Below, piece after piece: positions 1 through 64,000 of a DNA stretch of 64,000 bases; the stretch's first letter is position 1, and the number at the start of each line of letters is the position of its first letter. The DNA is taken from the NCBI RefSeq assembly GCF_003013695.1, contig NZ_CP027792.1, positions 1,260,501-1,324,500 on the forward strand, in the 5' to 3' direction. The stretch comes from Pulveribacter suum (GTDB taxonomy: Bacteria; Pseudomonadota; Gammaproteobacteria; Burkholderiales; Burkholderiaceae_C). The position numbers were made by a program, and so were the translations under genes. Under the pieces are notes generated by a model. It made no database searches. It saw only the letters and a list, made by a program, of their open reading frames with translations, and was not told the DNA's origin.

Positions 1-1060
1 GACCCTCATCACCGGCTGGGTGCACATGATGCGCCGCGCCAACGGCACGCCGGAAACCGTGACGCGCGGCCTGGATGCCATCGAACGCGGCGCCAAGGCG
101 CAGGGGCGCATCATCTCGGACATCCTCGATGTCTCCCGCCTGGCGTCGGGCAAGCTGCGCCTGCACAGGGAGTGGGCCAACCCCCTGGAGCTGGTGCGCA
201 CTTCCCTGGATGCGCTGCAGGACCAGGCCCTCGACAAGGGCGTTGAGCTGAAGGTCGAGTCCAGCGGCGCCGAAATGCCCGCGTGGCTGGATACGACGCG
301 GTTTCAGCAGATCGTCTGGAACCTCACCACCAACGCCATCAAATTTTCCAAGTGCCCGGGAGTCGTCACTTTGCGGCTCGCCCGTGCCGAGGATGAGTTG
401 ATGCTCACCGTGCAGGACCAGGGTTGCGGGATTGACGCGGCATTCCTGCCTTTCCTTTTTGACCGCTTCACGCAAAACGACACGCCAGGCAACCGCGCCC
501 ACGGCGGCCTGGGTCTGGGCATGTCGATAGTTAAGCACCTGTCAGAGCTGCATGGCGGCACCGTCCGTGCCTACAGCGAGGGTGTGGACAGAGGTACCCT
601 GATGACCGTCCGCCTGAACGTGGCCCACAAGGAAGGGGCGGCTGCAGAGCAAAAGAGTGAGACGTCCCTCCAGCAGGAAGGGCGTCTTCTTCGCGGCAGG
701 GACATTCTGATCGTCGAGGACAACCTGGACACCGGCGAGATGCTGAAGGTGGTTCTGGCGGATGAAGGGGCAAAGGTTCGGCTCGCGTCGGACTATGAAT
801 CCGCCCTGCGCGAATTCCAGGCCGCATGGCCTGAGCTGCTGGTCAGCGATATCGGCCTGCCCGGACGTGACGGCTACGACCTCATCACGACGGTGCGCCA
901 GTGGGAGCGAGAGTCCGGCAAGTCGCCCATCCGCGCCATCGCGCTTACCGCGTTCGCGCGCCCGCAAGACCGCGAACATGCGCTGGCGGCAGGCTTCAAC
1001 CGCCACCTGGACAAGCCTTTGCAACCCCACGTGCTGATCAACGCCTTGGTGAGCGAGTGA
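1..1060 (+). CDS. Hybrid sensor histidine kinase, C-terminal part (HisKA end, HATPase_c, receiver)
   Basis: The reading frame is open from base 2, so the gene begins left of the window and about 352 codons are seen. The first residues (ILDVSRLASGKLRL) are the second helix of a HisKA dimerisation domain; the phosphorylated His lies outside. The ATP-binding domain follows with N box NLTTNAIKFSK (about 320-350), G1 box DQGCGID and G2 box GGLGLGMSIVK. A linker leads to a receiver domain from about 700: acidic pair in LIVEDN, phosphoacceptor Asp in SDIGLPG (codon at 848) and conserved Lys in LDKPL near the C-terminus. The arrangement is typical of membrane or soluble hybrid kinases that pass phosphate to an Hpt protein. 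The input signal cannot be told because the sensor part is missing. Confidence 0.93.
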   Translation, partial: TLITGWVHMMRRANGTPETVTRGLDAIERGAKAQGRIISDILDVSRLASGKLRLHREWANPLELVRTSLDALQDQALDKGVELKVESSGAEMPAWLDTTRFQQIVWNLTTNAIKFSKCPGVVTLRLARAEDELMLTVQDQGCGIDAAFLPFLFDRFTQNDTPGNRAHGGLGLGMSIVKHLSELHGGTVRAYSEGVDRGTLMTVRLNVAHKEGAAAEQKSETSLQQEGRLLRGRDILIVEDNLDTGEMLKVVLADEGAKVRLASDYESALREFQAAWPELLVSDIGLPGRDGYDLITTVRQWERESGKSPIRAIALTAFARPQDREHALAAGFNRHLDKPLQPHVLINALVSE

Positions 1061-1218
1061 CCCGAGGGCTCGAACAGGTGCTGGCTCACCCTCGTGCGTG
1101 CAACCGACCGGAACATGGCATGGCGCCTGCACAGGTCTGTGCCATCAGCTTGGCCGCAGAACGCAGGCCGCAGATTTTCCAGCAGCCCGGCCCCAGTGCC
1201 GCGGCGAGGCCTGGCACC

Positions 1219-1530
1219 ATGAAAGTCATCCGCTCCCGCGACTTCACGGCCGACCGCCCCTGGGGCGCTCTGGACATCGCCAACATGAACGGCGTCACCA
1301 CGCGGCTGCACTGGACGGACCAGCCTTACCGCTGGCACGTCAACGATGGCGAGGAAGTGTTCGCCGTGCTCGACGGGCGCGTGGAGATGCGCTGGCGCGA
1401 CGGTGGCCAGGAGCAGCGCGCCGTGCTAGAAACAGGCGACGTGTTCCATGCCCGGGTGGGTACCGAACACGTGGCGCACCCGATCGGCGCGGCGCGCGTG
1501 CTGGTCGTGGAGCGCGAGGGCACCGTGTGA
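1219..1530 (+). CDS. Small single-domain cupin protein
   Basis: 103 residues. A compact cupin barrel: WHVNDGEEVFAVLDGRVEMRW resembles cupin motif 1, with HVNDGEE giving the usual His/Glu metal ligand region, and GDVFHARVGTEHVAH resembles motif 2. I chose the ATG at 1219 because the protein then starts MKVIRSRDF, as small cupins often do; a longer in-frame extension exists upstream but runs back into the kinase gene in another frame and looks like chance coding. The ribosome binding site is weak. It is followed after 45 bp by a VOC-family gene on the same strand. The substrate is unknown; such proteins bind metal and a small molecule. Confidence 0.8.
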   Translation: MKVIRSRDFTADRPWGALDIANMNGVTTRLHWTDQPYRWHVNDGEEVFAVLDGRVEMRWRDGGQEQRAVLETGDVFHARVGTEHVAHPIGAARVLVVEREGTV

Positions 1531-1575
1531 GCGCGGTGCCCGCGTTTCCTTGTCCACCCCCTTGAAAGAATTTCC

Positions 1576-1962
1576 ATGATCGATCACACCGGCGTCGCCG
1601 TGCGCGACTTCACGGCCAGCCGTGCGTTCTACACGCAGGCGCTGGCGCCGTTGGGCTATGGCCTGCTGGCGGAATTCACCGCCGCCGTGACCGGACACAC
1701 CGACGTGGCCGGCTTTGGCGAGCACGGCAAGCCGGGCTTCTGGATCAGCCGCGGCACACCCAACCAGCCGCCCGTCCACGTGGCGATCCGCGCCGGCTCG
1801 CGCGCCATGGTGGACGCCTTCCACCAGGCGGCCCTGGCCGCGGGCGGCAGGGACAATGGCGCGCCTGGGCTGCGCCCGCACTACCACCCGCATTACTACG
1901 GCGCCTTCGTTCTGGACCCGGACGGGCACAACATCGAAGCCGTCTGCCACGAGGCGCCGTGA
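1576..1962 (+). CDS. VOC family protein (glyoxalase/bleomycin resistance fold)
   Basis: 128 residues starting MIDHTGVAVRDFTASRAFY, the usual first beta-alpha unit of the vicinal oxygen chelate fold (metal-ligand His4 followed by the 'F+ASRAFY' helix). The C-terminal strand FVLDPDGHNIEAVCH carries the second metal-binding unit with Glu. The length is that of a single VOC module, acting as a dimer. An AAGAA sequence lies about 8 bases before the ATG. It probably forms a two-gene unit with the cupin upstream. The reaction is not deducible: the family includes glyoxalase I, dioxygenases and drug-binding proteins. Confidence 0.88.
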   Translation: MIDHTGVAVRDFTASRAFYTQALAPLGYGLLAEFTAAVTGHTDVAGFGEHGKPGFWISRGTPNQPPVHVAIRAGSRAMVDAFHQAALAAGGRDNGAPGLRPHYHPHYYGAFVLDPDGHNIEAVCHEAP

Positions 1963-2025
1963 GCGCATGCGGCCGTGTGCGACAGGTGCGCTGAGCGCCC
2001 AGGCCGCGCTACTGGCGCCCCGCCC

Positions 2026-2535
2026 ACGCCCATCGCACAGCTCACGCCTGCAGACGCGGCGCTCCACTGAACCCTGGCGCTGCTGCGCGCCTGCGCGCAC
2101 AATCCCGCTGCATTCGCCTCCTCATCCGAGGAGCGCGCGGCGCAGCCGCTCGCCTGGTGGCGCCAGCGCCTGTCCGGGGCCGCAAAGCGGCGGCGTGGCA
2201 TTCGGGGCGCGGCGCGGCAACGAGCCGGGTGGCTCGCTCACGCTGGTGTTCTCAAGCCGCGCCAAGACCCGGCACAAGAGTGGGTAGGGCTTCCTGTTTG
2301 TGCGGCAGAAATGGCACGGCTGCGGCGCCGGGCGCCAGCTGTCGAAGCCGCCCTGAATTAGCTACGCCCGCACCAGCCGGGCATCACCGTGGCCGCCCGC
2401 ACCGTGACCGAGGACAACGCGCCTGCGCATGCCGTGTACGAGTGCGCAGGTTTTCTCGCCTTTGGCACCGAGCCCATTGCGCTGCGTATGCCCTTGGTCT
2501 ATCTGGGCAAGGAGCACATGGGGCGCCTGCTGCAT
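2026..2535 (+). pseudogene. Decayed GNAT N-acetyltransferase
   Basis: Three overlapping frames together give a recognisable GNAT protein. One frame from about 2026 reads IAQLTPADAALH, a stop at 2068-2070, then LLRACAHNPAAFASSSEE and PLAWWRQRLSG. The sequence then continues in another frame as GGVAFGARRGNEPGGSLTLV and, past a further stop near 2287, FLFVRQKWHGCGAGRQL (the acetyl-CoA loop region). After one more shift, from about 2362, it reads QPGITVAARTVTEDNAPAHA followed by VYECAGFLAFGTEPIAL and YLGKEHM, the standard GNAT C-terminus. At least two in-frame stops and two frame changes make it non-functional. The rest of the gap (1963-2025 and 2536-2603) shows nothing recognisable. It lies between a VOC gene and the convergent aldehyde oxidoreductase operon. 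Confidence 0.8.
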
Positions 2536-2603
2536 GCGGACACCAGCGCGGCACCTTCGGTGTGGGCCATTGTCCGCCCGCACCTGCCCCATCCACCACG
2601 CAG

Positions 2604-4913
2604 CTATTTCACCGGAAAACCCTGCGCAGGCGCGTCCCGCATGACCTTGTCCGGCGTCATGGGCGTGCTGCGCAGGCGCTTGCCGGTGGCGTGGTAGATG
2701 GCATTGGCGATGGCGGCCGCTGTCCCTACGATGCCGATCTCGCCCACGCCCTTGGCGCCGATGCGGCTGACGATGCGGTCGTCCTCGTGCACGAAGATCA
2801 CGTCGATGTCAGGCACGTCGGCGTTGGCTGCGACGTGGTATTCGGCCAGGTTGTGGTTCATGAAGCGGCCCAGGGCGTGGTCGGTGTGCGTCTCCTCATG
2901 CAGCGCCTGGCTGATGCCCCAGACCACGCCGCCGGAGACCTGGCTGCGCGCCGTGCGGGCGCTGATGATGCGCCCGGCCGCCACGGCGCTGACCACGCGC
3001 GTGACGCGCACCGTGCCCAGCTCCTCGTCCACGCAGACCTCGCAGAACACGGCCGAGTGCACGGCGCGGATGTATTTCTTCTGCTGGAGCACATTGGGCA
3101 ACAGCAGATATTTCACGTCGATCTCGCTTTTGCCCGCGAGGGACAGCAGCTGCGTGTAGGGCAGGGCGACCTCGGGGCGCATGCGCAGACGGACGGCGCC
3201 ACCCGTGAACTCCACCTGTTTGAAGCTTGCGCTCTCAAAGCCCCCGCCTTCCACCTTGCGTGCCAGCTGCCACAGAGCGCGCTGGATTTTCTCGCAGGCG
3301 CCGGTCACGGCCGAGCCCACGGTGGCCATGTGCGACGAGCCGCCCTCGATAGGCGCCACGGGCAGGTTGGAGTCGCCCAGCACGAAGGTCACCTGCTCCA
3401 GCGGCAGGCCTAAAGCGTCGGCCGCCAGCAGGCTCATCGCCGTGTAAGTGCCGGTGCCGATGTCGGTGGCGGCGCTGCCCACGACCAGCCGGCCGTCGGC
3501 GTGCAGCACGGCGCGCGCGCGGGCGAACATCTGCATGGCGTCCCAGGTGCCGGTGGCCATGCCCCAGCCCACCAGCTCGCGCCCGCGGCGCATGGCGCGC
3601 GGCGCGGTCGGCCGGCGGCTCCAGCCAAAGCGCTCGGCAGCCTGCTCGTAGCAGGCGCGCAGCTCCTTGGTGGAGTAGGGCAGACCCTTGCTCGCATCGT
3701 GTTCGGCGTAGTTCTTCAGACGCAGAGCGAGCGGGTCCATGGACAGGGCACAGGCCAGCTCGTCCATGGCGATCTCCAGCGCATAGACACCGTGGGTGGC
3801 GCCGGGCGCGCGCATGTCGATGGGCGTGTACTGGTCCAGCGGCACCAGCTGATACTCCAGCCGCACGTTGTCGCAGCGGTACAGCTGGCCCGACCAGTTG
3901 ACCACCACCTCCACGTAGTCCTCGAAGCGCGAGGTTTCGGCGATCGCCTCGTGCACCACGGCGCGCAGCGTGCCGTCGGCATCGGCCGCCAGTTTCACGC
4001 GCTGCCAGGTCTCGGGCCGGTGGCCGAAGGTGAATTGCTGCTGGCGCGTGAGCACCACACGCACCGAGCGTTTGAGGTGCAGCGCCGCCATCGTGGCCAG
4101 CACCAGGTTGTACTGCGGGCGCAGGCCCGAGCCGAAGGCGCCCCCAACGAAGGGGTTGCGTACCGTCACTTGGTCCTTGCCCAGGCCGAACACGCGCGAG
4201 ACCAGCCAGCGGCAATTCTGCGAGCCCTGGCTCTTGTCATAGATGGTCAGGTGTCCGTCCTCGCCGTACACGACGGTAGAAGCATGCATCTCCATCGGGT
4301 TGTGGTGCTCCACGCCGCTGTAGAAGGTGGCGTCCACCTTGACAGGCGCCGCATCGAAGGCGGCGTCCGCGTCGCCGCGCGGCTTGGGCGGCGGCGAGTA
4401 GCCGGCCTTCAGGCGGCTGGGCTCGCGGGCGCGCTTCAGGTGGGCCACCAAGTTGGTTTCATGTACCTGCTCGTCATATTCGATCGCCACCAGCCGCGCC
4501 GCAGCGCGGGCGGCCTCGAAGGTCTCGGCCACGACCAGCGCCACGGGTTGGGCGCTGTAGTGCACCTGGGCGTCCAGAAAGGGCTTGAAGGGGCTGCCGC
4601 CGGGGGCCGTCATGTCCTTGTAGAACAAATCCATGGAGCGCACCTTGGGACGGTTTTCATGCGACAGCACGTCCAGCACGCCCGGCACGGCGCGGGCCGC
4701 TGCGGTGTCCATACGCACAATGCGCCCGCGCGCGATGGTGCTGTTGACCACCACGCCATAGGCCAGGCCCGCCGCGGCGTATTCGGCCGAATACAGCGCC
4801 TGGCCGGTCACCTTCAAGCGCCCGTCCACACGCGCCACGGGCATGCCGATGCGCACCTCGCCGGTGCCGGGTTCGGCCACCGGCTGCTGGCTGTCGTTGC
4901 TGCTGCTGATCAT
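2604..4913 (-). CDS. paoC: Aldehyde oxidoreductase, molybdopterin-binding subunit (PaoC-like)
   Basis: 769 residues of the xanthine dehydrogenase/aldehyde oxidase large-subunit family, which oxidises aldehydes (or aromatic/N-heterocyclic substrates) at a Mo-pterin centre. The N-terminal a/b-hammerhead domain starts IGMPVARVDGRLKVTGQALY. The Mo-cofactor region shows GGAFGSGLR and DMRAPGATHG (the Arg seen in PaoC active sites), and the C-terminal GAKGVGEIGIVG contains the conserved catalytic Glu. Length and motifs fit E. coli PaoC better than true xanthine dehydrogenase. The start ATG overlaps the stop of the FAD subunit by 4 bp (ATGA), so translation is coupled. It is the last gene of a three-gene operon. 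No XdhC/PaoD-type cofactor-insertion chaperone follows; the next DNA holds a dead acetyltransferase. Confidence 0.9.
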   Translation of the reverse strand: MISSSNDSQQPVAEPGTGEVRIGMPVARVDGRLKVTGQALYSAEYAAAGLAYGVVVNSTIARGRIVRMDTAAARAVPGVLDVLSHENRPKVRSMDLFYKDMTAPGGSPFKPFLDAQVHYSAQPVALVVAETFEAARAAARLVAIEYDEQVHETNLVAHLKRAREPSRLKAGYSPPPKPRGDADAAFDAAPVKVDATFYSGVEHHNPMEMHASTVVYGEDGHLTIYDKSQGSQNCRWLVSRVFGLGKDQVTVRNPFVGGAFGSGLRPQYNLVLATMAALHLKRSVRVVLTRQQQFTFGHRPETWQRVKLAADADGTLRAVVHEAIAETSRFEDYVEVVVNWSGQLYRCDNVRLEYQLVPLDQYTPIDMRAPGATHGVYALEIAMDELACALSMDPLALRLKNYAEHDASKGLPYSTKELRACYEQAAERFGWSRRPTAPRAMRRGRELVGWGMATGTWDAMQMFARARAVLHADGRLVVGSAATDIGTGTYTAMSLLAADALGLPLEQVTFVLGDSNLPVAPIEGGSSHMATVGSAVTGACEKIQRALWQLARKVEGGGFESASFKQVEFTGGAVRLRMRPEVALPYTQLLSLAGKSEIDVKYLLLPNVLQQKKYIRAVHSAVFCEVCVDEELGTVRVTRVVSAVAAGRIISARTARSQVSGGVVWGISQALHEETHTDHALGRFMNHNLAEYHVAANADVPDIDVIFVHEDDRIVSRIGAKGVGEIGIVGTAAAIANAIYHATGKRLRSTPMTPDKVMRDAPAQGFPVK

Positions 4914-5989
4914 GCGCGCTGCTCCTGGAAGATATCGGCCGCCAGTTCGCCGGTGTTGGTGAGCTCGCCGGCGCGTGCCATCTCCAGCGCGCGCACGATG
5001 GCCCGGCGCGCCAGCGGAATCTTGAAGCCGTTGTAGCCGGGGCCGTTCTCGCTGCCCCAGGCACGGGCGGGCGCCAGCAGCGCATCGGCGGCGCGCTCGA
5101 AGATCTGCGTCTCGGGCGCCTGACCCTCCAGCAGGCTTTCCGCCTCCAGGTCGCGCCAGGGCTTGTGCGCCACGCCGCCCAGCGCCAGGCGGGCGTGGCG
5201 CATGCGGCCGGCCTCATCCAGCTCGAAGGCGGCGGCCACCGAAACCAGCGCAAAGGCGTACGAAGCGCGCTCGCGGATCTTCAGGTAGGTGCTGTGCTGC
5301 GCGTAGCCGCGTGCGGGCAGTTCAATGTGCGTGATGAGCTCGTCGGCCTCCAGCGTGCTGTCGCGCTGCGGCTCGTCGCCCGGCAGGCGGTGGAAGTCGG
5401 CGAACGGGATGGCGCGGGCGCCGCGTGCGGACTGCACGTGCACGGTCGCGTCCAGCGCCGCCAGCGCCACGCACATGTCTGAGGGGTGCGTGGCGATGCA
5501 CGATTCGCTGGTGCCCAGGATGGCCAGTTGGCGCGCCAGGCCGGCCTTGGCCGGGCAGCCGCTGCCAGGCGCTCGCTTGTTGCACGGCACGCCCGCGTCG
5601 TAGAAGTAGTAGCAGCGCGTGCGCTGCAGCAGGTTGCCGCCATTGGTTGCCATGTTGCGCAGCTGCGGCGAGGCGGCCGCCAGCATGGCCGCCGACAGCA
5701 GCGGATAGCGCTCTCGCACCAGCGGGTGCTTGGCGGTGTCGGCGTTGCGCGCCAGCGCGCCGAGCAGCAGGCCGCCTTCAGGCGTCTCCTCGATGGCGGT
5801 CAGCGGCAGCCGCGTGATGTCCACCAGCCGCGCGGGCTGCATCACGTCTTCCTTCATCAGGTCGATCAGGTTGGTGCCGCCGGCGATGAAACGGGCGCTG
5901 TGCGAGCTGCCCAGCGGCAGGGCACCCGGACCGATGGCCGCCAGCGCCGCAGCCACGTCGGCCGCGGGGGTGTATTCGAAAGCCCTCAT
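4910..5989 (-). CDS. paoB: Aldehyde oxidoreductase, FAD-binding subunit with extra Fe-S segment (PaoB-like)
   Basis: 359 residues of the CO-dehydrogenase-type flavoprotein family; it takes electrons from the Fe-S subunit to FAD. The FAD-binding motifs FIAGGTNLIDLMKEDV and ATNGGNLLQRTRC are present. Immediately after, four cysteines (RTRCYYFYDAGVPC, GSGC, ESC followed by IATHPSDM) match the Cys-rich insert that holds an additional 4Fe-4S cluster in E. coli PaoB, which places this trio in the Pao subgroup. The C-terminal part has ERASYAFALVSVAAAF and LGGVAHKPWR. I chose the ATG at 5987-5989, which overlaps the 2Fe-2S subunit stop by 4 bp. A longer frame upstream only reads through the antisense of the neighbour. 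Confidence 0.9.
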   Translation of the reverse strand: MRAFEYTPAADVAAALAAIGPGALPLGSSHSARFIAGGTNLIDLMKEDVMQPARLVDITRLPLTAIEETPEGGLLLGALARNADTAKHPLVRERYPLLSAAMLAAASPQLRNMATNGGNLLQRTRCYYFYDAGVPCNKRAPGSGCPAKAGLARQLAILGTSESCIATHPSDMCVALAALDATVHVQSARGARAIPFADFHRLPGDEPQRDSTLEADELITHIELPARGYAQHSTYLKIRERASYAFALVSVAAAFELDEAGRMRHARLALGGVAHKPWRDLEAESLLEGQAPETQIFERAADALLAPARAWGSENGPGYNGFKIPLARRAIVRALEMARAGELTNTGELAADIFQEQRA

Positions 5990-6534
5990 GGCGCCTCCCC
6001 GCCGCGCGCCGCGTCGGCCAGTGCGACCTCGGCCACGGCTTTGACGATCTGCGGGTAGGCGCCGCAGCGGCACAGGTTGCCACTCATGCGCTCGCGGATG
6101 TCGCCGTCGTGGCGCACGCCGCCCTCGTTCATCAGGCCCACCGCCGAGCACAGCTGCCCGGGCGTGCAGTAGCCGCACTGAAAGGCATCGTGGTCGATGA
6201 AGGCCTGTTGCAGCGGATGCAGGCCGTCGCCCATGGCGCCGGTCAGGGCCGGCAGACCTTCGACGGTGGTGATGTCCGCGCCGTCGTGCATCACGGCCAG
6301 GGCCAGGCAGGAGTTGATCCGCCGCCCATCCACCAGCACGGTGCAGGCGCCGCACTGGCCGTGGTCGCAGCCCTTCTTGGTGCCGGTCAGCCGCAGCCGC
6401 TCGCGCAGCAGGTCCAGCAGCGTCACCCAGCTCTGGACTTCGACCGTGCGCTGCTCGCCATTGATGCGCAGGGCAAGGGTGTGCAGGGGCAGCGCAGCGG
6501 CCTGCTCCTGTGGGGTAAAGGGATGGTGGGCCAC
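5986..6534 (-). CDS. paoA: Aldehyde oxidoreductase, 2Fe-2S subunit (PaoA-like), no Tat signal
   Basis: 182 residues from a GTG start. The N-terminal plant-ferredoxin type cluster site reads GTKKGCDHGQCGACTVLVDG with a later Cys (RINSCLAL), and the C-terminal all-helical 2Fe-2S domain has QCGYCTPGQ and SGNLCRCGAY. The GTG at 6532-6534 is preceded by an AAAAAGG ribosome binding site at 8-bp spacing; an ATG at 6645 would add 37 residues without any likeness to the family. Neither version contains a twin-arginine signal, whereas E. coli PaoA is exported by Tat. The complex here is therefore probably cytoplasmic. This is the first gene of the paoABC-like operon. Confidence 0.88.
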   Translation of the reverse strand: MAHHPFTPQEQAAALPLHTLALRINGEQRTVEVQSWVTLLDLLRERLRLTGTKKGCDHGQCGACTVLVDGRRINSCLALAVMHDGADITTVEGLPALTGAMGDGLHPLQQAFIDHDAFQCGYCTPGQLCSAVGLMNEGGVRHDGDIRERMSGNLCRCGAYPQIVKAVAEVALADAARGGEAP

Positions 6535-6654
6535 GGCTAGCGCCTTTTTCTGACAGGTAACCCTGGGCAGTATTGGGAGCGGCCTGCATGCCGCTGTAGG
6601 ACGCGGGCACCTGCTGCTGCGGGCGCGCGACGATTCGCCCAGCACGCGGCGTGC

Positions 6655-7158
6655 TCAGCCGCCGCCCAGCAGCTGCGGATTCATGCGCCAGACTGCCAGG
6701 GTGAGGGCACTGGCGAAGCTCACCCATAGCAGGTAGGGCAGCAGCAGCGCCGCAGCCAGCGGCCGCGCGCGCCAGAACAGCACGATGGTGACGACGATCA
6801 GCAGCCACAGCAGCGCGATGTTGGCCAGCGCCCAGCCGCCCTGGTGCCAGGCGAAGAACACCCAGCTCCACAAGGCGTTCAACGCCAGCTGCAGCACGAA
6901 CGCGGTCAGCGCCGGGCGGCGAGTGGGCGTGCCGTAGGCGCGCCACACCAGCCAGGCGGCCACCGCCATCAGCAGATACAGCAGCGTCCATACCGGGCCG
7001 AACAGCCAGGCCGGCGGCGCCCAGCCCGGCTTGGCCAGCTGCGAGTAGAACGCGGGCGCCTGCGCCGAGGCGATGGCGCCGATGCCAGCGGCCGTGAAGC
7101 AGCAGACCAGCCACCCCGCAAGCGACAACAGGTGCAGGGACGAAGAGCGTGAATGCAT
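6655..7158 (-). CDS. tspO: TspO/MBR family tryptophan-rich sensory protein
   Basis: 167 residues with five predicted transmembrane helices. The hallmark segment KPGWAPPAWLFGPVWTLLY and the later ALNALWSWVFFAWHQ are typical of TspO proteins, which bind porphyrins and cholesterol-like ligands; in alphaproteobacteria TspO tunes tetrapyrrole and photosynthesis gene expression under oxygen. I chose the ATG at 7156-7158, which gives MHSRSSSLHLLSLAGW and the family's usual length; a longer upstream frame encodes basic, unrelated residues. It is divergent from the ZIP transporter gene, with about 216 bp between them, and separated from paoA by about 120 bp, so it may or may not share a transcript with the oxidoreductase. 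Confidence 0.88.
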   Translation of the reverse strand: MHSRSSSLHLLSLAGWLVCCFTAAGIGAIASAQAPAFYSQLAKPGWAPPAWLFGPVWTLLYLLMAVAAWLVWRAYGTPTRRPALTAFVLQLALNALWSWVFFAWHQGGWALANIALLWLLIVVTIVLFWRARPLAAALLLPYLLWVSFASALTLAVWRMNPQLLGGG

Positions 7159-7320
7159 GTGAAACTTTCTGAGGCAGAGATAGCGCCACGCGGGGCGACG
7201 GGCGGTGGGCCCGTGGGGAGTGTTCCCTGCATCCATGGCGGCCGTCGCTGCCCGAGGGGCGGCAACGGCTGTCAGCCAAGCCCGCTTTCGTCGGCGCGCA
7301 GACGGGTCGGCGCGGCACCC

Positions 7321-7383
7321 CGCTTTTTTGGGCAAAATCGGCCTCAAACGCAATCAGGGAAAGCGCCAGAAGCTATGACATTG
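7321..7383 (-). repeat. Dispersed hairpin repeat, family A, copy 1
   Basis: Read on the plus strand this copy shows GGGCAAAATCGGCCTC, a degenerate centre, then AAGCGCCAGAAGCTATGACA. It corresponds to the reverse orientation of the family, whose clearest copy is at 43506-43560. The AGCTAT end contains the ATG used as the start codon of the ZIP transporter gene (7375). Confidence 0.65.
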
Positions 7384-8172
7384 GTAGCAATCATCGGGGC
7401 CACGCTGGCCGCCGGCATTGGCAGTGTGTGGATCGCTGCGGGTTTGCTGCGCCTGGGCCTGGGCGGGCGCTGGCGGGTCGGGCCGCAGCACCTGCTGAGC
7501 CTGGCGGCCGGCGCGCTGCTGGCCACAGCCTTCATGCACCTGCTGCCCGAGGCCTTCGAGGGCGGCACCAGCGTGCAGCCGCTGTTTGCCACGCTGCTGC
7601 TGGGACTGGTGTTCTTCTTCGTGCTGGAAAAAGCCGAGCTATGGCACCACGGCCACGAGCACGGCGATGTGCACCACCATGACCACGATCACGGCCAGGA
7701 TCACGCCCACCACCACCATGGCGGGGGCGGCTGGGCCCTGATCACCGGCGACAGCGTGCATTGCTTTGGCGACGGCGTGCTGATCGCCTCGGCCTTCGTG
7801 GCCGACATGCGCCTAGGCGCGGTGGCCGCGCTGTCGGTGCTGGCGCATGAGGTGCCGCACCACATAGGCGACCTGGTGGTGCTGCGCCAGCGCGGCGCGG
7901 CGCGCAGCGCGGCCTTGATGAAGGTGTCGCTGGCCGGCGCGGTGTCTGCCCTGGGCGGGCTGGCCGGCTATTTCGTGGTGGACCGGTGGGAGCCGGCGCT
8001 GCCGTACTTCTTGACCATCGCCTCCAGCAGCTTCATCTACGTGGCGCTGGCCGACCTCATCCCGCAGCTGCAGCGGCGGCTGTCAGCCGCGCAGACGCTG
8101 GCGCAGATCGCCTGGCTGGCCGGGGGCATCGCGGCCGTCACGCTGGTCAGCCTGCTGGCGCACGTGCACTGA
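7375..8172 (+). CDS. ZIP family divalent metal transporter
   Basis: 265 residues, about eight transmembrane helices, with a His-rich cytoplasmic loop between helices 3 and 4 (HHGHEHGDVHHHDHDHGQ, about residues 85-115), the ZIP signature. The metal-translocating helices carry HCFGDGVLIASAF and SVLAHEVPHHIGD, corresponding to the HN...G and HE..H motifs of ZIP transporters. The protein most likely imports zinc or related divalent cations. The ATG at 7375 lies inside a family A repeat; no alternative start gives a better N-terminus (MTLVAIIGATLAAGIGSVW is already the first helix). Its stop codon is only 3 bp from that of the convergent response-regulator gene. Confidence 0.9.
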   Translation: MTLVAIIGATLAAGIGSVWIAAGLLRLGLGGRWRVGPQHLLSLAAGALLATAFMHLLPEAFEGGTSVQPLFATLLLGLVFFFVLEKAELWHHGHEHGDVHHHDHDHGQDHAHHHHGGGGWALITGDSVHCFGDGVLIASAFVADMRLGAVAALSVLAHEVPHHIGDLVVLRQRGAARSAALMKVSLAGAVSALGGLAGYFVVDRWEPALPYFLTIASSSFIYVALADLIPQLQRRLSAAQTLAQIAWLAGGIAAVTLVSLLAHVH

Positions 8173-8175
8173 GGC

Positions 8176-8931
8176 TCAGTCTTCGCTCAGCGCCTCGCGC
8201 ACCGCTGCCACCTGCCGGCGCGAAACGGGCAGGGGCTGCGCCAGCCCGTGCAGGCGCACGGCCCAGCCCTCGCCCTCACCGTCGCCTGCGTCGTGGCGCA
8301 CCAGCGCGCGCATGGCGTGGCGCGCCACCAGGGTGTTGCGGTGCACGCGCAGGAAATGCGCGGCGTGGCGCGTCTCCAGCTCGGTCAGCGGGTCGTCGAT
8401 GACGTAGCTGCGCGAGGGTGTGCGCACGGTCACGTATTTCAGCTCGGCGCGCAGGTACAGCACCTCGGCCATGGGCACACGCTCGGTCTGGCCGCGCTCG
8501 TGCACGACCAGCGCCTCGCCGGCGGCGGGTGCCGCCGGTAGCGACGACGCAGCCGCCGCAGCAGGCATGGCGCGGCGCGCCTTGGCCAGGGCCTGCTGCA
8601 GGCGCTCCAGACGCACCGGCTTGGTCAGGTAGTCCGCGGCATCCAGTTCGAAGGCGCTCAAGGCGTGGCCGGCGTGGGCCGTGACGAACACGATGGCAGG
8701 CGGCTCGGGCAGCGCCCGCAGCTGGTGGGCCAGCGCCATGCCGTCCATGCCCGGCATGTGGATGTCCAGCAGCACCACGTCCACCGCGCAGGCACCGGGC
8801 ACCTGCAGCTGGCCCAGCGCCTCGGCGGCGTGCCGTGCCTCGGCCACCCGGTAGTGCGGGCCACAGTCGGCCAGCAGCCGGCGCAGGCGGCTGCGTGCCA
8901 GGGGTTCGTCGTCCACGATGAGAATGTGCAT
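8176..8931 (-). CDS. algR: LytTR-family response regulator (AlgR-like)
   Basis: 251 residues. Receiver domain 1-120: acidic pocket in ILIVDDEPLARSRLRRLL, phosphoacceptor Asp in VVLLDIHMPGMDG (about residue 55) and Lys in DYLTKPVRL. The C-terminal LytTR DNA-binding domain follows an Ala-rich linker, with VLYLRAELKYVTVRT and FLRVHRNTLVAR as its typical strands. The partner is most likely the LytS/AlgZ-type kinase at 13332-14348. In Pseudomonas, and as far as I recall in related betaproteobacteria, the two genes are adjacent beside argH; here a five-gene oxidase cluster lies between them. Targets are unknown: AlgR-type regulators control alginate, type IV pili and virulence in Pseudomonas. Confidence 0.88.
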   Translation of the reverse strand: MHILIVDDEPLARSRLRRLLADCGPHYRVAEARHAAEALGQLQVPGACAVDVVLLDIHMPGMDGMALAHQLRALPEPPAIVFVTAHAGHALSAFELDAADYLTKPVRLERLQQALAKARRAMPAAAAASSLPAAPAAGEALVVHERGQTERVPMAEVLYLRAELKYVTVRTPSRSYVIDDPLTELETRHAAHFLRVHRNTLVARHAMRALVRHDAGDGEGEGWAVRLHGLAQPLPVSRRQVAAVREALSED

Positions 8932-8987
8932 GGCAGGCAATGCGTGAGAAAACCGCGCGCATCTTAGGCCGGCAGGCCGGCGCTTTG

Positions 8988-9623
8988 TTACGGGGCGCCG
9001 TAGGGCTCGCGCCGCGCCAGCACCCAGAACACCCGCGACACCCAGGCGACCGCCACGGCGGCTGCCAGCGCCATCAGCCAGCGGCCCAGGCGCTCCTGGT
9101 CGTCCAGCAGGTAGGCGTTGCACAGGCGCAGGGGCGAATCCACGTACAGCTGCCCGACCACGAAGCTCATGGGCAGTACGTTGCCCAGGAAGAAGCCCTG
9201 CACCACCCGCCCCGCAGCGTGCCAGGACAGGCGCAGCGCCGCCCCCGCCAGCACCAGGGCGAGGCACTTGAGGGCTTCGGCCGCAGGGCTGCGCAGCGCC
9301 AGGTCCAGCACCCGCGGCACCATGAGCACGGCCAGCACCACCGCCACGCCCACCAGGCCGCTGATGCCGTGGGCGTTGCAGCGCGCCAGCGCCGCCCGCG
9401 CGCGCGGCGGCAGCGCGGCGGCCAGCAGCGCGCCGGCCAGCATCCACAGCGGGAACTGCAGCACCATGTGGCGCCACATGCTGGACTCCAGCAGCGCGCG
9501 CATGAAGGGCAGGGCCAGCAGCGCCAGCAGCAGCGCACCCGCCGCGCCCTGGCGGGCGCCGGTGCAGGCCAGGCGCCACTGGGCCAGGCGCGGGGCGAGC
9601 AGGCGGGCGGCGGCGCTGCTCAT
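8988..9623 (-). CDS. Integral membrane protein of the oxidase cluster, possible CtaG-like assembly factor
   Basis: 211 residues with about six hydrophobic segments. The stretch SMWRHMVLQFPLWMLAGALL, with closely spaced His and Met residues at a membrane edge, recalls caa3-type CtaG copper-chaperone proteins and DUF1404-type membrane proteins, but the likeness is weak and I do not claim the family. The gene overlaps the SCO gene by 4 bp (ATGA) and is the last gene of the operon ccoN-ccoO-cytochrome c-SCO-this gene. That placement argues for a role in assembly or copper delivery to the oxidase. It ends with TAA at 8988-8990, 56 bp before the response-regulator gene. Confidence 0.7.
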   Translation of the reverse strand: MSSAAARLLAPRLAQWRLACTGARQGAAGALLLALLALPFMRALLESSMWRHMVLQFPLWMLAGALLAAALPPRARAALARCNAHGISGLVGVAVVLAVLMVPRVLDLALRSPAAEALKCLALVLAGAALRLSWHAAGRVVQGFFLGNVLPMSFVVGQLYVDSPLRLCNAYLLDDQERLGRWLMALAAAVAVAWVSRVFWVLARREPYGAP

Positions 9624-10258
9624 GGCGCGGCGCTGCGCCCCAGGTGGCGCGCGTAGTCCAGGGCCAGCTGCTGCTCGGCCATGTCGAACACGCGGCGCAT
9701 GCGGCCGCTTGCGTCAAACACCAGCAGTGCGGCGTTGTGCTCGTAGTCGCCGCGCCCGTCGGGGATGACGACCACGCCCAGGCGCTGCAGCAGGGCCTGC
9801 TGCTCGCGCGCGTCGGGCACGCGCACAAAGCGCCACAGCCGCTCGTCGGCGGCCAGGCCGCTGGCGTAGCGCTGCAGCGCGGAGGGGTCGTCGCGCGCGC
9901 CGTCGAAGCTGATGGACAGCAGCCGCACTCCCGCCGGCGGGCCGGACTGGAGCGCCGCCTGCAGCTGCTGGAAGGTGCTGCCCAGCGACAGGCAGACGGT
10001 CTCGCAGTGCGTATAGAAAAAATCCACGATGGTGGCGCCGCTGCCACCGCCCCCCTGCGGGCCCAGCAGCTCGCCCAGCGTCACGCTGCGCGCGCGGCTG
10101 TCCTGCACCGCGGTGGCCGGCACGGGCACGGGGCGTAGCGCCACCTCCAGCCGGCGCGCGCCTTCATCGGTCCAGACCTGGAAGTCGTGCGTCAGCCAGG
10201 CCGCGGCGGCCCAGCCGCAGACGGCCAGCAGCGCGCTCAGAAGCGCCGTGCGCAGCAC
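9620..10258 (-). CDS. SCO1/SenC/PrrC family copper chaperone
   Basis: 212 residues. An N-terminal membrane anchor (LLSALLAVCGWAAAAWL) precedes a periplasmic thioredoxin-like domain. The copper site is visible as CETVC in FFYTHCETVCLSLGS, with the distal His in DYEHNAALLVFD; these Cys and His residues bind Cu in SCO proteins, which load the CuA or CuB centre of terminal oxidases. The start is the GTG at 10256-10258, which overlaps the TAG of the cytochrome c gene in the arrangement TAGTG, a re-initiation configuration. Its presence with CcoN suggests copper delivery to this oxidase. Confidence 0.88.
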   Translation of the reverse strand: MLRTALLSALLAVCGWAAAAWLTHDFQVWTDEGARRLEVALRPVPVPATAVQDSRARSVTLGELLGPQGGGGSGATIVDFFYTHCETVCLSLGSTFQQLQAALQSGPPAGVRLLSISFDGARDDPSALQRYASGLAADERLWRFVRVPDAREQQALLQRLGVVVIPDGRGDYEHNAALLVFDASGRMRRVFDMAEQQLALDYARHLGRSAAP

Positions 10259-10851
10259 TACTGCGTGAGCGCCTGCAGCGCGGCGCCGCCCTCGAACGGC
10301 GCCCGGCGGTCGCTGGCGGCGCGCTCCTTGGCAAACAGCTCTGCCGTCATGGCCTCGGCCTTGTTGGACCAGCTGGCGCGGATGTAGCTGGCCACGCCGG
10401 CCAGCTCCGCGTCGCCGAGCTGGGCGAAGGCCGGCATGCTGCCCTGGTACTTGTTGCCGGCCACGGTGATCTCGCCCTCGATGCCGTGCAGCAGGATGTT
10501 GGCCAGCACCCGCGGCTCGCCGGCCACCCATTCCGAGCCATCCAGCGGCGGGAACACACCCGGCAGGCCCTTGCCCGTGGCCTGGTGGCAGGCGGCGCAC
10601 TGCGCGGCAAAGATCGCCTTGCCATCGACAGCGGCGCCCGCTGCCGGCGCCGCCGGGCCGGCCAGGTCGGCCACGGTGCGCTGGTCGCCCAGGCGCGAGC
10701 CGGCCAGAGGCTCGGACAGGAAGATGTACAGCACGCCGAAGACCACCATGGCCAGCGTGACGCCCACTGCCAGCAGCGGCATGGGGCGGATGGCCTCCTC
10801 GGGGTCGGCGTGTTCGCGCTGCTGCGCGGGCCGGTCGTTGGACGGTTGCAT
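10258..10851 (-). CDS. Membrane-anchored monohaem cytochrome c of the oxidase cluster
   Basis: 197 residues. A single transmembrane helix (LLAVGVTLAMVVFGVLYIFL, about residues 26-45) anchors a periplasmic class I cytochrome c domain with one haem site, FAAQCAACHQATGKGLPG, and the axial Met in GSMPAFAQLGD. A canonical cbb3 oxidase has a dihaem CcoP here; this protein has one CXXCH only. I chose the ATG at 10849-10851, 11 bp after the ccoO stop, which makes the hydrophilic N-terminus RPAQQREHADPEEAIRPMP. It probably feeds electrons to CcoO/CcoN in place of CcoP. Confidence 0.87.
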   Translation of the reverse strand: MQPSNDRPAQQREHADPEEAIRPMPLLAVGVTLAMVVFGVLYIFLSEPLAGSRLGDQRTVADLAGPAAPAAGAAVDGKAIFAAQCAACHQATGKGLPGVFPPLDGSEWVAGEPRVLANILLHGIEGEITVAGNKYQGSMPAFAQLGDAELAGVASYIRASWSNKAEAMTAELFAKERAASDRRAPFEGGAALQALTQ

Positions 10852-10862
10852 GGCAGGCCCTT

Positions 10863-11498
10863 TCAGGATGCGGATGCCGGCGTGGCGGCAGGGGCGGCGG
10901 CGCCGGCCGCGTCGCGCGGCTCGGGCGGCAGCACGGGGTAGCTGCGGTTGAGGGCCTGCAGGTACTTCACCAGGTCCTGCGCGTCGGGCGTGGCCACCAC
11001 CACCTTGCCTGCCGGCGCGTAGCCCGGCGGCAGCTTGAGCGCCTCCTCGCCCGGCTCGGCCTTGTCCTTGATGTCGAACAGATAGGGGTAGGCCGGCATG
11101 ATGGAGCCGGGCACGTAGGCGCGCGGCTGGTACAGGTGGCCCAGGTGCCAGTCGCGGCTGGGCTGGCGCACGCCGATGTTCATCAGGTCGGGGCCCGTGC
11201 GCATGCTGCCCAGCAGGTGCGGGCGGTCGTAGGTGTAGTCGCCCGGCACCGTGGCGCGGCCCCAGCCGCGCTCGGCGTCGGGGCCGAAGCTCTTGTCGCG
11301 CGGCTGCTGGGTGTGGCAATACACGCAGCCGTTGGCGATATAGACGGCGCGCCCGCGCAGCTCGGCGCTGGTGTAGGGCTTGAGGCCCTCGGGCGCCGGC
11401 ACGTCACGCACCTGGATATAGGGCAGCACCACCAGGGCGGCCGTGGCCAGGCCCAGGGTGACCATGGCGCCCGCGGTCAGTTTGACTTCATTTTCCAT
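10863..11498 (-). CDS. ccoO: cbb3-like cytochrome c oxidase, monohaem subunit II (CcoO)
   Basis: 211 residues: one N-terminal transmembrane helix (AGAMVTLGLATAALVVLPYI), then a periplasmic haem c domain. The haem site NGCVYCHTQQPRDKSFGPDA, followed by GWGRATVPGDYTYDRPHLLG and RTGPDLMNIG, is diagnostic for CcoO; the axial Met is in PGSIMPAYPYLF. It passes electrons from the membrane cytochrome c to the haem b / haem b3-CuB centre of CcoN. The start codon overlaps the end of ccoN by 11 bp. The C-terminus is rich in Ala and Pro, a common ending in this group. Confidence 0.92.
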   Translation of the reverse strand: MENEVKLTAGAMVTLGLATAALVVLPYIQVRDVPAPEGLKPYTSAELRGRAVYIANGCVYCHTQQPRDKSFGPDAERGWGRATVPGDYTYDRPHLLGSMRTGPDLMNIGVRQPSRDWHLGHLYQPRAYVPGSIMPAYPYLFDIKDKAEPGEEALKLPPGYAPAGKVVVATPDAQDLVKYLQALNRSYPVLPPEPRDAAGAAAPAATPASAS

Positions 11499-13143
11499 GT
11501 GCCACCTCCAGCGTGTGGGCGCCCGCGCGGAACAGCGCGGCGCCGGTGCGCGCCGGCCCGAAGCGCAGCGCCATGGCCAGGAAATGGCCGACGAAGACGA
11601 TCTGGCTGGCCACCATCAGCGCGCCACCCAGGCTGCGCGACTTGAGCCAGGGCAGGGTGACGGCCACCGAGTCCATGAAGGGGCGGGCGGCGTCCAGCAT
11701 GTATTCGCCCTGCAGCCAGCCGCCGATGGACAGGCCGACGAAGTAGATCAGGATGCCCACGGCCGCCAGCCAGAACTGCAGCGTGATCAGGCGCGGGTAG
11801 GGCCACTCCCAGTTCAGCACGCGCGGCATCATGAAATAGATGGCGCCGAACAGCACCATGGTCACGAAGCCGTAGGCGCCCAGGTGCGCGTGGGCCACCG
11901 TGAAGTGGGTGAAGTGCGTGATCTGGTTGATGGAGCGCAGCGCCTCAAACGAGCCCTGCACCGACGACAGCATGTACATCAGCCCGCCGAACATCATGAA
12001 GCGCAGCGTGGGCGAGCGCAGCGCCAGGCGCATGCGGCCGCGCATGGTGCCGGCCATGTTGATGGAGAACGCCGCCACCGGAATGATCATCATCATGCTC
12101 TGCACGATGGACAGGGTGACCAGCCAGCCGGGCACCGGCCCGCCCACCAGGTGGTGGCCGCCGACCTGGGCATAGAAGAAGGCCAGCGTCCAGAAGCCCA
12201 GGATGGACAGGTTGTACGAGCGCACCGGCCGGGCGATGACCTTGGGCAGGAAGTAGTAGATGGCGCCCACGCTCACGGGCGTGAACCACAGGCCCAGCAC
12301 GTTGTGGCCGTACCACCAGTTCATGGTCGCCTGCTGCACGCCGTAGTGCACGCCCGGCAGCTTGGCCACCAGGAACAAGAGCGTGATCCACAGCAGCGCC
12401 GCGACGTGGTACCAGACGGTGACGTACAGCGACTCGACCTTGCGGTTGACCAGCGTGTACAGCACCGGCCCGATGATGCAGACCATGCCGGCCACGATGA
12501 ACAGGCCGATCTGCCAGGGCATCTCCAGGTATTCCATGCCGTCCGTCCAGCCGGCGCCGATGGCGCCGATGCCGCTGGCGATCGCCACGTTGATCAGCGC
12601 GCCGCCCAGCATGACCCACATGGCGCCCATCAGCGGCGTGCGCAACAGGCGCGGCAGCAGCCAGACGATGACGCCCAGCGAGGCGTTGGTGATCCAGCCG
12701 TAGAGCACGGCCGTGAGGTGCACGGTGCGGATGCGCCCGAACGTCATCCAGGCCTCGCTGACCAGCCAGTCGGGCATGTGCAGCTTCAGCGACGCGGTCA
12801 GGCCCGCCACCGAGCCCAGCACCAGCCACAGGCAGGCGAAGGCGACGAACATGAACACCGGAAAGGCGCTGGAGCGGTCGGCCTCGATGCGCTGGCTGAT
12901 TTCCTGCGCGTCGGGCGGGTGCAGCGTGTCGCCGGGCTCGGCGGCCGCGGCCTGCAGCTGGGCGCGGTGGCCGGCGTGCAGGGCGGGGTCGTCCACCTTG
13001 CCGATCTCGCCCTGGGCGAAGATGACCGAAGCGGCCCGTGGGTTCTCCATCAGCAGGCCCTTGCGCATCGACCAGATGAACACGAATAGTCCAATGATCG
13101 ACAGCAAAAAGGCCCCCAGCAGGCTCATGACGGCACTGTCCAT
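11488..13143 (-). CDS. ccoN: cbb3-like cytochrome c oxidase subunit I (CcoN) with CcoS-like N-terminal extension
   Basis: 551 residues; the catalytic haem-copper subunit that reduces oxygen to water. Haem and CuB ligands are visible: RIRTVHLTAVLYGW (low-spin haem), WWYGHNVLGLWF (CuB), GGHHLVGGPVPGW (CuB pair) and TVAHAHLGAYGFV (haem b3 and haem b). About 85 residues precede the first catalytic helix. They begin with a membrane helix followed by FIWSMRKGLLMENPRAA and KVDDP, a pattern like the small assembly protein CcoS (WAxxSGQ...P...I...D). I infer a CcoS-CcoN fusion. It is first in its operon and its upstream region carries a possible FNR/Anr box. No ccoP, ccoQ or ccoG is present. Confidence 0.9.
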   Translation of the reverse strand: MDSAVMSLLGAFLLSIIGLFVFIWSMRKGLLMENPRAASVIFAQGEIGKVDDPALHAGHRAQLQAAAAEPGDTLHPPDAQEISQRIEADRSSAFPVFMFVAFACLWLVLGSVAGLTASLKLHMPDWLVSEAWMTFGRIRTVHLTAVLYGWITNASLGVIVWLLPRLLRTPLMGAMWVMLGGALINVAIASGIGAIGAGWTDGMEYLEMPWQIGLFIVAGMVCIIGPVLYTLVNRKVESLYVTVWYHVAALLWITLLFLVAKLPGVHYGVQQATMNWWYGHNVLGLWFTPVSVGAIYYFLPKVIARPVRSYNLSILGFWTLAFFYAQVGGHHLVGGPVPGWLVTLSIVQSMMMIIPVAAFSINMAGTMRGRMRLALRSPTLRFMMFGGLMYMLSSVQGSFEALRSINQITHFTHFTVAHAHLGAYGFVTMVLFGAIYFMMPRVLNWEWPYPRLITLQFWLAAVGILIYFVGLSIGGWLQGEYMLDAARPFMDSVAVTLPWLKSRSLGGALMVASQIVFVGHFLAMALRFGPARTGAALFRAGAHTLEVAHGK

Positions 13144-13193
13144 GGCGGTTTCCTCGTGGTGTGGGGTGGCGCGCGCCGGGCGCCGGGGTATTT

Positions 13194-13207
13194 TTGATGC
13201 ACCGCAA
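13194..13207 (-). promoter_or_regulatory. Possible FNR/Anr box upstream of ccoN
   Basis: TTGAT-GCAC-CGCAA has the 5-4-5 layout of an FNR/Anr site. One half is perfect and the other carries two mismatches. It is centred about 57 bp before the ccoN start codon, a plausible place for activation under low oxygen, as is usual for cbb3-type operons. Sequence likeness only. Confidence 0.35.
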
Positions 13208-13331
13208 GTGGCAGTGGCTGCTCCCGTGCTATGCGTGGCTGCTCGATTTTAAAGTTCAAAACACATGAACTTTTCCGCGGGCCCTGCAAGTCCCTGTCAA
13301 GGCTGATGGCTACTCAGCCTTGGAAGGCCGC

Positions 13332-14348
13332 TCAGGCTGCCGGCAGGGCGATGCGCACGTGGTACAGGCCGCCCTGCGGGCCAGCGCGAAAGTCACAGTC
13401 CACGTCGTGCAGCAGGCGCAGGCGGTCGCGCACATTGGCCAGGGCGATGCCGTGGCCGCGCGAGCCGCCGGCTGCGACGTCTGCGGGCAGGGTGTTGGTG
13501 ATGGTCAGCACCACGCGGCCGCCGCGCAGCTCGGTGGCGATGCGCAGCTTGGTGGTGCCGCGCACGCTGGGCTCCACGCCGTGCTTGACGGCGTTCTCCA
13601 CCAGCGGCTGCAGCAGCAGCGGTGGCAGGCGCGCGCCGCCCGCGCGCTCGTCCAGCACCCACTGCACGCGCATGCGCTCGCCAAAGCGCACCTGCTCGAT
13701 GTCCAGGTACTTGCGCGCCAGCTCCACCTCTTCGTGCAGCGTCACCGCCTCGCCCTGCTCGACCAGGGCGTGGCGAAACAGGTCGCTCAGGTCTTCCAGC
13801 AGCGCCTCGGCGCGTGCCGGCTCGTCACGCACCAGGGCGATGGCGCTGTTGAGCGTGTTGAACAAAAAATGCGGGCGGATGCGCGCCTGCAGCTCCGTCA
13901 ACCGCGCCGTGGTGGCCGCCGGCAGGCGGGCGCGGGCGCGCAGCGCCAGGGCGGCCACCAGCAGCGCCGCCAGCAGCGCGCCCGAGGCCGCACCGGCCAG
14001 CCAGGGCGGCGGCGCGTCCATGGCCGGGTCGGCCAGGGCCAGCAGCGCGCAGGCGCCCAGGCCGGCCAGCGCGCCCAGCAGCACGCCTGCGGCGTACTGC
14101 AGCTGCGCCGGCAAGGGGGCCAGGGCGCGGCCGGCGGCGCAGGCCGTGAGCAGCCAGGCGAGCGTCGCGGGCAGGGCCACGCCGGTCAAAAGCGCCAGCC
14201 GCGCCAGCCAGTCGGCCAAGCCGCCGGGGCCGAACAAGGTGCCCACGCCCAGCACCAGCTGCACGAACAGCACGGCGCGCAGCACCACGCCGACGTGGCA
14301 GGCGTCGAAGGCAGGAGCGGGGGTCGATAAAATTTGCGGCTTTTGCAT
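13332..14348 (-). CDS. algZ: LytS/AlgZ-type sensor histidine kinase
   Basis: 338 residues. The first 150 residues hold four to six transmembrane helices and no periplasmic sensor domain, as in AlgZ/FimS. The His_kinase (PF06580-type) domain starts at [16 protein letters not shown] with the phosphorylated His at residue 160, followed by the ATP-binding part [14 protein letters not shown] (N box) and the glycine loop [17 protein letters not shown]. It most likely phosphorylates the LytTR regulator encoded at 8176-8931. The gene is divergent from argH with only 60 bp between the two starts, so the promoters overlap. A 188-bp gap separates its stop from ccoN. Confidence 0.9.
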
Positions 14349-14408
14349 TTGTCATGCCAGCGTGGCGCCCGGGCAGCCGGGGCCGCGCCTTCACGGATTA
14401 TTGCCCCC

Positions 14409-15869
14409 ATGCCCTCTGACGCGACCACGCCCCAGCCCTCCCACGACCAGCTCGCCACCAAGGCGCAGGCCTGGTCGGCGCTCTTCGAGGAGCCCATGAG
14501 CGACCTGGTCAAGCGCTACACCTCCAGCGTGTTCTTCGACAAGCGCCTGTGGCAGGCCGACATCGCCGGCAGCCTGGCTCACGCCGACATGCTGGCCGCG
14601 CAGGGCATCATCAGCGCCGCCGACCACGCCGCCATCGAGCGCGGCATGGCCACCATCACGCAGGAGATCGAGGCCGGCCAGTTCGACTGGCAGCTGGACC
14701 TGGAGGACGTGCACCTGAACATCGAGGCGCGCCTGACCCAGCTGGCCGGCGACGCCGGCAAGCGCCTGCACACCGGGCGCAGCCGCAACGACCAGGTGGC
14801 CACCGACGTGCGCCTGTGGCTGCGCAGCGAGATCGACCTGATCGACGGCCTGCTGACCGAGCTGCAGCGCGCCCTGGTCGAGGTGGCCGGCAACAACGTC
14901 GAGGTCATCCTGCCCGGCTTCACCCATCTGCAGGTGGCCCAGCCCGTGAGCTTTGCCCACCACCTGCTGGCCTATGTGGAGATGTTCTCGCGCGACCAGG
15001 AGCGCATGCGCGATGCGCGCCGCCGCGTGAACGTGCTGCCGCTGGGCAGCGCGGCACTGGCCGGCACCACCTACCCGCTGGACCGCGAGCGCGTGGCCCG
15101 CACCCTGGGCATGGACGGCGTGTGCCAAAACAGCCTGGACGGCGTGAGCGACCGCGACTTCGCCATCGAGTTCACGGCCGCCGCCAGCCTGTGCATGGTG
15201 CACGTCTCGCGCCTGTCCGAGGAGCTCATCATCTGGATGAGCCAGAACTTCGGCTTCATCCGCATCGCCGACCGCTTCACCACCGGCTCGTCGATCATGC
15301 CGCAGAAGAAAAACCCCGACGTGCCCGAGCTGGCCCGCGGCAAGACCGGCCGCGTGGTCGGCCATCTGATGGGCCTGATCACGCTGATGAAGGGCCAGCC
15401 CCTGGCCTACAACAAGGACAACCAGGAGGACAAGGAGCCGCTATTCGACACCGTGGACACCCTGAAGGACACGCTGCGCATCTTTGCCGAGATGATCGGC
15501 GGCCAAGCCAACGCGGCCGGCGTAAAGGAAGGCGGCATCACCGTGAATGCGCAGGCTATGCGCGCCGCCGCGCAAAAGGGCTACGCCACCGCCACCGACC
15601 TGGCCGACTACCTGGTCAAGAAGGGCCTGCCGTTTCGCGACGCGCACGAGACCGTGGCCCACGCCGTCAAGGCCGCCGTGGCCCAGGGCGTGGACTTGTC
15701 GGAGCTGCCGCTGGCCGTGCTGCAGGGCTTTCACCCGGCCATCGCGCAGGACGTGTTCGACGCCCTCAGCCTGGAAGGCTCGCTGAATGCGCGCAATACG
15801 CTGGGCGGCACGGCGCCCGCGCAGGTGCGCACGCAGATCGCGCGGCACCAGGCGCGGTTGGCGCTGTGA
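14409..15869 (+). CDS. argH: Argininosuccinate lyase
   Basis: 486 residues. It splits argininosuccinate into arginine and fumarate, the last step of arginine synthesis. The fumarase/aspartase superfamily signature [12 protein letters not shown] is at residues 293-304 (catalytic Ser in the SS pair), preceded by substrate-binding HTGRSRNDQ and [15 protein letters not shown] chose the ATG at 14409 because the frame upstream runs into the divergent kinase promoter; the resulting N-terminus carries about 20 more residues than many homologues before [10 protein letters not shown]. The gene stands alone, followed by a repeat and an unrelated binding protein. Confidence 0.97.
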
Positions 15870-15885
15870 TGCTGCTTCAAAAAAG

Positions 15886-15950
15886 AGAGCTGCCAGCGCT
15901 TGCCGCATAAGGGTTTGAGGCCGATTTGATGCAAAAACGGCCTGACCCGA
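15886..15950 (+). repeat. Dispersed hairpin repeat, family A, copy 2
   Basis: Forward copy: TCAAAAAAGAGAGCTGCCAG, GCGCTTGCC, a degenerate second arm, then TTGAGGCCGATTTGATGCAA. It fills most of the gap between argH and the Bug-protein gene and supplies an in-frame ATG (15949) that could be mistaken for that gene's start. Confidence 0.75.
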
Positions 15951-15976
15951 CTTTTCCCTTCCACCGGAACCCTGCC

Positions 15977-16960
15977 ATGACCGTGACCCGCCGCCGCCTG
16001 CTTGCCCGCGCCGCCGCCGCCAGCGCCCTGCCCGCCCTGCTGCCCGCCTGGGCCCAGGGCGCCGGCCCCAAGACGCTGCGCATCCTGGTCGGCTTTCCGC
16101 CCGGCGGCGGCACCGACGTGGTGGCGCGCCTGCTGGCCGACAAGCTGCGCGAGCAGCTGGGCATGACCGTGGTGGTGGAAAACCGCCCCGGCGCCGGCGG
16201 GCAGATCGCGGCCCTGGCGCTCAAGGCTGCGCCGACCGATGGCAGCGTGCTGTTTTTGACGCACGACCACACCATCTCCATCCTGCCGCAGGTGGTGAAG
16301 AACGCCGGGTTCGACCCGGCGCGCGACTTCGTCTCGGCCGGCGGCTTTGCCACCTTCGTCAACGGCCTGGCGCTGTCTCCGGGCACGCCGGCCGCGTCGT
16401 TTGCCGAGTTCGTGGACTGGGTCAAGAACAAGCAGGGCGGCAAGAGCGCCGTGGGCATCCCCGCGCCGGCCTCCACGCCCGAGTTCCTGGTGAAGCTGCT
16501 GGGCCAGCGCTACGGGCTGGACCTGGTGTCTGCGCCGTACCGCGGCAGCGCGCCCATGATCGGCGACATGCTGGGCAACCAGATCCCTGCCGGCATCGGC
16601 TCGGTGCAGGACTTCATCGAGCACCACCGCGCCGGCAAGCTGCGCGTGGTGGCTGTGCTGGGCGGCCAGCGCCAGGCGGCGCTGCCCCAGGTGCCCACCT
16701 TTGCCGAGCTGGGCCTGGCCGGCTTCGAGGACACGCCCTACTACGGCTTCTACGCCCCGGCCGGCACGCCGCCCGCGGCGCTGGCGCACTTTGCCGACGC
16801 CCTGGCCCAGGTAGTGGCCCAGCCGGGCGTGCGCGAGCAACTGGCCGCGATGGGCCTGACCGTCGGCTTCATGGCCCCGGCCCAGCTGGCCGAGCGCGAG
16901 CGCGCCTACACCCGGGTGTGGACGCGCATCATCCAGACCAGCGGCTTCGTGCCACAGTGA
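15977..16960 (+). CDS. Bug-family (TctC) tripartite tricarboxylate transporter substrate-binding protein
   Basis: 327 residues. The N-terminus TVTRRRLLARAAAASALPAL ending in AWAQG is a signal peptide with a twin-arginine-like RRR. The mature protein starts with LRILVGFPPGGGTDVVARLL, the Bug ligand-loop motif, and contains VENRPGAGGQIAAL, both typical of this hugely expanded betaproteobacterial family. These periplasmic proteins bind carboxylates, amides or aromatic acids; most, as here, have no TctA/TctB partners nearby, so the ligand cannot be assigned. I preferred the ATG at 15977 (GGAA about 8 bases upstream) over one at 15926, because the latter would encode repeat DNA ahead of the signal peptide. 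Confidence 0.9.
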   Translation: MTVTRRRLLARAAAASALPALLPAWAQGAGPKTLRILVGFPPGGGTDVVARLLADKLREQLGMTVVVENRPGAGGQIAALALKAAPTDGSVLFLTHDHTISILPQVVKNAGFDPARDFVSAGGFATFVNGLALSPGTPAASFAEFVDWVKNKQGGKSAVGIPAPASTPEFLVKLLGQRYGLDLVSAPYRGSAPMIGDMLGNQIPAGIGSVQDFIEHHRAGKLRVVAVLGGQRQAALPQVPTFAELGLAGFEDTPYYGFYAPAGTPPAALAHFADALAQVVAQPGVREQLAAMGLTVGFMAPAQLAERERAYTRVWTRIIQTSGFVPQ

Positions 16961-17036
16961 AGGGCCGGCGGCCGCCGCGCCGCTGCCACTGCCATGCCGC
17001 CGCCACGCGGGCGGCCAGAACAAAGAGGGAATCCTG

Positions 17037-20000
17037 ATGCACGCCTTTGCCACCACGCTCGCGCGCCGGGCCGCCAGAACGGGGCTGGCGCTGGCGCTGG
17101 CCGCCGCCGGCGCCGCCCAGGCCCTGACCCTTACCAGCCTGTCGCCCCAGGGCGAGGTGGCGCGCGTGCGCCAGGTGGTGGCCAAGTTCGACGCGCCTGC
17201 CGTTCGCTTTGGCGACGCCGCCGCGCCAGCGCCGCTGGCCGTCGCCTGCAGCGACCCAAACGCCACCCGCGGCACGGGCCGCTGGACCAGCGACCGCGAA
17301 TGGGTTTTTGACTTTGCTGCCGACCTGCCGCCGGGCGTGCGCTGCACCGTGACGCCCAAGCCAGGGTTCAAATCCGCCTCCAGCGCAGTACTGGCAAGCG
17401 CGAGCAGCTATCAATTCAATACCGGCGGGCCGTTCGTGCAGCACGTGCGCCCGGGCACCTGGGAGGCCATCGACGAAGAGCAGCACTTTCTGCTCACCCT
17501 CAATGGCCCGGCCACCGCGGCCAGCGTGGGCGAGCACGTCTGGTGCGTGGCCGACGGGGTGGGCGAGCGCATCCCCGTGCGCCTGGTCGAGGGCGAGCAG
17601 CGCACCGAGATGCTGAAGGCGCTGCGCCTGGACAAAGCCGCGCAGAAAGATCCGCTGCGCTACGCCACGCTGGCCTGCGCGCGCCGGCTGACGGCCGGCA
17701 GCCGCCTGCAGCTGGTCTTCGGCCAGGGCGTGGCCACGCCCAGCGGCGTGGCCAACCGGGTGGAGCGGCGCTTTGCCTACACCGTGCGCGAGCCCTTCAC
17801 GGCGCAGTTCTCCTGCGAGCGCGAAAACGCCCAGGCCGCCTGCCTGCCGATCCGGCCGCTGCGCCTGTCGTTCAGCGCGCCCGTATCCGCCAAGCTGGCG
17901 CGTGCCATCCGCCTGAAGGGCGAGAGCCAGACGCTGCAGCCGCGCCTGGAAGGCCAGGAAGAGGCCGCCGAGGGCGCCGCCCAGGCCGATGCCGATGCGC
18001 TGGTCAACTTCATCAGCTTCGCGCCGCCGCTGGCCGCGCAGGGCAGCTACACGCTGACACTGCCGGCGGGCTTCAAGGACGCGTCGGGGCGCGCTTTGAG
18101 CAACGCACAGGGTTTTCCGATGACGGTGGCCACCGGGCCCATGCCGCCGCTGGCCAAGTTCGCCGCCGCGCCGTTCGGCATCGTCGAGCGCTTTGCCGAA
18201 GGCCCGGACGGCCCGGCGCTGCTGCCCGTCACCCTGCGCAACGTGGAGCCGCAGCTGGCGGCCAAAAGCCTGCAGCCGGGCGCCCCGCAGCCGCCCGCGC
18301 AGGGCAGCCAGGTCAGCACCCTGCAGCCCGAGAGCGACGCGGACATCATCGCCTGGCTGCGCCGCGTGCAGCGCTACGACGACTTCAGCGTCCCCCGCGC
18401 CGAGGCCCGCGCCGACGTGCGCGGCCCGCTGCCCCGCGCCCTGGACAGGGACGACGCGGACGAGGTGCAGACGCGCATGGTCTCGCTGCTGGGCGGCCGG
18501 CCCGGCGTGGCCACGCTGGAGCTGCCGCGCCCCGAGCGCGGCGACCCGCGGCCCTTCGAGGTGGTGGGCATCCCGCTGCCGCCGGGCTTTTCGGTGGTGG
18601 AGATCGCCTCGCCCCTGCTGGGCGCCTCGCTGCTGGACGCGCGCCACGGCGCGCAGCGCACCATGTACGTGCGCACCTCGGCCCTGGTGACCAACCTGGG
18701 CGTGCACTTCAAGCTGGGGCGCGAGAACGCCGCCGCCTGGGTCACCACGCTGGACGAGGGCCGGCCGGTGGCCGGGGCGCGCGTGCGCGTGTCCTCCTGC
18801 GACGGCCAGGAGCTGGCCAGCGCCACCACCGACGACAGCGGCGTGGCGCGCTTCGAAGGCCTGTCACCCGAGCCGCCGAGCTGCAGCGGCCGGGGCGACT
18901 GGCGCAGCGCCTACTTCGTGAGCGCGCGCGCCAGCGGCGAGCTGGCCTTTGCCTGGAGCGACTGGCAGCGCGGCATCGAGCCCTGGCGCTTCAACGTGCC
19001 CACCAGCGGCGAGCCGCGGCCCGACGCGCTGGCCCACACCGTGTTCGACCGCACGCTGGTGCGCGCCGGCGAGACGGTGTCGATGAAGCACCTGCTGCGC
19101 AGCCAGACCGGACAGGGCTTTGGCCTGCCCGATGAGCGCCCGGCGCAGCTGGTCGTGACCCACGTCGGCAGCGGGCAGGAATTCACCCAGCCGCTGCGCT
19201 GGCGCCGCACGCCCACCGGGGGACTGAGCGCGCACAGCGAGTTCAAGGTGCCGCCGGCCGCCAAGCTGGGGGTCTATCAGGTGCGCCTGGCAGGCCAGCA
19301 GGACGACCAGGAGCACGGCCGCACGCTGGACACCGGCTCCTTTCGGGTCGAGGAATTTCGCCTGCCCGTGCTGGAAGGGCGCATCGGCCCGGTGCCGGCG
19401 GACAAGCCCCTGGTGCGCGCGCGCAGCGTGGACGCCGGCGTGCAGGTCAACTACGTGGCTGGCGGCGCGGCGGCGCGGCTGCCGGTGCGCGTGTCGGCCC
19501 TGGTGCGCGCCCGCTCGCTGCATTTCGACGACTTCGACGCCTTCAGCTTCCGCCCGCCGCGCGGGCGCGCCGCGGGCGAAGGTGCCAGCGACGATGAGGA
19601 GGAAGCCGCCGGCCAGGACGCGCGCGTGGTGGCTGACAAGCTGCCCCTGACGCTGGACGCGCGCGGCAGCGGCCAGGTGACCATCAAGGACCTGCCCGCG
19701 GCGCGCCAGCCGCGCGAGCTGCTGCTGGAGGCCACCTACCCCGACCCCAGCGGCGAGATGCAGACCCTGCGCAGCAGCCAGGCGCTGTGGCCGGCGGCGG
19801 TGATTGCCGGCATCAAGACCGAGGGCTGGGCCTCCAGCGGCGCACGCGTGCGTTTTCAGGCGCTGGCGCTGTCGCTGGACGGCAAGGCCCAGGCCGGCGT
19901 GCCGCTGGAGGTGCGCGCCACGGCGCGCGTCACCACCACCAGCCGCAAGCGCATGGTGGGAGGCTTCTACAGCTATGACAACAAAACCGAGGCGCGCGAC

Positions 20001-23000
20001 CTGGGCACGGTGTGCACCGGCAAGAGCGACAGCCGCGGCCTGCTGCTGTGCGAGGCCAAGCTGGAGGAGGGCGGCGAGGTGGAACTGGTCGCCGTCGCCC
20101 GCGACAAGGACGGCAACGAGGCCGAGGCCGGTGCCTCGGTGTGGATCACGCGCCGCGGCGAGCTGTGGTTCGGCGGCGAGGACCACGACCGCATCGACGT
20201 GCTGCCCGAAAAGAAAAGCTACGCCCCCGGCGAGACGGCGCGGCTGCAGGTGCGCATGCCGTTCCGCTCGGCCACGGCCCTGGTGGCCGTGGAGCGCGAG
20301 GGCGTGATCGACACCCGCGTGGTGCAGCTGTCCGGCCAGGACCCGACCGTGTCCCTGAAGATCGAACCCGGCTGGGCGCCCAACGTCTATGTCAGCGTGC
20401 TGGCCGTGCGCGGGCGGCTGCGCGAGGTGCCGTGGTACAGCTTCTTCACCTGGGGCTTCAAGGCGCCGCGCGAGTGGTGGAACGCCTTCTGGCACGAAGG
20501 CCGCGAATACGTCGCGCCCACCGCCATGGTGGACCTGGCCAAGCCCGCCTACCGCTTCGGCATGGCCGAGCTGAAGGTGGGCGCCGGCGCGCACCAGATC
20601 GCCGTCAAGGTGCAGGCCGACAAGGACAGCTACCCGGTGCGCGGCAAGGCGCAGGTCACCATCACCGCCACGCTGCCCGACGGCAAGCCCGCCGCCGGGG
20701 CCGAAGTCGCCCTGGCCGCGGTGGACCAGGCGCTGCTGGAGCTGATGCCCAATAGCAGCTGGGACCTGCTGGGCGCCATGCTCTCGCGCCGCCCCTGGGG
20801 CGTGGAGACGTCCACGGCGCAGATGGAGATCATCGGCCGGCGCCACTACGGCAAGAAGGCCGTGCCGGCCGGCGGCGGCGGCGGGCACGCGCCCACGCGC
20901 GAGCTGCTGGACACGCTGCTGCTGTGGCAGCCCGCCATCGCGCTGGACGCCAAGGGCCAGGCCCGGGTGACGGTGCCGCTGAACGACGCGCTGACCACCT
21001 TCAAGGTGGTCGCCGTGGCCGACGCCGGCACCGGCCTGTTTGGCACCGGCGCGACCAGCATCCGCGCCACGCAGGACCTGCAGATCATCAGCGGCCTGCC
21101 GCCGCTGGTGCGCGCTGGCGACCGCTTCCGCGCCCAGCTGACCCTGCGCAACACCACCGCCAAGGATATGCAGGTCGAGGTGGCGCCGCGCGCCACGCTG
21201 GTGCAGCTGCAGCCGCAGCGCGTGGACATCCCCGCCGGCCAGTCGCGCGAGCTGGGCTGGGACGTTACCGCCCCCGAGCAGCTGGCCACCACGCAGGCCC
21301 AGAGCCTGCTGTGGGAGATCGAGGCGCGCGACACGGCCAGTGGGGCCGGCGGCGCGCGCGACGCGCTGAAAGTGAGCCAGCGCGTGGTGCCCGCCGTGCC
21401 CGTCACGGTGCAGCAGGCCACGCTGGCGCAGATCGACGCCAGCCTGCAGCGCGAGGTGGCGCCGCCCGCCGGCGCGCTGCCCGGGCGCGGCGGCGTGCGC
21501 CTGGCCCTGACGCCGAAGCTCGCCGAAGGCCTGCCGGGCGTGCGCGACTGGTGGCAGCGCTACCCCTACAGCTGCCTGGAGCAGCAGGCCAGCCGCGCGG
21601 TGGGCCTGGGCGACGGCGCGCTGTGGCAGGGCCTGGTGGCGCGCCTGCCCACCTACCTGGACGAAGACGGCTTGGCCAGCTACTTCCCGCCGCGCGCGGG
21701 CAGCAGCCGGCGCGGCAGCGACACGCTCACCGCCTATTTGCTGGCGGCGTCGCACGCGGCCGCCGCCCTGCACCCGGAATTCGCCCTGCCGCCCGAGGCG
21801 CGCGAGCCGCTGGAGCGGGGCCTCACCGCCTTCGTCGAGGGCCGCATCCAGCGCGACTTCTGGAGCCCGCGCAAGGACCTGGACCTGCGCAAGCTGGCCG
21901 CCATCGAGGCCCTGTCGCGCTACGGCAAGGCCCAGGCGCGCATGCTGACCAGCCTGACCCTTGCGCCCAACCAGTGGCCCACGCACGCGGTGATCGACTG
22001 GGTCAACGTGCTCAAGCGCGTGGACGGCATCCCCGAGCGCGAGCAGCGCCTGGCCGAGGCCATGCAGATCCTGCGCGCCCGCCTGTCCTGGCAGGGCAGC
22101 CGGGCGGTGTTTTCCTCCGAGCAGGAAGACAACTGGTGGTGGCTGATGCAGGGCGGCGACGTCAACATGGCCCGGCTGCTGCTGGCCGTGATGGACGACC
22201 CCGGCTGGCGCGACGACCTGCCGCGCCTGGTGGGCGGCTTCATCGCCCGCCAGCAGGGCGGCGCCTGGCACACCACCACTGCCAACCTGTGGGGCGCCCT
22301 GGCGCTGGAGACCTTCAGCGCCCGCTTCGAATCCACACCCGTGGCCGGCACCACCCGCGCCAGCCTGGGGGCGAGCAGCGCCAACGTGGACTGGGCGCAG
22401 GTGCGCCGCCTGACCAGCGCCGACCCGCAGGGCGCGGCCCACCAGGCCAGCGCCTTTGGCGCGCCGGCCGCGCCCGGCAACCTGACGGGCAACCAGATGC
22501 TGCTGCCCTGGGGCGAAGGCGGGCAGACCCTGAACGTCACGCACCAGGGCGCGGGCAAGCCGTGGCTCACGCTGCAGTCGCTGGCCGCCGTGCCCCTGAA
22601 CGCGCCGTTCGCGGCGGGCTTTTCCATCAAAAAGAGCGTGCAGGCGCTGGAGCAGGGCGACAAGAGCCTGCCCTCCGGCCAGTACGCCCGCGGTGACGTG
22701 CTGCGCGTGACGCTGGAGGTGACCAGCAGCGCCGACATGACCTGGGTGGCCATCACCGACCCCATCCCGGGCGGCGCCACCATCCTGGGCAGCGGCCTGG
22801 GGCGCGACTCGGAGATCGCCACGCAGGGCGAAAAGCGCGAGGGCCCTGGCTGGGCGGCCTACGAGGAGCGCAGCTTCGAGGCTTTCCGCAGCTACTACGA
22901 ATACCTGCCCAAGGGCACGGTGAAGATGCAGTACACCGTGCGGCTGAACAACGCCGGCGACTTCCAGCTGCCACCCAGCCGGGTGGAGGCGTTGTACGCG

Positions 23001-23054
23001 CCGGAGATGTTTGGCGTGGCGCCCAACGCCGGGGTGAAGGTGCTGCAGCGCTGA
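17037..23054 (+). CDS. yfaS: Bacterial alpha-2-macroglobulin (YfaS/MG2 family) with intact thioester
   Basis: 2005 residues, in the size range of large bacterial macroglobulins, which are periplasmic protease traps. The N-terminal signal (GLALALAAAGAAQALTL) lacks the lipobox Cys seen in E. coli YfaS, so the protein is probably soluble. Macroglobulin-like domains occupy the first half; the A2M family region (PLNDALTTFKVVAVADAGTG) is near residue 1320; the thioester site YPYSCLEQQASR has C1513 to Q1516, so covalent capture is expected. The thioester-domain helices and a C-terminal MG domain follow. The usual partner gene, pbpC (peptidoglycan glycosyltransferase 1C), is not adjacent. A family A repeat is read in frame near residues 112-127. 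Confidence 0.93.
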   Translation: MHAFATTLARRAARTGLALALAAAGAAQALTLTSLSPQGEVARVRQVVAKFDAPAVRFGDAAAPAPLAVACSDPNATRGTGRWTSDREWVFDFAADLPPGVRCTVTPKPGFKSASSAVLASASSYQFNTGGPFVQHVRPGTWEAIDEEQHFLLTLNGPATAASVGEHVWCVADGVGERIPVRLVEGEQRTEMLKALRLDKAAQKDPLRYATLACARRLTAGSRLQLVFGQGVATPSGVANRVERRFAYTVREPFTAQFSCERENAQAACLPIRPLRLSFSAPVSAKLARAIRLKGESQTLQPRLEGQEEAAEGAAQADADALVNFISFAPPLAAQGSYTLTLPAGFKDASGRALSNAQGFPMTVATGPMPPLAKFAAAPFGIVERFAEGPDGPALLPVTLRNVEPQLAAKSLQPGAPQPPAQGSQVSTLQPESDADIIAWLRRVQRYDDFSVPRAEARADVRGPLPRALDRDDADEVQTRMVSLLGGRPGVATLELPRPERGDPRPFEVVGIPLPPGFSVVEIASPLLGASLLDARHGAQRTMYVRTSALVTNLGVHFKLGRENAAAWVTTLDEGRPVAGARVRVSSCDGQELASATTDDSGVARFEGLSPEPPSCSGRGDWRSAYFVSARASGELAFAWSDWQRGIEPWRFNVPTSGEPRPDALAHTVFDRTLVRAGETVSMKHLLRSQTGQGFGLPDERPAQLVVTHVGSGQEFTQPLRWRRTPTGGLSAHSEFKVPPAAKLGVYQVRLAGQQDDQEHGRTLDTGSFRVEEFRLPVLEGRIGPVPADKPLVRARSVDAGVQVNYVAGGAAARLPVRVSALVRARSLHFDDFDAFSFRPPRGRAAGEGASDDEEEAAGQDARVVADKLPLTLDARGSGQVTIKDLPAARQPRELLLEATYPDPSGEMQTLRSSQALWPAAVIAGIKTEGWASSGARVRFQALALSLDGKAQAGVPLEVRATARVTTTSRKRMVGGFYSYDNKTEARDLGTVCTGKSDSRGLLLCEAKLEEGGEVELVAVARDKDGNEAEAGASVWITRRGELWFGGEDHDRIDVLPEKKSYAPGETARLQVRMPFRSATALVAVEREGVIDTRVVQLSGQDPTVSLKIEPGWAPNVYVSVLAVRGRLREVPWYSFFTWGFKAPREWWNAFWHEGREYVAPTAMVDLAKPAYRFGMAELKVGAGAHQIAVKVQADKDSYPVRGKAQVTITATLPDGKPAAGAEVALAAVDQALLELMPNSSWDLLGAMLSRRPWGVETSTAQMEIIGRRHYGKKAVPAGGGGGHAPTRELLDTLLLWQPAIALDAKGQARVTVPLNDALTTFKVVAVADAGTGLFGTGATSIRATQDLQIISGLPPLVRAGDRFRAQLTLRNTTAKDMQVEVAPRATLVQLQPQRVDIPAGQSRELGWDVTAPEQLATTQAQSLLWEIEARDTASGAGGARDALKVSQRVVPAVPVTVQQATLAQIDASLQREVAPPAGALPGRGGVRLALTPKLAEGLPGVRDWWQRYPYSCLEQQASRAVGLGDGALWQGLVARLPTYLDEDGLASYFPPRAGSSRRGSDTLTAYLLAASHAAAALHPEFALPPEAREPLERGLTAFVEGRIQRDFWSPRKDLDLRKLAAIEALSRYGKAQARMLTSLTLAPNQWPTHAVIDWVNVLKRVDGIPEREQRLAEAMQILRARLSWQGSRAVFSSEQEDNWWWLMQGGDVNMARLLLAVMDDPGWRDDLPRLVGGFIARQQGGAWHTTTANLWGALALETFSARFESTPVAGTTRASLGASSANVDWAQVRRLTSADPQGAAHQASAFGAPAAPGNLTGNQMLLPWGEGGQTLNVTHQGAGKPWLTLQSLAAVPLNAPFAAGFSIKKSVQALEQGDKSLPSGQYARGDVLRVTLEVTSSADMTWVAITDPIPGGATILGSGLGRDSEIATQGEKREGPGWAAYEERSFEAFRSYYEYLPKGTVKMQYTVRLNNAGDFQLPPSRVEALYAPEMFGVAPNAGVKVLQR
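17367..17420 (-). repeat. Family A repeat inside the macroglobulin coding sequence, copy 3
   Basis: The plus strand reads CCGCCTCCAGCGC, a degenerate centre, GGCAAGCGCGAGCAGCTAT and CAATTC, matching the reverse form of the family (GGCCTCCAGCGC ... CAAGCGCTGGCAGCTATCAA). It is translated in frame as part of the low-complexity stretch SASSAVLASASSYQF between two structured segments. Confidence 0.65.
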
Positions 23055-23077
23055 AGGGGAGGGCGCTGTCCAGGCTC

Positions 23078-23150
23078 CCTGGTTTTGAGGGAAAACTGGC
23101 TCCAGCGGCCGCCAGTCAAGCGCTGGCAGCTATCAAAAATATAGCTGCAG
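23078..23150 (-). repeat. Family A repeat, copy 4
   Basis: It lies between the convergent macroglobulin and TP-methylase genes. The plus strand reads TTTTGAGGGAAAACTGGCTC, CAGCG, then CAAGCGCTGGCAGCTATCAA and a short ATAGCTGC echo. It fills nearly the whole 98-bp gap and may serve as the transcription stop for both genes. Confidence 0.75.
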
Positions 23151-23152
23151 GC

Positions 23153-23926
23153 TCATGTGCCCAGCGCATAGACGGCCGGCGTGCGGCCATCGGGGGGCGT
23201 GCCGCCCTGGCGCCAGGCCTGCACCGGCCGGCACTGCACGCGGGCATCGGCCAGGCTCAGCCCGGCGGCCACCGCCAGCCGCGTGCCTGGCTGCAGGTGC
23301 GCCAGCAGCGCCTGCCACACGGCGGCGTTGCGGTAGGGCGTCTCGATGAACAGCTGGGTTTGGCCCTGGCGCAGGGCCAGCGCCTCCAGCGCGCGGATGC
23401 GTGCGGCGCGCTCGTCCGCGTCCTGCGGCAGGTAGCCGACGAAGGCGAAGTTCTGTCCGTTCAGGCCGCTGGCGGCCAGTGCCAGCAGTAGCGACACCGG
23501 TCCGACCAGGGGCGCCACGCGCAAGCCCAGGTCGTGCGCGGCGCGCACCACCGAGCTGCCCGGATCGGCTACGGCGGGCATGCCGGCCTCGCTGGCCAGG
23601 CCCATGTCATGGCCGGCCAGCGCGGGTGCTAGCAGGGCGGCGGCGTCGAACTGGGCGCTGCCCCGGACGCCGTGGTCGCCCTTCTTGTGCACCTGGCGCG
23701 GCAGCTCGGCGATGAGCTGCTGCTGCAGCGGCGCGGCCAGCGGATGCGCGGCGTCGATGCGCTTCAGGTAGGCGCGCAGGCTCTTGGCGTTCTCGCACAC
23801 CCAGTGGGTGATCTGCGCGGCCTGGCGCAGCGTGCCGTCGGGCAGCACGTCGGCCAGCGGGGCCTGCGTGTCGCAGCCGAAGTCCAGCGGCGCGGGCACC
23901 AGGTACAGCGTGCCGGTGGCGTTCAT
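23153..23926 (-). CDS. SAM-dependent methyltransferase, tetrapyrrole-methylase fold (RsmI paralogue)
   Basis: 257 residues. The N-terminus TLYLVPAPLDFG, the central GLASEAGMPAVADPGSSVVR and SLLLALAASGLNGQNFAFVG belong to the TP-methylase fold and match the RsmI group (2'-O-methylation of C1402 of 16S rRNA). The protein is shorter and more divergent than true RsmI, lacking its C-terminal extension, so it is likely the RsmI-like paralogue that sits beside maf and yceD in this family. It is downstream of maf on the same strand, joined by a 64-bp family B element carrying GGAGG 9 bases before the ATG. Its real substrate is not known to me. Confidence 0.85.
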   Translation of the reverse strand: MNATGTLYLVPAPLDFGCDTQAPLADVLPDGTLRQAAQITHWVCENAKSLRAYLKRIDAAHPLAAPLQQQLIAELPRQVHKKGDHGVRGSAQFDAAALLAPALAGHDMGLASEAGMPAVADPGSSVVRAAHDLGLRVAPLVGPVSLLLALAASGLNGQNFAFVGYLPQDADERAARIRALEALALRQGQTQLFIETPYRNAAVWQALLAHLQPGTRLAVAAGLSLADARVQCRPVQAWRQGGTPPDGRTPAVYALGT

Positions 23927-23990
23927 TGGATGGCCTCCGTGCTGCGCACGGCGGTGCGAGCGTGCCTGGGGCGGCCCGGTGCGGCGCTCA
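23927..23990 (-). repeat. Family B stop-SD-start element, copy 1
   Basis: On the minus strand it begins ATGAGCGCCGCACCGGGCCG, where TGA is the maf stop, continues CCCCAGGCACGCTCGCACCG, and ends CAGCACGGAGGCCATCCA directly before the ATG of the methyltransferase. Two other copies (57611-57674 and 61165-61228) have the same layout. A short stem GTGC/GCAC sits next to the GGAGG. Confidence 0.75.
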
Positions 23991-24587
23991 TGGCAGCACC
24001 ACCCCGGCGGCGCGCAGCAGGCGGCAGGTGCGGATCAGCGGCAGGCCGATCAATGCCGTGGGGTCGTCGCTGTCGATGGCCTCCAGCAGGGCGATGCCCA
24101 GGCCTTCGCTCTTGGCGCTGCCGGCGCAGTCATACGGCTGCTCGGCGCGCAGGTAGCGCTCGATCTCGTCACCCTGCAGCGCGCGAAAGCGCACGTGCAC
24201 GGGAGCCAGATCGGCCTGCTCGAAGCCGCTGGCCTGGCAGGCCACGGCCACGGCGGTGTGAAAGACCACGGGCTGGCCGCTCATCGCGCGTAGCTGGGCC
24301 GCGGCGCGCTCGTGCGTGCCGGGCTTGCCCAGGGGCTGGCCGCCCAGGTCCGCCACCTGGTCGGAGCCGATGACCAGCGCATCCGGGTGCTGGCGGGCCA
24401 CGGCGCGCGCCTTGGCCAGGGCCAGGCGCCAGGCCAGGTCGCACGGAGCCTCGCCAGGCAGGGGGGTTTCGTCCACTTCGGGGGCCACGACATCGAACGC
24501 CAGGCCCAGGCGCTGCAGCAGTTCGCGCCGGTAGCGCGAGGTCGATGCGAGGATCACGGAGCGGGGCGCGGGGCTGTTTTTTGGCAT
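23988..24587 (-). CDS. maf: Maf-like nucleotide pyrophosphatase (YceF type)
   Basis: 199 residues. The Maf signature VILASTSRYRRELLQRLGL starts the fold, followed by VDETPLPGE, ALAKARAVA and the catalytic region VIGSDQVADLGG. The GSDQV form rather than A-D-T-V places it in the YceF subgroup, which hydrolyses 7-methyl-GTP, rather than the dTTP/UTP-specific YhdE group. C-terminal KSEGLGIALLEAIDSDDPTA is also typical. It is divergent from yceD-rpmF (26 bp between starts), a conserved arrangement. It probably has a house-cleaning role, hydrolysing modified nucleotides. Confidence 0.92.
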   Translation of the reverse strand: MPKNSPAPRSVILASTSRYRRELLQRLGLAFDVVAPEVDETPLPGEAPCDLAWRLALAKARAVARQHPDALVIGSDQVADLGGQPLGKPGTHERAAAQLRAMSGQPVVFHTAVAVACQASGFEQADLAPVHVRFRALQGDEIERYLRAEQPYDCAGSAKSEGLGIALLEAIDSDDPTALIGLPLIRTCRLLRAAGVVLP

Positions 24588-24613
24588 CGCCCGATTCTCT
24601 TACACTGCCCGGC

Positions 24614-25159
24614 ATGACCAAGGAATACTCCCCCGACCGGCTGGACGTCAAGGCCTTCGCGCAGGCCGGAGGCCACCTGTCCGGTCATGACACCCTGCTC
24701 AAGTACCGCCGCCTGGCCGAAGAGGCCCGGGGCCTGCACCCGGACCTGCGCGTGGACTGGTCCGCCGACGGCCAGGTGCGCACCACCCACGGCATGGGCG
24801 GCCAGGTCTGGCTGCATCTGAAAGTGCAAGCCACCGTGCCGCTGATGTGCCAGCGCTGCCTGCAGCCCGTGGACGTGCCGCTGGCGGTGGAGCGGGAGTT
24901 TCGTTTTGTGGCCGACGAGGCCACGGCCGAAGCGCTGGACGATGAGAGCGAGGAAGACCTGCTGGCCTTCAGCCGCGAGTTCAACCTGCGCGAGCTGATC
25001 GAAGACGAGCTGCTGATGGCGCTGCCCCTGGTGCCGCGCCACGAGGAATGCCCGGTGCCCGTGCAGCTGGACTCCAGCGATGAGGACTTCGAGGCCGCCA
25101 GCGCCAGCGTGCCCAACCCCTTCGCGGCCCTGGCCAGCCTGCGCAAGGACAAGCCCTGA
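24614..25159 (+). CDS. yceD: YceD/DUF177 protein (23S rRNA accumulation protein)
   Basis: 181 residues. The DUF177 signature is the CQRCLQPVDVPL segment with its Cys pair, followed by an acidic FNLRELIEDELLMALPLVP and a final PNPFAALASLRK. YceD proteins sit upstream of rpmF in most Gram-negative bacteria and are needed for 23S rRNA accumulation. I chose the ATG at 24614 because the longer frame upstream is antisense to the maf start. Co-transcription with rpmF is likely, although a strong -10 box lies in the 126-bp gap. Confidence 0.92.
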   Translation: MTKEYSPDRLDVKAFAQAGGHLSGHDTLLKYRRLAEEARGLHPDLRVDWSADGQVRTTHGMGGQVWLHLKVQATVPLMCQRCLQPVDVPLAVEREFRFVADEATAEALDDESEEDLLAFSREFNLRELIEDELLMALPLVPRHEECPVPVQLDSSDEDFEAASASVPNPFAALASLRKDKP

Positions 25160-25194
25160 CGACAGGCGCCTGGGCGGGGCGCTGCGGCCTGGGC

Positions 25195-25200
25195 TATAAT
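25195..25200 (+). promoter_or_regulatory. Perfect -10 box (TATAAT) upstream of rpmF
   Basis: TATAAT lies 85 bp before the rpmF ATG in a strongly GC-rich gap, followed by a T-rich leader with TTTTCCTTTTTCAATCC. No good -35 hexamer is seen at 16-18 bp. Probably an internal promoter for rpmF and the downstream fatty-acid genes. Confidence 0.5.
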
Positions 25201-25285
25201 TGCGGGCTTCGCGCGAAACCCCTCGTGTCTTTTATGGGCTGATCGCGTTTTCCTTTTTCAATCCTTTCAGACCCAGGAGCCGACC

Positions 25286-25468
25286 ATGGCTGTTCAGCAA
25301 AACAAGAAGTCTCCCTCCAAGCGCGGCATGCACCGCTCGCACAACGCCCTGAATGTGCCGGGCATCGCCGTGGAGCCCACCACGGGCGAAACCCACCTGC
25401 GCCACCACATCAGCCCCAACGGCGTCTATCGCGGCCGCCAGGTGCTCAAGAACAAGTCCGAAGCCTGA
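25286..25468 (+). CDS. rpmF: 50S ribosomal protein L32
   Basis: 60 residues, the normal length. [20 protein letters not shown] is the standard L32 start, and the rest ([18 protein letters not shown]) matches. The four zinc-ligand cysteines of some L32 proteins are absent, as is usual in proteobacteria. A GACCCAGGAGCC ribosome binding site precedes the ATG. It is followed by a strong hairpin, so plsX may depend on readthrough or its own promoter. Confidence 0.97.
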
Positions 25469-25501
25469 CGCGCGCGGCCCCACGCCGCCCTCCGTCTTCC
25501 G

Positions 25502-25538
25502 AAGGCCCGCGGCTACGAGTCCCGTAGCGCGGGCCTTT
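25502..25538 (+). terminator. Strong hairpin between rpmF and plsX
   Basis: Inverted arms AAGGCCCGCGGCTACG and CCGTAGCGCGGGCCTT form a long GC-rich stem with a short loop. The following TTTGCCGTTT is a poor U-tract, so termination is probably partial. Confidence 0.65.
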
Positions 25539-25605
25539 GCCGTTTCCGGCTGCCACAATGGCAGTCTTTTTTACCGGGCTGCGCCCTGCGGCCACTACCT
25601 TGCCG

Positions 25606-26661
25606 ATGATCACACTGGCTGTTGATTGCATGGGGGGCGACCACGGCCCCGACGTCACGCTGGCCGCGTGCCGCCAGTTCCTGGAAAGCCACCCCGACGC
25701 CCGGCTGTTGCTGGTCGGCCAGGCCGAGCAGCTCAAGGGGCTGGAGCACGAGCGTGCCGTGCATGTGCCGGCCTCCGAGGTGGTCGCCATGGACGACGCC
25801 GTGGAAGTCGCCCTGCGGCGCAAGAAGGACTCGTCCATGCGGGTGGCCATCGTCCAGGTCAAGGAGGGCAACGCGCAGGCGGCCGTCTCGGCCGGCAACA
25901 CCGGCGCGCTGATGGCGATTGCCCGCTACCTTTTGAAAACCCTGGACGGCATCGACCGCCCGGCCATTGCCACCCAGATCCCCAATGCCCGCGGCGGCGC
26001 CACCACGGTGCTGGACCTGGGCGCCAACGTGGACTCCAGCGCCGAGCACCTGCTGCAGTTCGCCGTCATGGGGTCAGCCCTGGTGTCGGTGCTCAACGAC
26101 GATCCGCAGCCCACCGTGGGCCTGCTCAACATCGGCGAGGAGGCCATCAAGGGCAGCGAGGAGATCAAGCGCGCCGGCGAGCTGCTGCGCGCGGCAGGCA
26201 GCGCCGGCGACCTGAACTTCATCGGCAACGTCGAGGGCAACGACATCTTCAAGGGCACGGCGCAGATCGTTGTGTGCGACGGCTTCGTCGGCAACGTGGC
26301 GCTGAAGACCATCGAGGGGCTGGCCAGCATGATCGGCGGCTTCATGAAGGAAGAGTTTTCGCGCAACCTGTTGACCAAGGCGGCGGCCGTGGTGGCGTAC
26401 CCGGTGCTGTCGGCGCTCAAGCGGCGCATGGACCACCGCCGCTACAACGGCGCGGCGCTGCTGGGCCTGCGCGGGCTGGTGTTCAAGAGCCACGGCTCGG
26501 CCGACGCCCTGGCCTTCGAGCAGGCGCTGTGCCGCGCGTATGATGCGGCCCGCAACAACCTGCTCGAGCGCGTGCGCGCACGGGTCGCGCACGCGGCGCC
26601 GCTGCTGGCCAGCGCCGACGCCCCTTCCACCGCCCCCGGCGCCACCTCGGCCCCCCTTTGA
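25606..26661 (+). CDS. plsX: Phosphate acyltransferase PlsX
   Basis: 351 residues. PlsX converts acyl-ACP and phosphate to acyl-phosphate, which PlsY uses to start phospholipid synthesis. The N-terminus [18 protein letters not shown] and the central [14 protein letters not shown] and [14 protein letters not shown] are diagnostic. I chose the ATG at 25606 because it places [12 protein letters not shown] at the N-terminus as in homologues; the frame upstream crosses the rpmF hairpin. The stop overlaps the fabH start by one base (TGATG). The C-terminus has a short Ala/Pro/Ser-rich tail. Confidence 0.96.
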
Positions 26662-27641
26662 TGACCGCACGCTATTCCCGCATTGTCGGCACGGGCAGCT
26701 TCCTGCCTGCGCGCCGAGTGAGCAACGACGACCTGGTGGCCCAGCTGGCGCAGCAGGGCCTGGAAACCTCCGACGAGTGGATCGTCGAGCGCACCGGCAT
26801 CCGCGCGCGCCACTTCGCGGAAAAAGACGTCACGGCCAGCGATCTGGCGCTGGAGGCTTCGCGACGCGCTCTGGCTGCCGCCGGCTGCGAGGCGGCGGAC
26901 ATCGACCTGATCATCGTCGCCACGTCCACCCCGGACATGGTGTTTCCCTCCACCGCCTGCATCCTGCAGCACAAGCTGGGCGTGGCTGGCTGCCCGGCGT
27001 TCGACGTGCAGGCCGTATGCAGCGGTTTTGTCTATGCGCTCACCGTGGCCGACGCCATGATCCGCGCCGGCACCTCGCGGCGGGCGCTGGTGGTGGGCTC
27101 GGAAGTCTTCAGCCGCATCCTGAACTTCCAGGACCGCACGACCTGCGTACTGTTCGGCGACGGCGCCGGCGCCGTGGTGCTCCAGGCCTCGGATGAGCCC
27201 GGCATCCTGGCCAGCGACCTGCACGCCGACGGCAGCCATGTGGGCATCCTCTGCGTGCCAGGCAACGTCTATGGCGGCGAGGTGCTGGGCAGCCCGCTGC
27301 TGACCATGGACGGGCAGGCGGTGTTCAAACTGGCCGTGGGCGTGCTCGAGAAGGCCGCCCGCGCCGTGCTGGACAAGGCTGGGCTGCAGGAGTCCGACAT
27401 CGACTGGCTGATCCCCCACCAGGCCAACATCCGCATCATGCAGAGCACGGCGCGCAAGCTCAAACTCTCCATGGACAAGGTCGTGGTCACCGTGGACCAG
27501 CACGGCAACACCTCGGCCGCCTCCATCCCCCTGGCGCTGGACCACGCCGTGCGTGCCGGCCAGGTGCAGCGCGGCCAGACCGTGATGCTGGAGGGCGTGG
27601 GCGGCGGCTTCACCTGGGGAGCGGTGCTCCTGAAAATGTAG
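26661..27641 (+). CDS. fabH: 3-oxoacyl-ACP synthase III
   Basis: 326 residues. FabH condenses acetyl-CoA with malonyl-ACP to start fatty-acid synthesis. The catalytic triad is complete: C120 in [14 protein letters not shown]253 in [11 protein letters not shown] and N283 in [10 protein letters not shown]. The N-terminus [20 protein letters not shown] is standard. The start ATG (26661) overlaps the plsX stop, implying translational coupling. The stop codon TAG is the first TAG of a family A repeat (AAAATGTAGCTGCC), so the repeat has probably reset the C-terminus; the final residues VLLKM are close to the normal end (LLxW). Confidence 0.96.
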
Positions 27642-27688
27642 CTGCCTGCGTTTGACTGGCAAGCGCTGGAGTCCTTTTTTGTTGTCAA
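27636..27688 (+). repeat. Family A repeat between fabH and fabD, copy 5
   Basis: Forward copy: AAAATGTAGCTGCCTGCG, then CAAGCGCTGGAGTCCTTTTT. It supplies the fabH stop codon and fills the only real gap between fabH and fabD. Confidence 0.75.
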
Positions 27689-27701
27689 TTCCGAACTGGT
27701 A

Positions 27702-28658
27702 ATGGCTCATACCTTTGCATTCGTATTTCCTGGCCAGGGCTCGCAGGCGGTCGGCATGCTGGACGCCTGGGGGCACCACCCCGCCGTGCGCGAGGCGCTG
27801 GCCGAAGCATCCGACGCCCTGAACGAGGACATCGGCGCCCTCATCGCCACCGGCCCCAAGGAGGCGCTGGCGCTGACCACCAACACCCAGCCGGTCATGC
27901 TGGTGGCCGGCGTGGCCGCGTGGCGCGCCTGGCGCGCCGAAGGCGGGCAGCTGCCCGTGGCACTGGCCGGGCATTCGCTGGGCGAATACTCGGCACTGGT
28001 CGCCGCCGGCGTGCTGACCCTGGCCCAGGCTGCGCCGCTGGTGCGCCTGCGTGCCGCCGCCATGCAGGAGGCCGTGCCCGTGGGCACGGGCGCCATGGCC
28101 GCCATCCTGGGTCTGCCGGCCGGCAAGGTCATCGAAGGCTGCCGCCAGGCGCAGGAGAGCTTCGGCGCCGGCTCGCCCGAGGTGGCCGAGGCGGTGAACT
28201 TCAACGACCCTGCGCAGACCGTGATTGCCGGCACCCAGGCCGGCGTGGACAAGGCCTGCGAAGTCCTGAAGGGCCTGGGCGCCAAGCGCGCGCTGCCGCT
28301 GCCGGTGTCCGCGCCGTTCCACTCCAGCCTGATGAAGCCCGCGGCCGAGAAGCTGCGCGCCGCGCTGGCCGGCACCCCGCTGGCCGTGCCCACCCTCCCT
28401 GTCGTGAACAACGTGGATGTGGCCGTGCAGCAAGATGCCGACGCCATCCGCGACGCGCTGTACCGCCAGGCGTTTGGCCCGGTGCGCTGGGTTGAATGCG
28501 TGCAGGCTTTGAGAGAGCGCTTCGGCGTGACCCACATCGTCGAGTGCGGCCCCGGCAAGGTGCTGGCCGGCATGACGAAGCGCATCGACCCCGAGCTGGT
28601 CGGCGCATCCCTGTACGACCCGGCAACGCTTGCCGAAACCAAGGAGCTGCTGGCATGA
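27702..28658 (+). CDS. fabD: Malonyl-CoA:ACP transacylase
   Basis: 318 residues. FabD loads malonate onto ACP. The start MAHTFAFVFPGQGSQAVGML is textbook; the nucleophile is S92 in ALAGHSLGEYSAL and the oxyanion/Arg part follows in PLVRLRAAAMQ. The catalytic His region is SAPFHSSLM. It overlaps fabG by 4 bp (ATGA). The same operon holds plsX, fabH, fabG, acpP and fabF. Confidence 0.96.
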   Translation: MAHTFAFVFPGQGSQAVGMLDAWGHHPAVREALAEASDALNEDIGALIATGPKEALALTTNTQPVMLVAGVAAWRAWRAEGGQLPVALAGHSLGEYSALVAAGVLTLAQAAPLVRLRAAAMQEAVPVGTGAMAAILGLPAGKVIEGCRQAQESFGAGSPEVAEAVNFNDPAQTVIAGTQAGVDKACEVLKGLGAKRALPLPVSAPFHSSLMKPAAEKLRAALAGTPLAVPTLPVVNNVDVAVQQDADAIRDALYRQAFGPVRWVECVQALRERFGVTHIVECGPGKVLAGMTKRIDPELVGASLYDPATLAETKELLA

Positions 28659-29398
28659 GCGCCCAGGAATCCACTCCCCGCATCGCCCTCGTCACCGGCG
28701 CCACGCGCGGCATCGGCGCGGCGATTGCCGCCGAACTGGCCGCGCGCGGCCACACCGTGATCGGCACCGCCACCACCGATGAGGGCGCCGAGCGCATCGG
28801 CGCCGCGCTGGCCGCCAGCGGGGGTCGCGGCGCGAAGCTGAACGTGACCGATGGCGCGGCCGTCGATGCGCTGATCGAGGCGATCGTCAAGGAGCACGGC
28901 GGCCTGCACGTGCTGGTCAACAACGCCGGCATCACCCGCGACACCCTGGCCATGCGCATGAAGGACGACGACTGGGATGCGGTCATCGACACCAACCTGA
29001 AGGCGGTGTTCCGCGCCAGCCGCGCGGCCATCCGCCCGATGATGAAGCAGCGCTTCGGGCGCATCGTCAGCATCACCAGCGTGGTCGGCGCCTCCGGCAA
29101 TCCTGGGCAGGCCAACTACGCGGCCGCCAAGGCGGGTGTGGCCGGCATGACGCGCGCGCTGGCGCGCGAGCTGGGCAGCCGCGGCATCACCGTCAACTGC
29201 GTGGCGCCCGGCTTCATCGCCACCGACATGACGGCCGAGCTGCCCGAAGAGCAGAAGAAGGCCTTGCGTGCGCAGATCGCCCTGGGCGAGCTGGGCCGGC
29301 CCGAGGACATCGCGCATGCGGTGGCCTATCTGGCCTCCGAAGGTGCCGGCTATGTGACGGGGCAGGAATTGCACGTCAATGGCGGCATGTACATGTAA
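28655..29398 (+). CDS. fabG: 3-oxoacyl-ACP reductase
   Basis: 247 residues, a classical short-chain dehydrogenase: nucleotide loop VTGATRGIGAAIA, NNAGITRD, the catalytic Ser in ITSVVGASGNPGQ, and the YAAAKAGVAGM Tyr-x-x-x-Lys pair. It reduces beta-ketoacyl-ACP with NADPH. The start overlaps the end of fabD. A gap of 105 bp before acpP carries a TAGAAT -10-like sequence, so acpP may have a private promoter, as expected for a very abundant protein. Confidence 0.96.
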   Translation: MSAQESTPRIALVTGATRGIGAAIAAELAARGHTVIGTATTDEGAERIGAALAASGGRGAKLNVTDGAAVDALIEAIVKEHGGLHVLVNNAGITRDTLAMRMKDDDWDAVIDTNLKAVFRASRAAIRPMMKQRFGRIVSITSVVGASGNPGQANYAAAKAGVAGMTRALARELGSRGITVNCVAPGFIATDMTAELPEEQKKALRAQIALGELGRPEDIAHAVAYLASEGAGYVTGQELHVNGGMYM

Positions 29399-29494
29399 TT
29401 GAAGCCTTTTGGCGCCGTAACTTCCGCACGGCAGGCCACTCAGGGGCACGACCCCGAAGCGGCTAGAATCGCGGATTCATTCACAACCCCTTGA

Positions 29495-29743
<249 letters not shown>

Positions 29744-29855
29744 TCTCCAGCCCTCTGCCGGATCCCCGGCCCGGTCAGGGCCGCTGGTTTCTTCTGGCTT
29801 GCGCACTGCCGCAGCAGCGACCCCGCGCATCCAATAGCTACAAGGTTTTTAACGC

Positions 29856-31100
<1,245 letters not shown>

Positions 31101-31156
31101 GCCGCGCCAGGGCGGCCGCGCCGCCTCGGCGGCCTGAGTTTCCTGTCGCCTGTCGC

Positions 31157-31654
31157 ATGCGTGGCCATCTGCTGCCCCCGCCGGCGCACCACGCAGTCGG
31201 ACCTTCTTCGGGCGTGTCCTGGGTTTTGGCGATGGGCAGCGCCGCGGGGCTGCTGGCCATCGGCTGCTGGCTGGCCTGGGGCTTGGGCAACACCCACCAG
31301 ATAGCCAGGGGCGCCGCGGGGCTGCTGCTATGGCTGGGCTGCACCGCTGCGGCCTGGCATTGGCAGCGCAGCCTCCCCCGCGGGCAGTTGCACTGGAATG
31401 GCGCAGATTGGCAACTGCAGCGATCCGGTGCGGTCCAGCCCGAACAGCTCGCGGGCCGGCCCGAGGTGCGCCTGGATTTGCAGTTCGCGCTGCTCCTGCA
31501 GGCACGCACCGGGCAGGGGCGACCCTGCTGGCTGTGGCTGCACCAGGGTGCTGCACCGCCCCTGCCGGGGGCCTGGCCGGCCATTCGCCGTGCGTTATAT
31601 TCCCGCGCCCCTGCAGCGCCTGCCCAGCCCTCCACCGACGAAGCCGCCTCCTGA
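31157..31654 (+). CDS. Hypothetical membrane protein between fabF and rpoE
   Basis: 165 residues from the ATG at 31157; a GTG at 31097 that overlaps the fabF stop would add 20 residues. There are two hydrophobic helices (VLAMGSAAGLLAIGCWLAWG and ARGAAGLLLWLGCTAAAWHW), then a soluble part with repeated Trp and Gln (GQLHWNGADWQLQRSGAV) and RPCWLWLHQGA. The pattern recalls the small membrane proteins of the YgfX type found near rpoE in other bacteria, but I cannot assign it. Location inside a conserved operon argues that it is real. Confidence 0.6.
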   Translation: MRGHLLPPPAHHAVGPSSGVSWVLAMGSAAGLLAIGCWLAWGLGNTHQIARGAAGLLLWLGCTAAAWHWQRSLPRGQLHWNGADWQLQRSGAVQPEQLAGRPEVRLDLQFALLLQARTGQGRPCWLWLHQGAAPPLPGAWPAIRRALYSRAPAAPAQPSTDEAAS

Positions 31655-31678
31655 GCGGCAGGCACAACGACCAACGAC

Positions 31679-32314
31679 ATGACAGCTCCTCCCCCCGCCA
31701 GCCCCTCTCCCGCCGACAGCGACCTGCGGCTGGTGGAGCGCGCGGTGGCTGGCGACCAGCGGGCCTACGAGCTGCTGGTCATCAAGTACCAGCGCCGCGT
31801 GGAGCGCCTGGTCGGACGCATGGTGCGCGACGTGGACCTGGTGCCCGATATCACGCAGGAGGCCTTCCTGCGGGCCTGGCGCGCGCTGCACCAGTTCCGG
31901 GGCGACGCCCAGTTCTACACCTGGCTGTACCGCATCGCCGTGAACACGGCCAAGAAGGCTCTGGTGGACCTGCGCCGCGACCCCGTCATCACCGAAAGCG
32001 CCCTGCGCAGCGCCTCCGACGACGAGGATGAAACTTCGCTGCTCGATCGTGAACTAACCAGCGACGAGACCCCGGAAACCGTGCTGGCCGCCCAGGAAGT
32101 CGCTGCCGCGGTCAACGCCGCACTGGCAGCGTTGCCCGAGGAGCTGCGCCAGGCCGTCACGTTGCGGGAGATCGAAGGCCTGACCTACGAGGAAATCGCC
32201 ACGGCCATGGATTGCCCCATCGGAACCGTGCGCTCGCGCATCTTCCGGGCGCGCGAGGCGATCTCAGCGCGCGTCAAGCCGCTGCTCGACAAGCGCTCGG
32301 GCAAACGTTGGTAG
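31679..32314 (+). CDS. rpoE: RNA polymerase sigma factor RpoE (ECF, sigma-E type)
   Basis: 211 residues. Region 2 (core and -10 binding) spans YELLVIKYQRRVERLVGRM to DITQEAFLRAWRALHQF and TWLYRIAVNTAKK; region 4 (-35 binding) is LPEELRQAVTLREIEGLTYE and IGTVRSRIFRAREA. An acidic insert (SDDEDETSLLDREL) separates the two, as in sigma-E of gamma- and betaproteobacteria. It directs the envelope-stress response and is held by the RseA-type anti-sigma factor encoded 38 bp downstream. Confidence 0.95.
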   Translation: MTAPPPASPSPADSDLRLVERAVAGDQRAYELLVIKYQRRVERLVGRMVRDVDLVPDITQEAFLRAWRALHQFRGDAQFYTWLYRIAVNTAKKALVDLRRDPVITESALRSASDDEDETSLLDRELTSDETPETVLAAQEVAAAVNAALAALPEELRQAVTLREIEGLTYEEIATAMDCPIGTVRSRIFRAREAISARVKPLLDKRSGKRW

Positions 32315-32352
32315 CCAGACAGCCAGAACGGGGCCCCAAAACGGGTGAAACC

Positions 32353-33000
32353 ATGAATGACCAAGATGCTGTGATGATGCGTGAACGCCTGTCGGCCCTG
32401 GCCGACGGGGAGCTGCACGGACCGGAAGTTGCCGGTGCGATGGATTTCTCGGCCACCGAGGAAGGCCGCACCTGCTGGCAGCTGTACCACGTGGTGGGCG
32501 AGGCCCTGCGCCAGGGTGAGCCGGCCATGGCACATGCCGATGGCGCACTGCTGGCGCGTCTGCGCAGGCAGATGGCGCAGGAAGGCGCTGCCGTGCGTCT
32601 GGCGCCTTCGGCCCTGCAGCCGCTGGCGCCGCCGCTCGGCGTGCAGGTCGCGCACGACCCTGCCGCCAACGCGCAGGTGCTGCGCTGGAAGCTCGCCGCC
32701 GGCTTTGCCTCGCTGGCGGCCGTTGCCGTGCTGGGCTGGAACGCCTACGTGGGCCTGGGCGCCGCGCCGCAGGGCGCGCAGCTGGCTGCCGTGCCCGTCC
32801 CCTCCCTGCCGGCGCAGGCGGTGCTGGCGGCCAGTGCCGAAGGCGCGGCGCAGTCGCCCGGCCAAAGCCCGGTCATGATCCGCGACCCGCGTCTGGACGA
32901 GCTTTTGACGGCCCATCGCCAGCTGGGCAACAGCACTTCGGCGCTGCAGATGCCGGCCGGCTTCCTGCGCAACGCCACCTTCGCCGGCAGCGAGCACTGA
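32353..33000 (+). CDS. rseA: Anti-sigma-E factor RseA (MucA-like)
   Basis: 215 residues. The N-terminal cytoplasmic sigma-binding domain starts MMRERLSALADGELHGPE (the SALADGEL core is typical of RseA/MucA). One transmembrane helix (LAAGFASLAAVAVLGWNAYV, about residues 117-136) separates it from a periplasmic tail ending in LRNATFAGSEH. RseA holds RpoE at the membrane until stress proteases cut it. No rseB gene follows: the next gene is the Do-type protease. Confidence 0.92.
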   Translation: MNDQDAVMMRERLSALADGELHGPEVAGAMDFSATEEGRTCWQLYHVVGEALRQGEPAMAHADGALLARLRRQMAQEGAAVRLAPSALQPLAPPLGVQVAHDPAANAQVLRWKLAAGFASLAAVAVLGWNAYVGLGAAPQGAQLAAVPVPSLPAQAVLAASAEGAAQSPGQSPVMIRDPRLDELLTAHRQLGNSTSALQMPAGFLRNATFAGSEH

Positions 33001-33131
33001 GCTGCCGCTGCGGGCGTCCTCGCCCCGCAGGCGCTTGGGGGAACCAATGCGCCTGCTGCCTTTCCAAGTGGCCACTCATCCGCAGCACGCGGGCCGCAAC
33101 AACAAGACCTCTTTGACTGGAAAAGCCGCCG

Positions 33132-34616
33132 ATGCTCATCGACACCCTTGCCCCCCGAAATCGTCTGTCCGCCTGTGCGCTGGCGATGGCCCTGGGCCTC
33201 GCTGGCGGGGCAGGTCTGCTTGCCACGGCCACGCCGGCGCTGGCCCAGACCGGCGCCGCAGTGCGCGGCCTGCCGGACTTCACCGATCTGGTGGACCAGG
33301 TCGGCCCGTCGGTGGTCAACATCCGCACGACCGAGCGCGTCAGCGCCCGCTCCTCCGCGGGGCCGATGGACGAAGAGATGCTGGAGTTCTTCCGCCGCTT
33401 CGGCCTGCCGATGCCCAATGTGCCGCGCCAGCAGGGCCCGCAGCAGCGCGACGAGCAGCCGCGCGGCGTGGGCTCGGGCTTCATCCTGAGCGCTGATGGC
33501 TTCGTGATGACCAATGCCCATGTGGTCGAAGGCGCCGAAGAAGTCATCGTGACGCTGACCGACAAGCGCGAGTTCAAGGCCAAGATCATCGGCGCCGACA
33601 AGCGCACCGACGTGGCCGTGGTCAAGATCGACGCCACCGGCCTGCCGGCTGTGAAAGTGGGCGACGTGAGCCGCCTGAAGACCGGCGAATGGGTCATGGC
33701 CATCGGCTCGCCCTTCGGGCTGGAAAACACCGTGACGGCCGGCATCGTTAGCGCCAAGCAGCGCGACACGGGCGACTACCTGCCCTTCATCCAGACCGAC
33801 GTGGCCATCAACCCCGGCAACTCGGGTGGCCCCCTGATCAACATGCGCGGTGAGGTGGTGGGCATCAACAGCCAGATCTACTCGCGCTCGGGTGGCTTCA
33901 TGGGCATCTCGTTCGCCATTCCGATCGATGAGGCGATCCGCGTCAGCGAGCAGCTGCGCGCAAGCGGCCGCGTGAGCCGCGGCCGCATTGGGGTGCAGAT
34001 CGAGGGCGTGTCCAAGGACGTGGCCGAGTCCATCGGTCTGGGCAAATCGCAGGGCGCGCTGGTGCGCGGGGTGGAGCCAGGCTCGCCCGCCGAGAAGGCG
34101 GGCATCGAGGCGGGCGACATCATCACCCGCTACGACGGCAAGCCTGTGGACAAGGTGGCCGACCTGCCGCGCCTGGTAGGCAACACCAAGCCGGGCACCA
34201 AGGCCGGCATCACCGTCTTTCGCCGTGGCGCCTCGCGCGACCTGACGGTGACCATCGCCGAGATCGAGCCGGACGACAAGCCGGTGGCCAAGGCGGAGGA
34301 GGGGCAGGGCGGCAAGAGCGGCAAGCAGCCCACCAGCTCGGCCCAGCAGCTGGGCCTGGTGGTGGCCGAGCTTACCCCGGCGCAGGAAAAGGAGCTCAAG
34401 GCCAAGGGCGGCGTGCGCGTGGTCTCTGCCAGCGATGCGGCCGCGCGCGCCGGCCTGCGCGAGGGTGACGTCATCATGGCGCTGGCCAACGTGGAAATCC
34501 GCGGCCTGAAGGACTTCGAAGCCGCCGTGGCCAAGGCTGACAAGGCCAAGCCCGTCAGCGTGCTGGTGCGCCGCGGCGAGTGGGCCCAGTACGCGCTGAT
34601 CCGTCCCGCGCGCTGA
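33132..34616 (+). CDS. mucD: Periplasmic Do-family serine protease/chaperone (DegP/MucD)
   Basis: 494 residues. Signal peptide ALAMALGLAGGAGLLATATP ending ALAQ. The trypsin-like domain has the triad H130 (TNAHVV), D160 (KRTDVAVV) and S231 (NPGNSGGP). Two PDZ domains follow: first around GRIGVQIEGVSKD, second around QLGLVVAELTPAQEKEL. The final residues WAQYALIRPAR are usual. It degrades misfolded envelope proteins and belongs to the sigma-E regulon in many proteobacteria. It lies directly downstream of rpoE-rseA, as in betaproteobacteria generally. Confidence 0.95.
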   Translation: MLIDTLAPRNRLSACALAMALGLAGGAGLLATATPALAQTGAAVRGLPDFTDLVDQVGPSVVNIRTTERVSARSSAGPMDEEMLEFFRRFGLPMPNVPRQQGPQQRDEQPRGVGSGFILSADGFVMTNAHVVEGAEEVIVTLTDKREFKAKIIGADKRTDVAVVKIDATGLPAVKVGDVSRLKTGEWVMAIGSPFGLENTVTAGIVSAKQRDTGDYLPFIQTDVAINPGNSGGPLINMRGEVVGINSQIYSRSGGFMGISFAIPIDEAIRVSEQLRASGRVSRGRIGVQIEGVSKDVAESIGLGKSQGALVRGVEPGSPAEKAGIEAGDIITRYDGKPVDKVADLPRLVGNTKPGTKAGITVFRRGASRDLTVTIAEIEPDDKPVAKAEEGQGGKSGKQPTSSAQQLGLVVAELTPAQEKELKAKGGVRVVSASDAAARAGLREGDVIMALANVEIRGLKDFEAAVAKADKAKPVSVLVRRGEWAQYALIRPAR

Positions 34617-34876
34617 TCGCAGTCCTGCGGTCTGCGAGAGGCGGTTTGGTAGAATGGCCGGCCAAAAAATGGCCGCCGCCGCCCTGTGTGGGGCAGGCCG
34701 ACAAGCCCAGCGCGGGCCGGCAGGCTGCCAGCGGGCGCCCCACGAATCCAGGCACAAGCCACGGCTTGCATGCAACACTGCAGGCCCTGTGGACAAGATG
34801 TGCACAAATTTTCTTTGCAACGTGGCAATGGCCCCTGGCACGGGCCGGGCGAGCTGTGCGGGCAGGTGTTTTTGCC

Positions 34877-34882
34877 TACAAT
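34877..34882 (+). promoter_or_regulatory. -10-like TACAAT upstream of the candidate small RNA
   Basis: TACAAT would place a transcript start near 34889, exactly at the first base of a hairpin. No convincing -35 hexamer is seen, so an activator or an extended element would be needed. Another -10-like TAGAAT is at 34650-34655. Confidence 0.35.
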
Positions 34883-34888
34883 GAAGCT

Positions 34889-34955
34889 CCAACCATCGCA
34901 GTTGCCAAAGATTGTTGGTTCAGGGCGCGTCGCTTAAGTCGAGGCGCCCTTTTTT
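34889..34955 (+). ncRNA. Candidate small RNA or lepA leader RNA with intrinsic terminator
   Basis: The 384-bp gap between mucD and lepA has no ORF of note but ends with two ordered hairpins: CCAAC ... GTTGG (34889-34918, extended by ATC/GAT) and AGGGCGC ... GCGCCCT followed by six T (34922-34955). Together they look like a compact roughly 67-nt RNA ending in a factor-independent terminator, 46 bp before lepA. It could be a free small RNA or an attenuator for the lepA operon. I do not recognise the family. The rest of the gap (34617-34876) shows no clear structure. Confidence 0.45.
34922..34955 (+). terminator. Intrinsic terminator upstream of lepA
   Basis: Stem AGGGCGC / GCGCCCT with a 15-base loop, followed by TTTTTT and CTTGG. 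It faces lepA, so most transcripts entering from mucD or from the gap would stop here unless antiterminated. Confidence 0.7.
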
Positions 34956-35000
34956 CTTGGCTGCTGCCGTTGCATTTCACATTCTTGTCGTTAGCCGTTG

Positions 35001-36809
<1,809 letters not shown>

Positions 36810-36816
36810 AGCGGCC

Positions 36817-37791
36817 ATGCACGCCATGCAATACATCACCGCCGCCGTGCTGGCGGCCTTCGTCGGCTACGTGGGCGCCTGGTACATGGGCGCCATCGAA
36901 GGCAATTTCGCGCTGCTGCTGTTCCTGGCCACGGCGGTCACCGGCGCCTACTGGCTGGCCGAGCGGCTGCTCTTTTTGCCGCGGCGCCGTCGCGCCGCGC
37001 AGGCGCTGGAAGCCGCTGCCGCGCAGCGCCGCGCCGAGCTGGACCGCATGGGCATCCGCCAGGTGGACGGCGACGTCGCCGAGGCCCGCGGCCGCATCCT
37101 CATGCAGCCGTGGTGGCTGGACTGGACGGCCGGGCTGTTCCCGGTCATCGCCATCGTCTTTTTGCTGCGCTCGTTTTTGTTCGAGCCATTCAAGATCCCG
37201 TCGGGCTCGATGATCCCCACGCTGCTGGTGGGCGACCTGATCCTGGTGAACAAGTTCACCTACGGCGTGCGCCTGCCAGTCATCAACAAGAAAATCACCG
37301 CTGGCACGCCCGTGCAGCGCGGCGACGTGATGGTGTTTCGCTACCCGCCGCAGCCCAGCATGGACTACATCAAGCGCGTGATCGGCATTCCCGGCGACGA
37401 GGTGGCCTACCTGAACAAGCGCCTGACGGTGAACGGCCAGGCCGTGCCTACTACGGCGCTGCCGGACTTCTTTGACCAAGACGCCATGCGCTACTTCAAG
37501 CAGTTCGAGGAAGACCTGGGCGGCAAGCGCCACCGCGTGCTGAACAACCCCGAGGCGCCCGCCTTCGTGCAGGGCGCCAGCAACTTCAAGTTCCGCGAGA
37601 ACTGCCGCTACAGCGTGGAAGGCGTGAGCTGCACGGTGCCCGAGGGCCACTATTTTCTGATGGGCGACAACCGTGATAATTCGCTCGATTCGCGCTACTG
37701 GGGCTTCGTGCCGGACGAGAACATCGTCGGCCGCGCCTTCTTCGTGTGGATGAATTTCGGCAACCTCAAGCGCATCGGCCCGTTCAACTGA
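36817..37791 (+). CDS. lepB: Signal peptidase I (LepB)
   Basis: 324 residues, membrane-bound, cleaves Sec and Tat signal peptides. Two N-terminal transmembrane helices (ITAAVLAAFVGYVGAWYMG and GLFPVIAIVFLLRSFLFEPF). The catalytic dyad is S131 in PSGSMIPTLLVGD (box B) and K186 in DYIKRVIGIPGD (box D); the C-terminal box E is MGDNRDNSLDSRYWGFV. The ribosome binding site is in the end of lepA (GAGGAGTAAAGCGGCC). Confidence 0.97.
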   Translation: MHAMQYITAAVLAAFVGYVGAWYMGAIEGNFALLLFLATAVTGAYWLAERLLFLPRRRRAAQALEAAAAQRRAELDRMGIRQVDGDVAEARGRILMQPWWLDWTAGLFPVIAIVFLLRSFLFEPFKIPSGSMIPTLLVGDLILVNKFTYGVRLPVINKKITAGTPVQRGDVMVFRYPPQPSMDYIKRVIGIPGDEVAYLNKRLTVNGQAVPTTALPDFFDQDAMRYFKQFEEDLGGKRHRVLNNPEAPAFVQGASNFKFRENCRYSVEGVSCTVPEGHYFLMGDNRDNSLDSRYWGFVPDENIVGRAFFVWMNFGNLKRIGPFN

Positions 37792-37837
37792 ACGCAGGCC
37801 GCACTGCGCACACAACACCAACCGGGGGAAATCAGGC

Positions 37838-38206
37838 ATGGCCAACAAGCAACGCACTGCGGCCCGCTCGCGCCAGCGGGGACTGTCCTTCATCGGCGTC
37901 ATCTTCGTCGGCGTGCTGGCGGTGGCGGTTTTCGCCATTGGCGGGCAGTCGCTGCCCATCTTCATCGAGTACTTCGCCATCAAGAAGGCCGCCATCAAGG
38001 CCGCCCGCGATGGCAGCACGGTGCCCGAGATCCGCGGCGCCTTCGACCGCGCAGCCGCCATCGACAACATCGAGTCCGTCAGCGGCAAGGACCTGGAAGT
38101 GACCAAGCGCAACGACAAGATCGTCGTGTCTTTCAGCTACTCGCGCGAGATCCCGCTGGTCGGCCCGGCCTATCTGGTCTATCGGTTCAACGAATCGACC
38201 AACTGA
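37838..38206 (+). CDS. DUF4845 membrane protein
   Basis: 122 residues. One N-terminal membrane helix in RGLSFIGVIFVGVLAVAVFA after a basic start, then a pilin-like soluble part (PIFIEYFAIKKAAIKAA) and a strand-rich end with LVGPAYLVYRF. DUF4845 genes sit between lepB and rnc throughout beta- and gammaproteobacteria. The layout resembles a class of small pseudopilin-like proteins. The function is not established. An AACCGGGGGAAATC ribosome binding site precedes the ATG. Confidence 0.88.
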   Translation: MANKQRTAARSRQRGLSFIGVIFVGVLAVAVFAIGGQSLPIFIEYFAIKKAAIKAARDGSTVPEIRGAFDRAAAIDNIESVSGKDLEVTKRNDKIVVSFSYSREIPLVGPAYLVYRFNESTN

Positions 38207-38245
38207 TCGCCCTTTCCCTTCACCTCACCTGCTTTTATCCCATCG

Positions 38246-38932
38246 GTGCCTTCCGACAGTCTCACGGCGCTGCAGCAACGGCTGCAGCATGCGTTTTCCG
38301 ATCCTTTGCTGCTCGAGCGTGCCGTCACGCACCGCAGCTTCAGCTCCGAGCACAACGAGCGCCTGGAATTCCTGGGCGACTCGGTGCTGAACCTGGCCGT
38401 CTCCACCCTGTTGTTCACGCGGCTGCGCACGCTGCCTGAGGGCGAGCTGTCGCGCATCCGCGCGCACCTGGTGCGCCAGGAATCGCTGCACCCCATCGCC
38501 GCGCGGCTGCAGCTGCCCGAGGTGCTGCGCCTGGGCGAGGGCGAAGCCAAGTCGGGCGGCAAGCAGCGTCCCTCCATCCTGGCCGACGCGCTGGAGGCGG
38601 TGATCGGTGCGGTCTATCTGGACGCCGGCTATGAGGCCGCGCAGGCGCTGGTGCACCGGCTGTTCGAGGGCGTGGAGCTGAGCGCCCGCCTGCAGGCCGA
38701 CTCCAAGGACGCCAAGACCGCACTGCAGGAGTGGTTGCAGGGCCGGCGCCTGAAGCTGCCCGGCTACCGTGTGGCCGAGATCACCGGCGCGGCGCACAAC
38801 CAGGTCTTCCACATGGAGTGCGAGGTGGCCGAGAAAGGCCTGCGCGCCCGCGGGACCGGCGCCTCGCGGCGCGCCGCCGAGCAGGAAGCCGCCAGCGCCA
38901 TGCTGGCCCAACTGAAAGCATTGAAGGCATGA
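38246..38932 (+). CDS. rnc: Ribonuclease III
   Basis: 228 residues, GTG start. It cuts double-stranded RNA, including the rRNA precursor. The RNase III signature [20 protein letters not shown] includes the catalytic Glu and Asp; [19 protein letters not shown] is the second metal site. A C-terminal double-stranded-RNA-binding domain ends in [18 protein letters not shown]. The stop overlaps the era start by 4 bp (ATGA), the conserved rnc-era coupling. Confidence 0.97.
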
Positions 38933-39945
38933 CTGGCACTACCAAAACAATAGCTGCTGGCGCAGAGCAGACGGGCGCTGAGGCCCAAAATGACCTTGAA
39001 TCCATGCTCGCCGCGGCCCGTCCCGGTGGCGCGGCCCCGGTCGCGGCCGAGGGCCAGCGCTGCGGCCTGATCGCCATCGTCGGCAAGCCCAACGTGGGCA
39101 AGTCCACGCTGATGAACGCGCTGGTGGGGCAGAAGGTGAGCATCACTTCGCGCAAGGCGCAGACCACGCGCCACCGCATCACCGGTATCCGCACGCGCGA
39201 GCACACGCAGTTCGTTTTTGTCGATACGCCGGGCTTTCAGACCAAGCACAGCACGGCGCTCAACAAGTCGCTGAACAAGACCGTGATGGGCGCCATTGGC
39301 GACGTGGACCTGATCCTGTTCGTGGTCGAGGCCGGCAGCTTCACCCTGGCCGACGCCAAGGTGCTGAGCCTGTTCAAGCCCGGCATCCCCACGCTCTTGA
39401 TCGCCAACAAGCTCGACGCCGTGCACCGCCGCGCCGAGATCGCGCCCTGGCTGCGGGACATGCAGGAGCGCCATCCGTTCGCCGAGTTCGTTCCCATGTC
39501 GGCCAAGAACAAGGGCGACATCGAGCGGCTGTACGGCATCGTCGAGAAATACCTGCCCGAGCAACCCTGGTGGTACGGCGAGGACGAACTCACCGACCGC
39601 AGCGAGAAGTTCCTCGCCAGCGAGACGGTGCGCGAGAAGCTGTTTCGCTTCACGGGCGACGAGCTGCCCTACACCTCCACGGTCATCATCGACAAGCTCG
39701 ATGAGGAAAAGAGCAAGCAGTACAAGCGCTTCATCCGCATCGCCGCGACCATCGTGGTCGAGCGCGACGGCCACAAGGCCATGGTCATCGGCGAAGGCGG
39801 CGAGCGCCTCAAGCGCATCAGCACCGAGGCCCGCCAGGAGCTGGAAAAGCTGCTGGACGCCAAGGTGTTCCTGGAGGTCTGGGTCAAGGTGCGCTCGGGC
39901 TGGGCCGACGACGAGGCGCGCGTCCGATCTTTCGGCTATGAATAG
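38929..39945 (+). CDS. era: GTPase Era with an N-terminal extension encoded by repeat DNA
   Basis: 338 residues; the usual Era is about 300. G motifs: G1 [10 protein letters not shown]3 DTPGFQ, G4 NKLD, G5 SAKN. The C-terminal KH domain ([20 protein letters not shown]) binds the 3' end of 16S rRNA during 30S assembly. The G domain begins only at about residue 44 ([13 protein letters not shown]); the preceding 43 residues include [18 protein letters not shown], which is a family A repeat read in frame, and then [19 protein letters not shown]. Start and overlap with rnc are secure. The extension is probably disordered and tolerated. Confidence 0.96.
38940..38992 (+). repeat. Family A repeat inside the 5' end of era, copy 6
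   Basis: Forward copy: AAAACAATAGCTGCTGGCGC, a degenerate centre, GGGCGCTGAGGCCCAAAATG. It is translated in frame as residues of the Era extension. Confidence 0.75.
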
Positions 39946-39949
39946 CGAT

Positions 39950-40060
39950 CAACCCCCTGCGCGGCTGTGCCGCTTCCCCCTTCTCTCGCCGCGCTGCGCG
40001 CTGCGGGAAGGGGGACGACGCCGCTGGACTGGCCAAGCCAGATCCACGGCGTCTGCTTGC
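39950..40060 (+). repeat. Family C hairpin repeat between era and recO
   Basis: CCCCCTGCGCGGCTGTGCCG, then TCCCCCTTC and GAAGGGGGA arms around a GC-rich loop (39974-40014), followed by CGACGCCGCTGGACTGGCC. I recall very similar blocks between genes in Comamonadaceae. Only this copy is in the window. Confidence 0.55.
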
Positions 40061-40110
40061 CTGGCGCGGTTGGGTGCGGGGCGTGCGCCGCGAAGGCAGC
40101 GGGAGAGCAG

Positions 40111-40174
40111 GGTCTTTTTGGGTCAAATTGGCCTGCAGCGCCTGCTTGCCAAGCGCCGGCAGCTATAAAAAAAG
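40111..40174 (-). repeat. Family A repeat upstream of recO, copy 7
   Basis: Plus strand: TTTTTGGGTCAAATTGGCCT, GCAGCGCCTGCTTGCCAAGC and GCCGGCAGCTATAAAA. It ends 8 bp before the recO ATG, so it forms the recO leader. Confidence 0.78.
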
Positions 40175-40181
40175 TAGCGCG

Positions 40182-40946
40182 ATGGCCACCCGCCGCATCG
40201 CTGATGAGCCGGCTTTCGTCCTGCACAGCTACGACTGGAGCGAGTCCAGCCTGATCCTGGAGACCTTCACCCGCCACCACGGCCGCGTGGTGCTGGTGGC
40301 CAAGGGGGCGAAAAAGCCCACCTCCAACTTCCGTCCCGTGCTGCTGCCGCTGCAGCCGCTGCGCGTGGCGTATGCGGTGACGGGCGGCGGCCAGGGCGAG
40401 ATCCACCCCCTGCGCGGCGCCGAATGGGCCGGCGGCCACGTCATGCCCACGGGCGACGCGCTGCTGTCGGGCCTGTACCTGAACGAGCTGCTGCTGCGCC
40501 TGCTGGCACGCGAAGACCCCTACGCCGCGCTGTTCGACGTGTATGCCGGCGTCGTGCGCGTGCTGGGCAGCGGCGAGCATGGCGACGCGCTGGAGCCGCT
40601 GCTGCGCGCCTTCGAGCTGCTGCTGCTGCGCGAGCTGGGCCTGCTGCCCGCGCTGGACGTTGAGACCGCCACCCTCGGGCCCGTGGCGCCGGATGCGCCC
40701 TACGCCCTGGTGGCCGAGGGCGGGCTGCGCGCCGCTGCGCCCGGTGACCGTGCAAGCCTGGGCGGCGCGCAGTGGGCGGCATTGCAGCGCGCACTGGAGT
40801 CGGGCGCCGCCTACACCGCGCTGCTGCGCGCCGTGGCGCCCGTCGCCGCCGAGCTCAAGCCACAGCTGCGCGCGCTGCTGCAATACCACTGCGGCAGCCC
40901 GCTGCTGCGCACGCGCCAGCTGATGCGCGACCTGCAGGACCTGTAG
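40182..40946 (+). CDS. recO: DNA repair protein RecO
   Basis: 254 residues. RecO anneals SSB-coated single strands and loads RecA with RecR. The N-terminal OB fold reads [20 protein letters not shown] and [20 protein letters not shown], followed by an all-helical part ending [14 protein letters not shown] chose the ATG at 40182 over a possible 40074 start, because the latter would translate family C and A repeats into an N-terminus unlike any RecO. No Cys-type zinc finger is visible. It lies between era and pdxJ, its usual place. Confidence 0.94.
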
Positions 40947-40954
40947 GGCGCGCC

Positions 40955-42688
40955 GTGGCATCGCACCCTTCGGCGCGGCTGTGGATCGCCGCCTGGGCGC
41001 TGGCGCAAGGCGCGGCGCTGTGGTCGCTGCACCGTGCGCACGAAAGTCTGGCGCCAGCCGTGCTGTGGCCGCTGTACGTGCTGGCCCTGGCACTGCCGCT
41101 GACGCTGCAGCTGCTCGCCGCGCACCGCGGGCGGCAGCTGCTGTGGGCGCTGGCAGGCGCGCTGTGCCTGACGCTGGCGGCGGCGGCCGCCTATGTGGGC
41201 CATCAGGTCGTGGACGACCAGCGCGGCGCCGCGCAAGGGTGGTCGCTCGCGCTGCTGGCCGCCTGCTGGTTCGTGCTGCTGCCGTTCATCGAGCAGCGAC
41301 TGGCCACGCGCCACTGGGCGCGCGACTACGCCCAGCTGTTCGCCGCCTCGTGGCGGCACGCCTTCCAGCTGCAGGTGGCCGCTTTGTTCGCCCTGCTGTT
41401 CTGGGCGCTGCTGATGCTGCTGGCGGCGCTGTTCAAGGTGCTCGGCGTGACGCTGTTCGCCACGCTCTTCGGCAGCCGGACGTTCATCTACCTGGCAACG
41501 CCGCTGGCCTTTGGCGCGGGGCTGGCGCTGTTTGCCACGCGCGAGGAGGCGCTGGAGGGCTTTTGGCGCACGCTGCTGCACGCGCTGGGCTCGCTGCTGC
41601 CGCTGGCCTGCCTGATCGCGCTGCTGTTCGCGCTGGCGCTGCCGGTGCGCGGCCTGGCGCCGCTGTGGGCCACGGGACGTGCCAGCGTGCTGATGCTGGG
41701 GCTGATGGCCTGGATCGTGTTTCTGTTCAACGTTGCCTGGAGCGACGGCACGGTGCAGGGCCAGCGCTTCGGCCCGCTGCTGCGCCGCCTGGTCGAGGCG
41801 GGGCTGCTCAGCCTGCCGCTCTATGCGCTGCTGTGCGCCTACGCGCTGGGCCTGCGCGTGGCCCAGCACGGCTGGAGCGTGGACCGCGTCTGGGCGGCGC
41901 TGGCCGTGCTGCTGATGGCCGTCTATGCGCTCGGGTATGCGGCCGCCGCGGTGCTGCCGCGGCGCGGCGCGCCGTGGATGGCGCTGACACGGCGCGTCAA
42001 CGTCGCTGCCGCGCTTTTGGGCGTGGCACTGGCGCTGCTGACCTGCACGCCGCTGCTGGAGCCGGCACGCATCGCCGTGGCCAGCCAGCTGGCGCGGCTT
42101 GCGGCGCAGCGGATCGAGCCCGATGCGTTCGACTATCACTACCTGCGCTGGGACGCCGGCCGCGCGGGCCACGCGGCGCTTGAGCGCCTCAGCCGCGAGC
42201 AGGAGCATCCGCAAGCCGCGCAGATACGTCTGCAAGCGCAGCGCACGCTGGCGGCCACCAGCCGCTATCTTTCCGCGGACCTTGCGCCGGGCGATGAATG
42301 GACGCCCGAGAGGCTGCGCGCGCACCTGCGCCCCCACCCCCAGGGCACGGCCCCCGACGCCGGCTGGCTCGCCTTCGCGCTGGTGGCGCTGGAAGGCCGC
42401 ACGCTCACCCTGGACTGCACAGAGGAGGCCCCGTGCCCGCTGCTGTCCATCGACATGGACGGCGACGGCCAGCCGGAGCAGGTGCTGCTCGACGGCCATG
42501 CCAGCCCGGTGTTCACCCGCGAGGGCGGCCACTGGCGCGAGGCCGGACGGCTGCATGGCCGCAACGCAGGGCGCCTGCACGGCGGCGTGGGTGGGGCTTC
42601 GCTGGAGCAGGGCGTGCGCACCCAGGCGCCGCGCTGGCACGATCTGCTCATCGGCGGCGAGCGCTACAGCGTGCGCGCATCCGATTGA
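40955..42688 (+). CDS. DUF4153-like polytopic membrane protein
   Basis: 577 residues from a GTG at 40955, 8 bp after recO. About twelve hydrophobic helices cover residues 10-400 (for example LLWALAGALCLTLAAAAAYV and LLLLAAL-rich stretches), followed by a soluble C-terminal part with conserved-looking FDYHYLRWDAGRAGHAAL and LLSIDMDGDGQPEQVLL. This arrangement matches DUF4153-containing proteins. The function is unknown. An earlier start would overlap recO by nearly 200 bp. The gene separates the recO and pdxJ genes, which are neighbours in many bacteria. Confidence 0.78.
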   Translation: MASHPSARLWIAAWALAQGAALWSLHRAHESLAPAVLWPLYVLALALPLTLQLLAAHRGRQLLWALAGALCLTLAAAAAYVGHQVVDDQRGAAQGWSLALLAACWFVLLPFIEQRLATRHWARDYAQLFAASWRHAFQLQVAALFALLFWALLMLLAALFKVLGVTLFATLFGSRTFIYLATPLAFGAGLALFATREEALEGFWRTLLHALGSLLPLACLIALLFALALPVRGLAPLWATGRASVLMLGLMAWIVFLFNVAWSDGTVQGQRFGPLLRRLVEAGLLSLPLYALLCAYALGLRVAQHGWSVDRVWAALAVLLMAVYALGYAAAAVLPRRGAPWMALTRRVNVAAALLGVALALLTCTPLLEPARIAVASQLARLAAQRIEPDAFDYHYLRWDAGRAGHAALERLSREQEHPQAAQIRLQAQRTLAATSRYLSADLAPGDEWTPERLRAHLRPHPQGTAPDAGWLAFALVALEGRTLTLDCTEEAPCPLLSIDMDGDGQPEQVLLDGHASPVFTREGGHWREAGRLHGRNAGRLHGGVGGASLEQGVRTQAPRWHDLLIGGERYSVRASD

Positions 42689-42731
42689 TTGCTATATTGG
42701 CCGCCCCACCGCGACAACCCGCTGCCACCCG

Positions 42732-43505
42732 ATGACCGCCGCCTACCCGCGCACCTCCCTTTCCGTCAACGTCAACAAGGTCGCGCTGGTGCGCAATACG
42801 CGCCACCTGGGCATCCCCGGCGTGGCCCGTGCCGCCCGGCTGTGCCTGGCGGCCGGCGCCCAGGGCATCACCGTGCATCCGCGCCCCGACGGGCGCCACA
42901 TCCGCGCGCACGACGTGCACGAGCTGGCTGAGCTGCTGGCCCAGGACTGGCCCGGGCGCGAATACAACATCGAGGGCAACCCCACGCAGAACCTGATGGA
43001 GTTCATCCGCGCCGTGCGCCCGAGCCAGGCCACCTTCGTGCCCGATGGCGAGGACCAGTTCACCAGCGACCACGGCTGGAGCTTCCCGCAGGACGCCGAA
43101 CGCCTGGCGCCGCTGGTGGCCGAATGCAGGGCCCTGGGCGTGCGCGTCAGCCTGTTCATGGACCCGGTGCCCGAGCAGATGCAGGCGGTGCGCGCCGTGG
43201 GCGCCGACCGCATCGAGCTCTACACCGAGCCCTACGCCTGCGCCTGGGGCACGCCGCAGCAGGAGGAGCAGCTGGCGCGCTACGCCGCCGCCGCCCAGGC
43301 GGCGCTGGAGGCCGGCCTGGGCGTGAACGCCGGGCACGACCTGAACCAGGACAACCTGGCCGCCTTCGTCGCGCGCGTGCCGGGGCTGCTGGAAGTGTCC
43401 ATCGGCCACGCCTTCATGTCGGACGCGCTGGAGCTGGGCTACGCCGCCGCCGTGCGCGCCTACCAGCAGTGCATCGACGACGGCATGGCGCGCCGCCGCT
43501 CCTGA
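42732..43505 (+). CDS. pdxJ: Pyridoxine 5'-phosphate synthase
   Basis: 257 residues. PdxJ closes the vitamin B6 ring from 1-deoxyxylulose phosphate and aminoacetone phosphate. The TIM-barrel markers are all visible: SVNVNKVALVRNTRH at the N-terminus, ITVHPRPDGRHIR, NIEGNPTQNLM, VPDGEDQFTSDHGW, ELYTEPYA and VNAGHDLNQDNL. The ATG at 42732 is the start of the conserved N-terminus. pdxJ-acpS is a conserved pair; here a complete family A repeat lies between them. Confidence 0.97.
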   Translation: MTAAYPRTSLSVNVNKVALVRNTRHLGIPGVARAARLCLAAGAQGITVHPRPDGRHIRAHDVHELAELLAQDWPGREYNIEGNPTQNLMEFIRAVRPSQATFVPDGEDQFTSDHGWSFPQDAERLAPLVAECRALGVRVSLFMDPVPEQMQAVRAVGADRIELYTEPYACAWGTPQQEEQLARYAAAAQAALEAGLGVNAGHDLNQDNLAAFVARVPGLLEVSIGHAFMSDALELGYAAAVRAYQQCIDDGMARRRS

Positions 43506-43560
43506 ATTAATAGCTGCCAGCGCTTGTCTGACAAGCGCTGGAGGCTGATTTGGCATGTAA
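43506..43560 (+). repeat. Family A repeat between pdxJ and acpS, copy 8 (clearest copy)
   Basis: Forward copy: TTAATAGCTGCCAGCGCTTG, TCTGA, CAAGCGCTGGAGGCTGATTT. The arms CCAGCGCTTG and CAAGCGCTGG (43518-43542) pair perfectly over at least ten bases. This copy is the best reference for the family. Confidence 0.88.
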
Positions 43561-43562
43561 CC

Positions 43563-43955
43563 ATGATCTACGGCATCGGAACCGATATCTGCGACGTGCG
43601 CCGCATCCAAGGCAGCCTGGAGCGCCATGGCGAGCGTTTTGCCCAGCGCGTGCTGGCCGATGGCGAACTGGCCACCTGGCGCGCTCGCAGCGCCCGCTGG
43701 CCCGAACGCGGCGTGCGTTTTCTGGCCACGCGCTTTTCTGCCAAGGAGGCCTTCAGCAAGGCCATCGGCTTGGGGATGCGCATGCCCATGACCTGGCGCG
43801 CCTGTGAGGTCGCCCACCTGCCCAGCGGCCAGCCCACGCTGATACTGCACGGCGCCTTGAAGGCGTGGTTCGACGCGCGCGGCCTGCGCGCCCACCTGAG
43901 CGTGACGGATGAGAGCGACTACGCCGCCAGCTTTGTCGTGGTCGAGCAGGCCTGA
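43563..43955 (+). CDS. acpS: Holo-acyl-carrier-protein synthase
   Basis: 130 residues. AcpS moves the phosphopantetheine arm from CoA to S37 of AcpP. The Mg site is in [14 protein letters not shown] and the second motif in [17 protein letters not shown], both normal. The protein ends [10 protein letters not shown]. Its ATG follows the family A repeat by 2 bp, so the ribosome binding site must lie in the repeat's AT-rich end. The gene is convergent with csbD. Confidence 0.96.
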
Positions 43956-44003
43956 CCGGCCCGCGCCGCCCGCTTGCGCTTGCCCGCGCGGCCGCGCAAA
44001 GGC

Positions 44004-44038
44004 GAAAGCCCCGCTGCAGTCATGCAACGGGGCCTTCG
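44004..44038. terminator. Bidirectional hairpin between acpS and csbD
   Basis: Arms AAGCCCCG and CGGGGCCTT with an inner TGCA/TGCA pairing; on the minus strand it is followed by TTTCGCCTTT. It lies between two convergent genes and can stop both transcripts. Confidence 0.6.
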
Positions 44039-44084
44039 GGTTGGGCCAGGATGCGGGAGGTGTCAGCCCCCAGTGGCCTTGGAC

Positions 44085-44264
44085 TTACTTCGTGGCGTCC
44101 TTGATGTCTTCCTTGGCGTTGCCGTAGGACTTTTGTGCGCCGCCCTCGACCTGCTTGGCCACGCCCTTGACCTGCTGCTCGGGGCTGTTGAAGACCTCGC
44201 CGGTCTTTTGTTGTACCTTGCCGGCAACTTCCTTGGCGGCGCCCTTGATCTGATCGGTGTTCAT
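44085..44264 (-). CDS. csbD: CsbD family stress protein
   Basis: 59 residues: NTDQIKGAAKEVAGKVQQKT, SPEQQVKGVAKQVEGGAQKS and YGNAKEDIKDATK. The repeated K-G-A-A/K-x-V-x-G helices are the CsbD/YjbJ signature; these small hydrophilic proteins are abundant under general stress and their action is unknown. I chose the ATG at 44262-44264, preceded by AAAGGA at good distance; an upstream ATG would add ten His- and Lys-rich residues. Regulation is not evident. Confidence 0.92.
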   Translation of the reverse strand: MNTDQIKGAAKEVAGKVQQKTGEVFNSPEQQVKGVAKQVEGGAQKSYGNAKEDIKDATK

Positions 44265-44428
44265 ATGCTTTCCTTTGAAATGATGACGATGCACATCGGC
44301 CCGTATGGCCGTGCGACACCGCTAACTTAATGCCGCGCCGGGCCGCCATGAAGCAGCCAAAATTACATTCTCGGGTCGGCAGCAGCCTACATTCCGTCCC
44401 TGGCAGGCGCAGCCTCGCGTCTGGCTGT

Positions 44429-44488
44429 TGGTAACCAAAGAGCCCTCCAACCGTTGCCCGGCAAGCGCCACCAGCTATCCATTCAAGA
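44429..44488 (-). repeat. Family A repeat upstream of nagZ, copy 9
   Basis: Plus strand: TAACCAAAGAGCCCTCCAAC, GTTGCCCGGCAAGCGCCACC and AGCTATCCATTC. It ends 10 bp before the nagZ ATG. Confidence 0.72.
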
Positions 44489-44497
44489 GCAAAAGCC

Positions 44498-45667
44498 ATG
44501 ACACAACATTCCCCCCTGGTCATCGACGTGGCCGGCGCCACCCTGAGCGCCGACGACCACCGGCGCCTGGCGCACCCACTGGTGGGCGGCGTCATCCTGT
44601 TTTCGCGCAACTGGCAGCACCGCATGCAGCTGCTGGAGCTGACGGCCGCCATCAAGGCCGTGCGCGACGACCTGCTGATCTGCGTGGACCACGAAGGCGG
44701 GCGCGTGCAGCGCTTTCGCACCGACGGCTTCACCCACCTGCCGCCCATGCGCGCTTTCGGCGAGCTGTGGACTCAGGATGGCAAGGGCAGCAAACACCGC
44801 GAAGGCAGCGGCGCCCTGCGTGCCATGGACGCCGCCACGGCCGCCGGTTACGTGCTGGCCAGCGAGCTGCGCGCCTGCGGGGTGGATTTCTCGTTCACGC
44901 CGGTGCTGGACCTGGACTGGAAACATGAAGCCCCCACGCCAGCGCAAGCGCTGGCTGCCCCCCGAGGGGGCTCGGAAAGCTTGGGGCGGCCCGGCGCTTC
45001 CCGCAGCACCGTGATCGGCGATCGCGCCTTCCACAGCGACCCGCGCGTCGTCGCCATGCTGTCGCGCGCCCTCATGCACGGCCTGCTGCAGGCCGGCATG
45101 GCCAACTGCGGCAAACACTTTCCCGGCCATGGCCATGTGGCGGCCGATTCGCACACCGAAGTGCCGGTGGACCGGCGCAGCCTGACGGCCATCCTCAAGG
45201 ACGATGCCGCGCCGTATGCCTGGCTGTCCAGTGTGCTGACCAGCGTCATGCCGGCGCACGTCATCTACCCCAAGGTGGACAGCCGCCCGGCGGGTTTTTC
45301 AAGCAAGTGGCTGCAAGACATCCTGCGCACGCGCCTGCGCTTTGACGGCGCCATCTTCAGCGACGACCTGAGCATGGAAGGCGCGCGCCGCCTGGACGGG
45401 CAGCTGGTCGGCTACGCCGACGCCGCCGTGGCTGCGCTGCAGGCCGGCTGCGATCTGGTGCTGCTGTGCAACCAGAGCCTGGAGGGCGGCAGGGCAGTGG
45501 ACGAGCTGATCGACGGCCTGGCCGCCGCGGGTGCTGCCGGCCGCTGGCAGCCCAGCGAGGCGAGCGAAGCCCGCCGCGTGGCCCTGCTGCCGGAGACGCT
45601 GCCGCAGCCGTGGGAAGAGCTGATGGTGCAGCCGGCGTACATGCATGCGTTGGATTTGTTGCCGTAA
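44498..45667 (+). CDS. nagZ: Beta-N-acetylhexosaminidase NagZ with an inserted segment
   Basis: 389 residues, about 30-40 longer than usual. This cytoplasmic GH3 enzyme removes GlcNAc from anhydro-muropeptides in cell-wall recycling. Motifs: CVDHEGGRVQRF, the general acid/base loop GKHFPGHGHVAADSH, and the nucleophile region FSDDLSMEGA (Asp289/290). Between VLDLDW and STVIGDRAFHSDP, normally almost adjacent, there are about 27 extra residues (HEAPTPAQALAAPRGGSESL and on) encoded by repeat DNA at 44921-45005. The frame is kept and both flanks are intact, so the enzyme may still fold with a surface loop here, though the insertion is close to the active-site face. Confidence 0.93.
   Translation: MTQHSPLVIDVAGATLSADDHRRLAHPLVGGVILFSRNWQHRMQLLELTAAIKAVRDDLLICVDHEGGRVQRFRTDGFTHLPPMRAFGELWTQDGKGSKHREGSGALRAMDAATAAGYVLASELRACGVDFSFTPVLDLDWKHEAPTPAQALAAPRGGSESLGRPGASRSTVIGDRAFHSDPRVVAMLSRALMHGLLQAGMANCGKHFPGHGHVAADSHTEVPVDRRSLTAILKDDAAPYAWLSSVLTSVMPAHVIYPKVDSRPAGFSSKWLQDILRTRLRFDGAIFSDDLSMEGARRLDGQLVGYADAAVAALQAGCDLVLLCNQSLEGGRAVDELIDGLAAAGAAGRWQPSEASEARRVALLPETLPQPWEELMVQPAYMHALDLLP
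44921..45005 (+). repeat. In-frame repeat insertion inside nagZ
   Basis: GAAGCCCCCACGCCAGCGCA, then CCAGCGCAAGCGCTGG as a perfect palindromic hairpin, CCCCCCGAGGGGG as a second hairpin, and CTTGGGGCGGCCCGGCGC, which matches the reversed start of family B (TGGGGCGGCCCGG...). It looks like a composite of two repeat types. Its length is a multiple of three, so nagZ stays open. Confidence 0.7.
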
Positions 45668-45686
45668 GCTTGGCATTCACGCATAA

Positions 45687-45750
45687 AAAACAGGTGCAAT
45701 CGGCCTCTAGCCCTTGCCCTGCAAGCGCCAGCAGCTATCAAAATAAAAGC
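45687..45750 (-). repeat. Family A repeat downstream of nagZ, copy 10
   Basis: Plus strand: AAAAAACAGGTGCAATCGGC, CTCTAGCCCTTGCCCTGCAA, GCGCCAGCAGCTATCAAAAT. It merges directly into the terminator between nagZ and livF. Confidence 0.78.
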
Positions 45751-45765
45751 GGCCAGAGGCCGCTT
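45745..45765. terminator. Bidirectional terminator between nagZ and livF
   Basis: AAAGCGGCC-AGA-GGCCGCTTT, a near-perfect palindrome with A-rich left and T-rich right edge, between two convergent genes. Confidence 0.75.
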
Positions 45766-45785
45766 TGTTGGGGCACCAGGCCGGG

Positions 45786-48569
<2,784 letters not shown>

Positions 48570-48573
<4 letters not shown>

Positions 48574-49499
48574 ACCTTCTCCACTTCGGGCTTGCCCAGC
48601 AGGCCGGTGGGGCGAAACAGCAGGATCAGCACCAGCAGGCCGAAGGCCACGATGTCCTTGTATTCGGACGAGATGTAGGCCGCGGCGAAGGTCTCCGCCA
48701 CGCCCAGGACCACGCCGCCCAGCATGGCGCCGGGAATCGACCCGATGCCGCCCAGCACTGCAGCCGTGAAGGCCTTGATGCCGGCAATGAAGCCGATGAA
48801 GGGGTTGAGCTTGCCCACCGCCAGCGCGATCAGCACGCCGCCCACGGCCGCCAGCACGGCGCCCAGGATGAAGGTGAAGGAGATGACGCGGTTGGTGTCG
48901 ATGCCCAGCAGGTTGGCCATGTGCATGTCCTGCGAACAGGCGCGCGAGGCGCGGCCCATGCGCGAGTGCTTGATGTACACCGTCAGCAGCGCCATCAGCG
49001 CCACGGCCACCACGATGATGAGGATGCGCGAGTAGGGCACGAAGATCTCGAAGCCCCCGTCCTCGCCGCCGAAACGCAGCGCGCCGGGGATGAGCGAGGG
49101 CACGGCCATGTCACGCGCGCCCTGGCCCAGGGCCACCCAGTTCTGCAGGAAGATGGACATGCCGATGGCCGAGATCAGTGCCACCAGGCGCGGGCTGCCG
49201 CGCAGCGGCTTGTAGGCCACCTGCTCGACCACGAAGCCATAGACGCCGGTGATGACCACCGCCACGATGAGCATGATGGAAATGATGGCCCACACCGGCA
49301 GGCCGCTTTGCATGCCGATGGCCGACAGTGTCACCAGGCCGATGTAGGCGCCGATCATGTAGATCTCGCCGTGGGCAAAGTTGATCATCCCGATGATGCC
49401 GTAGACCATGGTGTAGCCGATGGCGATCAGGGCGTAGATGGCGCCCAGGGACAGACCGTTGAATAGCTGCTGTATCAGCTGGGGCAAGAGATCGGACAT
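48570..49499 (-). CDS. livH: Branched-chain amino-acid ABC transporter permease LivH
   Basis: 309 residues. Permease core: [36 protein letters not shown] and the conserved loop [20 protein letters not shown] followed by [13 protein letters not shown] chose the ATG at 49497-49499 ([15 protein letters not shown]), because the frame upstream runs back through a terminator hairpin. The gene is separated from livK by 108 bp containing a large hairpin and an intrinsic terminator. Confidence 0.94.
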
Positions 49500-49522
49500 G
49501 GTGTGTCCCCCCTCCTCAATCG

Positions 49523-49545
49523 AAAAAAAGGGCCACGAGGGGCCC
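49523..49545 (-). terminator. Intrinsic terminator between livK and livH
   Basis: On the minus strand GGGCCCCTCGTGGCCC is followed by seven T. It is 24 bp before the livH ATG, so it should cut most livK transcripts and lower livHMGF relative to livK. Confidence 0.75.
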
Positions 49546-49553
49546 GGATGGCA

Positions 49554-49591
49554 GCACACCGGTGCGCGCTGGGCAGCGCACACCGGTGTGC
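49554..49591 (-). repeat. Large inverted repeat after livK
   Basis: Arms GCACACCGGTGCGCGCT and AGCGCACACCGGTGTGC pair over 17 bp with one mismatch and a four-base loop. Such hairpins after a binding-protein gene commonly protect the upstream mRNA from 3' exonucleases. Confidence 0.8.
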
Positions 49592-49607
49592 ATGGGGAGC
49601 GGCTGGC

Positions 49608-50729
49608 TTACTTGGCGGCGGGCGACTTGCTGCCGTCCTTGTGCCACTCGAAGACCTGGAAGTCGAACGCGTTCAGGTCGCCCTGCTTGTTCCAGGACAC
49701 GGGGCCCAGCACCGTCTCGACGGTGGCCTTGTGCAGGTGGTCGGCCACCTTGGCGGGGTCGTCGCCCACGGCATTGATGCCGTCCAGGATGGCCTGCGTG
49801 GCGGCGAACGAGGTCAGCTGGAAGGCGCCGGATGCATTGCGCTTCTTGTCCTGGAAGGCCTTCACCACGGCAGCGTTCTTGGGGTTGGCCGAGAAGTCGG
49901 CGGGCAGCGTCACCAGCATGCCTTCGACGGCAGGGCCGGCAATGGCGTTCACTTCGGGGTTGCCCACGCCCTCGGGGCCCATCATGCGGACCTTGAGGCC
50001 CTGCTCGTTGGCCTGGCGCAGCAGCAGGCCCATCTCGGGGTGGTAGCCGCCGTAGTAGACGAAGTCCACGCCCGCGCTCTTGAGCTTGGTGATGACGGCG
50101 GAGTAGTCGCTGTCGCCGGCATTGATGCCTTCGAACAGGGCAACCTGCACGCCGGCCTTCTTCAGGTCGTCGCGCACGGACGAAGCGATGCCCTGGCCGT
50201 AGGACTGCTTGTCGTGCAGCACGGCGACCTTCTTGGGCTTGGCCTTCTCGACGATGAACTTGGCGGCCGAGGGGCCCTGCTGGTCATCGCGGCCGATGGT
50301 GCGGAAGATGAAGTGGTAGTTCTTGCCGTCAGTCAGCGCGGGCGACGTGGCCGAGGGGGTCACCACCACCACGCCTTCGTTGTTGTAGATCGGGGCGGCG
50401 GCGATGGATGCGCCCGAGCACACCGGGCCCACCACGTAGCCGATCTTGGCGTTGACCACGCGGTTGGCGGCTACCGGGCCCTGCTTGGGCTCGCAGGCGT
50501 CGTCGATGGCGACCAGCTCGATCTTCTTGCCGTTGATGCCGCCGGCGGCGTTGGCCAGCTCAACAGCGGTGGATGCGCCTTCCTTGACCATGTCGCCGTA
50601 CTGGGTCAGCGGGCCCGTGGTCGGCATGACCATGGCGATTTTGATCTGCGCATGCGCGGGCAGCAGCAATGCAGCGCCGGCCAGGCCCATGGCAGCGACG
50701 ACAGAATGCATGCGAAACGGAACGGTCAT
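49608..50729 (-). CDS. livK: Branched-chain amino-acid ABC transporter substrate-binding protein LivK
   Basis: 373 residues. Signal peptide with AAMGLAGAALLLPAHA, then KIAMVMPTTGPLTQYGDM, the usual LivJ/LivK start of the mature protein. The two lobes carry VNAKIGYVVGPVCSGASIA and FVYYGGYHPEMGLLLRQA. The paired cysteines (DDACEPKQ and GPVCSG) are typical of E. coli-like LivK. It is the first gene of the transporter, upstream of a hairpin and terminator that separate it from the permeases. Ligand specificity is inferred, not shown. Confidence 0.94.
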   Translation of the reverse strand: MTVPFRMHSVVAAMGLAGAALLLPAHAQIKIAMVMPTTGPLTQYGDMVKEGASTAVELANAAGGINGKKIELVAIDDACEPKQGPVAANRVVNAKIGYVVGPVCSGASIAAAPIYNNEGVVVVTPSATSPALTDGKNYHFIFRTIGRDDQQGPSAAKFIVEKAKPKKVAVLHDKQSYGQGIASSVRDDLKKAGVQVALFEGINAGDSDYSAVITKLKSAGVDFVYYGGYHPEMGLLLRQANEQGLKVRMMGPEGVGNPEVNAIAGPAVEGMLVTLPADFSANPKNAAVVKAFQDKKRNASGAFQLTSFAATQAILDGINAVGDDPAKVADHLHKATVETVLGPVSWNKQGDLNAFDFQVFEWHKDGSKSPAAK

Positions 50730-50760
50730 AACGGTGTCTCGGTGTGAACGGAGGTGATGT

Positions 50761-50789
50761 AAAAATCAACAGGCCCCTGAAGGGGCCTG
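50761..50789 (-). terminator. Intrinsic terminator after the MscS gene
   Basis: Minus strand: CAGGCCCC-TTCA-GGGGCCTG followed by TTGATTTTT. A perfect 8-bp stem with a tetraloop, 95 bp after the mscS-like stop codon and 32 bp before livK. Confidence 0.78.
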
Positions 50790-50883
50790 CGGCAGAGGCC
50801 GCCAGCTTATCTGTCTGCAGGAAGTGGGCAACAGGGTAATTGCGGGTGTTGGCGTGCCAGACATTTTGCTAAACGGGCGCAGC

Positions 50884-51543
50884 CTATAGCAGGCTGGAGC
50901 CCCGCTGCACCTGGGGCAGAACCGTTGCCTGTTCCGGCGTCACCGGCGGCACCGGCGGCACCAGCCGCTCTGCCGGCACCGGCGTGCCAGCACGCCAGCG
51001 CCGCAGCACGCGCTGAAAGATCAGGGCGTTGGGGATCTGCAGCAGCGTCCCGGGCTCAGGGGCGGTGGCGTCTTCCAGCGTGGTGTAGAGCATGTTGATG
51101 TCCACCACCCGGCCCAGGGCGCCCGGCTTGTCGCCGCTGTCCAGCAGTTCGATGTGGTCGCCGATGCGGTAGGGCCCCACGGTGACGATGAGCAGCGCGC
51201 AAAACAGGTTGGACAGCACGCTCCAGGCGGCGAAGAACGCCACCGCGCCCACGGTGGCAAAGCCGGTGAAGGCCGTCCACAGCACGCTGGCCGACACGCC
51301 CAGGCGCTCCAGCGCCAGCAGCAGGGCGCCACCATAGACCAGCCAGCGCAGGACGTTGCGCACCGGCTTGAGCAGGTCGTGGGGAAACTGGTAATGCTCG
51401 CTGGCGCGGCGCAGTATGCGATGCAGCAGCCGCTGCAGCAGCAGGGCCACCAAGGCGATCAGGGCCAGCTGCAGCAACGGCACGATGACTTCCAGCCAGT
51501 CGTGCATCCAGAGGGGCAGGTAGGACGTCAGGCGCGAATGCAT
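50884..51543 (-). CDS. Small MscS-family mechanosensitive channel
   Basis: 219 residues. Two N-terminal helices (LLQLALIALVALLLQRLLHR and LRWLVYGGALLLALERLGVS) precede the pore helix FTGFATVGAVAFFAAWSVLS, the Gly/Ala-rich TM3 of MscS, and the beta domain starts PYRIGDHIELLDSGDKPG with RVVDINMLYTTLE. The soluble C-terminal portion is short compared with E. coli MscS (286 residues). It probably releases solutes upon osmotic downshift. Pro/Val-rich end VPPVPPVTPEQ. The stop is TAG at 50884-50888 region and a terminator follows. Confidence 0.88.
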   Translation of the reverse strand: MHSRLTSYLPLWMHDWLEVIVPLLQLALIALVALLLQRLLHRILRRASEHYQFPHDLLKPVRNVLRWLVYGGALLLALERLGVSASVLWTAFTGFATVGAVAFFAAWSVLSNLFCALLIVTVGPYRIGDHIELLDSGDKPGALGRVVDINMLYTTLEDATAPEPGTLLQIPNALIFQRVLRRWRAGTPVPAERLVPPVPPVTPEQATVLPQVQRGSSLL

Positions 51544-51574
51544 GCGGTCAAAAAGGCGGAGGCGGGCCGCGGGT

Positions 51575-52588
51575 TCACAGGTGGCGCTGCTCGATGGTAT
51601 CCATCTGCATCTCGAAGCTGAAAAAGCGGTTGCGGCCCTGTGCCTTGGCGGCGTACAGGGCCTCGTCGGCGCGGATCAGCATGCTCTCGGCGCTGGTCGT
51701 GGCGTCGGGCACGCAGGTGGTGATGCCGCCCGAGAGCGTGAGCATGTGGCCGCCGGGCGAGTCGGGATGGGTGAGGGCGCGGCTGGCCAGCAGCTTGCCC
51801 AGGGCGCGCGCGAACGTCATGGCGCCCGAGCGCGGGGTGCCCGGCAAGATCAACGCGAACTCCTCGCCGCCGTAGCGCGCGGCCGTGTCGCGCGGACGCA
51901 TGCAGACCTCGCGCAGCACGCGGCTGACCGCCTTCAGGCATTCATCGCCCTGCACGTGGCCCAGCGTGTCGTTGTAGCGTTTGAAGTGGTCCAGGTCGCA
52001 CAGCATCAGCGTCAGCGGCGTGCCGTCGCGGCGCGCGGCCAGGATTTCGCTGTGCAGGATGCGGTCGAAGCCGCGGCGGTTGACCAGGCCCGTGAGCGGG
52101 TCCAGCTCCACCATTTCGTTGAGCCGCTGGTTGGCCAGGTGCAGCTCCTCGGTCAGCTGCACCAGGCGCCGGCGCATGTCGCGCAGGCGGCGCATGGCGC
52201 GCAGCTTGGCCGCCAGCACGATCGGCCGAACCGGCTTGACCAGATAGTCGTCGCCACCGGCTTCAATGCCGCGCCACAGGTCGCCGTCGCCGTCCAGGCC
52301 GGACAGGAAGATGATGGGCGTCCAGCCACCGGGCTCGGCCTCGCGCATGCGCTGGGCCACCCAGTAGCCGTCCTCGCTGCCGGGCAGGCGGATGTCCAGC
52401 AGCACCAGGTCGGGGCGGCGCAGCTTGAACAGCTGCAGCGCGGCGTCCGCATCGGCGGCCTGCAGCACCTCGGTGGCGCCGGCGCGCTGCAGCTCGCTGC
52501 ACAGCTGGGCGCGCAGCGAGGCCTGGTCTTCCACCAGCAGCACGCAAAACGGCTCGTGCTCGGGCGCGGCGCTCGCGGCGGGGGCCAT
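51575..52588 (-). CDS. Response regulator with GGDEF domain (diguanylate cyclase, PleD/WspR-like)
   Basis: 337 residues. Receiver domain: VLLVEDQASLRAQL, phosphoacceptor Asp in DLVLLDIRLPGSEDG and Lys in DYLVKPVRP. A coiled-coil linker (RLVQLTEELHLANQRLNEM) leads to the GGDEF domain with DPLTGLVNRRGFD, LCDLDHFKRYNDTLGH and the active-site RYGGEEF. The inhibitory I-site RPRD lies five residues before GGEEF, so feedback by cyclic-di-GMP is expected. The sensor kinase is not encoded nearby. It lies 31 bp upstream of the MscS gene on the same strand. Confidence 0.94.
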   Translation of the reverse strand: MAPAASAAPEHEPFCVLLVEDQASLRAQLCSELQRAGATEVLQAADADAALQLFKLRRPDLVLLDIRLPGSEDGYWVAQRMREAEPGGWTPIIFLSGLDGDGDLWRGIEAGGDDYLVKPVRPIVLAAKLRAMRRLRDMRRRLVQLTEELHLANQRLNEMVELDPLTGLVNRRGFDRILHSEILAARRDGTPLTLMLCDLDHFKRYNDTLGHVQGDECLKAVSRVLREVCMRPRDTAARYGGEEFALILPGTPRSGAMTFARALGKLLASRALTHPDSPGGHMLTLSGGITTCVPDATTSAESMLIRADEALYAAKAQGRNRFFSFEMQMDTIEQRHL

Positions 52589-52621
52589 GGATGGCGGCGG
52601 GGAGATGAGCGGCGCCCTGGC

Positions 52622-54172
52622 TCAGTGCTCGCGGCGCAGGGCCGGGAACAGGATCACGTCGCGGATGCTGGGGCTGTCGGTGAGCAGCATCATCAGCCGG
52701 TCGATGCCGATGCCGCAGCCGCCCGTGGGGGGCAGGCCGTATTCCAGCGCGCGCACGAAGTCGTGGTCGAAATACATGGCCTCGTCGTCGCCGCTGTCCT
52801 TGGCGTCCACCTGCGCCTGAAAGCGCGCCACCTGGTCCTCGGCGTCGTTCAGCTCGGAGAAACCGTTGCCGAACTCCCGCCCGGTGATGTACAGCTCAAA
52901 ACGCTCAGTCACCTCGGGCCGGGTGTCGTTGGCGCGCGCCAGCGGGCTGATCTCGGTCGGGTGCTCCATGATGAAGGTGGGCTGCCAGAGCTTGTCCTCC
53001 ACCGTTTCCTCGAAGTACAGCACCTGCAGGCCGGCCAGCGTGCGCGTGGACAGGCGCTGCTTTTCCTCCGTCATGCCCAGCTTCTTGAGGGCGCTGATCA
53101 GCCAGGCGGCGTCGTCCACGTGAGCGCCCGCTTCGGTGTACTGGTAGATGGCCTCGCGGATGGTCAGGCGGGCAAAGGGCTGCGCCAGGTCCACGGCGCG
53201 CCCTCCGTAGGTCAGCTGCAGGCTGCCGGTGGCTTTCAGGGCGGCGTTGCGCACCAGGCTTTCCGTGAAGTCCATCAGGTCGCGGTAGTTCCAGTAGGCC
53301 GCGTAGAACTCCATCATGGTGAACTCGGGGTTGTGGCGCACCGAGATGCCTTCGTTGCGGAAGTTGCGGTTGATCTCGAACACCCGCTCGAAGCCGCCCA
53401 CCACCAGGCGCTTCAGGTACAGCTCGGGGGCGATGCGCAGGAACATCTCCTGGTCCAGCGCGTTGTGGTGCGTGGAGAAGGGCCGGGCGTTGGCGCCGCC
53501 GGGGATGGGGTGCAGCATGGGCGTTTCCACCTCCAGAAAGCCATGCTCGACCATGAAGGCGCGGATGCCGGAAATCGCCTGGCTGCGCGCCACGAAGCGC
53601 CGGCGTGCGGCCTCGTCGGTCATCAGATCGACGTAACGCTGGCGGTACTTGACCTCCTGGTCGGCCACGCCGTGGAACTTGTCGGGCATGGGGCGCAGGT
53701 TCTTGGTCAGGAGGCGCAGGCGCGTCACCTTGACCGACAGCTCGCCCGTCTTGGTCTTCATCAGCGTGCCCTCGGCGCCCAGGATATCGCCCAGGTCCCA
53801 GCGCTTGAAGTCGGCGTAGGCCTCCTCGCCCACGGCGTCGCGCGTCACGTACAGCTGAATGCGCCCGCCCGTCTCGCCCAGCGAGCCGTCCTGCAGCGTG
53901 GCAAAGCTGGCCTTGCCCATCACGCGCTTGAGCATCATGCGGCCGGCCACGCTCACGGCGATGGCCTGGGCCTCCAGCGCCTCGCCCTCCTGGCCGCCGT
54001 GCGCGGCCTGCAGCTCTGCGGCGCGGTGGGCAGGCTTGAAGTCGTTGGGAAAGGCCACGCCTTCGCCGCGCCCCTGGCGCTCGCGCAGCTCCCGCAGTTT
54101 CTCGCGGCGCTCGGCGATGAGCTGGTTTTCATCCACGGGCGGGTTGGCGGGGGTGGGCTGGTCGGAAGACAT
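52622..54172 (-). CDS. lysS: Lysyl-tRNA synthetase (class II)
   Basis: 516 residues. An N-terminal OB-fold anticodon domain ([20 protein letters not shown]) is followed by the class II catalytic core: motif 2 [20 protein letters not shown] and motif 3 [20 protein letters not shown]. The protein ends [11 protein letters not shown], as usual. The first 30 residues ([20 protein letters not shown]) are the normal variable start. It is convergent with nothing and divergent from ugd, with 142 bp between them. Confidence 0.96.
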
Positions 54173-54314
54173 AGGAAAGAGACAGAAGAACGCAGGGGGA
54201 AGGGGAGGGTGGCGGGGCGCTGGCCCGGCCCGCCGGCGCGGTGCGCGCTTTGGGACAATCGCGGGATTTTAGGCCCTGCCCGCGCGCTGGGCCCTTCATT
54301 GCAGCCAACCCATC

Positions 54315-55685
54315 ATGAAGATCACCATCATCGGCGCGGGCTATGTGGGCCTGGTCTCCAGCGCCTGCTTCGCGGAACTGGGCAATCACGTCGTCTGCGT
54401 GGAACGCGACGCTCTGCGCGTGGCGCAGCTGCAGTCCGGCGAGGTGCCGCTGCACGAGCCCGGCCTGCAGGAGCTGGTGGCGCGCAACCTGGCGGCCGGG
54501 CGCCTGGCCTTCGCCACCGATGTGGCGCTGGGCGTGCGCCATGCCCAAGTGCTGTTCATCGCCGTGGGTACGCCCATGGCGGCGGATGGCAGCGCCGACC
54601 TGACGCAGGTGCTGGAGGTGGCGCACGCCGTGGGCCGGCACGTGTCGCGCTTCCTGGTGGTGGCCAACAAGTCCACCGTACCGGTGGGCACGGCGCAGCG
54701 CGTGCACGACGCCATTGCCCAGGGGCTGGCCGCGCGCCAGCTGGCCCGCGTGCCGGCGTTCGCCGTAGCCTCCAACCCGGAATTTCTCAAGGAGGGCGCG
54801 GCGGTGGAGGACTTCATGCGCCCGGACCGCGTCGTCATCGGCGTGCCCGAGGGCCGCGCTGGCGAGCGCGCGGCCGGCCTGCTGCGCCGCGCCTACGCGC
54901 CCTTCAACCGCAACCGCGAGCGCATGGTGGTGATGGACGTGAAGAGCGCCGAGCTGGCCAAGTACGCCGCCAATGCCCTGCTGGCCACCAAGATCAGTTT
55001 CATGAACGACATGGCAGCGCTGGCCGACGCCGTGGGCGCCGACATCGAGCAGGTGCGCCGCGGCATCGGCTCGGACCGGCGTATCGGCTATGACTTCATC
55101 TACGCCGGCCTGGGCTACGGCGGATCGTGCTTTCCGAAGGACGTGGCCGCCCTGTGCCACACGGCGCGCGGCGCCGGCCAGCGCCTGCGCGTGGTCGAGG
55201 CTGTGCAGGCCGTCAACGACGCTCAGGCCGGGCGCTTCGTGCAGCGCCTGCTGCAGCATTTTGGCGGCTCGCTGGCGGGGCGGGTGATCGCCCTGTGGGG
55301 CCTCACATTCAAGCCCGGCACCGACGATGTGCGCGAGGCGCCCAGCCGCATTCTGGTGCGCCGGCTGGTGGCCGCCGGCGCGCGCGTGCAGGCGCACGAC
55401 CCGCTGGTGCATTCGCTGGAGCAGCTGATGGCGGGCGACCCGCCCGCCCGGCGCGCGCGGCTGGCGCCCCACGTGGCCTTTTGCGCCGGCCCGCTGCAGG
55501 CCGCCCAGGGCGCCGATGCGCTGGTGATCGCCACTGAATGGAAGATCTACCGCAGCCCCGACTTCGCCGCCCTGCGCCGGGCGCTGCGCGCGCCGGTCAT
55601 CTTCGACGGGCGCAACCTGTTCGACCCGGCCGAGCTCGGGCGCCAGGGGTTTTTCTACCAGGGCGTGGGGCGCGGGCAGCGGTGA
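54315..55685 (+). CDS. ugd: UDP-glucose 6-dehydrogenase
   Basis: 456 residues. It makes UDP-glucuronate from UDP-glucose with two NAD. The NAD-binding start KITIIGAGYVGLVSSACFAE, the catalytic C272 in GYGGSCFPKDVAAL, the substrate-binding SNPEFLKEGAAV and the C-terminal GLTFKPGTDDVREAPS are all present. It opens the polysaccharide operon. The stop overlaps the next start (GTGA) by 4 bp. Confidence 0.96.
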   Translation: MKITIIGAGYVGLVSSACFAELGNHVVCVERDALRVAQLQSGEVPLHEPGLQELVARNLAAGRLAFATDVALGVRHAQVLFIAVGTPMAADGSADLTQVLEVAHAVGRHVSRFLVVANKSTVPVGTAQRVHDAIAQGLAARQLARVPAFAVASNPEFLKEGAAVEDFMRPDRVVIGVPEGRAGERAAGLLRRAYAPFNRNRERMVVMDVKSAELAKYAANALLATKISFMNDMAALADAVGADIEQVRRGIGSDRRIGYDFIYAGLGYGGSCFPKDVAALCHTARGAGQRLRVVEAVQAVNDAQAGRFVQRLLQHFGGSLAGRVIALWGLTFKPGTDDVREAPSRILVRRLVAAGARVQAHDPLVHSLEQLMAGDPPARRARLAPHVAFCAGPLQAAQGADALVIATEWKIYRSPDFAALRRALRAPVIFDGRNLFDPAELGRQGFFYQGVGRGQR

Positions 55686-56857
55686 GGGACCTGGGCCAGG
55701 GCGTGCGCGCCGCCGTCGCCTTCACGCTGGCGCAGCACGGCGCCTTCTTCGCCTCGGCCTGGCTGCTGTCTGCCTGGCTGGGCGCCCAGCCGTTCGGCGC
55801 CTGGAGCCAGGCGCTGGCCCTGGCCAGCGTGGCGGCGGCGCTGGCCCCGCTGCGGCTGGAATACGCCGGCCAGTTGCAGGCGCGAGAGCGCCGCGCCCGG
55901 CGCCTGTTCGCCAGCGCGCGTCGGGTGGCGTGGACGACGGCGCTGGCCGCCGCCGTGCTGGCGCTGGCGGCGCTGGCCGGCGGCGCGCCGCACTGGCTGG
56001 CCGCCGGTGCGCTGGCTGTGGGGCCGCTGGCGCTGCTGCAGATCCGCGCCACCGAGCAGGCGCGCGCCCACCGCCTGGCCAGCGCCGCGGCCGCGCGGGC
56101 GCTGCCCGCCCTGCTGATGGTGCCGCTGCAGCTGCTGGCCTGCGCGCTGGAGCGGCCGGCCGCTGCCGCGTGGACCGTGCCGGCCGCGGCCTGGCTGGCC
56201 TGGGCGCTGTTGCCGCGCGCGCGGGCGTCGGTGCCTGGCTGGGACCGCCGCCTGCTGCGCGCCCACTGGCGCTTTGCCCGGGCGGAATGGACAGGCCTGG
56301 CCCTCAACACCGCGGCCAACCACGGCCAGGTGCTGGCCGTGGGCTGGATGGGCGGCGACGCGGCAGCCGGCGCCATCGCCCTGGGGCTGCGCGCGGCCAT
56401 GCTGCCCACCAGCCTGGTGGGCCTGGCCTGGGCGGACGATCTGCGCGCGCGCGTGGTGGCCGGCGCAGGGCGCGCGGCCGTGGCGGCGGCGCTGGTGCGC
56501 ATGGCGCTGCTGTCGCTGCCGGTGCACGCGGCGCTGATGGCGCTGGCGCCTGCCATGGTGCCCTGGCTCTTCCCGGCCCAGGGGCGGGAGCTGGTGTGGG
56601 TGGTGGCGGCGCTGGCGCCCCTGGGCGCCGTGCGGCTGGTGGCCAGCCCGGTGGCCTTCCTGCCGGCCTGGCGCGGCTGGCTGGGCACCAGCGTGCTGCT
56701 GCAAGGCCTGCTGTGCGCAGCCGCGCTGGGCGCGGCCGTGGCGGGCTACGGGTGGGGCGGCGTGGCGGGCGTGGCCGCGCTGTACGCGGCGGCGGCCTCG
56801 CTGGTCTATGCGGCGTACATTGCGCTGGCGCTGCGGGCCGTGCGGGCGGCTGCGTAG
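55682..56857 (+). CDS. Polysaccharide flippase-like membrane protein (Wzx/MATE-type)
   Basis: 391 residues from a GTG overlapping the ugd stop. About ten transmembrane helices, N-terminus VAFTLAQHGAFFASAWLLSA and later AEWTGLALNTAANHGQVLAV, a pattern of lipid-linked oligosaccharide flippases (PF01943/PF13440-type). The assignment is by topology and context, since these sequences diverge quickly. It would move undecaprenyl-linked repeat units across the inner membrane. No Wzy polymerase or Wzz/Wzc chain-length protein is in the window. Confidence 0.72.
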   Translation: MRDLGQGVRAAVAFTLAQHGAFFASAWLLSAWLGAQPFGAWSQALALASVAAALAPLRLEYAGQLQARERRARRLFASARRVAWTTALAAAVLALAALAGGAPHWLAAGALAVGPLALLQIRATEQARAHRLASAAAARALPALLMVPLQLLACALERPAAAAWTVPAAAWLAWALLPRARASVPGWDRRLLRAHWRFARAEWTGLALNTAANHGQVLAVGWMGGDAAAGAIALGLRAAMLPTSLVGLAWADDLRARVVAGAGRAAVAAALVRMALLSLPVHAALMALAPAMVPWLFPAQGRELVWVVAALAPLGAVRLVASPVAFLPAWRGWLGTSVLLQGLLCAAALGAAVAGYGWGGVAGVAALYAAAASLVYAAYIALALRAVRAAA

Positions 56858-56869
56858 AATGGCTGCGGT

Positions 56870-56938
56870 CTGTCAAAATTGATAGCTGCTGGCGCTTGAT
56901 GGGCGGGCGCTGGAGGCCGATTTGGCTTGAATTTTCTG
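56870..56938 (+). repeat. Family A repeat inside the polysaccharide operon, copy 11
   Basis: Forward copy: TCAAAATTGATAGCTGCTGG, CGCTTGATGGGCGGGCGCTG, GAGGCCGATTTGGC. It fills the 93-bp gap before the first methyltransferase gene, the only clear gap in the first half of the operon. Confidence 0.85.
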
Positions 56939-56950
56939 TAAAGGCAACGC

Positions 56951-57613
56951 ATGGGCAGGCAGGGCAGGGTGGGCGCGCAGCGCGAGGCGACGCTCGATCG
57001 TGGCCACTACGTGGGCGAGGCCAACTTCACGCCCGAGCATCTGCACTCCATGTCGTTCCAGGTGCTGCAGCTGCACGCCATGCGCCCACGCCGGGTGCTG
57101 GAGGTGGGCGTGGGCAACGGTTTCGTCTCCACCTTCCTGCGCCAGGCCGGCATCGAGGTGGTGACGGCCGACATCAATCCCGCGCTGGGCGCCGACCTGT
57201 GCGCGCCCCTGGGCCAGCTGCCGGCGCTGCTGGCGGGCGAATCGTTCGACGTGGTCTCGTGCTGCGAGGTGCTGGAGCACATCCCCTTTGAGCAGTTCGG
57301 CGCGCAGCTGGATGCACTGCGTGCGCTGGCCCCGCGGGCCTTCCTCTCGCTGCCGGGGCATTTCCCGTGGCTGGGGCTGGCCGGAAGGCTGGGCATCCAC
57401 AACCGCTTCGTGGACGTAGCGCTGGGCCTGCGCATCCCCTGCCGCAGGCGGCTGACCGATGGGCACTACTGGGAGATCGCCTCGCACTGGCGCACCCGCC
57501 GCGGTGCGCTGGAGGCGGCCATGCGCGAGCGCTGGGGCGCCGTGGACAGCGGGGTCTTCCCGATGCACCGCTATCACTACTACTTTCGCTGCGGCGGCGG
57601 CGCGCGGGCATGA
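56951..57613 (+). CDS. Class I SAM-dependent methyltransferase in polysaccharide operon
   Basis: 220 residues. The SAM-binding motif I VLEVGVGNGFVSTFL and motif II/acidic loop VVTADINPALGA are clear, with FDVVSCCEVLEHIPFEQF as the post-motif region. The acceptor is unknown; neighbours suggest a sugar or lipid-linked glycan. The stop TGA is the first codon of a family B element (ATGAGCGCC...), so the gene end is joined to the next gene by that element. Confidence 0.86.
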   Translation: MGRQGRVGAQREATLDRGHYVGEANFTPEHLHSMSFQVLQLHAMRPRRVLEVGVGNGFVSTFLRQAGIEVVTADINPALGADLCAPLGQLPALLAGESFDVVSCCEVLEHIPFEQFGAQLDALRALAPRAFLSLPGHFPWLGLAGRLGIHNRFVDVALGLRIPCRRRLTDGHYWEIASHWRTRRGALEAAMRERWGAVDSGVFPMHRYHYYFRCGGGARA

Positions 57614-57674
57614 GCGCCGCGCCGGGCCGTCCCACGCAAGCGCGCACCGCAGTGCCAAGCACGCAGGCTGCCCC
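57611..57674 (+). repeat. Family B stop-SD-start element, copy 2
   Basis: TGAGCGCCGCGCCGGGCCG from the stop codon of the methyltransferase, then CCCACGCAAGCGCGCACCGC, AGTGCCAAGCACGCAGGCTG and CCCC directly before the GTG of the glycosyltransferase. Here the SD-like core is degraded to GCAGG. Same layout as the copies at 23927 and 61165. Confidence 0.75.
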
Positions 57675-58718
57675 GTGAGCGCGCCGCCCCTGGCTGGCGG
57701 CGCAGGCACGCCGCAACTGGTCTCCGTCATCGCCCCCTGCCGCAACGAGCGCGCGCACATCGAGGCGTTTTGCGCCAGTGCGGCCCGCCAGCAGCTGCCG
57801 CCCGGCTGGCAGATGGAGGTGCTGATCGCCGATGGCGCCAGCGACGACGGCACGCGCGAGCTGCTGCAGCGCCAGTGCGAGCAGGACGCGCGCTTTCGCT
57901 GGCTGGACAACCCGGGGCGCATCGTCTCCAGCGGGCTCAACCGCTGCATTGCCGCCGCGCAGGGCGCGGTGATCGCCCGGCTGGACATCCACAGCGAATA
58001 CGCCCCCGACTACCTGGCCCAGTGCATCGCCGTGCTGCAGCAAACGGGCGCAGACAACGTGGGCGGCCCCTGGCGCGCCCAAGGCCACACGCCCATGCAG
58101 CGTGCCGTGGCCGCGGCCTTCCAGTCGCCCTGGGTGGCAGGCGGCGCGCGCTCGCGCGACCTCGGGTACGAGGGCGAGGTGGACACCGTCTATCTGGGTT
58201 GCTGGCCGCGCGCCACCTTTGCGCACTTCGGATGCTTCGACGAGCAGCTGGTGCGCAACCAGGACGACGAGCACAACCTGCGCCTGCGCCGCGCCGGTGG
58301 GCGCGTCTGGCAGAGCCCGCTCATCCGCAGCACGTACTACCCCCGCGCACGGCTGGGCCAGGTCTTTCGCCAGTACCAGCAGTACGGCTACTGGAAGCCC
58401 TTTGTCATTGCCAGACACGGCCAGGCCGCCGCCCTGCGCCACCTGGTGCCCGCCGCCTTTGTGCTGGCACTGATGGCGGGCGCCGGCCTGGCCCTGGCCT
58501 GGAGCCCCGGGCCCCTGGCCGCGCTGCTGCTGGCCTACAGCCTGCTGCTGGCGCTGGCCATCGCCGGCATGCGCGGCGTGGGGCCAGGCGTGGCCACGCG
58601 CGCAGTAGCGGTCATCGCGGCCTACCACCTGGGCTACGGCTGGGGCTCGCTGCGCGGCTGGTGGGACTGGTGGCGCCACCGCGCGCCGCAGTCGCGCTGG
58701 GGAGCGCTGACGCGATGA
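57675..58718 (+). CDS. Glycosyltransferase family 2, ExoA-like
   Basis: 347 residues, GTG start. The GT-A fold begins LVSVIAPCRNERAHIEAF and has the nucleotide-sugar site ADGASDDGT and the DxD-like RLDIHSEYAPDYL. GCWPRATFAHFGCFDEQLVR and NQDDEHNLRLRRAGG are typical of ExoA (succinoglycan) relatives. Two or three transmembrane helices lie in the C-terminal third (AFVLALMAGAGLALAW and ALLLAYSLLLALAIAG), so it is membrane-associated. The ATGA overlap with the next gene couples translation. Confidence 0.9.
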   Translation: MSAPPLAGGAGTPQLVSVIAPCRNERAHIEAFCASAARQQLPPGWQMEVLIADGASDDGTRELLQRQCEQDARFRWLDNPGRIVSSGLNRCIAAAQGAVIARLDIHSEYAPDYLAQCIAVLQQTGADNVGGPWRAQGHTPMQRAVAAAFQSPWVAGGARSRDLGYEGEVDTVYLGCWPRATFAHFGCFDEQLVRNQDDEHNLRLRRAGGRVWQSPLIRSTYYPRARLGQVFRQYQQYGYWKPFVIARHGQAAALRHLVPAAFVLALMAGAGLALAWSPGPLAALLLAYSLLLALAIAGMRGVGPGVATRAVAVIAAYHLGYGWGSLRGWWDWWRHRAPQSRWGALTR

Positions 58719-59404
58719 GCCAGGACGAGTCCAGCCGCGTGCGCCAGCGCTACGCAAGGCGTGATGCGGCCCTGGACGCACGGCGCTACGCCCTGACCGA
58801 TGCCTACGCCCTGGCCGCCTGGCAGGAGCGCCAGCGCGCCATGGTGCGCCTGCTGGCCGGGCGCCGCTTGGCGGACCTGTCGGTGCTGGAGGTGGGCTGC
58901 GGCAGCGGCGGCAATCTGCAAGACCTGATTCGCCTGGGCGCCACGCCCGCGCTGCTGCAGGGGCTGGAGCTGCAGGCCGAGCGGGCCGGGCAGGCGCGCG
59001 CCGCGCTGCCCGCCGCCTGCCGCATCCATGCCGCCGACGCGCTGCAGGCCGACGTGCCGGAGGCCAGCCAGGACCTGTTGCTGCTGTTCACCGTGTTTTC
59101 GTCCCTGTTGTCGGACGCCGCCCAGCAGGCGCTGGCCGCCCGCGCCTGGCACTGGCTGCGCCCGGGCGGGGCCGTACTGTGGCACGATTTCACCGTGGGC
59201 AACCCGCGCAACCCCGACGTGCGCGGCGTGCCCCTGGCCCGCGTGCGCGCGCTGCTGCCCCAAGGGCGCATGCAGGCGCGCCGCGTCACGCTGGCGCCAC
59301 CGCTCGGGCGCATGCTGTGCCGCGCCCATCCCGGCCTGTATGCCTGGGCCAACGCGCTGCCCTGGCTGCGTACCCACGTGCTGTGCCTGATCGAGAAACC
59401 CTGA
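58715..59404 (+). CDS. Class I SAM-dependent methyltransferase
   Basis: 229 residues. Motif I VLEVGCGSGGNLQDLI, then QGLELQAERAGQAR and the post-motif FTVFSSLLSDAAQQAL; RPGGAVLWHDFTVGNPRNPD resembles methyltransferases of polysaccharide and natural-product clusters. The protein's N-terminus is Arg-rich (RVRQRYARRDAALDARRY). It overlaps the glycosyltransferase by 4 bp. Target unknown. Confidence 0.85.
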   Translation: MSQDESSRVRQRYARRDAALDARRYALTDAYALAAWQERQRAMVRLLAGRRLADLSVLEVGCGSGGNLQDLIRLGATPALLQGLELQAERAGQARAALPAACRIHAADALQADVPEASQDLLLLFTVFSSLLSDAAQQALAARAWHWLRPGGAVLWHDFTVGNPRNPDVRGVPLARVRALLPQGRMQARRVTLAPPLGRMLCRAHPGLYAWANALPWLRTHVLCLIEKP

Positions 59405-59413
59405 CCTGCCGCC

Positions 59414-60574
59414 ATGCCATCGACCGACCCTTTCGTGCCCTTCGCCCTGCCCGACATCGGCCCGCAGGAGGAAGCCGAGGTGCTGGACACCCTGCGCTCG
59501 GGCTGGCTCACCACAGGCCCCAAGGTGGCGCGTTTCGAGAAAGCCTTTGCCGGCTTCCTGGGCGCTTCAGGCCTGCATGTGCTGGCGGTCAATTCCGCCA
59601 CCGCCGGCCTGCACCTGGCGCTGGATGCGCTGGGCATCGGCCCGGGCGACGAGGTCATCACCACCACCCACACCTTCACCGCCACGGCCGAGGTCATCCG
59701 CTACATGGGCGCCCAGCCGGTGCTGGTGGACATCGAGCCGCATACCCTGTGCATCGATCCGGCCCAGGTGGCGGCGCGCATCACGCCGCGCACACGCGCC
59801 CTGATCGTCGTGCACTTCGGCGGGCGCAGCGCCGACATGACGGCCCTGCTGGCGTTGGCGCGTGCCCACGGCCTGCGTGTGGTCGAGGACGCGGCCCATG
59901 CGCTGCCGGCCACGCACGCCGGGCAGCTGGTCGGCACCCTGGGCAGCGACGCCACCGTCTTCAGCTTTTATGCCAACAAGACCATGACCACCGGCGAGGG
60001 CGGCATGCTGGTGCTGCGTGACGAGACCCACGCCCGGCGCGCCCGCGCCATGCGGCTGCACGGCATCGACCGCGACGCCTTCGCCCGCTTCAACACCGCC
60101 GTGCCGGCCTGGCGCTACGACGTGGTGGCGCCGGGCTTCAAGTACAACCTGACGGACATCGCCGCCGCCATCGGCCTGGCGCAGCTGCCCCGGCTGCGGG
60201 CCATGCAGCAGCGGCGTGCCGAGATCGCCGCGGCCTACCGCGAGGCCCTGGCCGACCTGCCGCTGGCCTTGCCGCCGCTGCCGGCCCCGGGCGATGTGCA
60301 CGCCTGGCACCTGTTTGCCGTGCAGGTGCACGGCATGGCGCGCGACGCCTTCATCGACGCCATGTTCGCCCAGGGCATCGGCATGAGCGTGCACTACGTG
60401 CCCCTGCACCAGATGAGCTACTGGCGCCAGTCCTGCGGCCTGGACGCGGGCGACTTCCCCGTCAGCCAGGCGGTGTATGAGCACACCGCCTCGCTGCCGA
60501 TCTACAGCCGCATGGACGACGCCACGGTGCAGCGCGTGGCTGCGGCCGTGCGCCGTGTGCTGCCGGGCGCATGA
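59414..60574 (+). CDS. DegT/DnrJ/EryC1/StrS aminotransferase (WbgX/PglE-like)
   Basis: 386 residues, PLP-dependent. It transfers an amino group to a 4-keto-6-deoxy nucleotide sugar. The start FALPDIGPQEEAEVLDTLRS and GWLTTGPKVARFEKAFA are standard; the PLP Lys is K189 in SFYANKTMTTGEGGML, and the pocket has NSATAGLHLALDALGIGPGD and VVEDAAHALPA. The next genes are a priming sugar transferase and a 4,6-dehydratase, exactly the partners needed to make and attach a 4-amino-sugar. The product sugar is not determined (FucNAc4N or bacillosamine precursor are likely). Confidence 0.9.
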   Translation: MPSTDPFVPFALPDIGPQEEAEVLDTLRSGWLTTGPKVARFEKAFAGFLGASGLHVLAVNSATAGLHLALDALGIGPGDEVITTTHTFTATAEVIRYMGAQPVLVDIEPHTLCIDPAQVAARITPRTRALIVVHFGGRSADMTALLALARAHGLRVVEDAAHALPATHAGQLVGTLGSDATVFSFYANKTMTTGEGGMLVLRDETHARRARAMRLHGIDRDAFARFNTAVPAWRYDVVAPGFKYNLTDIAAAIGLAQLPRLRAMQQRRAEIAAAYREALADLPLALPPLPAPGDVHAWHLFAVQVHGMARDAFIDAMFAQGIGMSVHYVPLHQMSYWRQSCGLDAGDFPVSQAVYEHTASLPIYSRMDDATVQRVAAAVRRVLPGA

Positions 60575-61167
60575 AACGGGCGCTGGACATCGCCGCGGCC
60601 CTGATGGCGCTGGCGCTGCTGTGGCCGCTGCTGCTGGCGCTGGCGCTGGCCGTGCGGCTGGATTCGCCAGGGCCGGCGCTGTTTCGCCAGGAGCGCGTGG
60701 GCCTGCACGGCAGGCCGTTTCGCATCCACAAGTTCCGCACCATGCGCACGGGCGAAAGTGGCCCGCTGGTCACCGCCTCGGGGGATGCCCGCATCACCCG
60801 CGTGGGCCGCGTGCTGCGCCGCCACAAGCTGGACGAGCTGCCGCAGCTGCTGGACGTGCTGCGCGGCCGCATGAGCCTGGTGGGGCCGCGCCCGGAGGTG
60901 GCACGCTACATGGCGCTGTACCCGGCCGAGGCGCGCAGCGTCATCCTGTCCGTGCGCCCCGGCCTGACCGACCCGGCCAGCATCGCCTTCCGCCGCGAGG
61001 AGGAGCTGCTGGCCGCGTCCCCCGAGCCCGAGCGCACCTACATCGACACGCTCATGCCGCTCAAGCAGCGCTACTACCTGGACTACGTGCGCACGCAAAG
61101 CCTGCGGGGCGACCTGGCCATCGTGCTGCGCACCGCTGCTGCGCTGCTGGGCGGAGGCGGGGCATGA
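60571..61167 (+). CDS. Undecaprenyl-phosphate sugar phosphotransferase (priming, PglC/WbgY-like)
   Basis: 198 residues, the small form of the bacterial sugar transferase family, with one N-terminal membrane segment (ALLWPLLLALALAVRLDSPG). Motifs: GPALFRQERVGLHGRPF, KFRTMR, RVGRVLRRHKLDELPQL and MSLVGPRPEV, which hold the Asp-Glu catalytic dyad and phosphate-binding residues. It moves a sugar-1-phosphate from UDP to undecaprenyl phosphate, starting glycan synthesis. ATGA overlap with the aminotransferase. The stop TGA opens a family B element leading to the dehydratase. Confidence 0.93.
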   Translation: MKRALDIAAALMALALLWPLLLALALAVRLDSPGPALFRQERVGLHGRPFRIHKFRTMRTGESGPLVTASGDARITRVGRVLRRHKLDELPQLLDVLRGRMSLVGPRPEVARYMALYPAEARSVILSVRPGLTDPASIAFRREEELLAASPEPERTYIDTLMPLKQRYYLDYVRTQSLRGDLAIVLRTAAALLGGGGA

Positions 61168-61228
61168 GTGCCCGCCCGGCCGCTCCAAAGGGGGCTTGCG
61201 CCGCAGTGCAAAGCACGGAGGCGACCCC
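61165..61228 (+). repeat. Family B stop-SD-start element, copy 3
   Basis: TGAGTGCCCGCCCGGCCGC from the stop codon, then TCCAAAGGGGGCTTGCGCCG, CAGTGCAAAGCACGGAGGCG and ACCCC directly before the ATG of the dehydratase. A GTGC-AAA-GCAC stem adjoins the GGAGG. Confidence 0.8.
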
Positions 61229-63058
61229 ATGAGCATTCCCATGCGCTGGAGCCGGGGCGTGCTGCTGTTCGCGCTGGCCGACCTGGCCATGGTGGCGCTG
61301 GCCTGGTGGGCGGCGTTCTGGCTGCGCTTCAACTTCGAGATGCCGCAGGAGTACCTGTCCTTGGCGTTCAGGACCATGCCCTGGGGCGTGCTGTGCATGG
61401 CCATGGGCCTGGGCCTGGCGCAGGTGCAGCGCCAGGCCTGGCGCTACGTGGGACTGGCCGACCTGCGCCGCCTGGCCTGGGGCGTGCTGCTGGGCACGCT
61501 GGCGGCCACGGCCAGCATCATGGCGCTGCGCTACGAGGGCTTTGCGCGCTCGGTGCTGCCGCTGTTCGGCGTGCTGACGCTGGTGCTGCTGGCCGGCAGC
61601 CGCGCCGCCTGGCGCACGCTGGCCGAGCGGCGCGCCCAGCGCCAACGCCCGCCCGGGCGCAAGCCGCTGCTCATCGTCGGCACGCTGGAGGAGGCCGACC
61701 AGGCGCTGCGCACCCTCAAGGGCGTGCCCGGCTGGCACCCGGTGGGCATCGTCTCGCCGCGCGGCGAGGACGCCGGGCGCAGCTTGCAGGACGTGGCCGT
61801 GGTCGGCGCCAGCGAGTCCCTGGGCAGCGTGGCCGAGGCGCTGGGCGTGCGCTCGGTGCTGGTGGCCAGCTCACCGGGCTCGGCGCTGCGGCGCGAAGTG
61901 CTGCTGCGCTGGTCGGGCACGGGGCTGAACGTACTGTCGATGCCGGTGGCCGACCACTGGCTGAGCGCACCTGCTCCCGACCTGCGCCAGGTGCAGCTGG
62001 AGGACTTGCTGGGGCGCACGCCCGTGGTGCTGGATGCGCGCGACCTGGCCGACTGGCTGTCCGGCCAGACAGTGCTGGTCAGCGGTGCGGGCGGCTCCAT
62101 CGGCGCCGAGCTGTGCCGCCAGGTGGCCCGCCTGGGCGTGGCGCGGCTGGTGTGCGTGGATGCCTCCGAGGCGGCAATCTACGAGCTGGCCCAGGAGCTG
62201 CACGCGGCGCACCCGCACCTGCAGGCCCACTACTACACGGCCAATGTGCGCGAGCCCGAGCGCATGGCGGCCATTGCCGCCCGGCACCGCCCGGCCGTGG
62301 TGTTCCACGCGGCGGCCTACAAGCATGTGCCGCTGATGGAGGAGCTCAACGAGATCGAGGCCCTGCACACCAACGTGCTGGGCACGCTCAACCTGGCCCG
62401 CGCCGCTGGCGCATGCGGGGCCGCCCGGTTCGTGCTGGTCTCCACCGACAAGGCCGTGAACCCGACCAACGTGATGGGCGCCAGCAAGCGCCTGGCCGAG
62501 CGGGTGGTGCAGGCCGTGGCCGCGCAGCACCCGGGCACGCAGTACGTGGCCGTGCGCTTTGGCAATGTGCTGGGCTCCAGCGGCTCGGTGGTGCCGCTGT
62601 TTTCCAGCCAGATTGCACGTGGCGGGCCGGTCACCGTCACGCACCCGGACATCGTGCGCTACTTCATGACCATCCCCGAGGCCGCGCAGCTGGTGGTGCA
62701 GGCGGGCTGGATGGGCCGCTCCGGCCAGATCTATGTGCTGGACATGGGCGAGCCGGTGCGCATCGTGGAGCTGGCGCGTCTCTTGATCCGCCTGTCAGGC
62801 AAGACGGAGGCCGAGGTCCCCATTGCGTTTACCGGCCTGCGCCCGGGCGAGAAGCTGTTTGAGGAATGGCTGGCCAATGGCGAGACCACCGAGCCCACGG
62901 CCCACCCGCGCTTGCGCGTGGTGCGCGAGGCTGGGCCGCCGCTGGCCGACCTCCAGGCGCTGGAGCGCTGGGTGCGCGGCCTGGGCGCCGCGCCCGAGCC
63001 CCAGGCGCTGCGCGAGGGCCTGCGCGAACGCGTGCCCGAGTACGCGCCGCGGTTCTGA
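61229..63058 (+). CDS. Membrane-anchored UDP-GlcNAc 4,6-dehydratase family protein (PglF/WbpM/WbgZ-like)
   Basis: 609 residues. Four N-terminal transmembrane helices (FALADLAMVALAWWAAFWLR onwards) precede a CoA-binding-like Rossmann domain (about 150-260) and the catalytic SDR domain starting TVLVSGAGGSIGAELCRQVA. VFHAAAYKHVPLMEELNEIE and VSTDKAVNPTNVMGASKRLA are the hallmarks of the PglF/FlaA1/WbpM group, in which Met replaces the usual catalytic Tyr. It forms the UDP-4-keto-6-deoxy sugar used by the aminotransferase two genes upstream. The end ERVPEYAPRF is separated by only 2 bp from the convergent LON-domain gene. Confidence 0.93.
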   Translation: MSIPMRWSRGVLLFALADLAMVALAWWAAFWLRFNFEMPQEYLSLAFRTMPWGVLCMAMGLGLAQVQRQAWRYVGLADLRRLAWGVLLGTLAATASIMALRYEGFARSVLPLFGVLTLVLLAGSRAAWRTLAERRAQRQRPPGRKPLLIVGTLEEADQALRTLKGVPGWHPVGIVSPRGEDAGRSLQDVAVVGASESLGSVAEALGVRSVLVASSPGSALRREVLLRWSGTGLNVLSMPVADHWLSAPAPDLRQVQLEDLLGRTPVVLDARDLADWLSGQTVLVSGAGGSIGAELCRQVARLGVARLVCVDASEAAIYELAQELHAAHPHLQAHYYTANVREPERMAAIAARHRPAVVFHAAAYKHVPLMEELNEIEALHTNVLGTLNLARAAGACGAARFVLVSTDKAVNPTNVMGASKRLAERVVQAVAAQHPGTQYVAVRFGNVLGSSGSVVPLFSSQIARGGPVTVTHPDIVRYFMTIPEAAQLVVQAGWMGRSGQIYVLDMGEPVRIVELARLLIRLSGKTEAEVPIAFTGLRPGEKLFEEWLANGETTEPTAHPRLRVVREAGPPLADLQALERWVRGLGAAPEPQALREGLRERVPEYAPRF

Positions 63059-63060
63059 GT

Positions 63061-63693
63061 TCACCGCGCGATGCCGGTGCGCTCCAGCACGTCGCTCACC
63101 AGCTCCAGCCGCATCAATGGATTGTCCAGCGCCATCAGCTGCTGGCGCAGTGCCAGCGGCAGGGGCAGCAACTCGCACCAGCGGTTGGCCACCCAGCCGC
63201 AGTCGTGCAGCTGCTCTGCCTCGTGCGTCGCAGGCTGGGGCAGTTCACCGCGCTCGCGCAGCGAGGCCAGGGCCTGGGTCAGCGCGGCGGCGGCGTGCTG
63301 CAGGTCCTGCGGCACGGGCACAGGCATGTCTGGAGGCAGCTGCTGCACGTCGGCCACCCACAGGCCGTGCGGCAGGCGGCTCTTGCCGGTGATGCGAAAG
63401 CGCTGCATGCCCTGGCAGCGCAGGGTGATGAGGCCGGGCTGGGGGCTGTCCAGCTGCTCGATGGTGGCCAGCGTGCCCACCTCGTGCAGCTGCTCGGCCG
63501 GCGCGCCCGCGCGGCGCACCTCGCTGCCGCCCACCAGTGCCACCACGCCGAAGGGCGCGCCCGCGGCCCGGCACTTGCGCACCATGTCCAGGTAGCGCAC
63601 CTCGAACACGCGCAGCTGCAGCGCGCCGCCGGGAAACAGCACCGTGGACAGCGGGAACAGGGGCAGGGAAGTCAGGGTCAGGGCTTGGGACAT
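63061..63693 (-). CDS. LON-domain (substrate-binding) protein
   Basis: 210 residues. The LON N-terminal fold TLTSLPLFPLSTVLFPGGAL, LQLRVFEVRYLDMVRKCRA and PFGVVAL is clear; no AAA or protease domain is present. Such short LON-domain proteins are widespread and of unknown function, possibly substrate adaptors. I chose the ATG at 63691-63693 (MSQALTLTSLPLFPL), because the longer frame upstream overlaps the divergent YggT promoter. It is divergent from that gene with 71 bp between them. Confidence 0.9.
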   Translation of the reverse strand: MSQALTLTSLPLFPLSTVLFPGGALQLRVFEVRYLDMVRKCRAAGAPFGVVALVGGSEVRRAGAPAEQLHEVGTLATIEQLDSPQPGLITLRCQGMQRFRITGKSRLPHGLWVADVQQLPPDMPVPVPQDLQHAAAALTQALASLRERGELPQPATHEAEQLHDCGWVANRWCELLPLPLALRQQLMALDNPLMRLELVSDVLERTGIAR

Positions 63694-63764
63694 GGGCGCA
63701 GGAGGGCAGCAGTGCGTGGCTATCATCCCACGGCCCGGCCACTCCTTCATGCCAGTCAACACCC

Positions 63765-64000
63765 ATGCTGCTCCAGATCCTGACCTATCTCCTTGACGTG
63801 GCCACCGGCCTGCTGGCGGGCGCGTGCCTGCTGCGGCTGTACATGCAGCTGCAGCGCGTGTCCTTTGGCAACCCGCTCGGGCGGCTGGTGTTCGCGCTGA
63901 CGGACTGGCTGGTGCTGCCGCTGCGCAAGGCCGTGCCCCCTGCCGGCCGCTGGGATCTGGCCAGCCTGGCCGCCGCCCTGCTGCTCAAGCTGGGCCAGTA
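63765..64000 (+). CDS. YggT family membrane protein, cut by the window end
   Basis: 78 codons are visible. The N-terminus LLQILTYLLDVATGLLAGAC and the following LRLYMQLQRVSFGNPLGRLV, then TDWLVLPLRKAVPPAG, match the first half of YggT proteins (two repeated helix-loop units, about 180-190 residues in total). YggT proteins are poorly understood membrane proteins implicated in osmotic and division-site functions. The remaining half lies beyond base 64000. Confidence 0.88.
   Translation, partial: MLLQILTYLLDVATGLLAGACLLRLYMQLQRVSFGNPLGRLVFALTDWLVLPLRKAVPPAGRWDLASLAAALLLKLGQ

Follow-up and report, generated by a model that had tools for sequence, protein, structure and literature searches.

The window, i.e. 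the whole stretch of 64,000 nucleotides from Pulveribacter suum that was analysed, contains three copies of a short repeat, each localized between two genes (Table 1). All three were found at the places reported by an earlier note on this DNA, with GGAGG in copies 1 and 3 and GCAGG in copy 2 as it had stated. Each copy is 69 nt long and consists of a single open frame of 22 codons, from an ATG to a terminal TGA. This mini-ORF overlaps the stop codon of the upstream gene by 4 nt and the start codon of the downstream gene by 4 nt, the TGA of the first ATGA of the element being the stop codon of the upstream gene. The earlier note had described an element that carries its own ribosome-binding site. 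This part of its description holds; it had overlooked the closed mini-ORF with a 4-nt overlap at both neighbours, which, beyond a mere ribosome-binding site, is the key part of the element. The Pfam assignments agree with its view that the genes joined are unrelated (Maf and TP_methylase; Methyltransf_23/11 and Glycos_transf_2; Bac_transf and Polysacc_synt_2).

Table 1. Repeats and adjoining genes in the window. The coordinates of the three copies include the whole overlapping ATGA and (A/G)TGA at their ends.
Feature	Position	Strand	Description	Basis
Maf-like gene	23988..24587	-	Upstream of copy 1	Pfam PF02545
Copy 1	23923..23991	-	69-nt element, 22-codon mini-ORF; ATGA (maf stop) to ATGA (TP_methylase gene start)	Sequence; empty sites of relatives
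Copy 1, hairpin 2 region	23933..23955	-	SD GGAGG at 23934-23938	Covariation, 64 copies
TP_methylase gene	23153..23926	-	Downstream of copy 1	Pfam PF00590
Longer repeat	44915..45010		Hairpin-1 module in common with the element
Methyltransferase gene	56951..57613	+	Upstream of copy 2	Pfam PF13489/PF08241 (Methyltransf_23/11)
Copy 2	57610..57678	+	69-nt mini-ORF element; ATGA (methyltransferase stop) to GTGA (glycosyltransferase start)	Sequence
Copy 2, hairpin 2 region	57646..57668	+	GCAGG at SD position, 57663-57667
Glycosyltransferase family 2 gene	57675..58718	+	Downstream of copy 2; GTG start	Pfam PF00535 (Glycos_transf_2)
Bacterial sugar transferase gene	60571..61167	+	Upstream of copy 3	Pfam PF02397 (Bac_transf)
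Copy 3	61164..61232	+	69-nt mini-ORF element; ATGA (sugar transferase stop) to ATGA (Polysacc_synt_2 gene start)	Sequence; family match
Copy 3, hairpin 2 region	61200..61222	+	SD GGAGG at 61217-61221
Polysacc_synt_2 gene (nucleotide-sugar dehydratase type)	61229..63058	+	Downstream of copy 3	Pfam PF02719

Distribution and insertion sites of the element

Copy 2 was used as query with blastn against its own genome. At E<=1 it retrieved 17 matches, namely itself, copy 1 (E 4.6e-13) and 15 others, copy 3 not being among them. One of the 15 (L003) is a true copy of 70 nt, out of frame and with a terminal CTGA, and the other 14 were judged by their sequence to be unrelated. Copy 3 belongs to the element family since, as blastn query, it gave an 88% match in another genus (E 4.4e-21). 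A covariance model detected five copies in the genome, the three of the window and two others; the recovery of the window copies is no independent test, because all three are in the seed of the model. Two loose patterns searched in the window alone each gave 14 matches, against 10.67 and 9.44 in shuffles, which is not above chance.

The survey of the family with the covariance model gave a match in 190 of 299 genomes, and the named hosts of the element are Burkholderiales. In the wider order, six of 120 genomes have a match, four of them outside the family. Judged by sequence, two of these four (G328 and G373) contain the short element itself or a close variant, and the two others (G415 and G386) a longer repeat with a common hairpin 1. 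A locus labelled Pseudomonas (L182) matches only positions 34-60 of the model, lacks NTGA ends and was dismissed as a chance match or contamination. The collection comprises 231 distinct copies, 212 with NTGA at both ends and 19 lacking it at one or both ends, and the lengths range from 57 to 96 nt.

The earlier note had suspected a preference for stop/start junctions. Both flanking frames are open over at least 80 codons at 140 of the 212 copies, versus 8.4% of 9,689 (A/G)TGA sites, a background that was not cleared of sites of the element and may include some; the 72 copies that fail this double test include tandem neighbours and short genes. As to relatives without the element, for which the same note expected a 4-nt overlap, they mostly display a bare ATGA. 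A sister genome with flanks 97-98% identical has a bare ATGA at the position of the 65-bp insertion, and the maf junction of copy 1, located by tblastn, is a bare ATGA or GTGA in 24 of 29 other genomes. Among 14 junction pairs compared, four (L305, L313, L297, L309) gave no usable alignment, three are filled (L300, L304, L308) and seven are element-free: a bare ATGA in L287, L293 and L296, a bare GTGA in L290 and L292, TGATG in L291 and a different spacer in L301. The two checks proposed by the earlier note, on junctions and on relatives, thus agree with its expectation. These empty sites support the view that an element with its own Shine-Dalgarno (SD) sequence was inserted where a stop and a start codon had overlapped directly by 4 nt. 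The possibility that the repeat derives from decayed coding sequence of a neighbouring gene, upstream or downstream, which the earlier note had raised for the upstream one, is refuted by the empty sites and by the presence of the same sequence between unrelated gene pairs; nothing was found in its favour. Two plasmid records with annotation have CDS ends that match the element ends to the base and leave the copy as an unannotated gap of 61 nt. In two others, where the gene table is incomplete, no same-strand upstream gene is listed beside the element.

Reading frame and hairpins

A length divisible by three is found in 189 of the 212 copies that have NTGA at each end. The mini-ORF closes exactly on the terminal TGA in 179 and one codon earlier in 10; it reads through in 21 and ends early in two. 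When copies are clustered at an edit distance <=6, the majority length is divisible by three in 48 of 57 clusters. The frame of hairpin 2 and the length of the tail compensate each other, so that 176 of 196 copies are in phase; hairpin 2 is read in frame 2 in 33 of these and in frame 1 in three. GGAGG is present in 188 of the 212 copies, and 180 of these have it at a distance of 7-8 nt from the start. Such a conserved motif could argue for a portable ribosome-binding site only, which would function without coupling: translation of the downstream gene would start afresh from GGAGG and the mini-ORF would be a by-product of the insertion between stop and start codons. However, a free ribosome-binding site needs neither a length divisible by three, nor exact closure, nor compensated frames, and the SD end takes part in a conserved hairpin. 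We consider this reading unlikely.

As read from the sequences of the copies, the frame is conserved and the peptide is not. Substitutions are distributed over the three codon positions without bias (124, 132 and 114), and the synonymous fraction is 0.332, versus an expectation of 0.300 when the genetic code is ignored. That the mini-ORF encodes a small functional peptide, and that the repeat is a family of small genes within operons, would fit with the single frame open in most copies and with the commonest subfamily, whose copies yield nearly the same peptide. The codon positions give this reading no support, the synonymous fraction is near the code-blind expectation, and in 36 of the closed copies hairpin 2 falls in another frame; such a peptide is highly improbable.

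In an alignment of 64 copies, 8 of 13 pairs display two-sided changes, versus 3.0 in shuffles, and compensatory changes are seen in the hairpin in which the SD end is paired. The inner stem of hairpin 2 is paired in 98.0%, hairpin 1 in just 77.4% of cells. RNAalifold alone predicts hairpin 2 only, and single-sequence folding of eight copies is not exceptional (z from -2.37 to +1.41). The two covarying hairpins might indicate a structured regulatory element or a site of processing, such as an RNase or Rho site, an attenuator or an internal promoter, for which the position at the overlap is secondary. Internal promoters are reported for some of the mycobacterial repeats discussed below (MIRUs), and those at senX3-regX3 can drive downstream expression according to PMC4213456. 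Against this, a processing site or promoter requires neither frame closure nor exact 4-nt overlaps. Rfam 15 gave no match above the gathering threshold in the window and, in nine element-bearing loci at E<=1, a single sub-threshold match located outside the element. A structured regulator is therefore very unlikely.

Related repeats and proposed mode of action

Mycobacterial interspersed repetitive units (MIRU) were reportedly described by Supply et al. in 1997, as cited in PMC12548453 and PMC4213456. The earlier note knew of no described element with the property that it proposed; this is wrong, since passages of PMC12548453 describe mycobacterial MIRUs with it. According to the portions of PMC12548453 and PMC4213456 that concern them, MIRUs are short dispersed repeats at the starts of coupled genes, with an ORF coupled at -4 nt and tandem copies, and their insertion is read as sparing the host gene. 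The hosts are given as M. leprae and the M. tuberculosis complex in one passage (PMC4213456) and as "many mycobacteria" in another (PMC12548453). The Burkholderiales element is likewise a short dispersed operon repeat with tandem copies, a mini-ORF that shares 4 nt with the neighbouring ORF, and an insertion site in a bare NTGA overlap, in line with the 'DTGA' rule of MIRU insertion. It differs by its unit of 65 bp, versus 77 and 53 bp for the MIRUs at senX3-regX3 (PMC4213456), and by the phylum. The comparison covers the anatomy described; the covarying hairpin that pairs the SD and the frame without peptide conservation are shown here for the Burkholderiales element. The element would thus work like a MIRU, but with its named hosts in the Burkholderiales it is not classed as one.

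Tandem neighbours share exactly 4 nt in 29 of 29 pairs, at 21 loci. Copies are more alike within genomes (identity 0.830) than between them (0.724), as in none of 2000 shuffles, and this remains so when genome G104 is left out (0.794 versus 0.715; 0 of 2000). REP/REPIN elements (PMC3733652, PMC3116915, PMC2817692) are also short, dispersed and hairpin-bearing, and are moved by RAYT (Y1) transposases. Unlike them, the Burkholderiales element sits at a stop/start overlap, in gene orientation. Y1 proteins are present in 15 of 20 genomes tested, without a clean link: they are missing in the multi-copy genomes G099, G229 and G201 and present in element-free ones, and this test linked no transposase to the element. 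MITEs and other small mobile repeats are non-autonomous, some having open frames that fuse to genes (Delihas review PMC2229807). The element is also small and non-autonomous with an open frame, but most copies are coupled to genes and not fused, and it has no terminal inverted repeats because both ends read ATGA-type in the same direction (ATGA...NTGA). Among the matches listed by a literature search, no such repeat was found described for Burkholderiales, and a word search of PMC3733652, on REP/RAYT, gave no occurrence of Acidovorax, Delftia, Comamonas, Variovorax or Burkholderiales.

Our preferred reading, with a probability of roughly 0.78, is that the element is a dispersed, non-autonomous, MIRU-like translational-coupling cassette of Comamonadaceae-type Burkholderiales. 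Its unit comprises 65 bp, namely an ATGA, hairpin 1, the SD-containing hairpin 2 and a spacer of 7 nt. The unit lies directly 5' of the NTGA in a 4-nt overlap of stop and start codons, turning the junction into ATGA - mini-ORF - NTGA. A ribosome terminating at the first TGA would restart on the overlapping ATG and translate about 21 codons, which would open the hairpin pairing the SD end; it would then terminate on the last TGA and initiate the downstream gene from the NTG overlapping it. The peptide would be inconsequential; the features that are kept are the frame, an SD spaced 7-8 nt from the start codon and a foldable stem. Because the element brings its own very short ORF together with a ribosome-binding site, translation of the operon across it is probably preserved, to judge from its anatomy. 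The data show the anatomy, the insertion into bare overlaps, a frame kept without its peptide, the paired stems and the likeness of copies within genomes; the coupling, the behaviour of the ribosome, near-neutrality for the operon and a spread by transposition are inferred.

If this is true, the behaviour of MIRUs is no mycobacterial peculiarity. Burkholderiales hosts are far easier to handle than mycobacteria, and the family offers about 230 natural copies, sister empty sites, a tandem copy-number series and natural frame exceptions. With these copies, empty sites and exceptions, the passage across a -4 nt overlap, for which the relevant part of PMC12548453 discusses both RNA unfolding and reinitiation, becomes testable with natural variants. 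Taken jointly with MIRUs, the element might represent mobile "mini-cistrons" aimed at the translation junction, with at least two origins in different phyla, the Burkholderiales version being a tunable coupler; we regard this as speculative and rather doubtful. The peptide sequence would then be free, the frame fixed and the SD paired into a hairpin. Tandem duplication with a common NTGA would stack copies and so determine how much downstream protein is made relative to the upstream one, and the mover would be an enzyme or process recognising NTGA in one orientation.

One of the copies lacking NTGA at one or both ends (L070) instead extends the downstream gene in frame at its N-terminus. The longer Burkholderiales repeat of Table 1 has the same hairpin-1 module, with the loop CCGGGCCGCCCCAAG; it differs from the element by a CCCCTCGGGGGGCAG hairpin after hairpin 1 and by the absence of the hairpin-2/SD/NTGA end, and its copy in the window lies inside a gene.

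Anatomy of the element and its copies in the window

Direct reading of the sequence agrees with the earlier note that the same element lies at three gene junctions, from stop codon to start codon, and Pfam confirms that the genes joined are unrelated. Each copy measures 69 nt and extends from a 5' ATGA, whose TGA is the stop codon of the upstream gene, to a terminal ATGA or GTGA, whose NTG is the start codon of the downstream gene. In each of them a 22-codon open frame starts at the first ATG and closes on the terminal TGA.

Coordinates of the element copies and of other repeats (window positions, except the last two lines)
Feature	Position	Strand	Description
Copy 1	23923-23991	minus	maf / TP_methylase gene; terminal ATGA
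Copy 2	57610-57678	plus	terminal GTGA
Copy 3	61164-61232	plus	terminal ATGA
Longer repeat	44915-45010	minus	different from the element
ORF	44498-45667	plus	Glyco_hydro_3 protein, two Pfam stretches
L008	C1:2418136-2421172		P. suum genome (G000)
L007	C1:2598035-2601071		P. suum genome (G000)

The majority form is composed, from 5' to 3', of ATGA, hairpin 1, hairpin 2, a free spacer and NTGA. The 5' arm of hairpin 1 (GAGCCCC.../...GGGGCTC) begins within the upstream stop codon, and hairpin 2 (ACC GCA GTGC GNA GCAC GGA GGT) holds the last two bases of GGAGG in its outer pairs. In 64 copies, the structure that we defined has 87.0% of paired cells vs 20.4 to 51.1% in slid versions, and two-sided changes affect 8 of the 13 pairs vs 3.0 in shuffles. 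Pairing in these copies reaches 98.0% in the inner stem and 90.6% in the outer stem of hairpin 2, and 77.4% in hairpin 1, the register of which differs among subfamilies. Of 201 unique copies, 193 were usable for alignment-free scoring, and hairpin 1 attains at least 6 bp in 94 of these vs 44.2 on average and 57 at most after re-dealing of the arms; the observed mean stem length was reached by none of 500 re-dealings. Folded singly, 8 copies have unexceptional energies, and RNAalifold unaided recovered hairpin 2 only, without hairpin 1.

Some variants were observed. About 27 extra nt are present in L046 (93 nt) and in two copies of 96 nt, with a length still divisible by three. In L049 and L084 (84 nt, both from genome G056), hairpin 1 has 10 bp and the 3' half differs; both retain ATGA at each end and a closed frame.

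Distribution and insertion sites

The covariance model R1, seeded with 64 copies including copies 1-3, detects five copies in the P. suum genome (one contig, 3.36 Mb): copies 1-3, L003 and L020. In this genome, blastn with copy 2 as query matched copy 1 (E 4.6e-13) and did not list copy 3, which has an 88% match in another genus. Loose pattern counts within the window alone are not above shuffles, so that significance is carried by the genome and family searches. Matches to copy 3 were found by blastn in 29 of 150 genomes of the family, and R1 (E<=0.001) detected the element in 190 of the 299 genomes scanned, and in 100 of the 141 genera; about 17 candidates were scored per genome, and high copy counts are lower bounds. 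With a strict pattern, sites were counted in eight genomes: G104 has 53, G099 has 18, and the remaining six have between 1 and 9; none of the eight contains the reversed pattern. In G104, arrays are located at contig ends and may break the assembly.

The exact pattern occurs in at least 119 stretches of named genomes. Among the matches listed, the hosts are mostly Variovorax, Hydrogenophaga, Xenophilus, Rhodoferax, Ramlibacter, Acidovorax, Aquabacterium, Rubrivivax, Rhizobacter and similar genera, with some unclassified MAGs, two labelled Gammaproteobacteria, and one Pseudomonas. Of 120 genomes drawn from the order, four outside the family gave weak matches, which in two (G415 and G386) correspond by sequence to a related longer repeat. 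Four plasmid records, from Variovorax and Diaphorobacter, also contain the element. In the incomplete gene tables of two of them, the upstream CDS ends at base 4 of the element, the downstream CDS starts at base 66 and no feature lies between; those of the other two, also incomplete, list no upstream same-strand gene beside it, and one shows an IS110 transposase on the opposite strand.

The earlier note proposed an insertion into ATGA-type overlaps, and the junctions of relatives bear this out. The gene maf is present in all 60 genomes searched, each from a different genus. Among the best 30 of these 60, the junction of copy 1 is a bare ATGA in 22, a bare GTGA in two (L127 and L129, the latter alternatively GTGATG), TGATG in one and another state in three; only P. 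suum has the element. In the remaining one, from another genus (L144, genome G046), a different long repeat with a CCCCCTCGGGGGGCAG hairpin follows GTGA. The cleanest pair is L059 of G075 (contig C41) and L287 of its congener G257: with flanks 97-98% identical, 65 bp in the former correspond to a bare ATGA in the latter. A second G075 junction (L028) is a bare ATGA in G257 (flank 87.5%) and TGATG in G180; three further ones are filled in G257 as well. L070 no longer has the NTGA at its 3' end and runs on into the downstream gene; two relatives have a bare GTGA there. The L003 junction carries a diverged copy in G004 and, in G002, a bare ATGA followed by a possible eroded copy. This mix of empty, filled and diverged sites points to insertions of different ages.

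Tandem neighbours overlap by exactly 4 nt in 29 of 29 cases (21 loci). Identity is 0.830 within genomes vs 0.724 between genomes (55 copies, 17 genomes), and 0.794 vs 0.715 without G104, which has the most copies (47 copies, 14 genomes); neither difference was reached in 2000 shuffles.

Y1 transposases (PF01797) were considered as the mover. They are present in 15 of 20 genomes tested, absent from the multi-copy genomes G099, G229 and G201, and also found in genomes without the element. No confident proposal of a mover is made.

Closure of the mini-ORF

The 278 raw matches, after removal of 34 identical-context duplicates and 13 copies cut by locus ends, gave 231 distinct copies, of which 212 have NTGA at both ends. 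The first base is A in 191, G in 20 and T in one at the 5' end, and A in 147, G in 59, T in four and C in two at the 3' end. The length is divisible by three in 189 of the 212 (69 nt: 126; 66 nt: 49). Exact closure of the mini-ORF on the terminal TGA is seen in 179 copies; in 10 others the stop comes one codon before it, in 21 the frame continues past it, and in two the frame ends prematurely. GGAGG is retained in 188, at 7 nt from the start codon in 139 copies and at 8 nt in 41. The bias to stop/start junctions, suggested as a check in the earlier note, is observed: both neighbours are open over at least 80 codons in overlapping frames in 140 of 212 copies vs 8.4% of 9,689 (A/G)TGA sites of the named-genome loci, element sites included. 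The copies share a common descent; in single-linkage clusters, the majority length is divisible by three in 48 of 57 at edit distance <=6, 9 of 11 at <=10 and 6 of 6 at <=14.

If the peptide were of consequence, hairpin 2 would be expected in one single reading frame. Of the 196 copies whose 4-bp stem is perfect, 140 have it in frame 0 and a tail length that is a multiple of three; 33 combine frame 2 with one extra base in the tail, and three combine frame 1 with one base fewer, so that 176 are in phase and 20 out of phase. Frame-2 copies form nine clusters at edit distance <=6 but one at <=10, hence their independent origins are few or one. Over the 100 nearest pairs of 69-nt copies, the codon positions carry similar numbers of differences (124, 132, 114), with a synonymous fraction of 0.332 vs 0.300 expected blind to the code. 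Together, the compensated frame shifts, the even codon positions and the near-blind synonymous fraction indicate, at the level of sequence comparison, that closure of the mini-ORF is maintained and its peptide is not.

Comparison with MIRUs and other repeats

The element is real, widespread and functionally interpretable, and the earlier interpretation largely stands, except that it overlooked a precedent in stating that no element with this property had been described. The mycobacterial interspersed repetitive units (MIRUs) are, according to a review on translational coupling (PMC12548453), short, apparently mobile repeats that insert at start codons and bring an ORF of their own, coupled at -4 nt. 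Those of senX3-regX3 (77 and 53 bp) are reported to be able to drive downstream expression, and MIRUs to be restricted to M. leprae and the M. tuberculosis complex (PMC4213456). The Burkholderiales element is MIRU-like in its working, yet is not classed as a MIRU. No description of such a repeat in Burkholderiales was found in the literature searched, most subscription journals being outside its reach. New here are the presence of such an element in Burkholderiales, a reading frame that is maintained while its peptide is not, a covarying hairpin that pairs the Shine-Dalgarno sequence, and near-identical empty sites.

The longer repeat of the window shares the loop of the element's head hairpin, CCGGGCCGCCCCAAG, followed by CCCCTCGGGGGGCAG. 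As it lies within the Glyco_hydro_3 ORF, with its two Pfam stretches, it resembles an antisense, in-frame insertion into that gene. Five more matches occur in the P. suum genome, including two separated by 85 nt. L008 and L007 are two nearly identical stretches of the same genome, and the sequence they repeat is unrelated to the element.
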